From Limnomonas spitsbergensis (lineage: Eukaryota; Chlorophyta; Chlorophyceae; Chlamydomonadales), in contig JAYJMM010000021.1 of assembly GCA_037349105.1 (NCBI GenBank), forward strand, positions 868,001 through 932,000: 64,000 nt of DNA. The letters run 5' to 3'. Numbering within the stretch: the stretch's first letter is position 1; every line of letters starts with the position of its first letter. The notes beneath the pieces are model-generated. The model saw only the letters and a list, made by a program, of their open reading frames with translations, ran no database searches and was not told where the DNA came from. The translations under genes were made by a program, and so were the position numbers. Positions 1 to 64,000 of this stretch are shown here, piece after piece.

Positions 1-1253
1 ATAGGCGCGCTGTGTATGGTCGCTGGACCTGCCAGGTAGCCGGGCGTCTGATGGCTGTAGAGCTCCCGTTCCTCGACTCGTACGGGAGATCCTCCCTGGC
101 GCGGCTGGCACCGCTGCTCGGCCCAGTCCTGCATCTGCACCTGCGCCTGCTGCTGCCCAGGCTCGTATTCGCTGCAGCACTTCTGGTTTTGGCGCTGGAG
201 TTGCTGTTAGGCATCTGGCGGATGTCTTATGCTTGCTCATGGCCCTGTGCATGGTCGCGGTCATCACTTACCAGGTCTAAAGCTTCAGCCTTGCAGCCCT
301 GGGCACCTCACCAGGGGGACACAGGCGAGGCGGCGGCGGCTAGGATGGGATGCCATGTGTGGCGGCTAGGATGCTTGTGCGCTGCTGTAGCTGTGCTGCT
401 CGGGTTCCGAGGCCCAGCCGCACTGCTGTCAGGCCTGGTCATGATCGCATGCATGACCACGGCATATGTGGCCGGCGGGGAGATCATTCTGGATCGTCAC
501 GAGCAGAAGCAGGAGCATAAGCAGCCGGGGGGGCGCATTGTCAGGTGGCCAGCTGAGGGCGGCCCAGCAGGCGAGAGAGACCAAGGTACGATCACCGCCC
601 TACTTGGTATTGCCTGCCCGGCGGCTTGGTCTGTTTCAGGCAGCATGCTCTTCTTCTGTACCGGCCACTTCTGCGAGTTCAGTGGCCTGCAGTACACGTC
701 ACCCTTCATAGGATTCGATGACATGCAGTGGTATGTCTCCGGGGCTATGCTGACCAGCAACACTTTTGGAGCCATGGCCCTCACAGCGCTGGCGCTGCCC
801 CTCGTGGCTGACCTGCATGAGGCCTTGAGCCGGCGGAGGGCCACGCACAGGGAGTGGCAGGAGAGGGAGCGCCTCTGTACCTTGGCAACGCAAGGCGACG
901 CGGGTGGGCCTTCGCGGCCTGCCGATGATGTGTTTGATGATCTGGACGTGATCCTGGGGGGTCAGGAGGCGGAGGAGGACTTCTCCTGGCTGCTGCCTGA
1001 CCAGGAGGCAGGAGGGGAGGCAAACGAAGAGGGCAAGGCCGAGGCGGATCAGGTATCGGGCATCCTGCCTCTGGCTGTGGCTGTCTTCATGACTGTGCGA
1101 GCGCTCAGCACTTGCACAACAGTGCTCTGCTCGGCCGTACTGCACAAGAACATAGTGGTGTGGGCGATCATTGCCCCAAAATTTGTGTTTGAGCTGTTCT
1201 TTGTTGCAGTCACTGCGCTCATGCTCTCTGTGGGGGTAATCATTTCCGCTTAG
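1..1253 (+). CDS. GPI ethanolamine phosphate transferase 3 (PIG-O/Gpi13-like), C-terminal part
   Basis: The reading frame is open from the window edge to TAG at 1251-1253, so the 5' part of the gene lies outside. About 416 residues are visible with several hydrophobic segments. The last third carries the pattern I associate with the PIG-O C-terminus: a GHFCEFSGLQ block, like the GHQ.TFSS.Q block of PIG-O, then AF/PFIGF, and near the end LHKNIVVWAIIAPKFVFEL, which matches the family's RRHLMVWK.FAPKFIFE. PIG-O adds the terminal ethanolamine phosphate to the third mannose of the GPI anchor in the ER membrane. The N-terminal catalytic phosphodiesterase domain is not in view. An acidic, low-complexity cytosolic loop (about residues 300-350) is an insertion. 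No intron is needed within this segment. The family call rests on motif recall only. Confidence 0.72.
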   Translation, partial: RRAVYGRWTCQVAGRLMAVELPFLDSYGRSSLARLAPLLGPVLHLHLRLLLPRLVFAAALLVLALELLLGIWRMSYACSWPCAWSRSSLTRSKASALQPWAPHQGDTGEAAAARMGCHVWRLGCLCAAVAVLLGFRGPAALLSGLVMIACMTTAYVAGGEIILDRHEQKQEHKQPGGRIVRWPAEGGPAGERDQGTITALLGIACPAAWSVSGSMLFFCTGHFCEFSGLQYTSPFIGFDDMQWYVSGAMLTSNTFGAMALTALALPLVADLHEALSRRRATHREWQERERLCTLATQGDAGGPSRPADDVFDDLDVILGGQEAEEDFSWLLPDQEAGGEANEEGKAEADQVSGILPLAVAVFMTVRALSTCTTVLCSAVLHKNIVVWAIIAPKFVFELFFVAVTALMLSVGVIISA

Positions 1254-1447
1254 GATTATAATCGCTGCATTTGAATACGGTAGGAAATGTGACGATGTGT
1301 GAGGGCTGCGCTCGAGTCCTGTTTGACTGGGAATGCCGTCCCCTGATTGAGCATCGAAATTCACACTTGGGTCCACACCCGACGCAAAGAACGCGGAATG
1401 GTCAAAATCAGGTCTTTGGGGTTCACTACCCCCCCCAGATATTAAGT

Positions 1448-1741
1448 CAATGACGTAACACCGCTGGGCCATGCTACAAAGGCTCGGCCGCGTGGGCGCC
1501 AGACTGTCTGGTCGTGAGGAAAATAAACTAAAGGCTGGAGGAGAAAGGAAAGAAACAGACGGAAACGGAGAAGGGAAAGACCATCCACAAAAGGAAAGGA
1601 AGCATGCAGAATTCCCAGCCCGTCCAGATCCTAGCTCTCAACAAAGTGTGGGGGGGGGGCGAACATACCAGATAGTAGGTCAGGAAAACCCGGAAAGAGG
1701 AGCAAAGTAAAGGGACACACTAAGAGGGACCTTCCCCCCGT
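1448..1741 (-). mobile_element. 5'-truncated LINE 3' tail with 10-bp TSD
   Basis: In sense orientation (minus strand) the copy ends in the family terminus CCCAGAGGTGTAACGTCATTG, here slightly diverged. Upstream of that it has the GGCGCC..GCGGCCGAGCC core and a pyrimidine-rich tract. It is flanked by the direct repeat GATATTAAGT at 1438-1447 and 1742-1751. There is no poly(A). Confidence 0.8.
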
Positions 1742-2586
1742 GATATTAAGTATGTTATTTAACCTGTTTTCTAATCTCGTGTAGACTGGACGGTCAATCA
1801 CGCAATGTACCTCAGGCCTTATCATCTTTTATACGTCCTCATTGCTGTGGCAATGCCGTTTACTTAGTTATCGTGTTAACGAGGTGTGAGGTTATTGACT
1901 TGTCTTGTTAAATTTCCTGAATTACTACGCTCTCAGAATACCAGTAGCTCTTGCCAATAAATTCACGTACTTACATGTTTTGGTCAATAAATGACCGGTG
2001 TTACCTGCCTCCCGTATTCACACGTTCACTTAAACTTCTTGCCACTTAAATCACGTTCTCTGGGTCTAAACTTATGAGTCCTGCTTCTGCCTGCCTAAAC
2101 GAGTTTAAGGGCCCCCCAGCCCCTGAGACTCATAAAGTTATCCTCATGGAAATTAACATCAGGCCCAAGATGAGAACATGAATCCTCAGAATCCAAAAAA
2201 ACGTTATTAAGCAAAGAAAGGCCAATACCGCACTGCACTTGATTGCTCTTAACCAAGCCAATTTGAGCTAGGCCTGAAGGTGTTCCGTCATTGACCTGAA
2301 CACTCACAAGATATCAAAACTTGTGGCAGGCGAAATAATACTGAGTCTACCATGCCAACAGGGCATTCTTGCGAGTGTCAATGATGCTTTACCTCTGGGC
2401 CCTGCTCAGAAAGGCTCAGCCGTATGGGCCTTTCATACCAAAGAGAGGGCCGGTCTCCACAACAGAACAGTGGCTACTCCTGGCTAGGCAGATTCCTAGC
2501 TCCCTAAAGCATGGACCCAAACATATCAATGCCTCTTGAAGGGTTCACGAACTAAATTCAGGTGGACCAAATGACTTGGCTCAAGT

Positions 2587-2695
2587 TAATGACGTTACAC
2601 CTCTGGGCCATGCTGAAAAGAAGCTCGGCCACGCCGGCAAACAAAAAAGCCAGCTAGGGCAGTCAAGGGAGAAGGCACTAGAGGAAAGAAAGGAT
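2587..2695 (-). mobile_element. 5'-truncated LINE 3' tail with 11-bp TSD
   Basis: Same family terminus as the copy at 1448-1741. The target-site duplication is TTGGCTCAAGT at 2576-2586 and TTGGCACAAGT at 2696-2706, with one mismatch. A further diverged terminus lies at about 2382-2430, where I could not find a TSD. Confidence 0.75.
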
Positions 2696-3105
2696 TTGGC
2701 ACAAGTACATGGCCAAGATCCTCAGGCGCTAAAACCTGGTCAATGTCAGAAGGCACTCCAGTCCGCATGATGCCGGGGACAGGCTGAGGCTGGAGTGGGT
2801 GAGCTGCTGGAGTGAGCTGTCCGCCACGCTTCGTGAAGGAGCCAAGGAGGCCTCGTTTCTTGGCAGTCAGAGAAGTTCTGTGGTATTTGACGAGTACTTC
2901 AGAGTTGGGTCTGGCGTGCAACTACAAAGATGGTCTGTTTGAGCACAGTGACGGAGACTGGGTGATCTAGATACAAGGCGCTCCACCATGGGGATTCTTC
3001 CTCTTCAGAGGGTTCGCTATCTCCTGGTCGAGCAAGATGCAGCATCCGGTGGCTGGGTCCACCACTGTGGCATAGTACCAAGTAGAAGGCTCCGTGAGGC
3101 CATGT

Positions 3106-3286
3106 CAATGACGTTGCACCTCTGGGCCCTGCTAAAAGAAGGCTCGGCCGCGTGGGCGCCCAACTTAAGGGTTGGGGGGACAGAACGAACCAAACACCAG
3201 GAGACAGGGAAAAAATGAGCGGACATGGGAAATAAAGTGAAGGGACAGACAAAAGCCTGGAAAAGAAAGACAAAGGAAGTGCCAGC
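3106..3286 (-). mobile_element. 5'-truncated LINE 3' tail with 16-bp TSD
   Basis: Starts (plus strand) CAATGACGTTGCACCTCTGGG, then the conserved GGCTCGGCCGCGTGGGCGCC core and a purine-rich stretch. The flanks are CTCCGTGAGGCCATGT at 3090-3105 and CTCCGCGAGGCCCTGT at 3287-3302, with two mismatches. Confidence 0.75.
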
Positions 3287-3816
3287 CTCCGCGAGGCCCT
3301 GTGGCTTCCGAAGCTGATGAAGGATCCAAGGCAGAGGTGCCTTGCGTGAGGATAATGGAAATGATGTGGCAACCTTCAAGCCATTCTCAGCAATAGTATC
3401 ATCATCGCGCGCTCAAAGTAAATAAACGTGCTCCAACTCTTCCCTAGGGAGCGAGTGCTCATGTAATGTAAAATTTGAAGGATATCAGTCCAGGGGAGCA
3501 TCATGAAGCACATGGGCAAGGTCAAGTTTGAGTTTGTTCCGTCTAACGGGATGATTGCCGACTCCCTGTGATTTGTTTTGCAGTCCAGTGGGGCATTATA
3601 TGTGACGCATGGGACAGGCCAATGATCCAGAACCAATGCTCTGTCGCCTGGTCTGTATAAGGCTGACAGGGAGGGCATGGGAGTCGAGGCCTAAACCCAA
3701 CCCTGATAAAGTTTGGTGGCGATAACGAGGACGTGGCCTTAACCTACCAGTACGCTTCAATGTTTCCTTCACCCTCGATCGGGGCACAGGTATCTTGCCT
3801 GCCATTGCAATGAAAG

Positions 3817-4107
3817 CCAATGACGTTACACCTCTGGGCCCAGCGCGAACAAGGCTTGGCCGCGCGGGCGCCTAACTAAAGAGTTGGGAGGAAAGACGGA
3901 AAGAAACACAGAAGAGGGCAGGACAAAAGAAAGGGGGGGAAGTGGGAAATAGAGTGAAGGGACAAAACGAAAGGCTGGAAAACACAAAATACAAAGGAAG
4001 TTCCAACCCCAAGTCTGAAAATGTCTACGCCTCAACGATATCTACCACGTCCGCCACAAAGGCCAAAGCATCCCACCCAAGCTTGCCCCGGTACAACTCT
4101 AAGAAGT
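3817..4107 (-). mobile_element. 5'-truncated LINE 3' tail with 13-bp TSD
   Basis: Carries the family terminus and the core GGCTTGGCCGCGCGGGCGCC. The flanks are ATTGCAATGAAAG at 3804-3816 and ATTGAAATGAAAG at 4108-4120, with one mismatch. Confidence 0.7.
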
Positions 4108-4234
4108 ATTGAAATGAAAGTGCTCGTGCATGTCGCAGACCAAGCCAGCAGGTGAGAGAGGATTTAAAATGCAGCAGGGCAGTATCAAGCATGGATCAAT
4201 ACATGGATGAACAAAACGGTGAGATGCATCGTGA

Positions 4235-4760
4235 AAAAGAGGGCTCGGCTGGCACCTGGCTCATATTAAGCCATGCATTTGGGCAAGCATGCCCATTCCG
4301 CAGACAATATTGAACCAACAATGATTTGAATCATGGCCAGGGACTCAGCCTCATGGGTTAAGTGCATGGGCTTAGTGCATGCCTTAATGTTTCTGGCCCG
4401 CATGGCTAGGTGTTGATGAATGAAACCGGTGAGATTAACATGCAGGCAAGATTCACAAGCAGGCACATTTACAAGCAGGCGAGATTTACAAGCAGGCGAG
4501 GTTCAAATGCAGTTGAGATTGACACTCAGGCTTTGATGCTTTGGATCAGTTGCTGGGAATGTTTAAGCATCGAAACGTTGACAAGGTATGATGCAGTGGT
4601 CAGCTGCATTCAGTGAAGGTCCGGCACCCAGCTCATACAATACGTGCAATTCATCAAGCATGTCCGTTGAACGGACAATTTTGAAATGAAATTCAATCAT
4701 AGCCATGGGCTTGGCCTCACATGTGACGTGCATGCATGCGTGCTCTGTCTGGCGTGCACT
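4235..4760. repeat. Diverged tandem duplication, two units
   Basis: Roughly 4235-4390 and 4605-4760 align with many substitutions: CTCGGCTGGCACCTGGCTCAT against GGTCCGGCACCCAGCTCAT, then AAGCATG(C/T)CC, GGACAAT, and AATCATGGCCAGGGACT against AATCATAGCCATGGGCT. Between them is a short run of GCAGGCGAGATTTACAA units. No coding potential is recognised. Confidence 0.5.
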
Positions 4761-7583
4761 GATGTCCAAGCAGTCATGGGCCAGAGGGGCCTGCTCCCCC
4801 AGCCGCGCTTCGCTGTACCAGAAGTATGACTGCAAGTCATGCGCTATGCTGTGGGTTCCGTGCATGCATTCCGACCAGGGTATTTGCTGTGGGTTTCGTG
4901 CATTTCGACCTTGGCCTGCGCGCATGTTCTCTCCAGGGCACCATCATAGCACGATGTCTATCATGGCATGGCGTCTTAAGAGGTCAGGAAAAGGAGAAAC
5001 GACCCCGTCTTTATTTCATGGATTCCTGGCCCCCCCGTTCATGTGATGAAAATGTGTGGGAAGTCTCCAGTGACTGACAAGTGACAAGCCACATAAGCCA
5101 AATCCACGGGCTGGACATACAAAAGCCTTATTTCACATATCCCAGTTGGCCTGTCCTAGGCCCACATCAAGTGTTTTGGCTGGGTCATACTCTGCATTTC
5201 CGTGCATGTTTGAAATCTACATTACAGCATATTTGTGTACTTCTAGGATGCCCTGGGCCCCTGGGGACCACTGGTTGATCGATCTTGATCTCTGTCCCAT
5301 TGTCTCAACCCCGTGGGCCGGTCCCTGTCACATGCATACAATTGAATGCTCTGCTGACATTCCAAGTCAACTACCTGTGCCTCCACAGCAGCACCAACCG
5401 CACCAACAATCTTGACCCTCAATTTCACCTCCTCCTACAGGAGTGTCACCGCAGCGGCTCTGGGTGAGCACTTGAGGCAAAACTGCAGAGGGTGTGAGGA
5501 AAAAGCAAGATGAAGTCCTATTGGTAGCTCATGCATTCGCAGGCACTCAGGGATGGGGCGGCGTGCGGGGCATAGTTGTACTCAATCTTCTTCTTATGAC
5601 CTGAGTGGCAGGCATACAGGAAGCGATGCGCTGGAGATTAATGGAGGGTCTGGGGGTGGGTCGATGAAGCTGCACAACGGCACATGGATCTCCTCGTAAC
5701 TGCACAAAATGACACCCTCGGTACCATAGCTTTCAGTTTGATGACAAACAAATCGGGGTATATGGTTAAGGCTGGAGGCCTCTTAGTCCTTGCACTGCCA
5801 AAGTCAGTAGCACAAAGCACACACTGCTAACATCTTAAGATTGCCTGGCAGTACTATACAGCAGACCTGGCTTTGCAGCACACCTTTATGTACAGCATCT
5901 CTGGCAGTGCAGCTTACCTGGCAACACCGATGGTGCTGGACTTTGACAGCAGACATGGTCCTCCTGGAAAGAGGGGCATCCGAAGTTCAGCCACAGCAAG
6001 ATGGAGGCAGGTTTTCCTCCATCGCCTGCCTCTTCATGAGCTTAGCCCGGAAATAACCTGATGGGCCGGCTTGGACCACTCACCGCTGCGAAGAGAAAGG
6101 AAGTGGCTCATGGCTACAGGCTTGGAATATGGGGAATCCAGTGATGCAGGAGGGGACACCGCCGTTTGAACTCTCCATGGTTCTTTTTGACAGAGAGCAA
6201 GCTACGCCCCACAGCGGGATGGGAGGAGTTTCAGTAAACAGGGCAGCATGGGCCGAGGTCGCGTCCGCACACGCTATTATCCCTTTACTTGGCAAGATTT
6301 GCTGGGTTGTATCCCTCTGGTTCTATCAGATGTGGACCTGGCCCTTTCATGAGTGTGATGAGACTTGAATCGATATCTTCTTTAGCGGTCCTGGGCAAAG
6401 GCAAAAAATTCCATTGATATGGCCGGCTTGTAAAGATGCCACTGGGGTGTAGAATATAAATCCATACAATCGGTGATTATCTGTGATATTGGAAAGACAC
6501 TGGTCTCGACTGCTGATTGACCGTCACTGAGCATTAAGTAGAAAGGCAGATCCCGAATGAGGGTCCATGCTTGGCTGCTCATGCTACTATTCCCATAGAT
6601 TCTGGCGACATACCCACTTACACTCAAGTGTGGCCAGCCCTTCCTACAGCCGCTGCTCGAGCCGCTGCATGCATCTTGAACACAGCCTTGGTGCTTGTTT
6701 GGCAGCCTTAGTTGGTGCCTAATTGTGGAATAAAGAGCTGGTGACTGAGCTGCAAGCAGGTATACCGCAGATAAGGTCAGCACTCAGCAGGGATGAAGCA
6801 GGAAATAAACTGATCACAATCATGGCATGCTTAACCTACATGTATAGATCAATAGCAGCAGCCAGGAAGTACTGTGCGGTGGGAATTTATTTGCTGCTTT
6901 GGGTCGATGTGGGTCATGGTATTGCAAAGACATCACTCAGATAAGCTGATTGGTCTCTCTAGTCTGTTCGATTATTTAATATTGCTTCATGACTGGGGTA
7001 GTGGTGTCATCGCACGACCCTACTGGTACAAGGTCGCGTTAGTTTTGCTGCACACCTGCTGGCGACCATGCAATCAATGCCGCCGAAATTGCCGTCGGCG
7101 GTGAGCGAGTTGACCATACGAGGCAGGGCTGCCGTCCATTTTAAGACGGTCACATGGTATATCAATCAATCATGCGACGAAATAAACTAATCGCAGCGGT
7201 AATGAATGATGTCTGGTGAAAAGCTTCGTTCAGGGTGTGTCATATGGCAATCAAATTCTACATGCATATGCACGGTAGAAGCGTTTCACGAACGGAACTT
7301 GCGTTACGGAAGGAATGGTACGACTGCCCGTTAAGCCGTTCCTGTCCACACTGCTCTTCGATCCAACCAAGCAAATAGCCTGGTACAAAAAAATCCGTTA
7401 CAATGTCTTAACGTGTCCAAGCCCCCCTTGCTTTGCACGGGGTAAAACCGACGCCCTGCTGCTCAGCTGGCCACTCGGCAGTTGCTGAGTGCCATCCCAT
7501 CAGGGTGCACTGTACTTAGAGATTGGGCCACTTTACCAAAGGGTAAGCAGATTAATGAGAGTCACGGAGGTGAGACCACTACA
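4761..7583. other. No gene recognised
   Basis: Only short ORFs in all frames, none with recognisable motifs. I see no clear tandem array or RNA gene here. Confidence 0.5.
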
Positions 7584-7600
7584 TGCAAGGTCAGGCAGTG

Positions 7601-7621
7601 CCCAGAGGTGTAACGTTATTG
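7601..7621 (+). mobile_element. 21-bp LINE 3'-end insertion with ~20-bp TSD
   Basis: Only the extreme 3' terminus of the LINE (CCCAGAGGTGTAACGTTATTG) is present. It is flanked by 7581-7600 and 7622-7641, which match over 20 bp with two mismatches (core GGTCAGGCAGTG identical). The exact match to the terminus of the long copy at 23984-25884 supports a genuine, extremely 5'-truncated insertion. Confidence 0.7.
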
Positions 7622-8035
7622 ACCTGCATGGTCAGGCAGTGTCGCCATTGTTTCCTCACATGATTTCCCCAAAGTGCCCTTATGTCCGACCGGCTGAGCC
7701 TCTGAGAGCAACTGTCATGCCAAATGGCTGCACACAGCTGCGGTGCCAAGAGCCAAGGAGAGGGGAAGCAACAGTTACTCTAGTAATAATGGTGGCTTGG
7801 AACACGTAGGTAGAGAAGGGAGAGCTGCCGCTCTAGGGCTGGCTACTGCACAGGGCTGTTCCCATGACCGCTGAGGATAAGCTAGTTAAGATATGTGAGC
7901 TGATTGCGGGCAGTATTTCTATCCAAGCGCTTCTGTTATGATTGACCTTCATCATGCCCAACGGCCATGATTAAGTTCTTCTCTTTCACGGCTATGTTTT
8001 GGAACCACCTCCTGGGCAGGTTTATAACGGCGCAT

Positions 8036-8100
8036 ACCCGCTTGGCCCTGCTGAACGCTCGGCCGCGTGGAGCTGGTAGGGAATGACTAAGCTCAATTTC
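8036..8100. repeat. Variant dispersed repeat related to the LINE tail
   Basis: The stretch CCCTGCTGAACGCTCGGCCGCGTGG followed by AGCTGGTAGGGAATGA..AAGCTCAATT reappears in reverse complement at about 31775-31860. Both lie next to TTTATAACGG/TTTATAGCGA and (C/G)CATACC. The core resembles the LINE 3' tail but the outer end differs. Confidence 0.5.
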
Positions 8101-8740
8101 AGCTACCATGCACAGGACCATGGTGCAGCCATTTTGGACAGGCGTAACATCATTTACCTTCTGGACAGGAGGACCTCCCAAATGTGCAGGGTTGGTGCAG
8201 AATGCCCTGCTACTCAGGCTGCTGCGCAAAGTGGTTTTGGAGCGTAGTGACAGAAACACTGGTTGCGGATATTTACGATTTAAGGTTAAAAAGAGTTTGC
8301 GAGTGAAGTAGGAGGGTTAAGAGTTTACATGCAACGGCGAAGCAAAACAGCTGCTGGGAGAAACGGTCAACGGTCAACAATGATGAAATCCAGGCAATGC
8401 AATGGAATCCGGATAGGGAGCCCAGATACTTTCAACATAAAATATGTAGTGCGAATCTGTCAATTCACACTGGCGCTGTCTCACACAACAACACTGGCTC
8501 GCTTTCATGCTGGCAGACTCGAGGGTAGGTCATACAAGTCTTAACAAGTTTGTTCAGCCTCTGCGGCGACAAAGGTACAAGGAAACTGTGTTCAGCTCTT
8601 GTGTATATGAACACATCACGAATTTGTTAAGGACAAAAATCAACTTCAGTGATCGCCCTGCCATCCATCGTAGCTCGCTCATTTATTCCTACGTGGGTAA
8701 CACATCATGCCAGTTGCAAATTGCACGGAACTCGATTATT

Positions 8741-11700
8741 TCAGCTGTACAGCCTGCCCATGATGCGTCCAGTCAGCGAATGGAACAAGAGGCATGCCGC
8801 GGCCGCGTCCATAATGTTGACGGAAGGGTCCAGGGACGTTGCGAAGCCCACGATGACGCAGACGCCGATGACGAGAGATGCGTAGCGGCTATCCACGGTG
8901 ACCTCGTGAATGCGGGAGATGCGCAGAACCTCCTTGATAACCTGATGGAGGGGGACATCAGGCAGCAGACCAGATTCCATATTTTGTCCAGGTTTTCTTA
9001 TCTGATGAGTATTATCAAGTTTTCAGTTTTTAATCCAACAAGCACAGTGTTGAGTGACAGTGAGTAAGATGCCCAATCACAAAAACAAGGGGGTCAGATG
9101 GCCCACTCTACTCTACCAAGGTTTTCAAAACTTGTAAACAACGGATTTCAGGTCGCGCTGAAGTGCAAATTAGAAGCGGGGCCCAAAACTTTCTCCATGA
9201 GAGCTCAGATGCAAAACCACTGCAAGACACTAGATTTTGAGATTTCAGTTTCCCACTACTTTTCATGGACCTTGGAGCGCCAGCAGGCACACAGCACTTT
9301 GGTTGCTACCTTAAACAACACGTTTCAAATAGCCCCTTCAAAATCTGCCAGTGCAAGGGGTAGGCTGGCCTGTCTCTCAAGAAGCATAACCACATATCGT
9401 CCGTCACATACATACAAATAAGCGTGTGGAAAGCTGCTGACAAGCACCTCACCCACTCTGAAACCCGAGACCTGAATCTCACTGACCTTATCCACGTCGA
9501 TCCCAGCAGGGGCCTGGATGTCACACTCGCGGTCGAACATCGCCGTTATGTCCGCCTCAAAGGCGACCCTGTTGGAGCACCGCTGCTTGATGCCCCACTT
9601 GAGCAAGTGACGGGTGGCGCGATGGCCACTCCCTGCATGGGTTACAAGATCAAGGATCCAGGGTAAAGGGGTCCGGGTCAGGGGGCAAGGGCTGGGCGGA
9701 TGATTACAAAGAGCAGGCAGGTTTGAACGGTACGTCCGGCTAGCAAAGTCCCATAGTCTGGATCAGAGCAGGACAGGTGGCTTAGCAGGGCGCGCAGCAC
9801 CCCGACCAAGCAACACAGCACCAGCATGGCCAACGACAGTGCGTGATACTGGCTTATCTATTGGCCATGACAAATGAGCCATTAGTATTGGCTCATTTGT
9901 CAGACAAGTCTTTGTTTCAATATTTTATTTCGTGTACCGTTATTCACATTTTGAAATGTAGAATGGGAGCCTGTGCGACCTGCCTGAGCAGATGGCGTTG
10001 AGGAAGCTCACGAAGTGGTGGCGCACTGTTGGCGTCAGCTCCTCAGCCAGGCCAAAGTCTAGCAGGACGAGCTGCGTGCGGAGCAGGCTGGCCGCCTCTC
10101 TTGCGACGCCCGAGCCGCTAGTTTCGGCAGATGAGCCTGCCTGCGCCCCCAATGGCGCCTTCCCCGTCGCGTCCCGAGGCGGGCGCACTGCTGTGGGGTC
10201 AGTGCTCACCACCCTGTCCTCTGAGTCCACGATACGAACCATGATGTTGCCTGTGTAGCGGGACAAATCCAGATAGGAGTGATCATGGATCTATATAGGG
10301 TGTGATCATGGATCCAGATCACGATGTATCGTGGATCCAGAAAGAGATGGATCATAGATCTAAAAAGAGATGGATCATGGATCCAAAAAGAGATGGATCG
10401 TGGATCCAGAAAGAGATGGATCATGGATCCACATAGGGATGGATCATGGATCCACTAAGGGATGGATCATTGATCCAGAAAGGGATGGATCATGGATCCA
10501 GAAAGGGATGGATAATGGATCCACAAGGGGATGGATCATGGATCCAGGCTGGGAAAGATCATGGGGACAGGTAAGGATGGACCATGGATCAAGATAGGGA
10601 GTAAGGACACAAGAAGCAGCAAGATGGCTCCAGGTGGGAAGGACAAAGGAAGCCCTGGGATCACACCACGGAGTAATCGGCTGTCTCCGGAGCAGCATTG
10701 CACCGCAAAACCAAAAAGCTGACACAACGTAGGGCTCCTTGAGAGGTGAAAGCATTCCTACTTGCGATTGCCTCGTGATAATGAACCTGCTTACTCCATG
10801 TGGATGCCATCACATCATCCACATAAGGATGGCAGCCGACTGGTAGCCGACTGGACAAAATAGACTCTTATCCTCGTTTTGGCTCATGGTCGAATGGGGG
10901 AGTTCATACCAGCAGCAACAATACAAATGGCGAGGCCGGCAAAGGCCGGGTGTTTCGAAAGGTCCTGCAAAATACCCTGATCCGCACTCTGTATTGATCA
11001 AACTGCGTGCTGCCTATGTTCGCTTGTGCTTGGTCCAATGCAGATTAGGGTTTAAGGTTCAGGGTTTAGGGCTTAGGTTCTCCTGTCGTCAACACAGCAC
11101 TCATGTGCATTGCTCAGACTCAGACACTAGGCTGAACAAGCCTCTCTCCCCTACCTGGGTGCAGGTCGGTGTGTACAAAGTTGTGCAAGAGGAGCATGCC
11201 CAGGTAGGTGTCCACGCCCAGCGCCACAATCTCCGTGTTGACCGGGGTCGTGGTCCGCGTGAAGTGCGCCACACTCAGGCCAGGCTCAAAGGACTCAATC
11301 AACACAGCCGCAGAGGCCCACAAGGGACGGGGGGTGGTCACCTGCGGAACATATCATAACAGTGGCGGAGAGACTAAGAGTTGAGTTGCGTGCCCTGAGA
11401 CAAATGCCCCCACATGGCAGTTACCTTCTAATTTCATTCATGTTCTTACAACGTATGGTGCTGGGTTTAACATGATAGAGTCAGGGAGTGCCTCTTCAGG
11501 GTGCTCCGGCCACAAGGCTGGATTCACAAATAATCCATGCCACAGGGCGCATTCATTGCTACCTTCTTTAAGGGGCGGCGTAACCACTTCCAACATTTCA
11601 GCTACAATTCAGCTACCATCTGGTCTCCAGACAGAGTCCAATGTAAGACCAGACATGCTGCTTGGGCCCGTATCTGTCGGTTGGTAAACGTTTGGCCCCC

Positions 11701-14700
11701 CAGGGGCCTTGGCAGCCGCTGGGTAGCCCATTGGCGGCCCGCCAAAGTTGGACATCGTTGAAGCGAGACAAGGGAGTCAGCGGGCTCCCTCCTGATTAGG
11801 CCCTCCTGTAACAGCATCCTCATGCATTCCAACTCCATTGAGGCCTCTCCCACATCAATCCTCAATTCCTCACCCACTCAACCTTACCTCACCGCCCCCC
11901 CTGCATCCCACGTTCCTGACCTGCCTCCCATCCTTAAGCATCATATTCCACAAAGCTTTACACCCGGACAGTGCGGCAACACACCTATCTTACCAGCGCT
12001 CCGTTCCACCTTGATGTCTTGCAACACATGCCCCTCATTTCCATACCCCACCTGCCAGCCCACCCCACCTGCCTGCCCACCCTACCTGCCCACCCCACGT
12101 GCCCACCCCACCTGCCTGCCCAACCCACGTGCCCACCCCACCTGCCTGCCCACCCCACCTGCCCACCCCACGTGCCCGCCCCACCTGCCTACCCCACCTG
12201 CCCACCCCACCTGCCTGTCCACCCCATCAGCCTGCCCACCATACCTGCCCACCCCACGTGCCCACCCCACCTGCCTGCCCAACCCACCTGCCTGCCCACC
12301 CCACCTGCCCATCCCACGTGCCCGCCCCACCTGCCTACCCCACCTGCCAACCCCACCTGCCTGTCCACCCCACCTGCCTGCCCACCGTACCTGCCTGCCC
12401 ACCCCACCTGCCCACCCCACCTACCTGCCCACCCCACCTGTCCACCCCACCAGCCTGCCCACCGTACCTGCCTGCCCACCCCACCTGCCTGCCCAACCCA
12501 CCTGCCCACCCCATCTGCCTTCCCACCCCACCTGCCCAACCCATCTGCCCACCCCACCTGCCTACCCCACCTTCCTGCCCACCCCACCTTCCTGCCCACC
12601 GTGCCTGCCTGCACACCGTACCTGCCTGCCCACCCCACCTGCCTGCCCACCTCATCTGCCCACCCACCTGCCTGCCCACCCCACCTGCCCACCCCACCTG
12701 CCTGCCCACCCCGCCTGCCTGCCCACCCCACCTCCCTGCCCAACCCATCTGCCTGCCCACCCGCCTGCCTGCCCAACCCACCTACCTGCCCACCCCGCCT
12801 GCCTGCTCACCTCACCTGCCTGTCCACCCAACCTGCCTGTCCACCCAGCCTGCCTGTCCACCTCACCTGCCTGTCCACCTCACCTGCCTGTCCACCTCAT
12901 CTGCCTGCCCACCCCACCTGCCTGCCCACCCCACTTGCCTGTCCACCTCACCTGCCTGTCCACCCCACCTGCCTGCCCACCCCACCTGCCTGTCCACCTC
13001 ACCTGCCTGTCCACCTCACCTGCCTGTCCACCTCATCTGCCTGCCCACCCATCTGATTGCCCACCCCACCTGCCCAACCCATCTGCCCACCCCACCTGCC
13101 TGCCCACCCCACCTGGCCACCCCATCTGCCTATCCACCCCACCTGCCTGCCCACCGTACCTGCCTGCCCAACCCACCTGCCTGCCCACCCCACCTGCATG
13201 TCCACCTCACCTGCCTGTCCACCTCACCTGCCTGCCCACCCCATCTGCCTGCCCACCTCATCTGCCTGCCCCACCTTTCTGCCCACCCCACCTGCCCACC
13301 CCGCCTGCCTGCCCACCCCATCTGCCTGCCCACCCCACCCGCCTGCCCACCGTACCTGCCTGTCCAACCCACCTGCCTGCCCACCCCACCTGCATGTCCA
13401 CCTCACCTGCCTGTCCGCCTCCCCTGCCTGCCCACCCCATCTGCCTGCCCAACCCACCTGCCCACCTCACCTGCCTGCTCACCCCATCTGCCTGCCCACC
13501 CCACCAGCCTGTCCACCCCACCTGCCTGTCTACCTCACCTGCCTGTCCACCTCACCTGCCTGTCTACCTCATCTGCCTGCCCACCCCATCTACCTGCCCA
13601 CCCCACCTGCCCAACCCATCTGCCCACCCCACCTGCCCACCCCATCTGCCTGCCCACCCCACCTGCCTGCCCACCGTACCTGCCTGCCCAACCCACATGC
13701 CTGCCCACCCCACCTGCATGTCCACCTCACCTGCCTGTCCACCTCACCTGCCTGCCCACCCCATCTGCCTGCCCACCCCACCTGTCCACCCCACCTGCAT
13801 GTCCACCCCACCTGCCTGTCCACCTCCCCTGCCTGCTCACCCCATTTGCCTGCCCACACCACCTGCCTGTCCACCCCACCTGCCTGTCTACCTAACCTGC
13901 CTGTCCACCTGACCTGCCTGTCCACCTCATGTGCCTGCCCACCCCATCTGCCTGCCCACCCCACCTGCCCAACCCATCTGCCCACCCCACCTGCCTGCCC
14001 CACCTGCCTGCCCACCCTATCTGCCTGCCCACCCCACCTGCCCACCCCACCTTCCTGCCCACCCTATCTGCCTGCCCACCCCACCTGTCCACCCCATCTG
14101 CCAGCCCAACCCATCTGCCCACTCCACCTGCCTGCCCAACCCACCTGTCTGTCCACCCCACCTGCCCACCCCACCTGACCAACCCACCTGCCTGCCCAAC
14201 CCAAGTGTCTTCCCACCCCACCTGTGTTGCCGCTCCCCCAAAGTTGGTGTGAAAGCGTTCAAGGTGCGCCGCCTCCACCCGTAGGTCACACTGGGCTGTC
14301 ATGGTGTCACTGAACTGGGAGACACTGTCTTCCAGGCCTAGACCACGCAGGGGGCCCAGCCTGCTGGCAGGGGTATGGCATCAAAGCTTAGGGTATAGGG
14401 TCTGTGCTGCGAGGATCAGGGTTCACGGGGATCGAGCCGAGAGGTCCAGGATTATGAGTTTAGGGTTCACAGGCAGCGGGATGAGCGCTGGAGCACAAAA
14501 AAAAAGCTGGAGCATTTCTGACACAGAGTATCAGACCCACAACGTTTCTGCTGCTAGGGGTTACAAGCACTGACACGTTTCCTGATGTAATGATTACGAT
14601 CAAATTAAAATGGCAATCATGATTAAAATTGCTCCTGAAAGAAACTGATCTGTCCTCCCTCGGCACTTACCCCGAAGCCTGCCTGGCCAACATCTTGATC

Positions 14701-17700
14701 ACCACGAAGTCGAGGGAGATGCGATGAGCGACATGCGGGTGGCAGACCTTGACTGCCACGGACATCGGCCTGCCCTCCACCAGCACCACAGCGCGGTGTA
14801 TCTGCCCAGCCATGTGAAACAGAGGCCACGGGTTGCAAACATTATGAATATATGATCAAGGAGGCGGCTCTTATATTTTCATGAAATTACCAATCTCCGT
14901 CACAATTGTTGGTTAATGAAGCTGGACGCAGGAGAGAGAAGAAGGCAGCGGCACATCAGCACTGTGCAGGGACCATCGCCGCACCCCATCTGTGTGTTTC
15001 TTCTACTTTTTACTCGAGCCTTCACCCTAGGCTGCCATGCCGTCTGGGGCCCCAGCGGCCGCTGACCAGAGTTTGACCTCGGGCCCAGCTGGACAGCGAC
15101 CCACACACAAACACAGCCGGAGGAGAAGCAAAACGTATCCAAGATTTCCACACACCAGGCGAAGCTCCATGCAAAACCTCACCCCAAAGGGTTTAAGGGT
15201 AAGGGTTAGGGTTTAGGGTTTAAGCTCCATGCAAAACCTCACCCCAAAGAGTTTAAGGGTAAGGGTTAGGGTTTAGGGTTTAAGCTCCATGCAAAACCTC
15301 ACCCCAAAGGGTTTAAGGGTAAGGGTTAGGGTTTAAGCTCCATGCAAAACCTCATCCCAAAGGGTTTAAGGGTAAGGGTTAGGGTTTAGGGTTTAAGCTC
15401 CATGCAAAACCTCACCCCAAAGGCACAGTCCGGAGCAGGGGATCCAGGGGTAAAATGATCCAAGGGTAAAGGGATCCAGGGGTAAAGGGATCCAGGGGTA
15501 AAGGGATCCAGGGGTAAAGGGATCCAGGGGTAAAGGGATCCAGGGGTAAAGGGATCCAGGGGTAAAGGGATCCAGGGGTTAAGGGATCTAGGGGTTAAGG
15601 GATCCAGGGGTAAAGGGATCCAGGGGTAAAGGGATCCAGGGGTAAAGGGATCCAGGGGTAAAGGGATCTAGGTGTAAAGGGATCCAGGGGTAAAGGGATC
15701 CAGGGGTAAAGGGATCCAGGGGTAAAGGGATCCAGGGGTAAAGGGATCCAGGGGTAAAGGGATCCAGGGGTAAAGGGATCCAGGGGTAAAGGGATCCAGG
15801 GGTTAAGGGATCCAGGGGTTAAGGGATCCAGGGGTAAAGGGATCCAGGGGTAAAGGGATCCAAGGATGCCACACCACTAGGCTAAGCTCCATGTACAACG
15901 CTGTCACTGTGTCAACCACCCTCTGTCATGATTCTTTGCAGGATCCAGAACCCGAAGTTTGCAGGACTGATCTTGGCCAAGCCCTGCCTGCCCCTAAATG
16001 ACTCGATCAAGCCCCACCTGCCCCACCTGCCCGTAAATGACTTGATCAAGCCCCACCTGCCCCTAAATGACTCGATCAAGCCCTACCTGCCCCACCTGCC
16101 CCTAAATGACTCGATCAAGCCCTACCTGCCCCACCTGCCCCAAAATGACTCGATCAAGCTCTACCTGCCCCACCTGCCCCTAAATGACTCGATCAAGCCC
16201 TTCCTGCCCCACCTGCCCCTAAATGACTCGATCAAGCCCTACCTGCCCCACCTGCCCCTAAATGACTCGATCAAGCCCTACCTGCCCCACCTGCCCCTAT
16301 ATGACTCGATCAAGCCCTACCTGCCCTACCTGCCCCACCTGCCCCTAAATGACTCGATCAAGCCCTACCTGCCCCACCTGCCCCTAAATGACTCGATCAA
16401 GCCCTACCTGCCCCACCTGCACCTAAATGACTCAATCAAGCCCTACCTGCCCCACGCTGGCCGATGCCAGCGGCTTCTCCTCCATAGAAATGAAGGCTTG
16501 CTCCAGAGGCATGCCCAAGGCTTGCTCCACCTCCACTCTGGTCTGTGCGCATTCACCAGTGGAGAGGGGAAAGGCGGTGAAATATGTAAGGGGGACTGGG
16601 CACGCCTCCCGAGTGCCATTTTCATGATGTGCATTTACCAGTGGAAAAGGGAAAGGAGGTGAAACATGAAAGGATCACCTCACAGGACTGAGTGTCATTT
16701 TTGTGATGTTGTTGTCACTTCTGCTACAAACTCCTAAGTAGTAAGTAAAAGGGTCAGCTGGCGGGACCTCCCGAGTGCCATTTGAGTGATGAACGTTCCC
16801 CGGTGGATAGGGGAACAGCTGTGAAATATGGCAAGCCCCTTCAAGGGAAGAATGCCCCTCGCAGTAACGCAGGCGCAGAGGCCAGGGACATGACCCGCAC
16901 AAAGATACAACAATGTAGTGCTGCACCCCATGGCTTGTTGCTCCTGAAATATTATGACGGGCGGTCATAATATGCACTGTCACTTCCTATCAGGACACTC
17001 ATGTGGCGAAACCCTAAACCCTTAACCCTGACTCCTAACCCCTATCAGAGCACTCACGTGGCTAAACCCTAAACCCTTAACCTCTCAACCCTAACCCCTA
17101 ACAGAGCACTCACGTGGCGGAAGCTGTGTGTGGGTGCCGCCTCGTGCAGGGTGGACATGACGTCACAGAAATCTGGGGGGAAGAGGTCGGTGCGTGTGGC
17201 CGCCCATTGACCCCACTGCAACACATGAGGGAGGAAGGCTCAGACACGGGCAACGGAGTAGCAGTGGCGGGAAGCTCTTCACGCACTCCATCCCCCCCTC
17301 ACCCACGCCTTTCCTTGTTAATCACTCAGACACGGGAGCCAGTTGACAGGAAAAGGCGGGCGACATGCAGCAGTCAGGCAGTCATAAACCCCACAGTCAA
17401 ATCCCGCTCTCCAGCCCCACCCCTGCCCTTCCCTCCCCTCCCCATCCTCTATCCACACCAGTGTGTCTTTTTTCGTGAGACAGCTACATGTCTGCTACAT
17501 TCCGGCCGCTGGCCGGAGGCCCTATTTTTGGACAGCCTTGCTGCTTTGGCCACCAGTCGTAGGCCAGTCCAGGTTTGGTCCTAATTGGGCTTATGGCAGC
17601 CGCTGGGCGGCCTGCCCAAGTTTAACTCCTGGCCAAAAAAACAAGCATTGATCCACACAAACCCCTCTCCAGCTCCTGCCCTATCATTCTCTATCCACCC

Positions 17701-20700
17701 ACCCCCCTCTCCAGCTCCTGCCCTCCTGTACGCTGCAATGCTGCTCACTTTGATCAAAGCTGCGCCCGTCATCCTGCAACCCAGCAGCAGGGTCCTCCAG
17801 GCAGCCGTGCGCAGGGCCACCGCAGAATCCTCAGGAGAGGGCCACCGCATACGCCACACGCGGCTCTGCTGCCCCTGCTGCTTCTGACCGGCCCCTGCCA
17901 GCCCCTTGGCTGAATCGCGACCAGCCGCCCCTCTGCCGGCCAACCATATGGACAGGAGCAGCAGAGGCAGGCCGATCAGCAGGAACGGCAAGAAGGCGTA
18001 CATCAGGAACGCAGCACGGGCCACAAGCTCCAGGCGCCGTCCGAGGGAGAGACGCTCCCCACCCGGCTGCTGGGGCTTGCCTACGTGGTCACTGCTGCCG
18101 TACAGAGGCAGATCGAGGGCTAAGGCAGCTGCCTGGAAGCTGCCACGAGCTGGCAGCTTCAGGTCTAGCTGCCTGGCTGCTCCGGCTGCCTCCGCGGCTG
18201 TAGGTGCATGCTCTGCTGGGGCAGCTGCCCCTGATGCTGCAGCCTCCACAGGCATATCCACAGGGGCATGCTCTGTTGGGGCACCTGCTCCTGGTACTAC
18301 AGCCTCTACAGGCATAGCTGCAGGGGCAGCTAACACCCCCGCTCCCGCTCTTGCTCCAGATCTGGCATCCGAATACGAGTCTATAGCGCCATTAGAAGCA
18401 CCATCTCCACCAGAAGCGTCTGCGGCATCCACGTCTGTGCCTGCTGGCAATGCCTCATTCTCGTCAAGAAAGGAATCTTGGAAGGCGCCATTCGAAGGCG
18501 GGCTCGAAGCGGCAGCTGGGGGAGACCGACTGTCAGCCAGGCAAACAGCCCTAGGGCCAGATTCGACCCCGTTGGACTTACCCTCTCCACGGAAAGCTAC
18601 AGCAAGCTCCGAAAGACACCCGGAGCTAGAATTAAACGCGAGGCCTGGCAGGGCGTCACTGCCTGGAAGAGAAGGAGCGACGGATACGCCGTTGGGCCCA
18701 GTGCCCGGGACCCCATCCGTGGGTTTCGGAGCCTGGGCGTGGGGGCGACCATGCTCCACGTCACCCGCCTCTTGAGGGACCGCCTCGTCGCCGGCCGCGA
18801 GTTGAGGAGGTTCCATTTTGCAACCAGAGGGCGGCCCCACCCGGCTCCGGCTCCCTTTCTGCTGGACAGGTCCGGGAGGGATCCCGGGGGGGCCAGCGGC
18901 GACCCCGTCCGCAGGCCTGTCGGGTTCCCCAAGGCCAGCGATGCCAGCATAGGACGTTCGGCCCAAGAAGTCCTCTCTGGGTTCTGTGGCGGCTGTCGGT
19001 GGGATGGAGAGGGCAGGGCCGCTGCTACAGCTCAGAGCGACGGACTTGGTGACGCCTTCGCCCGGCAGCTGGCCGGGCTGGGATGAGGCAGCACTCCCAA
19101 CGTTTATTGCATCCGCTGTTGCATCCGCTGTTGCAGTGGCTATTGCAGCAGCAGGCTGACCGCCAGGTGGCGGGCCCAGCTCACAGCCTGGCGTCCCGGG
19201 CTTCAGCTGCACGGATGCTGCAAGGCAAAAGGGCGGAGGGATTCAGGGGGTGTCGGTCAGGTGTACCTTTCCAGGTGTTGCGATTCAGGCAGAGGTGTCC
19301 AGGTGTTGTGCGTCAGGCGGAGGTATCTACATGAGTCAGGTAAACAGGAAGGCCGCCCCAGCAGTGCTTGCAGCCTAGCTGTTGTTGTTACGGCTTCATC
19401 CCAAGTCCCAACAGGAGCATATTTTCAGAAGGGCCAGACAGTGTGAACTGGAAGAACAGAGAAAGCTCAAGCTGTGATAGGTAGGTGACGAGCAAGAAAG
19501 CGAAGACGGCGCAGGACCACAGATGCAAAGCAGGTGGATGCGTGATGGATCAACTCGGGTGCTTCGAAACCATCACATGTAGGCAAGCAAGCCTGCCCTT
19601 TCAGACACAAGGGTTATGGGTTTAGGGTTTGGGGCGCCGGCGTTTGGATTAGTGTGTGCCATACCACCTTTGGGGGGGGGGCGCTGGGCGGACACAATTG
19701 GCTCCAACTGGGTCCAGACCTGTAGCCCGAGCGTCAGGGCTTGCTACACCAGGGGGGGGGTAGCTGAATTGTAGCTGAAGCGCGGTGAAAACACAGTGCA
19801 GGTCGACTCTCTCTCTGGACCCAAACTGCAATGAAACTTAACCACCACATGCCCCGAACGAGGGGATTGAGCCAATGTGCTGCGAGTACCTGCTGCTACG
19901 ACCAGCACGGGGCCACTGCACTAGGCGATTACAGGGTTAAGGAATAAGGGTTCAGGGTTTAGGGCCATTGAACGAGGCGGGGCACAGGCCCATCGTCTGG
20001 CGGTGCACACATGTATCCCCCTTGTGCCTGACAGGCACGACTGAGAAGCTCACCCGATGCACTCCAGCCACCACCGCCGCCGCCGCCGCTGCCGCCGTAG
20101 ACCTGCTGTGCAAAGAGCGCCTGGCCGTCCCAGCCAGCTGCTCCCACCCTGAAGCTCATCCTCGCTGCTACATCCAGTACGGGGCCCAGGGGTGGCGTAG
20201 CCGGTAGGTCCTGGAGGAAACGGGCCACGCGGCGCCCGGCACGCTTATGGTGCCCCCGCCAGGCGCGCTCCAGCTCGGGACCTGGGGGATGCACGGGGCG
20301 CAGTGAGGGGGGGGGGCAGCGCAAGAGGATAGCGTCAGTGAAGACCAATCCTTGGAAGGTGTAAGAGGAAAGGGATAAGGGATACAGGGTGTAGGGTGTA
20401 GGGTGTGGGGTTTAGGGTTTAGGGTTTAGGGTTTAGGGTGTAGGGTGTGGGGTGTAGGGAATTTTTGTGGGATGAGGCCTAAAGGGCCTGTGTCAGAGCC
20501 GCCTTCAAGCGTACCTTGACAGTGGGACTGCTTGCGGCTGCAGAGGTGACTCATTCAGTTAAACCATGGATAGCTACGGAACGTTCGGCGCGCTTGTGAT
20601 AGCTACGTCAGGGACTGAGTGTTCCGGACCCCGGGACTGAGTGCGTCTCCGCCACAATACCGCAAGTAAGGAGATGACAGGGAGTGATGGGGAGTAGTCG

Positions 20701-22084
20701 CATGATGGCGGGAGTGACGGGGAGTAGTTGTGTGATGGCGGGGAGTGATGGGGAGTAGTCATGTGATGGCTGGGAGTGACGGGGATTAGTTGTGTGATGA
20801 CTGGGGTGACGAGGGAAGGCATGTGATGCCGGTGAGAGACGGAAGGAAGTCATATTTTGACGAGCAAGGCTTCACGATCCAGGCACCAGTGTTTTTATTC
20901 TAGGCCATAAATGGTCTGCGGCCACAAATGAGGCCACAATAATCAATGACAGAAAGCTGCCTTACTGCCAGGCACTCACCGCGCCTGATGGTGCCCATGG
21001 CCGCACTCCTCTGCAGCTGCTTGCTCTCCAGGAACACCGTCGTAAGCGCCGCCACCGCACACACAATGTGGTGGGAGGAGGGGTGCAGCAGTGCCCACGT
21101 AGCGCCCGCCCCAGACAGCAGCGCCGCCGAGGCTGACAGCTGGAGAGCGAGCACGGCTGCAGCGCCCGCGGCGCCGGAGCAGGAGCGGAATGTCGCGGAC
21201 CGGGCCCGTGCCCAACGCCTAGCCTCCCCTGCTGCCACAACGCTGGTCCTGGCAAGCCCATCGGCGGCCGAGGTGCCGTCCGGACTGCTGGTCAGCCTCC
21301 AGTCCTGCCCCCCTTCGTCTTCATCAGCTGCAGCAGCTGCGCCCCTCCGCCTGCGCCGCACAGCTTGCCGCACCCAGTGAAAGGCAGCCAGCACGGCGTG
21401 CGCCTGCAGCGCATGACCGGCCAGGCACTTGACCGCCGGCCCGACCTGGTCCGGCAGCATCAGGTTGGACAGCAGCAGCGCACCAGTCACTTCGACCAGC
21501 TCGAAAGGGCTGTAGGGAAACCATGCGCCGGAGCTAGAACAGGCAAGGACCGCGCCCTGCCCTCGGCCGCTGCGCCTGGCAGCCGTTCCCATGCCTGCTG
21601 CCGCCTGGGAAGCCAGGTTTGAGGAAGACATCAGTGCTGGGCGACAACTAGAATCCAGGCTCTCTGCTGCTGCAGCTGTGGGTCCGGAGTTGCAAACCTG
21701 CCCAGCTGAAGCATTCCCACCCAGCTCCCGGCCGATGCAGCCGCTGCTGTCACTGCTGCTGCTGCTGCTGTCATTGCTGCCGCTGCTGTTTGGAGAGGGT
21801 CTAGGTTGGCAGAACGGAGACTGCAGTGAGAGGTGTGCCTCAAACAGGCTGATTCTCACATCCGGCGAGCAGGGGCGACCCAGCGGCAGGCAGGCCCTCA
21901 GGCGCAGCGGCAGGCGGAGGCGGATCTCTACGGGTCCGGTGGCACCCAGATGGATGCCTAAGGGGGAGCAGGGGGGCAGGCAAATAATCAGCTTTCGAAT
22001 TCCGGCTACAAGGCCGATGAGATCGATTGGGACTTCATCATGAGTCTTGAACGGCCCCCAGATGCAGCATGTCTGTCTGACCAT
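8741..22084 (-). CDS. ABC1/UbiB-family atypical protein kinase (ADCK2/Cqd1-like), 11 exons
   Basis: Exons in transcript order: 22084-20980 (start provisional), 20281-20054, 19217-17749, 17215-17114, 16542-16447, 14801-14671, 14360-14222, 11341-11155, 10250-9984, 9632-9457, 8941-8741 (stop TGA). All phases join, giving about 1366 aa. Signatures in order: membrane segment about 846-872; KxGQ-type motif IKWGQWAATRTDLFPPDF (about 933-950) formed across an exon junction; Ala-rich loop ASASVGQIHRA, also across a junction; nucleotide-binding Lys in SVAVKVCHP; CDLRVEAAHLERF; HTDLHPGNIMV; LDFGLAEEL (about 1219). Family members act in mitochondria or plastids in quinone and lipid homeostasis. The ~930-residue N-terminal extension is Ser/Ala/Gly-rich and not recognised. 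A strong acceptor-like site at 21957/21958 means the first exon could instead begin there, with upstream exons unseen. The junction 9984/9983 needs a GC donor (CAG|GCAGGT). Most introns are filled with satellites. Confidence 0.85.
9868..9902. repeat. Hairpin-forming inverted repeat
   Basis: Perfect 14-bp arms TGACAAATGAGCCA and TGGCTCATTTGTCA with a 7-bp loop, inside the ABC1-kinase intron between its 9th and 10th exons. Confidence 0.75.
10273..10560. repeat. GATGGATCATGGATCC satellite
   Basis: About a dozen units of roughly 24 bp built on GATGGATCATGGATCCA plus GAAAGG or CATAGG. The array lies close to the 3' end of the ABC1-kinase intron between 11155 and 10250. It abuts neither splice site directly. 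Confidence 0.85.
12045..14221. repeat. 2.2-kb CCCACCCCACCTGCCTG minisatellite, starting at a 5' splice site
   Basis: Irregular 13-17 bp units. On the gene-sense (minus) strand the unit reads GTGGGGTGGGCAG(GCAG) and the array begins exactly at the ABC1-kinase donor CAG|GTGGGG (14222|14221). It fills most of the intron down to the exon at 11341. The sense strand is very G-rich. Long Pro/Cys/His/Leu ORFs across it are by-products of the repeat. Confidence 0.9.
15164..15423. repeat. Composite repeat with TTTAGGG telomere-like blocks
   Basis: About five units of roughly 60 bp, each made of AAGCTCCATGCAAAACCTCA, CCCCAAAGGGTTTAAGGGTAA and GGGTTAGGGTTTAGGGTTT. Intronic in the ABC1 kinase (14802-16446). 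Confidence 0.85.
15440..15862. repeat. 16-bp satellite GGGATCCAGGGGTAAA
   Basis: About 26 nearly identical head-to-tail units with rare TAA-to-TTA or CCA-to-CTA variants, in the same ABC1-kinase intron as the telomere-like composite. Confidence 0.92.
15985..16446. repeat. 39-bp satellite starting exactly at a 5' splice site
   Basis: On the gene-sense strand each unit runs GTAGGGCTTGATCGAGTC...GTGGGGCAG, so it starts GT and ends AG. The first unit's GT is the real donor after SVGQ (16447|16446). About 11 copies follow. The 244-codon plus-strand ORF over it is a repeat artefact. Confidence 0.88.
16990..17113. repeat. Triplicated donor plus telomere-like block
   Basis: The real donor context (sense GCCAC|GTGAGTGCTCTG, boundary 17114|17113) is repeated about 53 bp and 106 bp further into the intron. 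Each copy is separated by (G)GGTTAGGG/GGGTTTAGGGTTT sequence. A 10-bp-arm hairpin (ATATTATGAC..GTCATAATAT, about 16950-16974) lies just beyond. Confidence 0.8.
20391..20458. repeat. Interstitial TTTAGGG / TGTAGGG repeats
   Basis: About nine 7-mers alternating GTGTAGG and GTTTAGG in the intron between the first two ABC1-kinase exons. Smaller patches occur at about 11045-11080, 14390, 19615-19635 and 19935-19960. Confidence 0.85.
20660..20845. repeat. ~31-bp tandem repeat
   Basis: Units like GGCGGGAGTGACGGGGAGTAG followed by TTGTGTGAT, about six copies, in the first ABC1-kinase intron. They do not touch a splice site. Confidence 0.75.
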
Positions 22085-23983
22085 GTGGGGCCTACAGCCG
22101 GAGGCCAGGAGGTGGCTGAAATGAAGCCGAGCCAGGAAACAAAAAGACTGGACTGGACATGTAGCCGACGCTGCAGGAGGCCGTTACGACCGGAAGGAGT
22201 TCCAGAGAAGCTTCCGGAGAGGCGCACCAGAGCAAGATTGGCGCATCCAGGTTTTGAGTCCTCACCTCCTCTAACGTCTGTTGCGTTATCGCGGTTCCGA
22301 AGGGACGTGATGCGCTGCTGCCCATCTCGTCTTTTGGAAGAGGATCTGGCAGGAAGGAGGAGCCACGGAGAGCTCAGCAAGGAAATCATAAATGCCAAGC
22401 AGGACACTAAGGCTAGGAAGTCTAGGTGCAATTTTGCGTGCTTGCTTTTCCACAGAGAGAGGCCTGGTACCTGGCAACAACAACGCCTGTGGGTGACCTC
22501 AGTGGATCCTGATCCAAACCGCAGCTTCTGAAAATAAGATAAAACAGGGAGAGCCTAAGGCTAACCAATTATCACAGGACGCCTCCTCTTGAGAGGGTAT
22601 CCCTGCCACTTGGGGGGAACATGAGGACGGGGAGGGAGTGGTGGGTGTACACTGTGAAGGGGATGCCCGTGTGGGTGGGGGGATATCCATTGTGAAGGGG
22701 AAATCCATGTAGGTGTGTGCGTGGGGAGGGGTACCATACATTGTGCAAATGCCTGGGCTATGAGCCTTGGAGCCCAGAAGCCCGAGACTCACCGGGGCAT
22801 GTTCTGCATGGCTCCGGTTCCACGAGAGGTAAGGTCTGCATGTTGGTCCGGAGCGGCACCATGTGTGTCTTCGCTCCGGTCACTATTGTGTGGCAGCAGG
22901 CATGCCTTTAAGTCGCTAAAGCACCATTCAGAGGTTGCCAGCTGTGCCTTGCAGCGCTCGGCAGGCAACCATGATTCTTTCATCGGCTGGACAAAATTAA
23001 CGCCTGTCTCATTTGATTTGGATATTGTGCATGTTGTAACGCTTTTCAACGGTAGTTCTCTGAGAAAGAGAGAAAGAGGAAAGCAGAGAAGAAAGGATAT
23101 GCCGGAAGGTGACTTGCGGAATACGACAGTGACTAGATCTGGGTGGGTTGGATCGATGCCAGTGGAGCATCGGACGCGGGCAGCAGCAGGTTCATCATGA
23201 AACTCTTGACTAGAAGAACTTGCCTAGAAGAACAAGGGGAAAATAAATTGAACAATTCCCGTCCAGTCCCATGTGCTATCTTGACACCCAATCGTCTGGA
23301 AAATCCTGAAGACGAGAAGGCCCTGCTCATCCTGAACACATCTCCATGTAAGCCATGATGGATGCTATTTCCTCCTTACATCCAATTTTCGCTCAGCATG
23401 CATTCGGCTATTGCTCGGGCTGGCCGCCTCGACCATGCTGCACTGTTTACTTACCCCTCATACGCCACTTCCTGAGATCCGCTCCGGCTGCAGGGGCTGT
23501 GGAGAGCCGCTTTCCTCCAGCTTTCCTCCTTTTCTCCTCCTCCTCCCCCTGTACTATGTCGACCCAGGAGGCCCAGGTGAAGTATCTGGACCACAGCACT
23601 GACCTGATACGGATATTGTGCCTGTTTGGCCACATAGTGCAACCTTGTCCTGCTGTCCTGCTGGTTCCAAGAGGATAATTCAGCTGCCGAACAGATGCAG
23701 AACATGTCACAATGCAGCAACCAGCATACACCATGAGCTATGATGTCTGAATTGCTGTTGTTTGGGGGCATTGGGCAGAGCAACAATGTGTGAGGCCGTG
23801 GGCCATGTGGCGTCCTTCATGCACCCGTGCCAACCGGCCCCGGGTCACCAGCTGTGGTAGTGCAGCCCGGTTCATACTTGGTCCTCCATCAGGCTTTCCT
23901 TAGCCCAAGGTGTGACCCACCCAAGTGGGTGACGTTGCCAAAGCAATAAATGCAGCGGCAGATTGAGTGGCACTCAGCCTCAG
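22085..23983. other. No gene recognised
   Basis: Upstream flank of the ABC1 kinase. Short ORFs on both strands without family motifs. It may hold an unrecognised upstream exon or promoter of that gene. Confidence 0.4.
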
Positions 23984-25521
23984 TGCCTCTTCACTTGCCT
24001 GTATGCCTGTTACGCGCGGTGCAAGCGCTTTATGCCGGTGCAGTTTACACGGTCACTGACGGCCACAAGCGCACTGGTCCTGTGCCTTGCACCAGAGGCA
24101 TCAAACAGGGCTGCCCCCTGAGCCCCCTGCTCTTTAACCTTTACCTCAGTGACCTGCCGGCCATGCTCGCAGCCAAGTGCCCGGCAGAGGGCATTGAGAT
24201 GCAGGCGGGGCGACAGCTACGCTGCCAGCTGTATGCGGATGACCTCTCCTTTCTAGCCCGCACTCCAGCAGGGCTGCAACGCATGCTTGATGCCTTGCAT
24301 GAATATTCGGCACATTAACAGCTTCAGGTCAATGTCAGCAAGACAGAGATCATGGAGTTTGGCAGCCGCTTAGCAGCGCAGCGCCGACAGCCAGCCCATG
24401 TTTGCGTTTACGGCCCTGACCGTACCGTGTTGAAGCGTGTCCAAGAATTCAAATTCTTGGGCATCACTCAGCACGAAAGCGGCGGCATGAAGAGGGCCAT
24501 GGAGGGTAGACAGGCGCCTTTGGCTGCCGCGCTGCACCGTGTTCGCCGCATGGCAGCCAAGGTGGGCCTAAGGCGCCATCTTCCAACCCGCATCAGGCTG
24601 GCAGCTGTGTACGCAGCGCCTGCGGCCAACTACGGAGACGTGGTGTGGGCCACCAGCCACCTTCGGCCGCGGCAATGTCTCTCCAGCAAAATGCAGTCCA
24701 GCTTGCTTCAGCACCTACGCCAGGCTGCGGGGCTACCTGCATCAGCCGCCAGTTGGGGAGTCATGAGAGAGCTGCAGCTCCAGCCACTACAGCGAGACTG
24801 GTGGGCCCATATCCTCCGCTTCTACAATGCAGCGGTGGCACCGGAGGCACAGCAATACAGCCCTCTCATGGCTCAAGCCATGGCAGCAGACATGCAGCTT
24901 GCAATCAGCCAGGGCACTGGCGGCCGCACCTGGTGCTCTGATCTGCTGGGTGCATTAGAGGAGCTGGAGCGGGGGGCAGCCACCCCCACCTTGCGCGAGG
25001 CAGCAGCTGCCCTACAGCGCCTACCCGTCACAGAGGTGTTGGCACTCGTTGACGCAGCCTACGAGCAAGCACGGTTGGACGCAAGCGGCGGTGGGGACCC
25101 CAGGGACCGTACCACCGAGCACAGATCTGCGGCGACCTACCGTGCCTGGTTCCAGTCCACGGCGGGTGCCGTGCTGGCGCAAGCCAAGAGCCGCACTAGT
25201 CAGAGGGAGAGTGCTTGTGTGCGCATCAATTTGCGACTGTGGCTTGGCGCGATCAGCACTGCTGATACCAAAGGACGGCGCAACAGTCAGCGGCGACAGG
25301 CACGCTGCTGCCAGCGGTGTTGGGCACGGGGGGATAGCGAGCAGGTAGAGGATGCGCTGCATGTGTGCTTCCAGTGCCCTAGTGTCAGGGAGCAGTTACG
25401 GGAGCGGAGGTGGGCAGGTCCTCCGGGCACTGCCACTAACTTCCACCAGTTGTACCAGGCTGAGTATGGGTGGGACGCACTTGCTTTTGTGAACTGTGCT
25501 GTGGGCATTATTGAGGGTTAG
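23984..25521 (+). pseudogene. LINE reverse transcriptase, C-terminal half, one in-frame stop
   Basis: Reading in the frame of 23950: GIKQGCPLSPLLFNLYLSDL is the RT palm block before the active site, and QLYADDLSFLA contains the catalytic YADD. An in-frame TAA at 24316-24318 follows HEYSAH. The same frame then resumes with LQVNVSKTEIMEFG and EFKFLGIT, the usual RT continuation, and runs to TAG at 25519-25521. Near the C-terminus CQRCW...H.C..C looks like the Cys/His zinc-binding knuckle common after LINE RTs. The N-terminal RT fingers and endonuclease are missing. One stop and otherwise intact coding suggest a fairly young dead copy. Confidence 0.85.
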
Positions 25522-25884
25522 TCTCCAGGGTTTCTGAGGCCGGTGTCGTTGGCCTTTCCGGCCTTCTCTTTTGGTCATTTTTTGTTGTTGTTGTTTGCCC
25601 CCTTTTTAGTTTCTTCTCTTCTCCCTTCTGATCAGTGAGGCGCCCTCGCGGCCAAGAAGGGGTGGGATACGCTTGCTTTGCTGGACTTACCTTTTCTTAG
25701 AGGCTTTGTTGAGGGCTAGTCTCTAGTGGAACTCAGGTGTTGGACTTGGTCTTCTTTGCCTTCCAGACCTCTCCTTTTGTTCCTTTCCCCCTCTCTTCCT
25801 TTTAGTTCCTTCTTTGCTCCCTTCTGAGCAGTTGGGCGCCCACGCGGCCGAGCTTTGAGCGGGCCCAGAGGTGTAACGTTATTG
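23984..25884 (+). mobile_element. 5'-truncated non-LTR retrotransposon (LINE) with 12-bp TSD
   Basis: Flanked by the perfect direct repeat ACTCAGCCTCAG at 23972-23983 and 25885-25896. It contains a reverse-transcriptase C-terminal region (23984-25521) and a 3' UTR that ends ...CCCAGAGGTGTAACGTTATTG with no poly(A). The 3' UTR holds two diverged tandem copies of its own tail. 25500-25665 starts GAGGGTTAGTCTCCAG and reaches GGCGCCCTCGCGGCC. 25705-25884 starts GAGGGCTAGTCTCTAG and reaches GGGCGCCCACGCGGCCGAGC. The short copies elsewhere in the window match the second tail. No endonuclease domain remains because of 5' truncation. Confidence 0.88.
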
Positions 25885-26454
25885 ACTCAGCCTCAGCGGC
25901 CAAGAGAGAAGGTGCTCAGGACGGGGTGAGAGGCGAGGATGTGGTGAGTGTCCTGGTTTAACGATCCTAATATCCTATGAGAGGACGTTCACTACATCCA
26001 GATCCTTTGGTCTAACTGGTAAGAACGCTACAATGGGCCTAGATGTGCCCAAGCAAATACTGATGATGCACCGGTTCCCACTTACCAGCCATACTCCTAC
26101 AAGCTGATGAGGAGTCAGCACGCCACTGGGCACAAGTACTCCGTGAGAAGTGCTAGGCCACTTTGGGTGGTTGTGCGCACCTTCACCGCACCTGCAGGGT
26201 GTGAAAGGCGACGCTGTACCCTAAGGGTGCAAGGTGCAGGAGTGCCTGATGGAGCTCGTGGGCAGCAAGCGGGAGCTCACGCCAGGCTGCTTCATGGTCC
26301 CTTAAAACCTGGCCCCTGGGAGCTCATACCAGGCTCCTTCATGGTCTGCCAGCTGTTTTTTGAACTGTATTGTCTATATTGGTCTTGGATCAGATGCTGT
26401 TATCCTAGGCTCAGAACAGCAGCGGACTGAGAGCATGGTCTCGGAGCAGGGGCC

Positions 26455-26494
26455 AAGCTTTATTTAGGCAGGGCCCAGAGGTGTAGCATTATTG
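26455..26494 (+). mobile_element. LINE 3'-tail fragment
   Basis: GCCAAGCTTTATTTAGGCAG then GGCCCAGAGGTGTAGCATTATTG matches the family terminus with a few changes. A convincing TSD was not found. Confidence 0.5.
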
Positions 26495-26635
26495 ACACAT
26501 TTTGAGGGTAGCTTTATAGAGTGATGAGTGGTGGGGAGTCAGATTCATATAACCACTTCTGAGGGGTAGTTCCTCCCCCCTAAAGTCATTTTTTCTTTCT
26601 CCGTTTTCTTTACGTTTCATTTCCTTTATCCTTAC

Positions 26636-26985
26636 GAGGGGACAGTTGGGGTCCGGATCACTCTTTCAATCGGTCAGTTTGGCGGTTGGGCTTAATGGGC
26701 AGGGCTGAGGTCAGTGACGCCATACCGGTAAACAAGATTATTGAACTCAATCCTTCCAACAAGCCAACTCAATCATACCGATTATTCGTCTCAATCCTAC
26801 CGATTATTCAACTCATCCTCCTGATTAATCAACTTAATCCTCCCGATTATTCAACTAAATCCTTCTGAGGGGACAGTTGGGGTCCGGATCACCATTGCAA
26901 TCGGACAGCTGGGTGGCCAGGCTTCATGGGCAGGGCCGAGGTCAATGACGCCATACCGGTAAACAAGATTATTGAACTCAATCCT
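26636..26985. repeat. Two-unit tandem duplication (~230 bp)
   Basis: GAGGGGACAGTTGGGGTCCG ... GGTCA(G/A)TGACGCCATACCGG ... ATTATTGAACTCAATCC appears at about 26636-26757 and 26868-26985. The first unit is followed by short (CCGATTATTCAACTCAATCCTA)-like repeats. A pyrimidine-rich tract precedes it, as in the LINE tails. Confidence 0.7.
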
Positions 26986-27061
26986 CGGTCCGATCACAAT
27001 CATCTAGCACACACGTCTGCGAGACATAGGCAAGACTCGCGCCCCATTGACAGCTGCAGAA

Positions 27062-27156
27062 ACCTGCTGACTCCCTTTTTTCTCTTCAGTTCTTCACCCA
27101 CAGTCGGGAGCCAACTCGGCCGAGCCTTTTTAGCACGGCCCAGAGGGGTGACAACA
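27062..27156 (+). mobile_element. LINE 3'-tail fragment
   Basis: A pyrimidine-rich tract is followed by CCAACTCGGCCGAGCCTTTTT and GCCCAGAGGGGTGACAACATTG. It sits immediately downstream of the glucosidase II beta stop codon. The TSD is unclear. Confidence 0.55.
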
Positions 27157-27202
27157 TTGTTAAACTACTTCGGCGCCCATACCCAGAAAAGCCTAGCTGT
27201 TC

Positions 27203-30200
27203 TCAAAGCTCGTCATGCACAATTCCTGCAGCAGCAATCTCCGCCTGGACTTCGGCCTGAAGGGCATGCAGCTGGTCCAGTTGAGCCATGAGGGCGTCAT
27301 GATCCGCTTGATTACAAGCCACAGGAGTTGTCAAGACGACGTCGTACACACAGGTGGAGGGCTCACTCCCACTGTGCATAAGCTCGTCCATACCGCACTC
27401 CAAGCGCACGCGCAGACTGCGTGCCGGGGCCTGCAGCAGCAAATCAAGCCAGCTATGAACCATGGCAATGTAGGCTGAACCACATGAAAATACGTTGGGA
27501 CGAGAGGCAGTTATTGGAAACAAATAAGCTGGCACTCACATCATTGCAAGGATCGCCACCTTCGAAGACAGCCATTGAGTAGTTGCCCCGGAAACCCCTC
27601 CATACGCCCAGGTTGACCCTGTTTTGGTGCGAGTGCGCTTCCATCTGGGAGGCCTTGTCAAAGAAGCAGGCCTCAAAAGTCCAGCGCGCGCCATTGTCCT
27701 GGAAGCACCTGAGAGGAAGGGCACCACCGAATACATCAGACAGTGTGCAACTGCAATCCATTCCTGGCTTTGTGACACAAACATGGATATGTGATTATCA
27801 TAAGCGATTGTAATCGTACAATGTATAAAATCAGAAGCCTAACATGTATGCAGCCTTGAGCATAAGATGTATGAAGACCAGGTCATGAGGGAAGCAGTTC
27901 TACCATGAGGCAAGCAGTCCTGAATGACGGATAACGAGGGTGGCTGTTCATCTGTCCTTCATGCTTGCTTCCCTCAGTATCCACCCATGCAACGGGTCCC
28001 AAAGGACACACCACCTTTTTGTCTCACCTGCCAGCATAGGGGAAGAAGATATCAGCAGGGCCATAGTCGTAGCTGAAAGTTTGGTAGCTTTCCATGTCTG
28101 ACTTGTCCTTGATCATGGACTGAAGCTCGACCTCCAGTCCGCTCAGCTTAAGGTTGGCCGCGGACAGCTCAGCACTGACATCTGCAGAAGTGCAGACAGG
28201 GAAGGAGACATCACGTGCAAGAATTGGCCTCAGGTATGGCAGGCGGCACAGGGCGTAGACACTTTGGTCCTCAAACACAAAGCCAGGGTCGTGCAGACGG
28301 TGACCTGCGAACACACTTCATACAACAAATTTAACTTCACATACGCCCATGGCTGCATATGTGTACCTGCCGACTTATCCGCCTTGTGCTTCACTTGTTG
28401 CCGGGCATGGCCCTGCTGCTGCTGCTGCTGCAGATGTCTGTGCTGGCCAGCTTTGTACTCCATCTTCCTCTCATGATTTAACCTGGCAGCCTCCTTGCGC
28501 TCTTTGAGATCCCTTGCTATGCCCTCCCTGAAAACCATTTTGAACCAGGCGCCCCAGCTTTTGGTCCATTGCTTGAGGAGGTTGACAAACACCATGAACT
28601 CTTCCCACTCGCCCAGCCTCTCTGCTGCTGGCGCTGCGGAACGGCGGAAACGCGGGTCACAGGCCAGCCTACGCGCGAATGAGAGATCACAATGCATCAT
28701 AACACCCAAAGCTCCCTGAATCCAGAATACAGTTACCTTGGACATAAGGCAGAGGCTCGTAGTCTGCTTGGCCTTCATCATCTGGCTCATCGTCATCTAC
28801 ATCCTCCGACTACACAACCAAAATAGGGGGCATGTACCACACGTTTGTCAAACATTCCCAAGGGCACCTCATCACAGAATGAATACCGGTGGTGGACAAC
28901 AGGCTATTCCATGTCCTTAATATAGACATTAATTTACACCAGTTTGAGGAAGACACCTACCGTAGAAGCCGAGGCATCGGGATCTGTGGTCCACTGGGAT
29001 GCGATTCTACGTCCGCGCTCCTCCGTTGTTTCTTCCTGGAAATTCAAAGGTAGGTTAGAAAGGGTACAGTTGGTAGACTTCTCTGATTGCATCATATCGC
29101 ACCTTGTTAACAGGACGATGACGATTAGTAGGCAAAATACTACACCAGGAAAAGCCAGGCCAAATCCAACCACCAAGCGCAAGTTGCCCTGTACCCAGAC
29201 ACATGGGACGGTATTACTTTGCCATTCTTGATAGGGTGTGTTTCAACATAATCCATGAACTACAGAAAACGGATACAGTAAGCTAACGCTGTCAAAATTT
29301 GGCCATAAAGAGAAAATCTAATGACAGCTCTACTAGCTGTACCCAACACCACAGGATGCAAGATTATCTGGGTATGGGCTGGTAAACCAAATCCCACCTG
29401 AGTGGTTTCTACAACTTCTTCAGTGGGAGCAGGCTGCTCTGAAGCAGCTCCTGCATTAGATGCCTCCAGCTCTTGCCTCTTGCGCTCCTCCTCTGTTCTT
29501 TTCTGTGACCTAATGAGTTCCCTGCGGACCTCCTCAGCCTCCCTTGCAGCCCTTTCGACTGTGACCCTGGCCGAGTTATGTTCCTCAGCCTTGGCCTTCT
29601 CAGCTGCAATTTCACAATCATATCAAATCAGTGATAAGCCCACAGCATTCAAAACAGGACAGATTTCAGGAAGGCATGAGCAAATGCAGCGACGCTGAGC
29701 ATACCTCGGGCAGCATCGACAACACTTTGCTTTGCCTGAATCTCTGCATCAATGGTTGTGGAGCGCACATTCCAGTCTTTCCTCTTGGCTGAAGCACTGT
29801 CCACAATGGATGCTTTCTTGGTCAGAAAGCTGTTGTAGGAAGCAACCTTCTCTTGCAGCTCAACCAGCTTATAAGAGTTCTTCTCCAGACAGGTATTGGG
29901 GCAGCCCTTCAGCTCGTCAGTTCCATCGCAACAATCTGGAGGTACAAGTCGAAACGGTCGTGTGCCGAAGCTTAGGGTGCCGAAGCCAATCGTTGTGATT
30001 GAATTTTTACGCACTTACCATCATTTGAAACAAGGCGCATTGAATCCATGCGGAAGGGAACAGCAGGGCTTACCACAAATCCCGTCATCAACGAAAGAAG
30101 CGCTCAGCATCTGGGCCTCATGACCCTTGTTGCGGCAGTAAAACCTGCCATTTCCACAAGCGGAAGTGCCTGCAGAAAAGGCGGAGGACGTAAGGAGAGC

Positions 30201-30435
30201 GAGGGAGACAAGATCGTCAAATCGTCAGACCTGGCTCATCGCTTCCATCTTCGCAGTCGCAATAGTTATCATTCACACGAGAGAATGGGATTTTCTTTGA
30301 TCCATTAGAGCACGAGAAAAATCCACCAGCACCATAATAGTTGTCAGCTTGATCAGGATTTAAGCCTCTAATCGCGTTAGCTTGAGAGCCAATTATCAAG
30401 CTCGACAGCCCTAAGATCACGAGGAGCATCGACAT
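27203..30435 (-). CDS. Glucosidase II beta subunit (PRKCSH-type), 11 exons, 581 aa
   Basis: Exons: 30435-30231, 30169-30074, 29935-29705, 29603-29398, 29259-29218, 29035-28961, 28809-28737, 28633-28367, 28181-28028, 27708-27540, 27430-27203. The sum is 1746 nt and all phases fit. The protein starts with a signal peptide (about 1-21, ending SQANA). Two LDL-receptor-like Cys/acidic repeats follow: [21 protein letters not shown] and [16 protein letters not shown]. Next come a Lys/Glu coiled coil (about 100-230), an acidic linker ([13 protein letters not shown]), a Gln-rich stretch, a second coiled coil and a C-terminal MRH lectin domain ([16 protein letters not shown] ... [17 protein letters not shown]). 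It ends VHDEL, an ER-retrieval signal. The subunit anchors the catalytic alpha subunit in the ER lumen and recognises mannose during N-glycan glucose trimming. Its introns are short and free of satellites, unlike its neighbours. Only two acceptors (28633 and 28181) required choosing between alternatives. Confidence 0.93.
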
Positions 30436-30648
30436 GATAGCCTAGTATGTTGTTCGGGGGAAGCCAGCAGCAGCAGGTATTGTACTGTTGCTGCGATGTA
30501 GGAGGCTTAGGGTTCAGCATTCGTCCTTCTTCAAACCTTTCGCACATTGATTGCCCTACCCGATAGAAAGACAATCGTTGGCATGTAATTGGTAATTTCG
30601 TTGTTTTCGAATTGTATAAAATTGAAAACGGAAGCCACAGGCTCCAGG
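30436..30648. promoter_or_regulatory. Bidirectional promoter between glucosidase II beta and DCAF1
   Basis: Only 213 bp separate the two divergent ATGs, so both core promoters and 5' UTRs must share this space. A TATA-like GTATAAAA sits at about 30615, oriented towards DCAF1. Whether it is used is not known. Confidence 0.6.
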
Positions 30649-33600
30649 ATGCAGCAGCCGCAGGGATTCGACAGAATCGCCTCGCTGCGGGCGATGCCGG
30701 CCTTTGACCACCAAGCCGTGAAAGATTTGCTCCAACTGGCAAAGAGTAGTAGCCACATGACACAGTTGGACGCATTGCAGCGCCTGGCCAAGCTTTTGGA
30801 AGATGAAGAAGCCTTGTTTCGAGATGTCACTGGAGACCCTTGGGCTATACCTAACCAACGTGCTGGTTTCAATATTGGCAAGATTCTTGCCATCATTAAG
30901 GTGATGGTCTTGCCTGAGTGCCCACCATGCATGGCTGCATGCATGCATGCATGCATGTTTGTCACAACGGCTTGGCAGCCTGCTCACCTATCTTCAGCCT
31001 GTAGTGTCACCTCCCCGAACTGCAATATGAATCCATATTGTCGGCCTGTTTTACCCATCCACACCCAAAGAGAGGGAACCCAGGTCTAATAAATGACAGA
31101 TATGCCCCTACCTAAGGTCCTTGGGTGTGGATTTGGTCATCATGCCATTTCTCTACCTAAGGCTGCTCTTACCCTCCTCTTACCTCAGGAGCAAGAGCAG
31201 GTGTATGACCGCGTGGCTGAGGGCTGGGTGATGAGCCGAGGTGCAACCCCAGACCAGCAGGCGATAGGGCTTCGCTTTTTGCTGTCTGTGCTGACCTGTG
31301 GACAGTTTGAATACCCGCTCACAGAAGAGGGCTTCATGGAAGATGTGCAGAGGTGAGGGTGCATGGGCTGTTTGAGGGACCGAGATTGCACGGGATGTGT
31401 TAGGCTGCATGGCCTGCATGGGCTCTTTGAGGCTCCCATGGGCTGAATTAGGCGGGCAGCTGAAGGTCTCTCTGTACGCCATACAGGGGGCTCAAATAGG
31501 CTGCGTAATGCCTCTAATTCATGGTGTTATTTCCTGAGGGATGAGGCACTTCTGATGTTACTGCTGGTGCTGATGATACGCTTTATCACAGACGCTCTAT
31601 CACGGATTCCCCCCACCCCTCGCCCCTTCAGGTGGGCTGCTGAGTACGGGGACTCCACGCCCTCAGCTGCTGATCCATCTCCAAAGGATGAGGCAGCCCT
31701 GCTGGTTGAGGAGCGCAGCGTGTATGCCACAGGTGACGCGCACCCCAGGACCAGACCAGTGAGCCAAACATTCTTAGGGTAGCTGGAATTGAGCTTGCTC
31801 ATCCCCTACCAGCCACGCGGCCGAGCGTTCAGCAGGGCTCAGCGGGTATGAATCGCTATAAACATCTGAAAAGATGGAGGTGGGCTGGGCCCTGCCTCCG
31901 GTGCATTTCTCCCAACGAGTGTGAGACCTTTGCTGCTCAGAGGCTCCGCTCCGATCCACCCGGCTGGCTGGCCTTATCCACTTTGACACATATCCTCTCC
32001 TTGCTTTTAAATTTGAAACTTGTCAAACTGCAATATCCTGGTATTTGCACCTCCTTACCGTCCCTCCTATGCCCTTACTCCTGACCAGGCCTTCTGGCTG
32101 CCTCCTTGTCCAACCTGGACTATGTGGAGAGTCAGGTGAAGGGACCCCTCCTGGGCCGGGTCAGCAAGTACCTTCGCACAGCTGTGTTGGAGCCGCTACG
32201 CAAGCAGCAGCAGACGTTCAAGGCCCCTGTGCCAGCAGTAGCTGCGGCAGGAGATGCGCCACCAGGAGCGCGTGACCCTCAAGAGCAGGGTGCTGCGCAG
32301 GCAGCTGCCGGCGCCGTCGAGGCCGCCTTTGCAGCCAGGGTGCGGCGTCTGCGTCAAAACCGTGTACGCTACTGCGTCCAAATCATCAGTCAAACAGGTG
32401 TGCTGCTCAGCGCTCAGCCGGGCCAGGTGAATAGGTGATAAGTTCATCTGTCGCGGCTGAGGTATCGGTCATAAATTAATCTGATCACCTGGCGGGGCTT
32501 GGAGGAACGAGTCTTAAGAGCTCCTCTCGTGATGAGTGCGATAGTCCATGAATCATAAGCCAGCAAGTGAGCAGGCAGGTGAGCAGGCAGGTTGGCAGGC
32601 AGGCCAGGGCAGGAAGCCGCTGCGATTAGGGAAGGAGAGCAGAGGTGAGCAGAGATGAGCATCACAGCCAAGTGGGTAGGTCTTAAGTGAATCTGCTGTT
32701 GCTAGGTCTGCAGGCTTTTGTTCCTGATGGATCCACCATACATTTCGGTGCCTCGGACGGTATATGGGGACGGGGGGCGATGCCACGCTTGGTTTCAACT
32801 CTGCCTTGTTGTTCTCTAGGAGCTGCTGCAGGTTAGACCGAGCTTGTTTTCCCGGGCCCCCACCTCTCCCCTTTGCCTTCGCCTCATCCCTGCACCCCCT
32901 CCTCTCCCCTACAAACTCCCTCCCCTGCACCCCTGCCTGTGAGCCTCTCATCTTCAACATCCTTCCTCTGCACCTTTGACTCCCCCTTCAACCTTGTCCC
33001 CTTGTTCCCCCTTGCCCCCCTGTTGCACCCAGGCGAGTTTGTTGAGAGCCTGGCCCCAGTGCTTCAGGAGGCTGGTGTGGAGGTGGTCGTCGCGCTGCTC
33101 AAGCACTGCCACAGCCCGACCGCGGCCAGCATGGCGCAGCTGGGCGACCCTCGCCCGCTGCTGACGCACGAGGTGCTGGAGATGCTCTGTGCGCTGCTCA
33201 CGCACAGGCGATTCGCCGAGGCGTTTGTGGAGCAGGGCGGGGCGCAGCAGCTGTTGCTGCTGCCTAGGTGGGTGTTGGGTGGGTGGGGGGAGTCAAGGTC
33301 GAGCCTCAGCTACTAATGCACGGCTAAACATAGAGCAAGCTTCAGCTTGCGTTATGTTCCGCAGCAAATGCACTGCTGAACGTAAGGCAAAGCAACTGCT
33401 GTGTGGGTGTACTCATGCTCGAGGCTGCTTGAGAGTCGGCGTGGCTTGTCTCTTTAGGTTCATGCGAGGCCTGTCTGGGCTTCCTTCTGCGGGCGCATCG
33501 TACTGTCTGTAAGGGCACTTTATTGAATTGTATGTTTTTTGGGCATGTCATGCTGCCTGCCAGGGCATATGATTTCTCTCCATGTTTTGCAAGTGTTTCA

Positions 33601-36506
33601 TGCTGTCTTGCTACGGCTCCCAAATGATTGCAGGGCTTGAACGAGGGGCAGTGTTGTGTGTGCTCCTTCCCCCACGTGCGCGTCACCCCCCTCTACTTAG
33701 CTTGCGTTGGGAATATCCGCACATGCAGCTTAAATATCTAAACCTCGGTTTGGTTTAGTAAACCCTAAGCCATAACCTGCACACCTTTGACCCTTGCGAC
33801 AGGGATGTGCACACATACAGCGGCCTCTCTGTCGCCTTCTTTGGCCTAGCGACCATGCCGCTGGCGTTTGAGCGCCTCTGCTCGCAGCCCATCACGCAGC
33901 AGCTAATGGCCGCGGTGCTGCCGCTAATTGGCTGTGGCTTCGACCAGGCACGCAAAACGGTGCGTTATGAGCTTAATGGCAGTGTTCCGCTTGTTGGAAA
34001 TGAGAGTGCACCGCTTATAGTGGATGAGAGTGTACTGCTTATTACTAGTGGTGTTGTACCCCTTCTTGTGGGTGAAAGTGTAATGTTCATCACTGGTGAC
34101 ATTGTACCGCTTATTGTGGATGAAAGCGTACTGCTTTTTACCGGTGATATTGTCCCGCTTGTTGTGGCTGAGACTGGGAGATAGCACCGTGAACGGTAGG
34201 GAGGTGGATGTAGGATGCATATCATGGTGCATCACAAACTTCAATTGTAGTACATGAGCTGTTGCATACCGTAGTGGATTGAATATAAAAAAGAGTCTCA
34301 ACCTGATGTCGTACATGAGCTGTTGCGGGGTGGGGTTCATCAAAACATAATTTCAACCTGATGTAGTACATGAGCTGTTGCGGGGTGGGGTTCATCAAAA
34401 CACAATTTCAACCTGATGTAGTACATGAGCTGTTGCGGGGTGGGGTTCATCAAAACACAATTTCAACCTGATGTAGTACATGAGCTGTTGCATGGTGGGG
34501 TTCATCAAAACATAATTTCAACCTGATGTAGTACATGAGCTGTTGCGGGTGGGGTTCATCAAAACATAATCTCAACCTGATGTAGTACATGAGCTGTTGC
34601 GGGGTGGGGTTCATCAAAACATAATTTCAACCTGATGTAGTACATGAGCTGTTGCGGGGTGGGGTTCATCAAAACATAATTTCAACCTGATGTAGTACAT
34701 GAGCTGTTGCGGGGTGGGGTTTATCAAAATATAATCTCAACCTGATGTAGTACATGAGCTGTTGCGGGGTGGGGTTCATCAAAACATAATTTCAACCTGA
34801 TGTAGTACATGAGCTGTTGCGGGGTGGGGTTTATCAAAACACAATTTCAACCTGATGTAGTACATGAGCTGTTGCGGAGCGGAGTAAATAACATAGCCTC
34901 AACATGATGTATTACATGACTACACGAGCTGTTACGGAGTGGAGATTTACGAATACGGTATCCAGTCTCTTGTGTACTGCATGAGCTGTTGCTTAGCATG
35001 TGGCACTGTGGCTCATATCAGCCGGTGCCTCTCCCGCCAGCCCACCTTGACCCCCCCCCCCCTTCGACCTCTGGCCCCGATCGGGCAGGCCGCAATGTTT
35101 TTTGCCGCGTCGGTGCACTACCGCGCCATCCTCCAGGAGTTCGATGCCCTGGATGGTCTCCGCCGCCTACTGAACATGCTGCGAGCTCTGGTGGCCCAGC
35201 TTCGGTAAGGGGAGGGCATATTAATACGTGCCGATGCACAGCGGATTTTAAAACCACCATCAGCATCTGTAAAACCCGCTAACCAACAGCGGGTTTTACA
35301 AATGCTGATGGTGGTTTTAAAACCTAGCGGAGGATCACCGAAACCTGCACCCCACATAGGTGCAAGCCTTTGGGGCTCTAACTAGATGTGGTCTTCATCA
35401 CCTGCGGAACATGCTTCGAACTCATGTAGCCCAGCTTCTGTAAGGAGTGATTAAATTAAAGCAAGTGAGGCCACCTACCGGTGGGGGCATGAAAGGGACC
35501 TGGGCAGCACACAGGGGCAACATACGGCCCAAACCAGCTTTGGTAAGGGCACTGCGCGGGGACAGGTCTGTGGGGCGAGGAAAGAGGTAGGGAAAGGATA
35601 AAGGTGTGCTGGCTCGGTGGACGTGTGCAATATCCATTTTGCCCTCGAGATGCGATTAGACGGGATGCTAGATCCCACTAAAGTCATCTGGTTTTTGGAA
35701 ACAATTGAAATTCCGCCCCTTGCTTTCATAGCCTTCATCGATTCGAGTCTCTGGAGACATAGCTCCGACCCAGGCGGCTCTTTTAGCGCTCGTAAACGCC
35801 GCAACATCCGCGTCGCTCACGATGCCAATCCGCCCAGATGCCTCATCCCCTCCCCCTAGGTCATCCTATCTGCATCACCCCCTGAGCCCCTTAAACTGAG
35901 CTGCCAATAATGTCTTGTAGATACTTCCTGGTTCAAAACAACTTTCTTAACCCCCCTTGCAGCTCCTCCCATGTGCATCACCCCTTGAGCTCCTAACATC
36001 GAGCAGCCAATCATGTCTTTCAGAAGATTTTCCGCTTCGAAAAAATGCTTTTCATCCTCCTTTCAGGTCCTCTGAGCTGCATCACCCCCCTCAGCCCCTA
36101 CCATCGAGCAGCCAATTATGTCTTGTAGAAGACTTCCCGATTCGGAAAAAAAGTTGTAACCCCCTTGCAGCTCCTCCCATCTGCATCACCCCCTCAGCCC
36201 CTAGCATCGAGCAGCCAATCATGTTTTTGCAAGATTTCCCGCTTCGAAACAACTATTTAACCCCCCTTGCAGCTCCTCCCAGCTGCCTGACCTGCGCATG
36301 GAGCGTCAGGTCGGGTTCCATTGCTGCCTGGCGCTGCAGCAGTGGCTCAGGGCTCATCTCCAGCTGCAACTGCAGGCAGTGCGACATGGGCTAGCTGCGG
36401 CAGCAGGGGGGCTGGGGCCCTCGGACCAAGGACGACAGGTAGGGATGAGCTTGTTAGGTGTGGGTGTGTGAGGGAGATAATATCGCATACATTATACCCG
36501 TATACC

Positions 36507-36586
<80 letters not shown>

Positions 36587-39500
36587 GTTTGCAGTCATCT
36601 AGTCACTGGGCATGGATGACAATGTGGTAGATAGGGATGAGCTCGCTGGTTGTGGACTTGTGGGTCGGTGGTCGTTTATTTTACAGGTATCTAATTGCTG
36701 GCCAGGTCTGAAGAGATGGTCGGTGAGCGACTGGTGATTTTACCAACCCATTGGCAGAACACGGAGGTTTGTTCTTAGACAGCCAAACATAATGCTGCTA
36801 GCGCGGTGTAGCCAGGGTCAGGAGGAGGGGTTTTGTAAGGCATCCTGTTTCACTGCATTTGAAAAGGGTGGGAGGTGCGACTGGTATTAGAGTCCAGATG
36901 GCTATTTAAATAATGAAATGAATCTTGCATCCAACATTCTGTGTTGGTTTTCTTCAGGTTAAAACAAATGCTGCTCAATGGTGGCCATGTGGGTGTGGAT
37001 TACGGACCCCTAGCTGTTTGCTAATTAGTTTTAGGGTGAAAAGTGCCCCACTCTACTATTTGTAATGTGTCACAGGCAACCTCTGGGGGGCTCCTGTCCG
37101 ATTGGGACCAAACCAGGACCCCCTGTCCGCTGGCCGCAGATTAGCTGGAATTTCGCTCGAGTGCCTCAAACAGTATTTACTCCCCCCTCACAATCGCCCC
37201 CACCCCCCTCCACCTGCCCCCCCCACCCCACACACACCTGCTTGTGCCTAGGAGCCCCCGTTGTCCTGCAAACCCATCGACGTGAGCCAGGAGGCGGTGG
37301 ACAGCGCGGTGTTGGCGCTCGAGTGCGACCGCAAACTGGCCGAGGCATTTGCGCGCACGCGCTGGCCGGCGCTGGAAAGGCTGGTGGATCAGGGTGGATT
37401 GCAGCTACTCCTGGAGCTGGTGCAATTCTCACCACAGGAAAGGTACGCCGTGGCGGGTGCATTCTTGCTGCAATAATGGAATGCAACGAGGCGGTGGTGA
37501 GAGGCTGCCAGGCTGGTAGGTTTTTACTTCTCAGTCATGGTATCGCGGTTACCATATTGCTATACTGTATAAAGTATACTACAGTATGAAAATAACAGTG
37601 CCGGTTTGCAGTGACAGGATAAAATGTGTGCTACCTCCCGGCCCTAGTTCCTGTGCGTTTACGACTGAGGTATGTAGTACTTAGCAACTGAGGTACGTAG
37701 TACTTAGCAACTGAGGCATGCAGTACTTGGCAACCGAGGCATGCTTTGTACTGTATGGCTTGGTTGAAAGGGCAGTGACGTGTTCTCACCTGATGAGGAT
37801 GGATGTGGCAAGGTTCAGGGTTTGCCTTAAGGCCTTTAAAATGGAGTCTGCTTTACCTGCCATCACTCTTCACGGCACCTGACTAGGAGCACCCGTCCAT
37901 TCGAAGCGTCCCTTACGAAGGAAGGAAGGAAAATATGGAATTATGATTGGTCCCCCTCCCCCCTTTATTGCAGTTTCGCAAAACATCATGTACTGCACCA
38001 TTCTTGTATGGGTGCGCTTCCAGTACACTTTATTTCAAATGATTGGAGGGTACACCTGCCCTATATGGGGTGCACTTCCATTACATATCGGTATTTTCCA
38101 TACAAGTAATCTTAAATTAGCATTACGGTACCTCAGCAATAGACTGAGCAGTACCAACTTGCCGGCCTCGCCTTCCTGCACACCCAGGTGGTTCCACGAA
38201 ATCACCCTGAGCGCTCTGCACTCGCTGCACCTGGCAACGCTGGCCCCCTTCACACGACGCATCGTGGTGGGCGTGATGCTCCCCAACCAGCGGCCCGGCA
38301 TGGCTGTGCTGCTGTGGGCCGCCACGCCGCCCACGTCCGCGTTCCTCAACAACGACCCTGAGGTAGGTGGTTTCACGATTTGGGAGTTGCGAGAAGCAGG
38401 CCCGGGAGTTGTTAAGACCTGGGTCCAGGGGATCAAATTGCTATGTGTGCGCATAACATATTTATAAAAAAAAACGACCATGCAAACCAAAGTTGCACGC
38501 AGAGGATGCACTTTGAGCCAAGCGCGCTCTGAATTAAAAATTGTCCTTTGAAATAAGTCCCCCCCCCCTCATCCCCTGTCACTTCTGCATTCAGAACCTG
38601 TTCATAACTGCCTGATTCTTCCCCAGTAATACGCGTAATTGTGTGTTTCTGTGTGTGTGTTTGCCAAGCACGGCCAACCCCATTGCCCCCTACCCTGCCC
38701 TCGAGTGTCCCTCACAGATGGTGGCCTCAGCCCTACAAGTCATCGCGAACTGCGTTGTTGCTCCGCCGTCGCTGCTGCCGCTGCTCTCCACGGCCAGCAC
38801 ACGCGGCTCAGCTGCAGGCCCGGGTGCGACACCCTCCGGCCGTGGGGCCGCGGCTGCCGGGCTCTTCTCCCCGCTGCCGGAGCTGTGGCGCGCGCCGCGG
38901 GGCTCCTCCCCCACGCGAGCGTCGGCTGGCGAGGACCCCTCCCGAGCGGCTGCGGGCGGTGTCGCCGAAGAGCCCAATGTGGCCATGCAGGTTGCCCAGG
39001 TGAGAACAATGTGGGCTCTCATGGCGGCCACTATTTTAAGTCGGGAAAAAGCTGAAGCCTTGGGGATGATCCAAAGTTTGGAAGTTTTCAAATCTTGTAT
39101 TTTCGAAGTTTCTTTTACATAATCTTACGAACCTATCGCTGCGCGAGTACGGGTGCAGACTGTGTGCCTCAGACATGCACTGTTCCCTCTACTTCCACAC
39201 CTCAGGTGGAACAGCCTCCATTGTGTACAGCTGCTTGCTTAGGCGTGTGCTTAAGTTGAATCAAGTTTTTGAATTCTTGAAGTGTTCAAATTTTTTGATG
39301 TTTTTGAAGTTGTGATAGTTAAGATGTGCTGATTCTTGCTGCCCGCTTGCCCGCAGCCTGTTCTGGACGCTGGGCCGCAAGCCAACAATGTGGGAGGCAG
39401 CAACACCTCTGGCCTAGGGCACTCGCTGGAGCTCTCCTTTGCATATACTCGGCAATGCATCAGGTGCGCCTGCAAAGCATAGCGACATGGATATGCAGCA

Positions 39501-42500
39501 TACCGTACCCTCCTCCAGCATAATAAAAAAACAATAAGGAGCTTCCAGTAATCATATAAGCTAATTCGTCTGCACAGCTGCAGCAAGCCCTGATGCTTAG
39601 GCACTGGGCCATAGGTTAAGGTGGAGGTGGGTTCCCCTGAGGCCCTGTCGTGGCCTCCCGACAGACCGCTAGAGGTAGTCTGCCGCAGTTGAAGGGGGCA
39701 GCCCCCTGCCAGCTCTGCCGGCGCAACCTGACTGTGCGGAGCTCATGAGGCTGACTGCCGCGCTGGGCTGTAGAAGAATGATGCAACAGTGTATGGCTAT
39801 GGCCTCAGCAAGCCCCAGGCTGTACCCACTTATAAAAGAGAGCCTGTCCTGCTCTGCCCAGGGCCAGGTGATGCAGGTGACATGAACATTTCAGGGCGTC
39901 TCTGTATTCCAGCCAATCAACGTGATGCGGGCAACATTCGGAAACACAACCACAGAACATTCCAACCACACATCATGATGCAGGCAACATTCGAAAAACA
40001 GAACCACAAACGGTAACATTCCAACCCCACACACAATTTCAGTGTAAGCTGTTTTTCGGACGCGTGGTTTGTCCCACTGCCCCCTCACACACCCCGCAGG
40101 ACAAACAATGGGCTGCGCGTGCTCATCCAGCTGCTGCAGCCAGGAGGGCACGCCGCCGGCGGGGCGCTCCGCAACGGACGGGGCGGCATGATGGGCGGCG
40201 GCGGCGGCGGCGGGGCCCTTGGTGGCGGCATGATGGGCGCGGGTGTGCACGGCGGCGGCGGGGCACACGGTGGCACGCCTGCGGGCGACGCAGTCAGAGT
40301 GTCTGAGAAGATCCGAGCCCTGGCCGCCCGGTGCCTGCTGGGCCTGGCCCGAGACCCGTCCATCAAGCACATCCTGGGAAAGCTGCAGGTGCGCATCTAT
40401 AACCCTGGTCTTTGGATCAAATACTATTGTACCGTACGGTGTGCACGAGAGACCTGCTTTGGGGGTGACGTCCAACGTGCTCCGATTTCCACCACTGCCA
40501 GTGCACCTCCCAGCCCCGCTCTTGGGCTTGCCTGGGCCAGAATCAGGTGTCTGTCATCTGTGGCTGCACCATAGCTGCCAACTGCCTGTCCTGATGCCAT
40601 TACCGTACCTGCCAGCTGCCTGTCCTGATGCAGCCATCATGATCAGTGTGACTTGTGAGGCCTGGGTTGAGACTTCACGCTGACAGCTAGGCAGCCTTCT
40701 GGCTGGGCGGAACTAGAGACCATGCATTGGTGCCATTTTCGTATCCAGACTTGCTTCAGGCATGACCCTGGACCCCTGGAGAACCCACAACCTAAAAAGG
40801 TACAACCCTGGAAAACCTCTACTTGGAATCCCAGAACGCTGGAAAACCCTTAACTGGAAACCTATGAATTCTCGATAAATTGTGGTCCGCCCCAGGTTGG
40901 ACGCCAACTGGCTGAAATGGTGCGCGACCCTCTCACCACGGGGAGCTTGTCCGGGCTTGCCCGGCAGCGCGCAGCCGCAGCCGCGCTCCCCTACTCCTCA
41001 GCCGCTGCGGCCGCCGCCCCTCCTCGGTCCTGGATCGACGTATTCAACCGCTCCGCGCTGGAGCTCATCGCGCTCACGGCGACGACGGCGGCTGCGGGGC
41101 GCGCCGATCGCGTCACTGCGGCGGCGACCGACACCGCCAGCGGCGGTGCTCTGCACAAGATCGAGCGGGCCGCCATCGCGGCTGCGACCCCCGTCAGCTA
41201 CTCCCCGCAGGAGCTCCTGCTACTCATCCACGAGCACCTGCGCGCCTCGGGCCTGCACTCAGCCGCGGCCGCGCTTTCCAAGGAGGCGGCGCTGGCGCGC
41301 GTCACGGCGAGCATGAACAGCGTGGCGACGCTGGCGCACACGCCGCTGCCGCTGCCTCCACCGCACCTTGCCGCCGCCGTGCCGGCAGGTGCTCCCGCAG
41401 TGCCTCCCGCTGAAGCCCCGCGTGCAGGTGCGCCAGCCCATCCAGCAACGACTGGGAACCTCCCGGCGGCCGCAGCGGCCTGTCTGGGGCCCGATGCGCC
41501 GACCCAGCCTAGCTTCAACGACTGGGTCAACCATGACACCACTGTAGCGACTCCCCTAGCTGCCCCGCTTTCCCGGCCCAATGGCTCCTCGTTAGCTTCC
41601 AACCGCAAGAAATTGGCCATCTCCCCGAGCCTGCAGAAGGCCGCAGCCAGCTCCGCGTTAACCGCGGCTGCGACAGCGGGGTCCTCCCCGGCGCCCGCCT
41701 CCGGCCTCCTGAGCTCTCCTGCGCCATCTGACGCCCCCACATGGTCAAACTTGACCTTGATGGTGGGAGACAGCAGAAGCGCTGCGGCTGATGATGACTT
41801 GGTGATTACCCCAAGGATGCAGCCCGGCAGCAGCACAGCAGCCGCAGCAGGAGGAGGAGCCAGGAGCATCGGCCAGGAGGCTTCTGATCTGCAGGCAGGG
41901 TCCGTCGCAGCTGCCGGAGATAAGCGGAAGGCTGGCTCTCAGCTTCTGCCCATGCCGTCGCCCGCCCCTGCCCTACGGCATCGGCAGCAGCAGCAGCAGC
42001 TGGCAAGCGAGCCTGCTGCAGGACCCTCCGACCTCCATCGCCCAGCCCCTCCGCGCACCTCCCCACTACCAAGCCACCCCTGCCAGACACCAGTTGCGGC
42101 AGCGGCTGAAGAATACCCGTTCTCCCCGCCAGGATTTTCTTTCGTTTTGGATCAGACGTCGGGTCCCTCTGCTCCAGCTAGCCTGCCTCTCCTGCCGCAG
42201 CCGACAGCGGCAGGTGCGGTCCCACCCTTTTCCGCTGCGGCCACAGCCACACCGCAGCCCTCTCCCCGTGTATACGCTGCCGCCTCGGTTCCCGCCGCCA
42301 CTCCCGCAGCTGCCGCCTCCTCCCACAGAGTCAACGCGCTTCTCCTCGACCTCCCGACCCGCCGCGCTCCGGCCCTGGTCGGGGCGCTGGCCCGCCGCAT
42401 GAGCGGCAGCGGTAGTGACATGGACGCACCCTGTGCCACCACGGCCGCAGCCACGGCGGCTCCGGAGCCTGCTGACTCCTACGCGGTGCCTCCAGAGCCG

Positions 42501-45500
42501 GCAGAGCTTCCTCGGCACCTGGAGGCTGCTTGTAGAGAGGTGCGACGGGATGCTACTGAGTCTAAGGCTATACAGATGTACATGCTTAACACCTTTATAA
42601 TGGACAGTGTATCGTATCTTGAGGATATGTTGAGGAGACTCTGACAGTATTGAGCCAGGCGGGGCTCTTTACACTACGAAACTCAAAGCCATCTTCAACG
42701 TTATAGCAGAGAGGTGCGACGAGGGCAGTGCAAGAGATCGACGCTTCTCGCAATGATTGCAACCCATCAGTTATAACTCCAAGGCCAGTTTCTGGTATTG
42801 GTGGTAAAGCCCACTCGCACAGGCTGCTGCGCACATTTCTCGGTCCGGTATTCAATCACCTGCTTTCCGCTGTTTAGTTCTGGCGGCTTACCCTCTACCT
42901 GCACCTCGGCCTTTCATAAAACCGTAGCTGTGTTGTTTCAGTTGTTTCTTCTTCTAATTTTATTGTAAGCCCAGCCATAGCCTCTAGTGCCCTCCATTCA
43001 TCCCTGGTGCAAATCCTGCCCCCTCCCCCCTCCCCCCCTCTGCCCCTCCTGAAGGTGCGCACCCTCGCTGGTCCCCCTGCCAACTCCAAGCTTCACTCCA
43101 TCCTCATGGCCTACCTCAAGCACCAGCACCGCCAAGCCTGCATGCAGTCCCCGGCGCCGACGTCCACACTTCCGCCCATACCCCTCTCCAAGCCCTACTC
43201 CCTACCACAGGTAAGCAAAAGATAATAAACGGCCTAATGGTGCACCCATACTGGTACCGGTACCGTGAAATAAAAAAAACAGATTTGATTTCATTCAGCT
43301 TAGACATGGTAAGCTTATGCTGTAGTGAAGGCACTGGTTAGCTTCTGTTATTTACTGATACTGGTCAGTTTCTTTGCGGCTCCCGCAACCCGCGGCTCCC
43401 GTATGTGCTCAGTTTCATTTCACTGATTCTTTCCAATCTGTGCCGTGGTATCAACAGCTGCGGTTTGTGACGCAGTGGGTGGTGAAGCCAGCGGCGTTAA
43501 GCTTCAACGGCGTTGTTGATGGGCACAGGGCACTCTCACCTGACCTTAGCACGCTATCGTCTGTAAATACTGATACACCAAAATAAAAGGCCCCATCCAC
43601 TAAGGCCACGCTTCCATTCCACCCGCCCCCAACTGGCAGACATACACACCACATGCTCCAACCGCTCCCAACCCCCCTCAAACTCACTCTCACCTCCCAA
43701 ACTCACACACCCAAACACCCCCCCCCTCCCCTCCATCCACACACACACACACACCTGCATGCATCCGTTCCACCCGCCTCCCACTTTCCTCCCACCTGCA
43801 CAGGCCAACCACACATTGGACGCCCCCCTCAACTGTGCACACCGCCTCTCTCGACGCGACGTGTTTGGAGTCAACGGCGGCCGCTGCGGAACGCGCGCTC
43901 AGCGGCAGTTTGTTTACGGCAGGTTCAGACAGGTGGGAGATGAGTGGCAGCAGAGGATGGGCAGGGGGAGGCTTCGGCCCCCTGCTGGCATTGATGTGGT
44001 ATGAGTGGTGGTGGTGCGGCATGAGGGGGGTCTGCCCCCTGATGAAATAGGTGAGGTGTGAATGGCAGCGGGGGAACGGCATGAGGCGGAGGGGCATCTG
44101 CCTCTCATAAGCGAGGCTTGAGTGTCAGTGGGACAGCATAATGAGGGGGGGGCTACCTATTGTCCTCACATTTGAGGTATGAGTGCTGGTGGGACAACAG
44201 GGGAGGGGGGCATCTACTCCCTGCCCACATGCGTGGTCGGATCTACCCCCCCCTGCTGAGGGGTCTGCTGCCTGCTGACACCACGGAGGGCCATCTGCTA
44301 TGAGCTGCACCCTCCCACTCCCCCTTCACTATAATGCATCCTGACTCTCACTCTCATTCCCCCTTACCCCCCTCTCTCTCCCCCTCCCCCTCCCTCTTCC
44401 ACTCTTATTCAACCTACCTCACACTCTCACGCCCCCTCACCCCGCTCACTCTCACCCTCCCCCTCCCTCTTTCACTCTGATTCACCCTACCTCTCACTCT
44501 CACTCCCATGCCCTCTCACCCCATCCACCCCCGCCACGCCGATGCCCGCAGGTTCAGAGCGTGCGCGACGACTCGTCTGTGGTGACGTGCGTGACCTTCG
44601 TTGGTGGAGCGGATATTGTCGCAGCGGGCAGCCACTCAGGGGAGATCCGTATGATTGACGCAAGCGCTGGAGAAGTAAGGGGGGGGGAGGGGCCTGAGCC
44701 TCCCTTCCGGTCCGTCGCCATGTACCCCACTGTCTAGTGAAAAAGGGGCACTTCATAATCGGCTCGAAATGGTCACGCCTGCCAGGTAGTAGATGAAGCG
44801 AGGGGAGGATGTGAACAAGCCACTGCAGGCGCATCAGCTGCCGCATTCTGTCATGCATGTGGGCCGTTCATGCCTCATACATGAATCCCTCCCCAGCATA
44901 CTTCCTGTATGTAATGCTATGCCCAAAACCATGCCAGCCACCTGCAGCAAGCACCCTCTTTCACCAGCCATTGTGAATTACCCCCGCCCCCCCCCCCTCT
45001 TGTCCAACCCTCTGATGACTGAACGAGTTGTGCTGCTTTGCTCACCCACCACAACTGATGACTTCATTCTGCTCCGCTCACCCCCCCCCCACGGCTGTCT
45101 AAATGATAGATTATCTCTCCCCCCCCTCCCCGATCCTCTCTCCCCCCCTCCTTGATCCAGCTCACCATGTCCTGTTCCTGATCCAGGTGATGGACGTGTT
45201 TGATGGCCACGCGACCGGAGTGGTCTCCTTGCGCACGCATGACCTAGAGGATACCACTCTATTGCTGTCCAGGTGAGGTGTTGTCCAGGGGGGAGGTTAT
45301 AAACCCTCAGCCCTGATTGCGAAGTTTATAATCTAGCCCTGGTTGTTGAGGTTATGAAACCCAATCCCTCGTTGCAAACTACAGAACACTGAACTGCAGA
45401 CATGCGCCTCATCTCTCCCTACGCCCACCCTCCTACTGCCCCCCCTCCCACCGCCGCCCCCCTCCTCCCCCTCCCCACTGTCTGGATGGCCTGAAGCCTG

Positions 45501-48500
45501 TTTCTGTGGATGCTGCATCATTTCCCCCGGCCATACGGGTGTTTGTGTCGTGATTGCTAGCACGCTGCTGACATACGGGTGCTTGTGTCGTGATTGCTAG
45601 CACGCTGCTGACATACGGGTGTTTGTGTCGTGATTGCTGGCACGCTGCTGACATACGCGTGTTTGTGTCGTGTTTGCTAGGACGCTGCTGACACTGTCAC
45701 TGTTGCTGCTGCTGTTGACACTGTTGCTGCTGCTGACGCTGTCGCTGCTGCTGCTCCTGCTGCTGCTATGTGTCTCTCCCCAGCTCGAGGCATGAGATCA
45801 AGTTGTGGGATGGGATGGGCATGTCCCGGGGGCCCGTCGTGACGTGGGAGCAGGCCACCCGGGGGCGATTCAACCATGCGGGCACGCAGGTATATGTACC
45901 TCCTGGGCAGGGGTGGGTGCACCCTGAGGGCAGGGGTGCAGACAGGCAGGTGACAGGCATTGGGACAGGCTGGTATATGCACCTTCTGGGTAGGGTTGGG
46001 TGCCCCTTATGGGCAAGGGGGCAGGCAGGGGGACAGGCAGGTATATGCAACTTCTGGGTAGGGTGGCAGACAGGCAGGGGGCAGGTGGGTGGGTGGAGGC
46101 AGGGGGCAGGTGAGAACCGAGGTAGCGGATCAGGCCATTGGTCCTTTAATTACCAGTCCCTCGTCAGCGGTGCCACGCATGGTAGATGTGTGCCACTAAC
46201 AGGGGCTACCGCTCCATTCTATGCTTTACAAATTACAATTCGAAACCGTGTGCACCGAGGCTGTAGTTCCTGGCTGGCGATCCTGGTATTATGTTCTGTA
46301 CCCTGTGTTTCGGAGCTGTAGATTCACACAATGGCCCTCCACCTCACACTTCTTGTATGCTGGCGCTCAGGTGGCCGCCGTCAGTTGTAGCGGGACTCCC
46401 CGTCAGGCCTTCATCTACGATGTGACGACGCACGCCCGCCTGTCAACTTTGCAGGCGCGTTGCGGGTGTAGGGTTTAGTGACTGAAGGATTTGGCAGCCC
46501 TGAGCCCTGCAAGCGTGTTGAGGCCTCATGGGCGCGCAGCCTTCCCAGGAGGGCATGGAGTGCTTGGGTGCATGTTCTGTCAGGCTTTGGTCTCCCGACC
46601 CTGGATTCTGGCTGAGGCCAGGTGGGCCGTGCTGGTTAGGAGGGAGGAAACGTCTGAGCCCAGGATGCTCCTCGATGTAGGGCATGGGTGCAATGCTATG
46701 TTCCAGGTCAGCCCCAGGTGGCCTAGTCTCTTTAGTCAAACAATGCAGGCGCTGGGGGGCAAGCACTTCATCAATACGGCAAGATGTCTTGGACTCCTAC
46801 ACCAACCTCACAACCTTGTGCTGCATGAGTAGATAGACAAGGTATAAACTGTGAAAATGTGAGCCCGGTGTAAAAAGCAAGCCCCTTGTAGAACGTGAGC
46901 CCCACGCCAATCTTCCCAACCAAGGGATACGTTGATTTTTAGAATATTGGTACGAGCTGCACTGCCACTAGGACATCTTGTAAAACGCGAGCCCCCTCGT
47001 AAAATGTAAGCCCCTTGTTGCCCCGTTCAGGAGTCGCTGTCAGGTGGCCCGTCTCCCTTGCGGTCGGAGCGGTCTGGCCGAGCGGTTTTGAGCGCTGCCT
47101 GGAGCCCCTCTGACGACCTGATGATGTGGGGATGCACCCTGTGGGACCTGAGAGTGCCCAAGGTGGGTGGAGGGGGGGGGAGGGTGTGGGCAGGGGAGGA
47201 GCTGGGGGGGTGCAGGGGTGAGGCCTGAAGAGGAGCTGGGAGTGCGCAAGGTGGGTGGGTGGGGGGAGGCCTGAAGAGGAGCTGGGAGTGCCCAAGGTGG
47301 GGGGGGGGAGGCCTGAAAAGGAGCTGGGGGGGGAGGGGGGAGAGGTTTGGGGAGGAGCTGTGGGGGGGAGGGTGGGAGGGGCCCTGGGGAGGCTGTAAAT
47401 TGGGCTGCAAGTGGGCAATGTTAAGAAAAAACTACGGGGCTGAAAACGTCTCCAAAGCAAATCATGCGCTTTCGAGCAGCTCACGATACTTGAAGCTGCT
47501 CATCCTTGCTCCTTGCGCTGGCTGGCTGTGCCCCCTTTCTGCCCTGATCCCTGCACTTGAATCCAGTGCAAGTTCTTGACACCTCCGATCCCTCCCTTTA
47601 CCCACTCAATTCCCTTTTAACCCCCTAGTCACACGCCCCTAGAAACATTCGCATTAACACCCATACTCACACCCATATTCACGCCTTTATTCACACCCAT
47701 ATTCACGCCCCCTGGTGCACTCCTTGTTGTTGTATCAGGCTGTGCACACGTTTGATCAGTTCACGGAGCACACCTCTGGCTGCTTCCATCCTCGTGGTCT
47801 GGAAGTGATCCTGAACAGCGAGGTGTGGGACATGCGCACGCTGAAGCTCCTCAGGTGGGTGGGGCGGTGGGAACAAGGTGTCTGCATGCACTGCATACTT
47901 CTAGGGTTGAAAGAGGAAGCTGTCGCCATGAAAGAGGAAGCTGCCGCCATGAAAAATGAACATCGTCATTACAGAAGTGAGCACACACGCCTAGTGGAAC
48001 TCAGGTGTTGGACTTGGTCTGCTTAGCCTTCCCGGCCTCTCCTTTTGTTCCTTTCCCCCTCTCTTCCTTTTAGTGCCTCCTTAACTCCCTTCTGAACAGT
48101 TGGGCGCCCACGCGGCCGAGCTTTGAGCGGGCCCAGAGGTGTAACGTTATTGACACACGCCTTGGTGTCTGAGCGCAAGCAAAATCGGTTATAATCCGAG
48201 CATTTATGTTTCGCTCATATTTTAAAAGCTGTTTATTTGAACACAGGGTAGCGGTGCTGATCCGAGGCGGGCCCTGCGGTTTTGAAGTCGGTCGTACCTT
48301 TCCTTTCCTTTCTCTCATCACACCGCAACGCGCGCGCTCTGCAGCCCGAAATCTATGGCCTCTGCCGCCCCGTCCCCTCAGGAGCGTCCCGAGCCTCGAC
48401 AGCACCAACGTCACGTTCAACGGCAATGGGGACGTCATGTACACCGTCCAACGGCGCCCCGGCGATGGCGAGATGTCGCTCGGCTTCCTCCATCAGCGCA

Positions 48501-50597
48501 CGCGGGCCCGCCATGCGCTGCACACCGCCTTCCGGACCCTAGACGCCTCGAGCTACGCCGAGATTGCAACTGTGGATGTTGAAAGGTGTGCACCCACACA
48601 AAAGCTCCCCCAGAGTACCCCGCTTTAATGTATAGACTACATTCAGGTTCAGGCGGCTGTGGCACTGGCGCCAGCAAGATCCCTTTCGTAGACAGAGCGG
48701 TGAGCCAGAAGACAGCTGATGAGTTGTCCTCTGGCTTTCCGCTCTGTCTTCAGGGACGGGGGGAGGTCACTGGACCTCCTGCGCCAAAAAGAGCAGCAGC
48801 ACGGCTGGCACCTGCGATCACAGATCATGTGCATTGATGGCAAGGGCAACGGTGTCGCTTTGTGCCCAGAGTGCGTTGCTGCTGGACGCAAATAGATGCT
48901 GCAACAGTGCAGGATGCTGAACCTTCTCAGGTACCGAATTTGAACGCCCCCTCTATGTGCCAAATCTATGAATGTTTCCTAGGCCCATGCTTGCACTCCT
49001 GGCACTGATCCTGATGTCGGCTCGGCGGTGTTATCTAATATCCCTGTAGGACTGTCTTGGACCTGGCCGTGGAGCCCACCGACTGGATGATCTGCCTGGC
49101 CACGCTGGATGTTGCGGACAGCTCAGCGATGAGCAGTACGGTGCGGCTGTACGAGGTTGGCAGGCGCAAGTTGGGCCAGGGCGACTCTGATTCAGACGAC
49201 GACGACGACGGGGCGGAGGAAGAAGAGGTGAGATTGTCTCTCCGTCCGTGATGAGGCGCAGAGAGCCTGAGGGAGAGGAAGGGCTGTGGCTGGCATGGCT
49301 GGCCCTTGACGATGCGACATGCTTCCTCGGCTGGGAACTGGGAAGGGCACTGACTGGGGAGGGCATTGGCCCGAGGAGATGCTCTGCCAGAGGCTCGTAG
49401 TGATGGACCGTCTGACCACAGGAAACAGAGCGGCAACCTGTCCAGAAGCATCAGTGGGCAAAGCGGCGTTCTGTACACCTGAGGTGGCCCTCATCACTTG
49501 ATCGCTCACCGGGACTCACCTCTCCTCACCTGCCTGCGGGCTTCCTGGAGGCTAGTGTGGCTTTCAGCGATACCGGGTACCGGTATTTGAAATATATGAA
49601 GTAGTGATTCTCCGCAGTCGCCGAAAATTTTAAGATCCTAATTATTTGTGACGTTTTTGTTACTGCGTAACTGGACCTCGGCTTCGCCGAATTATTTGTT
49701 CCGTCACCCCCCGGGTTATAACTCGGAATAACTCGAAACCAGTAGCCACTTAAACAAACACTGCTGGGTGCAGAGTGACGACGAGGATGGCATGGAGTCA
49801 GACATGATTGAGTCCATCCTCGAATCCGGGTCGGACGACGAGGAGGGCACTGCGGACGACACGCCGGCTGGGCGCAGAGGACGGAGGCGGTCAGCCGGGG
49901 ACGCCCGCATCCGTCGCGCCCGCATCGCCGCCGGGCCCGATGACGGGGCCGGTGCGCTTGCGCGTATTGACGAAGAGGGCGCCGATGCAGTGGAGGGGGG
50001 CGGTGACGACGAGCGCAGCGGCTCGGGTAACGGCAGTGGGTCTGATGAGGATGAGGACAGCGAGGTAAGGACGGAGGCCTGGGGCAGGGATAGAGCCCTC
50101 GGGGAGGGGATAGTGCCTGTCGGTAGGGACTGAGGCTTGGCTGGGGTAGGGATAGAGCCCTCGGGGTTTTTGTGCCAGTCCGTAAGGCGTGCGGGCCGAC
50201 AGTCCATAAGCTTTCAGAGTTTCAGTATTAATATTTGGCTGTTTCAGCTGTTTTTTTCAGCTGATATGAAAGTGCCCCTGCGGGCCGGCTGTGTGAGTGC
50301 TGACTCTTTTTCTTCCTGGCCAACTGAGCACGGCTTCTTGGCGGTTTGCCCATAATATAGGATGCTCTGGATGAGGATGACGAGGAGGCTCTGCTCCTAG
50401 CTGGCGAGGACCCCTACGACCCCGAGCTGGCCTTCGCCCTGGGTGAGGAGCTCGATGACGTTGAGGAGCTGGACGACGAGGATGAGGAGGACGAGGAGTT
50501 TGAGTCTGAGGAGTTCGACGAGGACTTCCAGAATAGTTTGGACGAGGCAATGAGGCGGGGACAGCAAGGGGGGCGCAGCGGCCGCCGGCGCCTCTGA
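30649..50597 (+). CDS. DCAF1: DCAF1 (VprBP) homologue, CUL4-DDB1 substrate receptor, 26 exons, 2009 aa
   Basis: Exons: 30649-30900, 31189-31352, 31632-31732, 32089-32397, 33033-33267, 33803-33959, 35089-35204, 36273-36438, 37252-37442, 38188-38362, 38718-38999, 39357-39463, 40100-40388, 40896-42539, 43055-43210, 43804-43932, 44552-44674, 45187-45272, 45784-45889, 46371-46454, 47031-47162, 47739-47854, 48382-48585, 49050-49227, 49774-50064, 50361-50597. The sum is 6030 nt. The helical-repeat N-terminal half shows family blocks such as RFAEAFVEQGGAQQLL and AAMFFAASVHYRAILQEFDA. LisH (YSPQELLLLIHEHLRASGLH, about 950-983) follows. The WD40 part carries two DDB1-binding WDxR motifs, LWDLR (exon 21) and VWDMR (exon 22), plus HPRGLEVILNSEVWD and STVRLYEVGRRKLG, then an Asp/Glu-rich tail. 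Exon 14 inserts a ~400-residue Ala/Pro/Ser linker. Exon 20 to 21 requires a GC donor (CAG|GCGCGT) and is the weakest junction. Confidence 0.92.
31775..31860. repeat. Dispersed repeat, inverted partner of 8036-8100
   Basis: The reverse complement reads CCCTGCTGAACGCTCGGCCGCGTGG followed by GGTAGGGGATGAGCAAGCTCAATT. Inside DCAF1 intron 3. Confidence 0.5.
33960..34175 (+). repeat. 24-bp array (x9) starting exactly at the DCAF1 exon 6 donor
   Basis: Nine 24-bp units, each beginning GT: GTGCGTTATGAGCTTAATGG.., GTTCCGCTTG.., GTACTGCTTATT.., GTACCGCTTATTGTGGATGA and so on. The GT of unit 1 is the intron's 5' splice site (33959|33960). Confidence 0.8.
34225..34930 (+). repeat. 55-bp satellite
   Basis: About 12 units containing CCTGATGTAGTACATGAGCT, GTTGCGGGGTGGGGTTCATC and AAAACATAATTTCAA, in DCAF1 intron 6. 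The last unit is about 160 bp from the exon 7 acceptor and looser. Confidence 0.92.
35164..35447 (+). repeat. Duplicated exon 7 end plus donor (DCAF1)
   Basis: The real end GAACATGCTGCGAGCTCTGG..GCCCAGCTTCG|GTAAGGGGAG is mirrored 235 bp downstream at about 35400-35447 as GAACATGCTTCGAACTCATG..GCCCAGCTTCT|GTAAGGAGTG, inside intron 7. Confidence 0.75.
35241..35327. repeat. ~40-bp-arm foldback element
   Basis: The left arm 35241-35280 and right arm 35288-35327 are near-perfect reverse complements (AAACCACCATCAGCAT / ATGCTGATGGTGGTTT) with a 7-bp loop. It lies between the real exon 7 donor and its decoy copy. Confidence 0.85.
35850..36272 (+). repeat. ~102-bp array carrying repeated 3' splice sites (DCAF1 intron 7)
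   Basis: The acceptor region CCCCCCTTGCAG|CTCCTCCCA of exon 8 (36272|36273) is preceded by copies at about 35961 and 36170 (both TTGCAGCTCCTCCCAT) and looser ones at 36066 and about 35854. Each is followed by CTGCATCACCCCCT, GAGCAGCCAAT, TTCCCG and TTCGAAA. The repeated unit includes the first 8-10 nt of the exon. Confidence 0.8.
36509..36579. repeat. (TA)n microsatellite
   Basis: About 35 uninterrupted TA dinucleotides in DCAF1 intron 8. Confidence 0.97.
37655..37745 (+). repeat. ~27-bp tandem repeat x3
   Basis: AACTGAGGTA(T/C)GTAGTACTTAGC occurs three times in DCAF1 intron 9. It is not at a splice site. Confidence 0.75.
43933..44260 (+). repeat. ~75-bp degenerate array from the exon 16 donor (DCAF1)
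   Basis: The intron starts GTGGGAGATGAGTGGCAGC. Related segments recur as GTATGAGTGGTGGTGGTGCG, GTGAGGTGTGAATGGCAGCG and GAGGTATGAGTGCTGGTGGG. Each is followed by a G-rich block and CTGCCCCCTG/CATCTGCCTC. Confidence 0.55.
45520..45690 (+). repeat. ~40-bp tandem repeat x4
   Basis: ACGGGTGTTTGTGTCGTGAT followed by TGCTAGCACGCTGCTGACAT, four copies, then a (GCTGCTGTTGACACT)-like run. In DCAF1 intron 18, ending about 100 bp before the exon 19 acceptor. Confidence 0.85.
45890..46075 (+). repeat. Triplicated donor context, DCAF1 exon 19
   Basis: The real CACGCAG|GTATATGTACC and TCCTGGGCAGGG is followed by GGCTG|GTATATGCACC (about 45971) and GGCAG|GTATATGCAAC (about 46041), each with CTTCTGGGTAGGG. 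Confidence 0.75.
47150..47330 (+). repeat. Triplicated exon 21 end plus donor (DCAF1)
   Basis: The real GAGTGCCCAAG|GTGGGTGG (boundary 47162|47163) recurs as GAGTGCGCAAG|GTGGGTGG (about 47241) and GAGTGCCCAAG|GTGGGGGG (about 47285). GGCCTGAAGAGGAGCTGG lies between. Confidence 0.8.
47993..48152 (+). mobile_element. 5'-truncated LINE 3' tail with 10-bp TSD in DCAF1 intron 22
   Basis: Nearly identical to 25730-25884 of the long LINE: starts AGTGGAACTCAGGTGTTGGA and ends CCCAGAGGTGTAACGTTATTG. The perfect TSD ACACACGCCT is at 47983-47992 and 48153-48162. Confidence 0.92.
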
Positions 50598-51606
50598 AGA
50601 GAGATCGTACACAGTAGCCGAGTTGGTTGTTTGGCTGTTGCGAGCTTGAATGGTGACAAGTCATCCTTTTGGGATAGAATGTCAGTTGATGGGAGCTGGC
50701 AACGGGCACGCACAAAGTGGGCGTGGAAGTTGCTGGACTGGCAAATTGACGAGGCAAGATTACTTTGTGGGCACTGCATTCTTCCACGGGGCATTACCTT
50801 TCTTATACTATTATACTATTAAGCTTTGCTACAAAATGTTGTGTGCTTGGGGGCTTCAAGCTACATCAACAGCTGTATCAGTGTCATAACACTGATAGCC
50901 CTCCTTTGTCTATGTCACCTGGGTTTATAACCGGGTGCATTCCTTTGCCATGCTTCAATGGTTGTGCGTTGCTTTCTAAGACAGAGCCACTACTGTTTTC
51001 TGACCGCGGTCCTACTTTGTATAGCACCTGAATCCATCCCATGCATCAATTGCTTGCGCTGCCCTCCTGGACTGGTTTTTCAAAAATCCACTCCTCTTTT
51101 GCAGCCGATTAGCAAGAGATTGAGCTGGCGGTCTGATCCCGCATTAGTATCCCATCTGGCATCTGGAAGCAGATGACATGATATTGACTTCCATTTACGA
51201 GAAGAGGGAATTGGGAGGTGATTTCTGGGCTGTGTCCCCAGATGTCTAACATTTAAATCGGTTTGTCGAGCAAGAGCGACTGGGGGATTTTGCTTCTCCA
51301 TGTTTACATCCTTGGAGGTACCGTAGTGGCAGAAAGCTTTATTGAAGCAGGGGCTCGCTCACAAGCTTTGCGTTTTAGAATGTATTCACCCTCAAAGGAC
51401 CCACACCAGCACACGCTGACAGTGCGGCCCACCTTGGTCGATGCCACTACTTGTAAATGCAATGACTTGTGTTATCTACACTTATGTCGAAGCTACATAA
51501 CGAGTGTGGGGCAGCGAGCCCTCTTATTCCGGGGGGGGGTAGGCCCAAGACCCCCCCTTGCTTAATCTTATGGGGCCAGTCTGGACACTGGCTGTGGGCC
51601 CGGTTA
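50598..51606. other. No gene recognised; DCAF1 downstream region
   Basis: Contains the presumed 3' UTR and polyadenylation region of DCAF1. No convincing ORF or array. Confidence 0.4.
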
Positions 51607-51660
51607 AGTCATTGAAGTCACACCTCTGGGCCATGCTGGAAAGGCTCGGCCGCGGTAGGC
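51607..51660 (-). mobile_element. Short LINE 3'-tail fragment
   Basis: CATTGAAGTCACACCTCTGG then GCCATGCTGGAAAGGCTCGGCCGCGG is the family terminus in minus orientation. No clear TSD. Confidence 0.55.
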
Positions 51661-52001
51661 CCCGAGGTACTTAGGTAGGTCCTTTGCCTACCCAGTCGTT
51701 AGGCTGCCCACTTCATAGAGTGAGCATAGTGGGGCAGTTCAGAGTGCAGTGAGTGACATATGCAGAGCAAAACAAGAAATCGTGCATATGCTTGACTGAG
51801 AGATGCTTGTGCCCCCCCACAAGAATCCGAATGTGCTCACCTGGTCGTAGCGGAGGATTCTCGAGGTATAGTAATGTCCCCGACAAATACCTGAAATAAT
51901 TGCATATGTCAGAATTGCTCATATCATCAAAACTGAACAAACTGTGCAAATTAAGCTCGTCAGGCTAAGGGAGATAACTCACTGTGCGTCAATGGCATTA
52001 C

Positions 52002-52170
52002 ACTTGGCTCGGCCGAGCTTTTTTTGAGCAGGAACCAGAGGTGTAACGTCATTGACCTGGCTCGGCGGCGTGGTGCCAGAATATCTGGTAGGGTGGAGAA
52101 GCAAAACTGAAGCCTAGGGGAGGAAGGAAAGGAGCAGACGCAAAAATAGAAGGAACGGACCATTCGTAAA
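52002..52170. mobile_element. Two opposed LINE-tail fragments
   Basis: A plus-oriented 42-bp terminus (52013-52054, ending GAGGTGTAACGTCATTG) is flanked by ACTTGGCTCGG (52002-52012) and ACCTGGCTCGG (52055-52065). Directly after it, 52059-52170 is a minus-oriented tail (GGCTCGGCGGCGTGG.. then an AGG/AAAGGAGCAGACGC purine tract) that aligns with 1480-1590. The minus copy lacks its expected terminus. Confidence 0.6.
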
Positions 52171-52873
52171 ATATATCTATATCGATATATATATACCTAA
52201 ACATATGGGAAACATGTATTAAGAAATATCTCCTACACACGAGGGGGGGGGGCAAAAAAAGCCAGGGACCCCCCCCCAAAAAACGAGCACCCAACGAGCC
52301 TACCCCACACCCCACTCCCCCGCCTCCGGAACTCATTGAAATTCAAAAATCTCAGTCAAAATCCAAAAGTACAGGGCATGTAAGGGGTGTTTTTGATCAG
52401 ATCGTCAAGGTGCTTATACTGGTATATGTCAATTCGTTAGGTGATGACATGCCAACAGTCAACTAAGAATGACTAAGCCAGTTTCGGGGTGTGTCCAATG
52501 GAGCCAAACCCTCAGTGTGGGGGGGGCAGGGGGTCATTTGGTAATTCAAGCAACATTTTAGGATGTAAATGAACTCATCTTGTTGGCAAGGAGAACACAT
52601 AGGTGCTGCTGCCAGCCTCAGCAGGCCTACAGAAAAACGGTACGAAGTTCGGAAAAGCAAATGGATTTTTTGGGGGACCCTCCCCCCCCCCCAACTTTGC
52701 CCCCCATATCGCCCCCAACCCCCTGGGCCAAAAAACATTTTAAAACCAGCTATGGAACGCTCTCGTTAAGCTCTATAAAAAAGTAGGATGGGGTCGATTT
52801 TGTTTGTTTTTGCCCCCCCCTCGCCTACACATCCCATTTTGAGAGAGGGGCGACTCATCCACAAAAAACAGCG

Positions 52874-53471
52874 TTGGTTGTTGCACTGTTAAATGTGAAC
52901 GGCTCAGCTGATCACTCCTCTGAATTGGATTGCATGCTCCTTCAACGCCTCAATGCCCCCGCGCTTTGCAAGCCCTTGTGGCAAAGGCCTCTCCAAAGGC
53001 TCACACGCCCATTAAGCGTGCCCTCGTATCAGCCGGTGCCCTCGATATTGCGACTGAGCAACTCCATAAGGCGTTTACTAAAACCGATTTGGCCCCTGAT
53101 GTGCAGGCAGTTGTTGACATGTTCGGGCGTCTCGAAGTTCAGCGCAACAGCAATGTACCGTTTCCTGAGATCACAAATCCAATCTCCCGGCTCGTGCAGT
53201 GACACGTGAAATGCAACTTGTTCAGGCCAATGCTATCACCCAGGCCACACAACTGTCCTTGTTGGGCGACTTAATTCGCTCGAACAAGGTGTTACAAAGC
53301 TTGCTCTTGGCCAGGCTGGGGAAACGGCCCCATGCTGATGGTTGTCTTAGATCCTTTCAATCTGATTGCTTTATAGCGCTGCCAGCTGCCACTCATGCCG
53401 CTTCATGGGTTTTGACACGCCTTACGGAGCCAATAGTCCAAGTAACAGAATTTGATCATTTGATACGCTAG
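52874..53471 (+). other. Possible decayed ORF, unrecognised
   Basis: Two adjoining frames look protein-like. 52930-53202 encodes 90 aa (RALQALVAKA.., DIATEQLHKAF, APDVQAVVDMFGRLEVQRN), and 53199-53471 encodes 90 aa beginning with an amphipathic helix (VQANAITQATQLSLLGDLIR). They could be one ORF broken by a frameshift near 53200, such as a retroelement structural gene. I recognise no family. Poly(C/G) tracts precede it. Confidence 0.25.
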
Positions 53472-54872
53472 TCCCCCACAGTCGTAGGCTGTAGCTGAAT
53501 GGTAGCTGAAGAAATTTAGTGCTGATCCCGGTCTCCGATGCTTCTAGGTTTTTGATGATGATGCCAGCAGCGGCGCATGCCCTTGGTTGCTTGAGAAATT
53601 GATTGTGGCGCTCCACAACCGCTGCAAGCTTGGCCTGGGCTGCCACATCATGGGCATGCAGTACAACCATTTCTCACTACCGTAACTAGTATTATTGAGT
53701 CGGATAATTAGTATATTGGGTGCTGACACAGGAGCGTAAGACTCTGCACTAAACGTTGGCCGCGGACCTGCAGGTCGTGGGCGGCACGGGCCCAACCTCC
53801 AACATGAAATAATTGGAGAGGGCATATGGAGCCGCGAGTTTGGCACCGAAAATCGCAAATAATCAGGGTGATACGCAGTCCTAGGGGCGTCCAAACCAGG
53901 GGGAAAAGGACGTCTTGACGCCTGTCCTCCACTTTTCCCTAGTTTATAACGGTTATCTTTCCAAGTACATTCAACATCTCATGCAGACCTTCAAAATTGG
54001 CACTCAGGAGGTCCCGTCAGGTGACGCTTTCATATATTTACATCTTTGGAGGTTGTGGCAGACATGCCAACAAAAGTAAAAGTATTACAAAATGACCATA
54101 TTACCATCAAATTCACAAATCTAATGAAACAAATGGCTACCGCATATGTGCTGAAAAGTGCAGAACTCGCACCTATATGTACCGGTAGTGGGCTCAGGAT
54201 AAGTGGGGTGATCACGACGAGAACAGCTATCAGTATAGTGTCCGACTATCCGGTTACCGGTATGTCCCTTGACCGCATGCACAAACACCAACAAGCCTAC
54301 AGCCCAGCTGGGACATGAAAAAGCAAAAAGGCGGCCCAGCTCAAGCATGAAAATGCCCCTGTCTAAAACCTGGATTGGGGTATCAGTATTTGAGGTGCAA
54401 TCCTTGCAACACCAGCGAAGATCTACGGTACTTGTGATTGATAAAACACAAGTAAATTATAAAAACGTTCCTCTGACATCCCTATCATTTTGCCTAGGCG
54501 GCGAGGGTGAAACTTGGCTCCTGAAACCCCGTGTCAAAATAGCACACATGGACTCTAAAGGATACAACCTAACAACAGAACAGCCCAGTACAATATTACT
54601 ATCATATCATGTGCTAGTATGTAACAGTGGCTCTCATGGCTGGCCTCAGGTCATGCACATCATGCCCCCTGCAAAGCTTGCAAAGAACCTCAGCAGAGAG
54701 ACACGTAGAGCTTCCTCATCATTTCCGGCTACTGTACACGGAGATCAAACTCCTGCAGTAATAATCCTGGCTTGCTTTCCCTCACACTAATTGTGCCACC
54801 GTCTGTTGCTTCCAACAGTGACTCTGTTCCGATGGTTTAATCTACATGGAGGCTAGTAGCTCATCCCGAGGC
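53472..54872. other. No gene recognised
   Basis: AT-richer intergenic sequence, presumably including the 3' end of the SnRK2-like gene. No array or RNA gene seen. Confidence 0.4.
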
Positions 54873-57800
54873 CTACTTTAAATTCCTGGGGTTTTCCAAT
54901 GACACAAACCTGGCTGATTTTGGAGCATTAGGAGTGACCGCCATTTTCTTGAACGCCTGAGGGGTAGCAAGGGTGGAAAACATCCGGGACTGAGAAAAAA
55001 ACAAACAGGATAAATCCAAGAGGAAGCTCGTCAGCTTGAGGTCAGCATCTGGGATTGTCTGAATTCCAGAGGAAAGGCCACATACACTCACGGACCCTGA
55101 GCCTGCACGTGCACCCTTGCAGCCTGAAAAGAGTAACAACTGCCCCAAGTCATCCTGAGGGCCAGGTCAAAGCGCTAACACTACAACGGGTCAAACCTGC
55201 TAATAGCCCCACTCATCTGACTTCATCTGACCCCAGGATAGTGTGGGCATGGACCTAGGTCGCCTGCCACCTCGCCTAGGGTGCTTGATATCATCAGACC
55301 CCACAGACTGTTCAGCAGCAGACCATGCGGAGGATGTAAAAATACCCAGACATGCACCTCGAGCAGCTCTTGATTGACGGGCGTCAAGATCTGACGGTCG
55401 TCGAAGGCTCCCAAGTCCCCCCCTCCAGCCTCCAGCTCCTGACAACAGAATAAACGAATTAGATAAATAAATAGATACGCAAATAAAGTGTGTGGATGTA
55501 GAACATGAGCAGGGAAGAAACGCAGAACTCTCGAGGCAGGCGCGGTACGTGGGCCGAAGTACACAGACGGGATGACGATAAGAAATAAAGAAGGCATGAC
55601 CACATGTGCTGACATGCAAGCATGCAGAAGACAGAGCAAAAGCAGCAGGAGCATTTTATCAATGCAGCGATGAGAAACAAAACAATCATCACACCAACTG
55701 GCCACGTTGGCAATAATCAGGAGTAACGATCCTATTCACCTATGTGGACGTTAACTACATCAGGATCTGAAACTGATACAGCTCTGAAACCAATATAGCA
55801 ACCCTCGTGAAATTGCCGAAGAATATAATATACGTGTTTCCAAGTAAAGAGCCCCGCCTTGCTCTAAACTGTCTATGTCTCCATGATATCTCTCATCATT
55901 CTTCAATCCATGTCATACCAAGGCGTCCGTTAAGTACGTCTTGTACAGCCTTAGAACCAGGAGCATGGAACGCTACATATTGTTCCATCTGCCAACAAGT
56001 CCCCGAGGAATCAATCAGCAGACAGACCTTCTGCTTAGCTTCCTTCAGGGAATCCATCAGCAGACACACCTCCTGCTTAGCTTCCTTCAGGGAATCCATC
56101 AACACACCTTCTGCTTAGCTTCCTTCAGGGAATCCATCAGCAGCCACAACTTCTGCTTAGCTTCCGTCAGGGAATCCATCAGCAGACACACCTTCTGCTT
56201 AGCTTCCTTCAGGGAATCCATCAGCAGACACACCTTCTGCTTAGATTCCTTCAGGGAAATCAATCAGCAGACTCACCTTCTGCTTGGCTTCCTTCGGGAA
56301 ATCAATCAGCAGACTCAACCTCAAACGATGGCGGTCGGGTTCACCCCGCCAATGAGGGCGTTGACCGTGTTAAAATTGGACGTCAGGCCGCTGCTGCTGG
56401 CAGCGCAAGACACCGAGGGGTGGTACACGTTGACAGAGAGCGAGTTGGAGTTGGAGTTGCTCGGTGGCGGCGGCGAGGGTGGGGGGGGTGAAGGACTCAC
56501 CCTCTGCTTAGCTTCCTTCGGGAAATCCATCAGCAGACTGACCTTCCGCTTAGCTTCCTTTGGGGAATCAATCAGCAGACTCACCCTCTGCTTGGCTTCC
56601 TGTTCATCTATCGCAGCCTGGTACTTGGGCGTCAACGGCTGAGTCATCCATGGGTGAGACCGGATGCTGCTCACGTCAATGCGCTTGTCCTGAATCAGGC
56701 ATGCCGGTATATTATTTATGAAGCTGGAATTGCAATGGGATGGATGCAGGCCTGTCAGGGGAGCGCGGACTGGTTGGCCAGATCTCTAGACAGCTTCGAA
56801 GCAGTTGGAAATCAGATAATAAACACGCTCGCAATTCGTACCACCATCCAACAGAACCTGCGCGACGCCAAGGGCCCTCAAAATTGGCGAAATCAAGGCC
56901 CTTCAAGACGATGACCCCTATCAACAGATGCGAGTGTTTCTGAACAATATCTAAACCCTTTAATCGAAACTCAAGCTTGACGTCGTTGACAGTGGTCTGG
57001 GCTGAAGACATGCACAAAATAGGCTGTAAAATTATTGCTGTACGGTATTCACAAAAACACTAAATTCCCAGACAAAGAAACATAACATACCATGATTTGG
57101 ATAGCTAATAATGACGACCAGCAGACACTACCCTTACCAGTACGCGTGCACCCTGCCTGACAGTGCAATCCATAATTCAGATCCTGTGCCCCCCCCCTTT
57201 ATCCGGCCTCACCGGGTCCAACTCGAACACCTGGTCCAGCATGTCCCGCAGCTCATCGCTGAAGAGGCGTACCGTCAGCGCATTGTCCTGAATCTCCTGC
57301 CAACTCCCTTGGTTCTGCAGGTCAAAGACAAGGTTGATGGTTAAGGCTCCTAGCTTCAGTATAGGGCTTAGTTTCATGCCAACAGAGGAGAATCGTCCAT
57401 GGTTCTGCAGGCCAAAGACAAGGTTGATAATTTAAACCTTGTCCAAGCTTCAGTTTAGGGCTTAGTTTCATGTCGACAGAGGAGGATCTTCCATGGTCAT
57501 ACAAGCTTAGGGGCATGGTAAATGCTTAATGCTCCATGCTGAGGTGTAGGGTTGAAGCTCCATGCTGCAGTTGAGGGCTTAAGTGTATGCCGACAGGCGA
57601 CAGGGAAGGAAATTCCCCCTCACAGTGCAGAAACGTAAAACACATCACAGGCGTCCCTTGTTGATGCGTGCCAACTGCCAACACTGATGGCAAGCCCAGC
57701 ACACCCACCTGTCCCCTGCCTCCCTCAATATCCCCAGGGGACTTACCCCTGAGCAATCTCCTAATACTAAACTGTTTGGGGGAGAAACGCTGTTGTTGTT

Positions 57801-60800
57801 GCTGCCCGGTCTGTACAAGACAAGGCTCAGCTAGTCATCATCAGTCCAGGGAGTACTTCACCTGCTTGGCCCAAATCCCATTGGGAGAGAAACGCTGCTG
57901 TCTCTAACACACCGGCCAGACAGTCATCATCAATCCAGGGAGAGCTACACCTGCTTGGCCCAAATCCCATTGGGAAAGAAACGCTGCTGTCGCTAACACA
58001 CCGGCCAGACAGTCATCAGCAGTCCAGGGAGAGCTTCACCTGCTTGGCCCAAATCCCATTGGGGAAGAAACGCTGCTGTCGCTAACACACCGGCCAGAGA
58101 GTCATCAGCAGTCCAGGGAGAGCTTCACCTGCTTGGCCCAAATCCCATTGGGAAAGAAACGCTGCTGTCGCTAACACACCGGCCAGACAGTCATCAGCAG
58201 TCCAGGGACAGCCTTACCTGCTTGGCCCAGATGACATTGGTGAGCTCTGTCTGTGTCTCTGGAGCGATGCTGTCCCCGACGGTGTCAAAGGGGAACTGGG
58301 ACGTCAACATGACGTACAGCAGCACACCCATGCTCCACATGTCGGCCTTACCGCCGTCATAACCAATATCTGGCGACCTGTATCAATCAAAGGGAAATAA
58401 ACAAGGAAGCTTAGGACTGAGGGCTAGCGTACGTGCGTCGATAAACGGAAATAAGCTTAGGACTTAGGGTTTAGGATTTAGGGTTGGCATTCCTACAGCA
58501 ACCGGACAAATAAAAAGTGTAGGTCAGGTTTTATGGTCATGCATCTATTCAGCATCCCATGCAAGAAGTGGGGCACTAGGGCTGCATGCAGGACTGCAAA
58601 GAGGGGGCGGTAGACCTGAAAGTACAGGATTGTAGACATAACGTGTGGGGGTAGCGGGTTTCGGTGAGAGGAATAATTTTGGTAACCCCACGAATTAAAT
58701 TTGGGTCCCAGACGCACCACGTCTTTAAAGAGTAGGTGAAGAAGCGTGGCCCTGAGAATTAAATTTGGAGGTAGAAGCGCGTACACGTCTTTAAAGAGTA
58801 GAACTTCTACTCTTTAAAGACGCAGTACGCTTTAGAGAATCATCGGGATTGCTTGGAGCCCTGAGGGCGCTCTATGGGGCCTCACCCTGAGTTTATTGAA
58901 TCGCTTATAATTGGTGCGCTAATGGAGTCGGAAGTCGTATTTGTTTTCAACAAGAGGCAAACACAGTAGCCTATTTGCATGCTGTTTGGACTGTTTTGTC
59001 GGAATCCGGTTATTGTAGTGATAAAAAAACCAAAGTGCAAACTAGGAGAAGTGTGAATAATAAAATATGTTATTTATACAGATTTACCACTTGGACTTTT
59101 AGTAGTTTTAATTTTTGTAGGGAATTATTTTATAACCCTTCGAATAAAATTGGGGTCCCAAAAACTAGGCGACAACACAGTTGTGCTAGGAAGAGTCATG
59201 CGCAAGGGTTGCCCGGGGGGGCGACACCGCACCAGTCCACATGCACTGGTCAGCCTAGTGCTAAAATTTGAGGTTACCATACTCTTCTGAATGGCATATG
59301 GCACTGACAGGAGGTTAAGCCGATCGTGATCGATACCATGAGCAAAGCCCGTCACTTTCCCAGCATACCCGTCCATACAACGAACATTTCAGTCACGGTA
59401 TAGCAAATCTGTTTAACATACCAGTGCATATGCATTTTACCTACGGCTTCAAGAAATCTCCCTGCCGTGGTAGCCCACCTAGTGCTACGGCCGAACGGGT
59501 GGCTTCCATAATCCACGCCCCAGGGTGTATTGATTGCAAAGGGACCAATATCGGTACCCGTGTATACCTTTGTACTGTCGGTTAAGGGGCGCTTGCGACT
59601 GGGCAGCAGGCCCTCAGGCTCGCTCGCCCAACTGCTATGTCGTACTGTCATGTGGCCTGGCCAGCGGGCCCTCAGGCATTAGTTTAAACCTCCCTGCCAC
59701 TCATGAGTATTGATTTATTCATGTAAACCTCCCTGCCACTCACGAGTTCCTGATCACTTCAGGGCCCATGTAGTCGGGCGTGCCCACCAGCATGGACTTG
59801 AGACGAGCACCCAGAATCCCCATCGGCCCCCAGGGCTTCGCAAAGCCAAAGTCGCACAGCTTGATCCATGGCGGGTTATGCTCGTCCAGCAGGATGTTGT
59901 CCAGCTTCAAATCTCTGCAGTAAGTGACAGACATGAGTAACATCAGAGCAGCTGATGCTGCATCAGGCACATGAATCCGTCAGCTCCAATTATTAACAGG
60001 CAGGGAAGCCTGGCATGACAGACATGCACTTCAGCAAGGAAATATTAAGAGGCAGGGAAGCCTGGCACATGAATCCGTAGCGTTTTGTGGCCGTCCAGCA
60101 GAATGTTGTCCAGCTTCAAATCCCTGCAGGGTGTGACGGGGACACAAGCGGCATCAAGGCAGCATTCCGTATGGGCTTCTTGTAGATTCAGATCCCATGC
60201 GACGTCTGCTCGCGCCTAATGGAAGGTACTACATGTCTGGAACATCTCTAACATTGCGCCCAGACTGGCAAACGAAAGCAAAGCAAGGACGGACCCAGAG
60301 AATGCTCCTCACCTGGGAACATGCGTCGATAGCGGAGCCAGAGGTTACCCAACACCACCTCCAGCCCAGGAGCCCCCACCCCCTAGTTCAGGACCTCCAC
60401 CAACCTGTGTGCAACACAGTGCTTGTGGCAATACTCGATTGCATTGATCAGTTGCATGAAGAAGTATCTAGCTTCGTCCTCCTCCATGCACAAGCTGGGA
60501 CCGAGGGGGACACGTCTGCCAATGTAGCTAGCCATGTCTCCACCTGGCAAGACGAGGGGGCAGGGGGAAGGTCAAGCGAGCAAGGGATAAAGGAAGCATG
60601 TACTGTGTAAAGCATCCAAACCATCCAAACAAAAAACGAGAGAGGCTGCAACACAGTCCATGAGAGGAGAGAGGCTGCAACACATTCCATAAGAGGAGGG
60701 AGGCTGCAACAAAGTCTATGAGAGGAGACAGGCTGCAACACAGTCCATGAGAGGACAGAGGCTGCAACACAGTCTATGAGAGGAGAGAGGCTGCAACACA

Positions 60801-62504
60801 GTCTATGAGAGGAGAGAGGCTGCAACACAGTCCATGAGAGGAGAGAGGCTGCAACACAGTCTATGAGAGGAGAGAGGCTGCAACACAGTCTATGAGAGGA
60901 AAGAGGCTGCAACACAGTCCATGAGAGGAGAGAGGCTGCAACACAGTCTATGAGAGGAGAGAGGCTGCAACACAGTCTATGAGAGGAGAGAGGCTGCAAC
61001 ACAGTCCATGTGAGGAGAGAGGCTACAACACAGTCCATGAGAGGAGAGAGGCTGCAACACAGTCTATGAGAGGAGAGAGGCTGCAACACAGTCCATGAGA
61101 GGAGAGAGGCTGCAACACAGTCTATGAGAGGAGAGAGGCTGCAACACAGTCCATGAGAGGAGAGAGGCTGCAACACAGTCTATGAGAGGAGAGGGGCTGC
61201 AACACAGTCTATGAGAGGAGAGAGGCTGCAACACAGTCTATGAGAGGAGAGAGGCTGCAACACAGTCCATGAGAAGGGAAAGAAAAGGGGCATGCATTTT
61301 GCACAATTGAGATGGTGGATCATGAGGCTCCGAACCCTACTCTAGAGCCAGCATAGCAATATGGTCAAGCCACTGGGCCCTTTCGGGGGGGGTATCATTC
61401 CTGCTACCTACCTTCTGGACAGGTAGCATCCATACACCCTCCTAATGAAAACCATATCAAATCTACAGGTGTGCAAATAATTGGTCATCAACAATCCTCT
61501 GAATTCCAGGTAGTGACCAGATGTATCCCGCAGCACGTGGTAGCACTTTATTACCATCCTCAGAGGCATATTCGGTGACAGGCAGTGCATATTTTGGGAT
61601 GCTTCAGCTACAATTTAGCTAGATCACAGCCTGCGGCCATGGTGCCTGTTGCCAGAGCCACCAGCTGTGGCTGGTCGTAGATTATAGTCATGTAAGGTTT
61701 AGGGTTTACGGAAGTGATGTACCGAGTTATTGCTGGCTTGCGGCCCAGCAGCCTGCTGAAGGTGGTCTGGTTAGCACTGAAATTTGCATAGCTAAGGACA
61801 CAGTTAGTAATTTTTAACCATCTGCTGATGCGGATCCTGCAAACATATGAAGAGGCATCCTCACCTGCTTCGTATTCCATCAGGATCCCCAAATGGGTTT
61901 TCGTCAGGACGACCCCCGTTGCTGGGACAACGTTGATGCAGCCTCGCCCCATCCAGAGTTGGATCTTCGTCTCCAGCCTGATGGACTCCAGGTGTCTGAC
62001 CGAGAAAGGTCTCAGCAGAAGCTTCACAGCAATCTTCTCCCCAGTCTTCTTATTCTGCATGGCAGTCAAGGAGGTAACCATCACAGCATATCATGTGTCG
62101 CCAGACCCAAGCTTGTCAGCTGGAATCGTATCAGTCCTTGCTATGCAAGTGACTACCAGTAGCTTGAAGGTTATCAAGTCATTTCACCCCATGCTGCGGC
62201 ATCATACCAGCAAGCTGGTAGAAAACAGGACAGGGCGTATTTTTCGAGGCAGCCTCTCAGATTTTCTCGTGAGGCATCTCACCTGCATCAGCCATGCTTC
62301 ACCCTCGGCACCTTTTCCTAATAACTTGATTACTCTATGTGTATCCCCCATTCCGAAGTCGAACGTAGCCTTTCCGGGTCGGAAATTCTCTTTCGAGCTT
62401 CCTGTTGCATAGTCCTGGTCTGCCATGCCATTTTCAACATACGCATCCCTGCAGCTATCCGAATTGACGGTCCGCGGGAAGGAGCAACACGATAGTAGTC
62501 CCAT
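54873..62504 (-). CDS. SnRK2-like Ser/Thr protein kinase, 9 exons, 428 aa, N-terminal acylation motif
   Basis: Exons: 62504-62283, 62054-61865, 60543-60405, 59914-59744, 58377-58218, 57314-57213, 56689-56585, 55438-55358, 54989-54873 (TAG). Total 1287 nt with all phases joined. The protein begins MGLLSCC, a consensus for N-myristoylation at Gly2 with adjacent Cys for palmitoylation. Kinase landmarks: P-loop [10 protein letters not shown] (about 62-71), IAVK Lys85, EYEAGGDM hinge, HRDLKLDN (about 183-190), DFG (about 205-207), [11 protein letters not shown] where GPE replaces [22 protein letters not shown], and [18 protein letters not shown] closing the domain. The tail [22 protein letters not shown] is helical. 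SnRK2 kinases mediate osmotic, nutrient and stress signalling. If exon 7 is not spliced, the frame continues through a 42-bp repeat to a stop at 56321 after a Pro-rich tail. I prefer the spliced model because the heptad continues smoothly. Confidence 0.85.
56005..56605 (-). repeat. 42-bp array copying the exon 7 end plus donor (SnRK2-like gene)
   Basis: Sense-strand units read GAAGC(T/C)AAGCAGA(A/G)G|GT(G/C)(A/T)GTCTG..CTGAT(T/G)GATTCCC. The first contains the real donor AGG|GTGAGT (56585|56584). Two more follow to about 56507, then after a ~170-bp Pro/Ser-coding segment about seven more run to about 56010. The unit length is a multiple of three, so each alternative donor in the first block would add 14 residues in frame. 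Confidence 0.88.
57315..57510 (-). repeat. Duplicated 3' splice-site region before exon 6 (SnRK2-like gene)
   Basis: The real acceptor TTTGACCTGCAG|AACCAAGG (57315|57314) is copied about 90 bp upstream as TTTGGCCTGCAG|AACCATGG (57405|57404). Shared flanks are AACCTTGTC, CATGAAACTAAGCCCTA and CCTCTGT. A third partial copy ends at about 57495. Confidence 0.75.
57770..58217 (-). repeat. 89-bp array with four decoy copies of the exon 5 donor (SnRK2-like gene)
   Basis: The real exon end CCAATGTCATCTGGGCCAAGCAG|GTAAGG (58218|58217) is followed every 89 bp by CCCAATGGGATTTGGGCCAAGCAG|GTGAAG-type copies at about 58128, 58039, 57951 and 57861. Each is followed by CTCTCCCTGGACTGCTGATG, ACTGTCTGGCCGGTGTG and AGCAGCGTTTCT. 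Confidence 0.88.
58672..59163. repeat. Repeated flanks with an 18-bp-arm hairpin
   Basis: GGAATAATTTTGGTAACCCC and ACGAATTAAATTTGGGTCCC (58672-58712) recurs as GGAATTATTTTATAACCCTT and CGAATAAAATTGGGGTCCCA (about 59122-59163). Between them, CGTCTTTAAAGAGTAGAA (58786-58803) and its perfect inverse (58805-58822) form a near-loopless hairpin. GTCTTTAAAGAGTAG also occurs at about 58720. Intron 4 of the SnRK2-like gene. Confidence 0.65.
60066..60135 (-). repeat. Decoy copy of exon 4 acceptor and exon start (SnRK2-like gene)
   Basis: The real CTGCAG|AGATTTGAAGCTGGAC (59915|59914), encoding R-DLKLDN, is duplicated about 209 bp upstream as CTGCAG|GGATTTGAAGCTGGAC (60124|60123). The translation [13 protein letters not shown] is preserved. 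The flanking GGCACATGAATCCGT is also repeated (about 59966 and 60066). Confidence 0.8.
60637..61275. repeat. 30-bp satellite
   Basis: About 21 units of GAGGCTGCAACACAGTC(C/T)ATGAGAGGAGA in intron 2 of the SnRK2-like gene. On the gene-sense strand each unit contains CTCTCCTCTC...TGTGTTGCAG, a 3'-splice-site look-alike. The 242-codon minus-strand ORF over it is a repeat artefact. Confidence 0.92.
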
Positions 62505-63835
62505 TCAGTTGGGGTTCTAGTAAAGAGTCGCTCTCCGTCCTGTTTACACAGTGTAGTCTAGCGAATCTGTAATTGTTATCAAAGAGAAAAAAATGCCTGT
62601 GCGTATCTTGATGTGCCTTTTTAAACCACCGATCAGGCTAAACTGTGGATAGTCAGTTTCAGCGGTAAGTAGGTGGAGGTGTGTATCAGGTCTATAGAAA
62701 TTGATCAGCCTGGACTGGACCTTCCGCCTCCTATTTCCGGGCTGGTAAATATGGAAAGAGCAGGTAGTAAAGGCGGTGTTTAGCAGGGGGTGTTTAGCAC
62801 CAGAGTTTAGCACGCGTTGGCTCAACTACGGCACATCGTGACACGAAAATGACTGCGAAATTATGCACGAATTCGAGTGATAGCATCAGTGATAGCATGG
62901 TCAGGGCCAGAGAGGTCAGGACTCATAATGTTTCCATCATCTGAGCATTTCCAGGGGAGGATTCCACGTCTTGGACGGCCACTTAGTCTGCGACCCAGCC
63001 CCGGCGGCCGGGCAGCAGATACTCAGCTGATTGGCCCTGCATCGAAAAGGAGCCACGATGCTTGGAAGCTGGGTCATCATCCCCTGGACCTGATGCTTGG
63101 AAGCTGGTAGACCCAGGAGGTAAGGTGTAGCAGCCACATGTTCACCTAAAGAGATTAAGTTATTAGCAGACAGGCATGCACAATGAATCAGCGTGGCAGC
63201 AGACATACGCTACATAGTGCGGGCATGACACATACGGTGGACAGGGGGAAAACTTGTTCGCCTGTATGTTGACCATCACGCACGGCCCAGAGACGTTGTT
63301 CTGTTGCATGCGCGGCCGATTACTGCCTGCGACCGACCTGGAGTTAGAAGTATCTGGACTTCCTTATGTGAGCCAGAGGTCGGCTCTGCAATTCGACAAG
63401 CTTGCTAGCTATCGCAGTATATATATGGCGCCAAGGTCTTTAAATTAAGTGGGCGGGGCCAAAAGCATACAGCATGGGCGTAGTAACAGGCATATGCAGG
63501 TGGAGTGTGACCACCAACATGCACTCATGCAGTCATGTACAAACCTATAAAAACCACCAGCGCCAGAACAACACACATGGCAAGCATCATTTGAGCCTGA
63601 AGCATGTTCGAATGAAGGCAACACGCATGGCGGCTGTTCCACCACAACAAATGGAGGACGGAGAAGTAGTATGGAGTACCAGCACTCACTGGCATGGCAG
63701 GTGTTGACCCGGGACAGACGTGCGACAACCGGTCATGCACAATGAGCGCAGCAGATATGCCTAGTAATGAGCTGAAAAACCTGCATGCTATTTTTCATGC
63801 AGATGCAGCAAACGAAGCAAAGAGTAGGCAGGTCA
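62505..63835. other. No gene recognised; upstream of the SnRK2-like kinase
   Basis: Presumed promoter and 5' UTR of the kinase near 62505-62800. The longest minus-strand ORF (63206-62937) has no family motif and could be an exon of an unseen gene or chance. Confidence 0.35.
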
Positions 63836-64000
63836 ATAATGACGTCACACTTCTGGGTCTTGCTAAAACATGCTTGGCCGCGTGGACGCCCAACCGTCCC
63901 ATTTGTATAATAAAAAGGGGGGCAGAGGGAGGGCGGCATCATAGGATAAGAAGGGAAATTGGAGTGAGAGAGAAACACGAATCCGGACCAAGGGGACGTC
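63836..64000 (-). mobile_element. LINE 3' tail running off the window
   Basis: CAATAATGACGTCACACTTC then TGGGTCTTGCTAAAACATGC and TTGGCCGCGTGGACGCCCAACC matches the family terminus and core. A purine-rich stretch continues to the window end, so the 5' truncation point and TSD are not visible. Confidence 0.65.

Follow-up and report, generated by a model that had tools for sequence, protein, structure and literature searches.

The window, a 64,000-nt stretch of the Limnomonas spitsbergensis genome, holds four genes, which were modelled by hand and contain 51 introns. An ABC1-family kinase gene of 11 coding exons lies at 8736–21952 on the reverse strand (Pfam ABC1, E=1e-45), and a DCAF1 gene at 30649–50597 on the forward strand, where 27 coding exons form a single open frame of 6147 nt that aligns with human DCAF1 over its ARM (E=8.4e-32) and WD40 (E=4.6e-41) regions. 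A gene for a SnRK2-like protein kinase occupies 56585–62426 on the reverse strand, with seven modelled exons, an uncertain 3' end and a Pkinase match at E=2.6e-52; its top PDB match is SAPK10, an SRK2/SnRK2-type kinase, followed by SRK2E chains. A preliminary description of this DNA had named these three genes in the same way. The putative glucosidase II beta-like gene (27193–30435, reverse strand), for which we keep that description's name, has nine modelled introns, and the final exon of its model is out of frame.

Spliced alignment to homologues returned the ABC1 kinase junctions 17749/17215, 17114/16542, 16447/14801 and 14222/11341 in 6/6 cases. The hand model of this gene is uncertain at the first-exon start, at donor 9980 (9984 in the homologues), at acceptor 8976 (8941) and at acceptor 14363 (14360 in 4/6 homologues); the hand positions 9980, 8976 and 14363 were used in the window set although the homologues prefer others. 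With the donor at 9984, as in 6/6 homologues, the intron would start with GC (9982–9983). The DCAF1 reading frame is preserved by a GC donor, CAG/GCGCGT, at 46455–46456.

Tandem arrays, called by TRF (90 rows in the window), reach several splice sites of the ABC1 kinase gene. An array of period 17 (12045–14224), with 49 exact matches to CAGGTGGGG on the coding strand, runs past donor 14221 to take in 3 bp of the exon, the junction-spanning copies there carrying only 4 exonic nucleotides; another of period 39 (15978–16455), with 9 exact GGGCAGGTAGGG matches on the coding strand, likewise takes in 9 bp of exon beyond donor 16446. A third, of period 55 (16986–17119), spans donor 17113, reaching 6 bp into the exon by TRF, with a copy that holds 5 exonic nucleotides. 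Arrays had been said to begin at the GT itself: donors 14221 and 16446 are indeed copied, but these overhangs make the statement inexact. The strands of the 2.2-kb array at 12045–14224 are strongly skewed, with a GC skew of -0.664 over 12001–14000.

In DCAF1, where all features are on the forward strand, the array claimed to start at the GT of 33960 proved to lie elsewhere: TRF places it at 34010–34171 (period 48), 50 bp past the start of that intron at 33960, and the junction 50-mer scored only 8 in a search of its own intron, with no copy there or in the junction-spanning search. A single diverged copy of the exon edge and donor 35204 is found at 35389–35445 (51 exonic and 6 intronic nucleotides, 79% identical), and an array of period 103 (35864–36286) runs across acceptor 36272, with three upstream copies holding 20 exonic nucleotides. 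The region of donor 45890 recurs in two copies at 45954–46080 (10 exonic nucleotides), and that of donor 47163 in an array at 47215–47392 (19 exonic nucleotides).

In the SnRK2-like gene, read on the reverse strand, an array of period 89 (57833–58240) crosses donor 58217, and its four downstream copies hold 23–26 exonic nucleotides and an intact GT in 4/4 cases. A two-copy repeat (57310–57497) crosses acceptor 57315 with 8 exonic nucleotides, and an upstream copy of acceptor 59915 (60073–60137) includes 51 nt of the exon start. A 42-bp repeat at 56007–56601 (TRF arrays 56007–56322 and 56494–56601) has an open reading frame running through its exon-side copies. Since the kinase frame stays open across these repeats and a further proline-/serine-rich stretch, as far as 56324 (56324–56689), the site at 56584, put forward as a duplicated donor, may be coding repeat instead; the repeat copies themselves are present, but the exon edge proposed there is no more than putative. 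Twelve splice sites had been listed as carrying such repeats, and own-intron searches found junction-spanning copies at ten: donors 14221, 16446, 17113, 35204, 45890, 47163 and 58217, and acceptors 36272, 57315 and 59915. The exceptions are 33960 and 56584, and a first junction-copy search had returned nine of the ten, missing 17113.

The glucosidase II beta-like gene was said to be free of arrays, and TRF coverage of its nine modelled introns, seven of them shorter than 200 bp, is indeed 0%. Outside the gene models (21.7 kb of the window) coverage is only 3.7%, a figure that counts against duplication throughout non-coding DNA and was weighed as a sign of transcription-linked expansion. At 23 other loci, however, the 89,780 bp that lie beyond the modelled gene spans have 19.7% coverage, which does not bear that idea out, although these stretches may themselves include further introns. 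As arrays are common there as well, duplication would seem to affect non-coding DNA in general. By eye, a reverse-transcriptase-like region is visible at 24000–25900, in the interval that separates the ABC1 kinase gene from the glucosidase II beta gene, and a short motif around 'ccagaggtgtaac...ttgac' recurs at 25840–25890, 26468–26499, 48100–48155, 51604–51650 and 52010–52060. Its copies are both intergenic and intronic, one of them reversed, and probably mark the end of a dispersed element.

Intron sample and repeat density

L. spitsbergensis is an Arctic snow alga, for which the genome paper gives 260.248 Mb in 124 contigs and a place in the same clade as Chlamydomonas sp. UWO 241 (PMC11228838). 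To the window we added 158 introns of dynein and ABC1-kinase genes elsewhere in this genome, fixed by alignment to homologues with a purpose-written spliced protein-to-DNA aligner at 20 ABC1-kinase and 5 dynein loci, plus two short dynein loci. Dynein junctions were accepted where at least 3/5 homologues agreed (78 introns, 74 of them at least 120 bp long) and ABC1-kinase junctions where at least 5/6 did, which gave 84 introns of at least 120 bp from 18/20 loci; the loci L016 and L025 had fewer homologues and contributed no junctions. Introns below 120 bp were excluded (5/51 in the window, 4/78 dynein, and the short ABC1-kinase ones), leaving 46 from the window, 74 dynein and 84 ABC1-kinase introns, 204 in total. 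The comparison with interior controls was confined to introns of 200 bp or more, of which there are 190, and so left out a further 14/204. Over a 97-residue region of dynein, a protein of Chlamydomonas sp. UWO 241 was among the best matches, at 91% identity. At two dynein heavy-chain loci (G000:C86:1734107-1734880 and G000:C122:70607-71296) most of the AAA_8 domain lies in one open frame, while at most others the AAA_8 match is split into several pieces.

In the three gene sets, arrays account for 26.6, 25.1 and 26.3% of the intron sequence, or about 26% over all 204 introns. The 336 TRF rows in these introns are adjacent head-to-tail copies, as in minisatellites, with a median period of 19, half of the periods between 13 and 37 bp and a tail above 80. 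Introns with arrays are longer than those without (median 637 bp against 379 bp; overall median 491 bp), and arrays are present in 3/26 introns of 120–250 bp and in 24/24 of at least 1 kb. This density and its relation to length support the earlier proposal that the introns have grown by tandem duplication. Copies of the intron's own junction follow the same course, being found in 1/26 of the shorter class and 14/24 of the longer.

We took as a junction-spanning copy a segment with at least 4 exonic and at least 6 intronic nucleotides that recurs within its own intron at a score of at least 18. Such copies are present at one or both ends of 56/204 introns, about a quarter, so that tandem duplication across the intron boundary is recurrent in the genes tested. 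That the whole pattern is an artefact of assembly or of misplaced exon boundaries we consider close to negligible: 56584 is doubtful, 33960 lacks the claimed pattern and a few copies are identical (64 nt at locus L024, 21 nt at L033), but most copies diverge by 2–25%, and the junctions outside the window were each fixed by several homologues (at least 3/5 for dynein, at least 5/6 for ABC1 kinase).

Junctions compared with intron interiors

The preliminary description held that repeats meeting splice sites so often were unlikely by chance, and put forward the idea that replication or repair slippage, or end-joining, is seeded at AG/GT. Seeding would mean a start at the splice-site sequence or at splicing-linked structures. 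In the window, 6/34 intronic arrays lie within 3 bp of a splice site or across one. When arrays were shuffled within introns only, 0.55 were expected to touch a splice site and 0/2000 shuffles reached six, so that against arrays barred from exons the claim stands, and this contrast counts in favour of seeding. A process able to copy a few exonic bases, however, makes the intron-confined shuffle the wrong null; with 15 bp of exon overlap allowed the expectation rises to 2.5 (p 0.04), and with 30 bp to 4.2 (p 0.25).

A more direct comparison sets the real junctions against ten random interior positions per intron, scored by the same definition of a copy, with P values from 4000 draws of one position per intron. 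Donors carried a junction-spanning copy in 38/190 introns (20.0%, against 16.9% for the interior control; P=0.089 for an excess, 38 being reached in 8.9% of draws), and acceptors in 27/190 (14.2% against 16.6%; P=0.164 for a deficit, with 27 or fewer in 16.4% of draws). By gene set, the donor counts were 8/42 in the window, 16/69 in dynein and 14/79 in ABC1 kinase, and the acceptor counts 3/42, 10/69 and 14/79. Compared with an interior position, a real donor has a longer stretch of intron downstream in which a match can be found. This biases the test towards enrichment, and still neither difference is significant; binomial arithmetic on the 190-intron counts excludes a donor enrichment above about 1.6-fold at the 95% level. 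Two earlier forms of the test, both using 50-mers at a score of at least 20, agree with this outcome: one gave 5 donors and 3 acceptors in the 51 introns of the window, where the per-intron control was 15%, and the other 15 donors and 10 acceptors in 76 dynein introns, where it was 17.2%.

The share of duplicated 24-mers climbs in a ramp on passing from exon into intron, with no peak at the junction: 0/119 are duplicated when starting 48 nt inside the exon and 6/203 at 45 nt (the latter count including the ABC1-kinase set), about 8% at the donor, 3–5% at the acceptor and 8–13% at 48–120 nt into the introns. The edges of duplicated segments are similarly spread. Around donors, 26 left edges fall in the last 42 exonic nucleotides, 11 in the first 42 intronic ones and 40 in the following 108 nt; around acceptors, the right edges come to 13 in the first 42 exonic nucleotides, 18 in the last 42 intronic ones and 46 in the 108 nt further upstream. 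They are not piled up at the junction, nor at positions 0 or -2. The exonic extent of the copies ranges over 4–57 nt (45 or 60 nt of exon having been searched), and exonic parts of at least 30 nt are found at 13 donors and 11 acceptors against interior expectations of 24.1 and 24.3, about half.

Seeding at AG/GT therefore appears distinctly unlikely to us: the small donor excess and a somewhat raised number of left edges over the final 42 exonic nucleotides lean towards it, but the missing peak, the unclustered edges, the unenriched acceptors and the bound on donor enrichment all speak against it. The 26 left edges in those 42 nt are somewhat many for the density seen in the intron interior, which the 13 right edges past acceptors are not, and are the finding that goes most against a wholly neutral account; the slight excess at donors with a slight deficit at acceptors may reflect a weak splice-related effect. 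A further reading is a filter set by the direction of splicing, in which spare downstream donors would be harmless, the first donor winning, and spare upstream acceptors would be partly selected against. We hold this to be possible but doubtful. A copy at the donor only is found in 29/190 introns and at the acceptor only in 18/190, a difference in the direction that the filter would give but not significant, and against it the ABC1-kinase set has equal numbers at the two ends. If the filter did operate, about one fifth of the donors in this genome would be accompanied by a nearly identical competitor that goes unused, and the alga would offer a natural experiment, on the scale of a genome, in how splice sites are chosen.

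Fate and origin of the junction copies

If the copied sites were functional, recruiting the spliceosome or serving regulated isoforms, selection should have kept them. The GT is intact in 54/64 donor copies and the AG in 34/43 acceptor copies, which at first sight suggests retention, but the expected numbers are 57.7 and 37.0 if the copy alone drifts (51.9 and 31.5 if both copy and original drift), so that the sites are kept at close to the neutral rate. The offsets of the 54 GT-bearing donor copies are also even modulo 3 (18/19/17), without frame bias. In a first count, intact GT had seemed too frequent among donor copies (34/35 against 28.2 expected), but the excess disappeared once short-period copies were unmasked and the copy alone was taken to drift (36/40 against 35.9; 54/64 against 57.7). 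Nothing in the decay of GT and AG or in the offsets speaks for selection on the copies, and a functional role for them seems very unlikely.

The repeats could also be relics of intron creation, as in the model of Rogers and Hellsten, in which duplicated exon segments containing AGGT give rise to introns. Copies of exon edges of up to 51–57 nt do sit within introns, but they lie tens to hundreds of nucleotides inside longer ones, and the exon-derived copies, at most 57 nt long, compare with a median intron of 491 bp (45–80 nt of flanking exon were searched, a range and a sensitivity from which decayed copies would escape). As had been noted before, the duplicated units already include the intron boundary; because the copies hold an intron edge together with an exon edge, the intron would predate them. 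We regard intron creation by this route as highly improbable, save perhaps in cases that have since decayed.

Taken together, these results suggest that introns are very probably lengthened by tandem duplication that is blind to position, that junction copies survive since the outermost site still serves, and that exons are kept clean by selection. The frequency of the copies, the absence of a junction peak, the spread of the edges and the near-neutral decay of GT and AG support the first part directly. On this account the non-coding DNA of L. spitsbergensis would repeatedly gain short tandem duplications, by slippage or templated end-joining, and its introns would lengthen irrespective of where the splice sites lie. 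Duplications that overlap an intron edge would bring 4 to about 57 nt of exon, with the splice site, into the intron. Duplication of a donor would leave the first donor and its exon unchanged, and duplication of an acceptor the last acceptor; were this outermost site (first donor or last acceptor) the one used, the spare copies would be spliced out with the intron and the mRNA would be correct, so that junction-spanning copies could survive. Selection would purge duplications that fall in coding exons or extend far into them. With arrays filling the introns and long exonic reach selected against, arrays would seem to stop at exon edges, which may account for their apparent anchoring. The pattern is real and, in the genes tested, common, but its explanation is an ordinary one, and the anchoring is best read as an effect of clean exons.

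This reading corrects a tempting inference: where introns are full of duplications and exons are clean, one expects to see repeats that look as if they began at splice sites. It also makes these genes a natural experiment on splice-site choice, as roughly one tested intron in four contains copies of its own junction, and the published full-length transcripts of L. spitsbergensis (PMC11228838) could reveal which of the near-identical sites the spliceosome uses.

Relation to known systems

Intronic minisatellites and VNTRs are likewise head-to-tail arrays in non-coding DNA, in the same size range. The arrays described here differ in being dense, at about 26% of intron bases as measured in this genome alone, and in often lying across splice sites. 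The examined passages of the L. spitsbergensis genome paper report a tandem-repeat finder run for masking and are silent on repeats at splice sites, and we found no description of splice-junction-spanning arrays in algae among titles and the openings of abstracts, a search that mostly lay outside subscription journals.

Introners are another source of repetitive sequence in algal introns (PMC9860276), in the form of near-identical whole introns at many loci. This is not so among the 204 introns of L. spitsbergensis: comparison of whole introns gave 28 matching pairs, in each of which the match takes up no more than 80% of the query, which rules out introners within this set. Some cross-intron pair involves 23/204 introns, and pieces of a dispersed repeat family, about 75–200 bp long at 67–87% identity, are present at loci L023, L034, L018 and L029 and in the window intron 17749–17215.

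Intron gain through the duplication of exon stretches that contain AGGT (Rogers 1989; Hellsten 2011; Gao and Lynch 2009), as summarized in PMC3443670 and PMC4974935, resembles the present case in that tandem duplication within genes supplies extra splice sites. In that model, however, exon sequence is duplicated to make an intron, whereas the unit in L. spitsbergensis already holds an intron edge. The closest likeness is to the tandem duplication across an intron–exon boundary published for the RdRp gene of potato (Ma, Lan and Niu, 2016; PMC4974935), in which the duplicated unit also consists of part of an exon, a splice site and part of an intron. The potato case is one event that produced a new intron, while in L. 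spitsbergensis many events, often multi-copy, have taken place inside existing introns. Tandem duplication across the intron boundary is therefore a known kind of event, which occurs here at high density.
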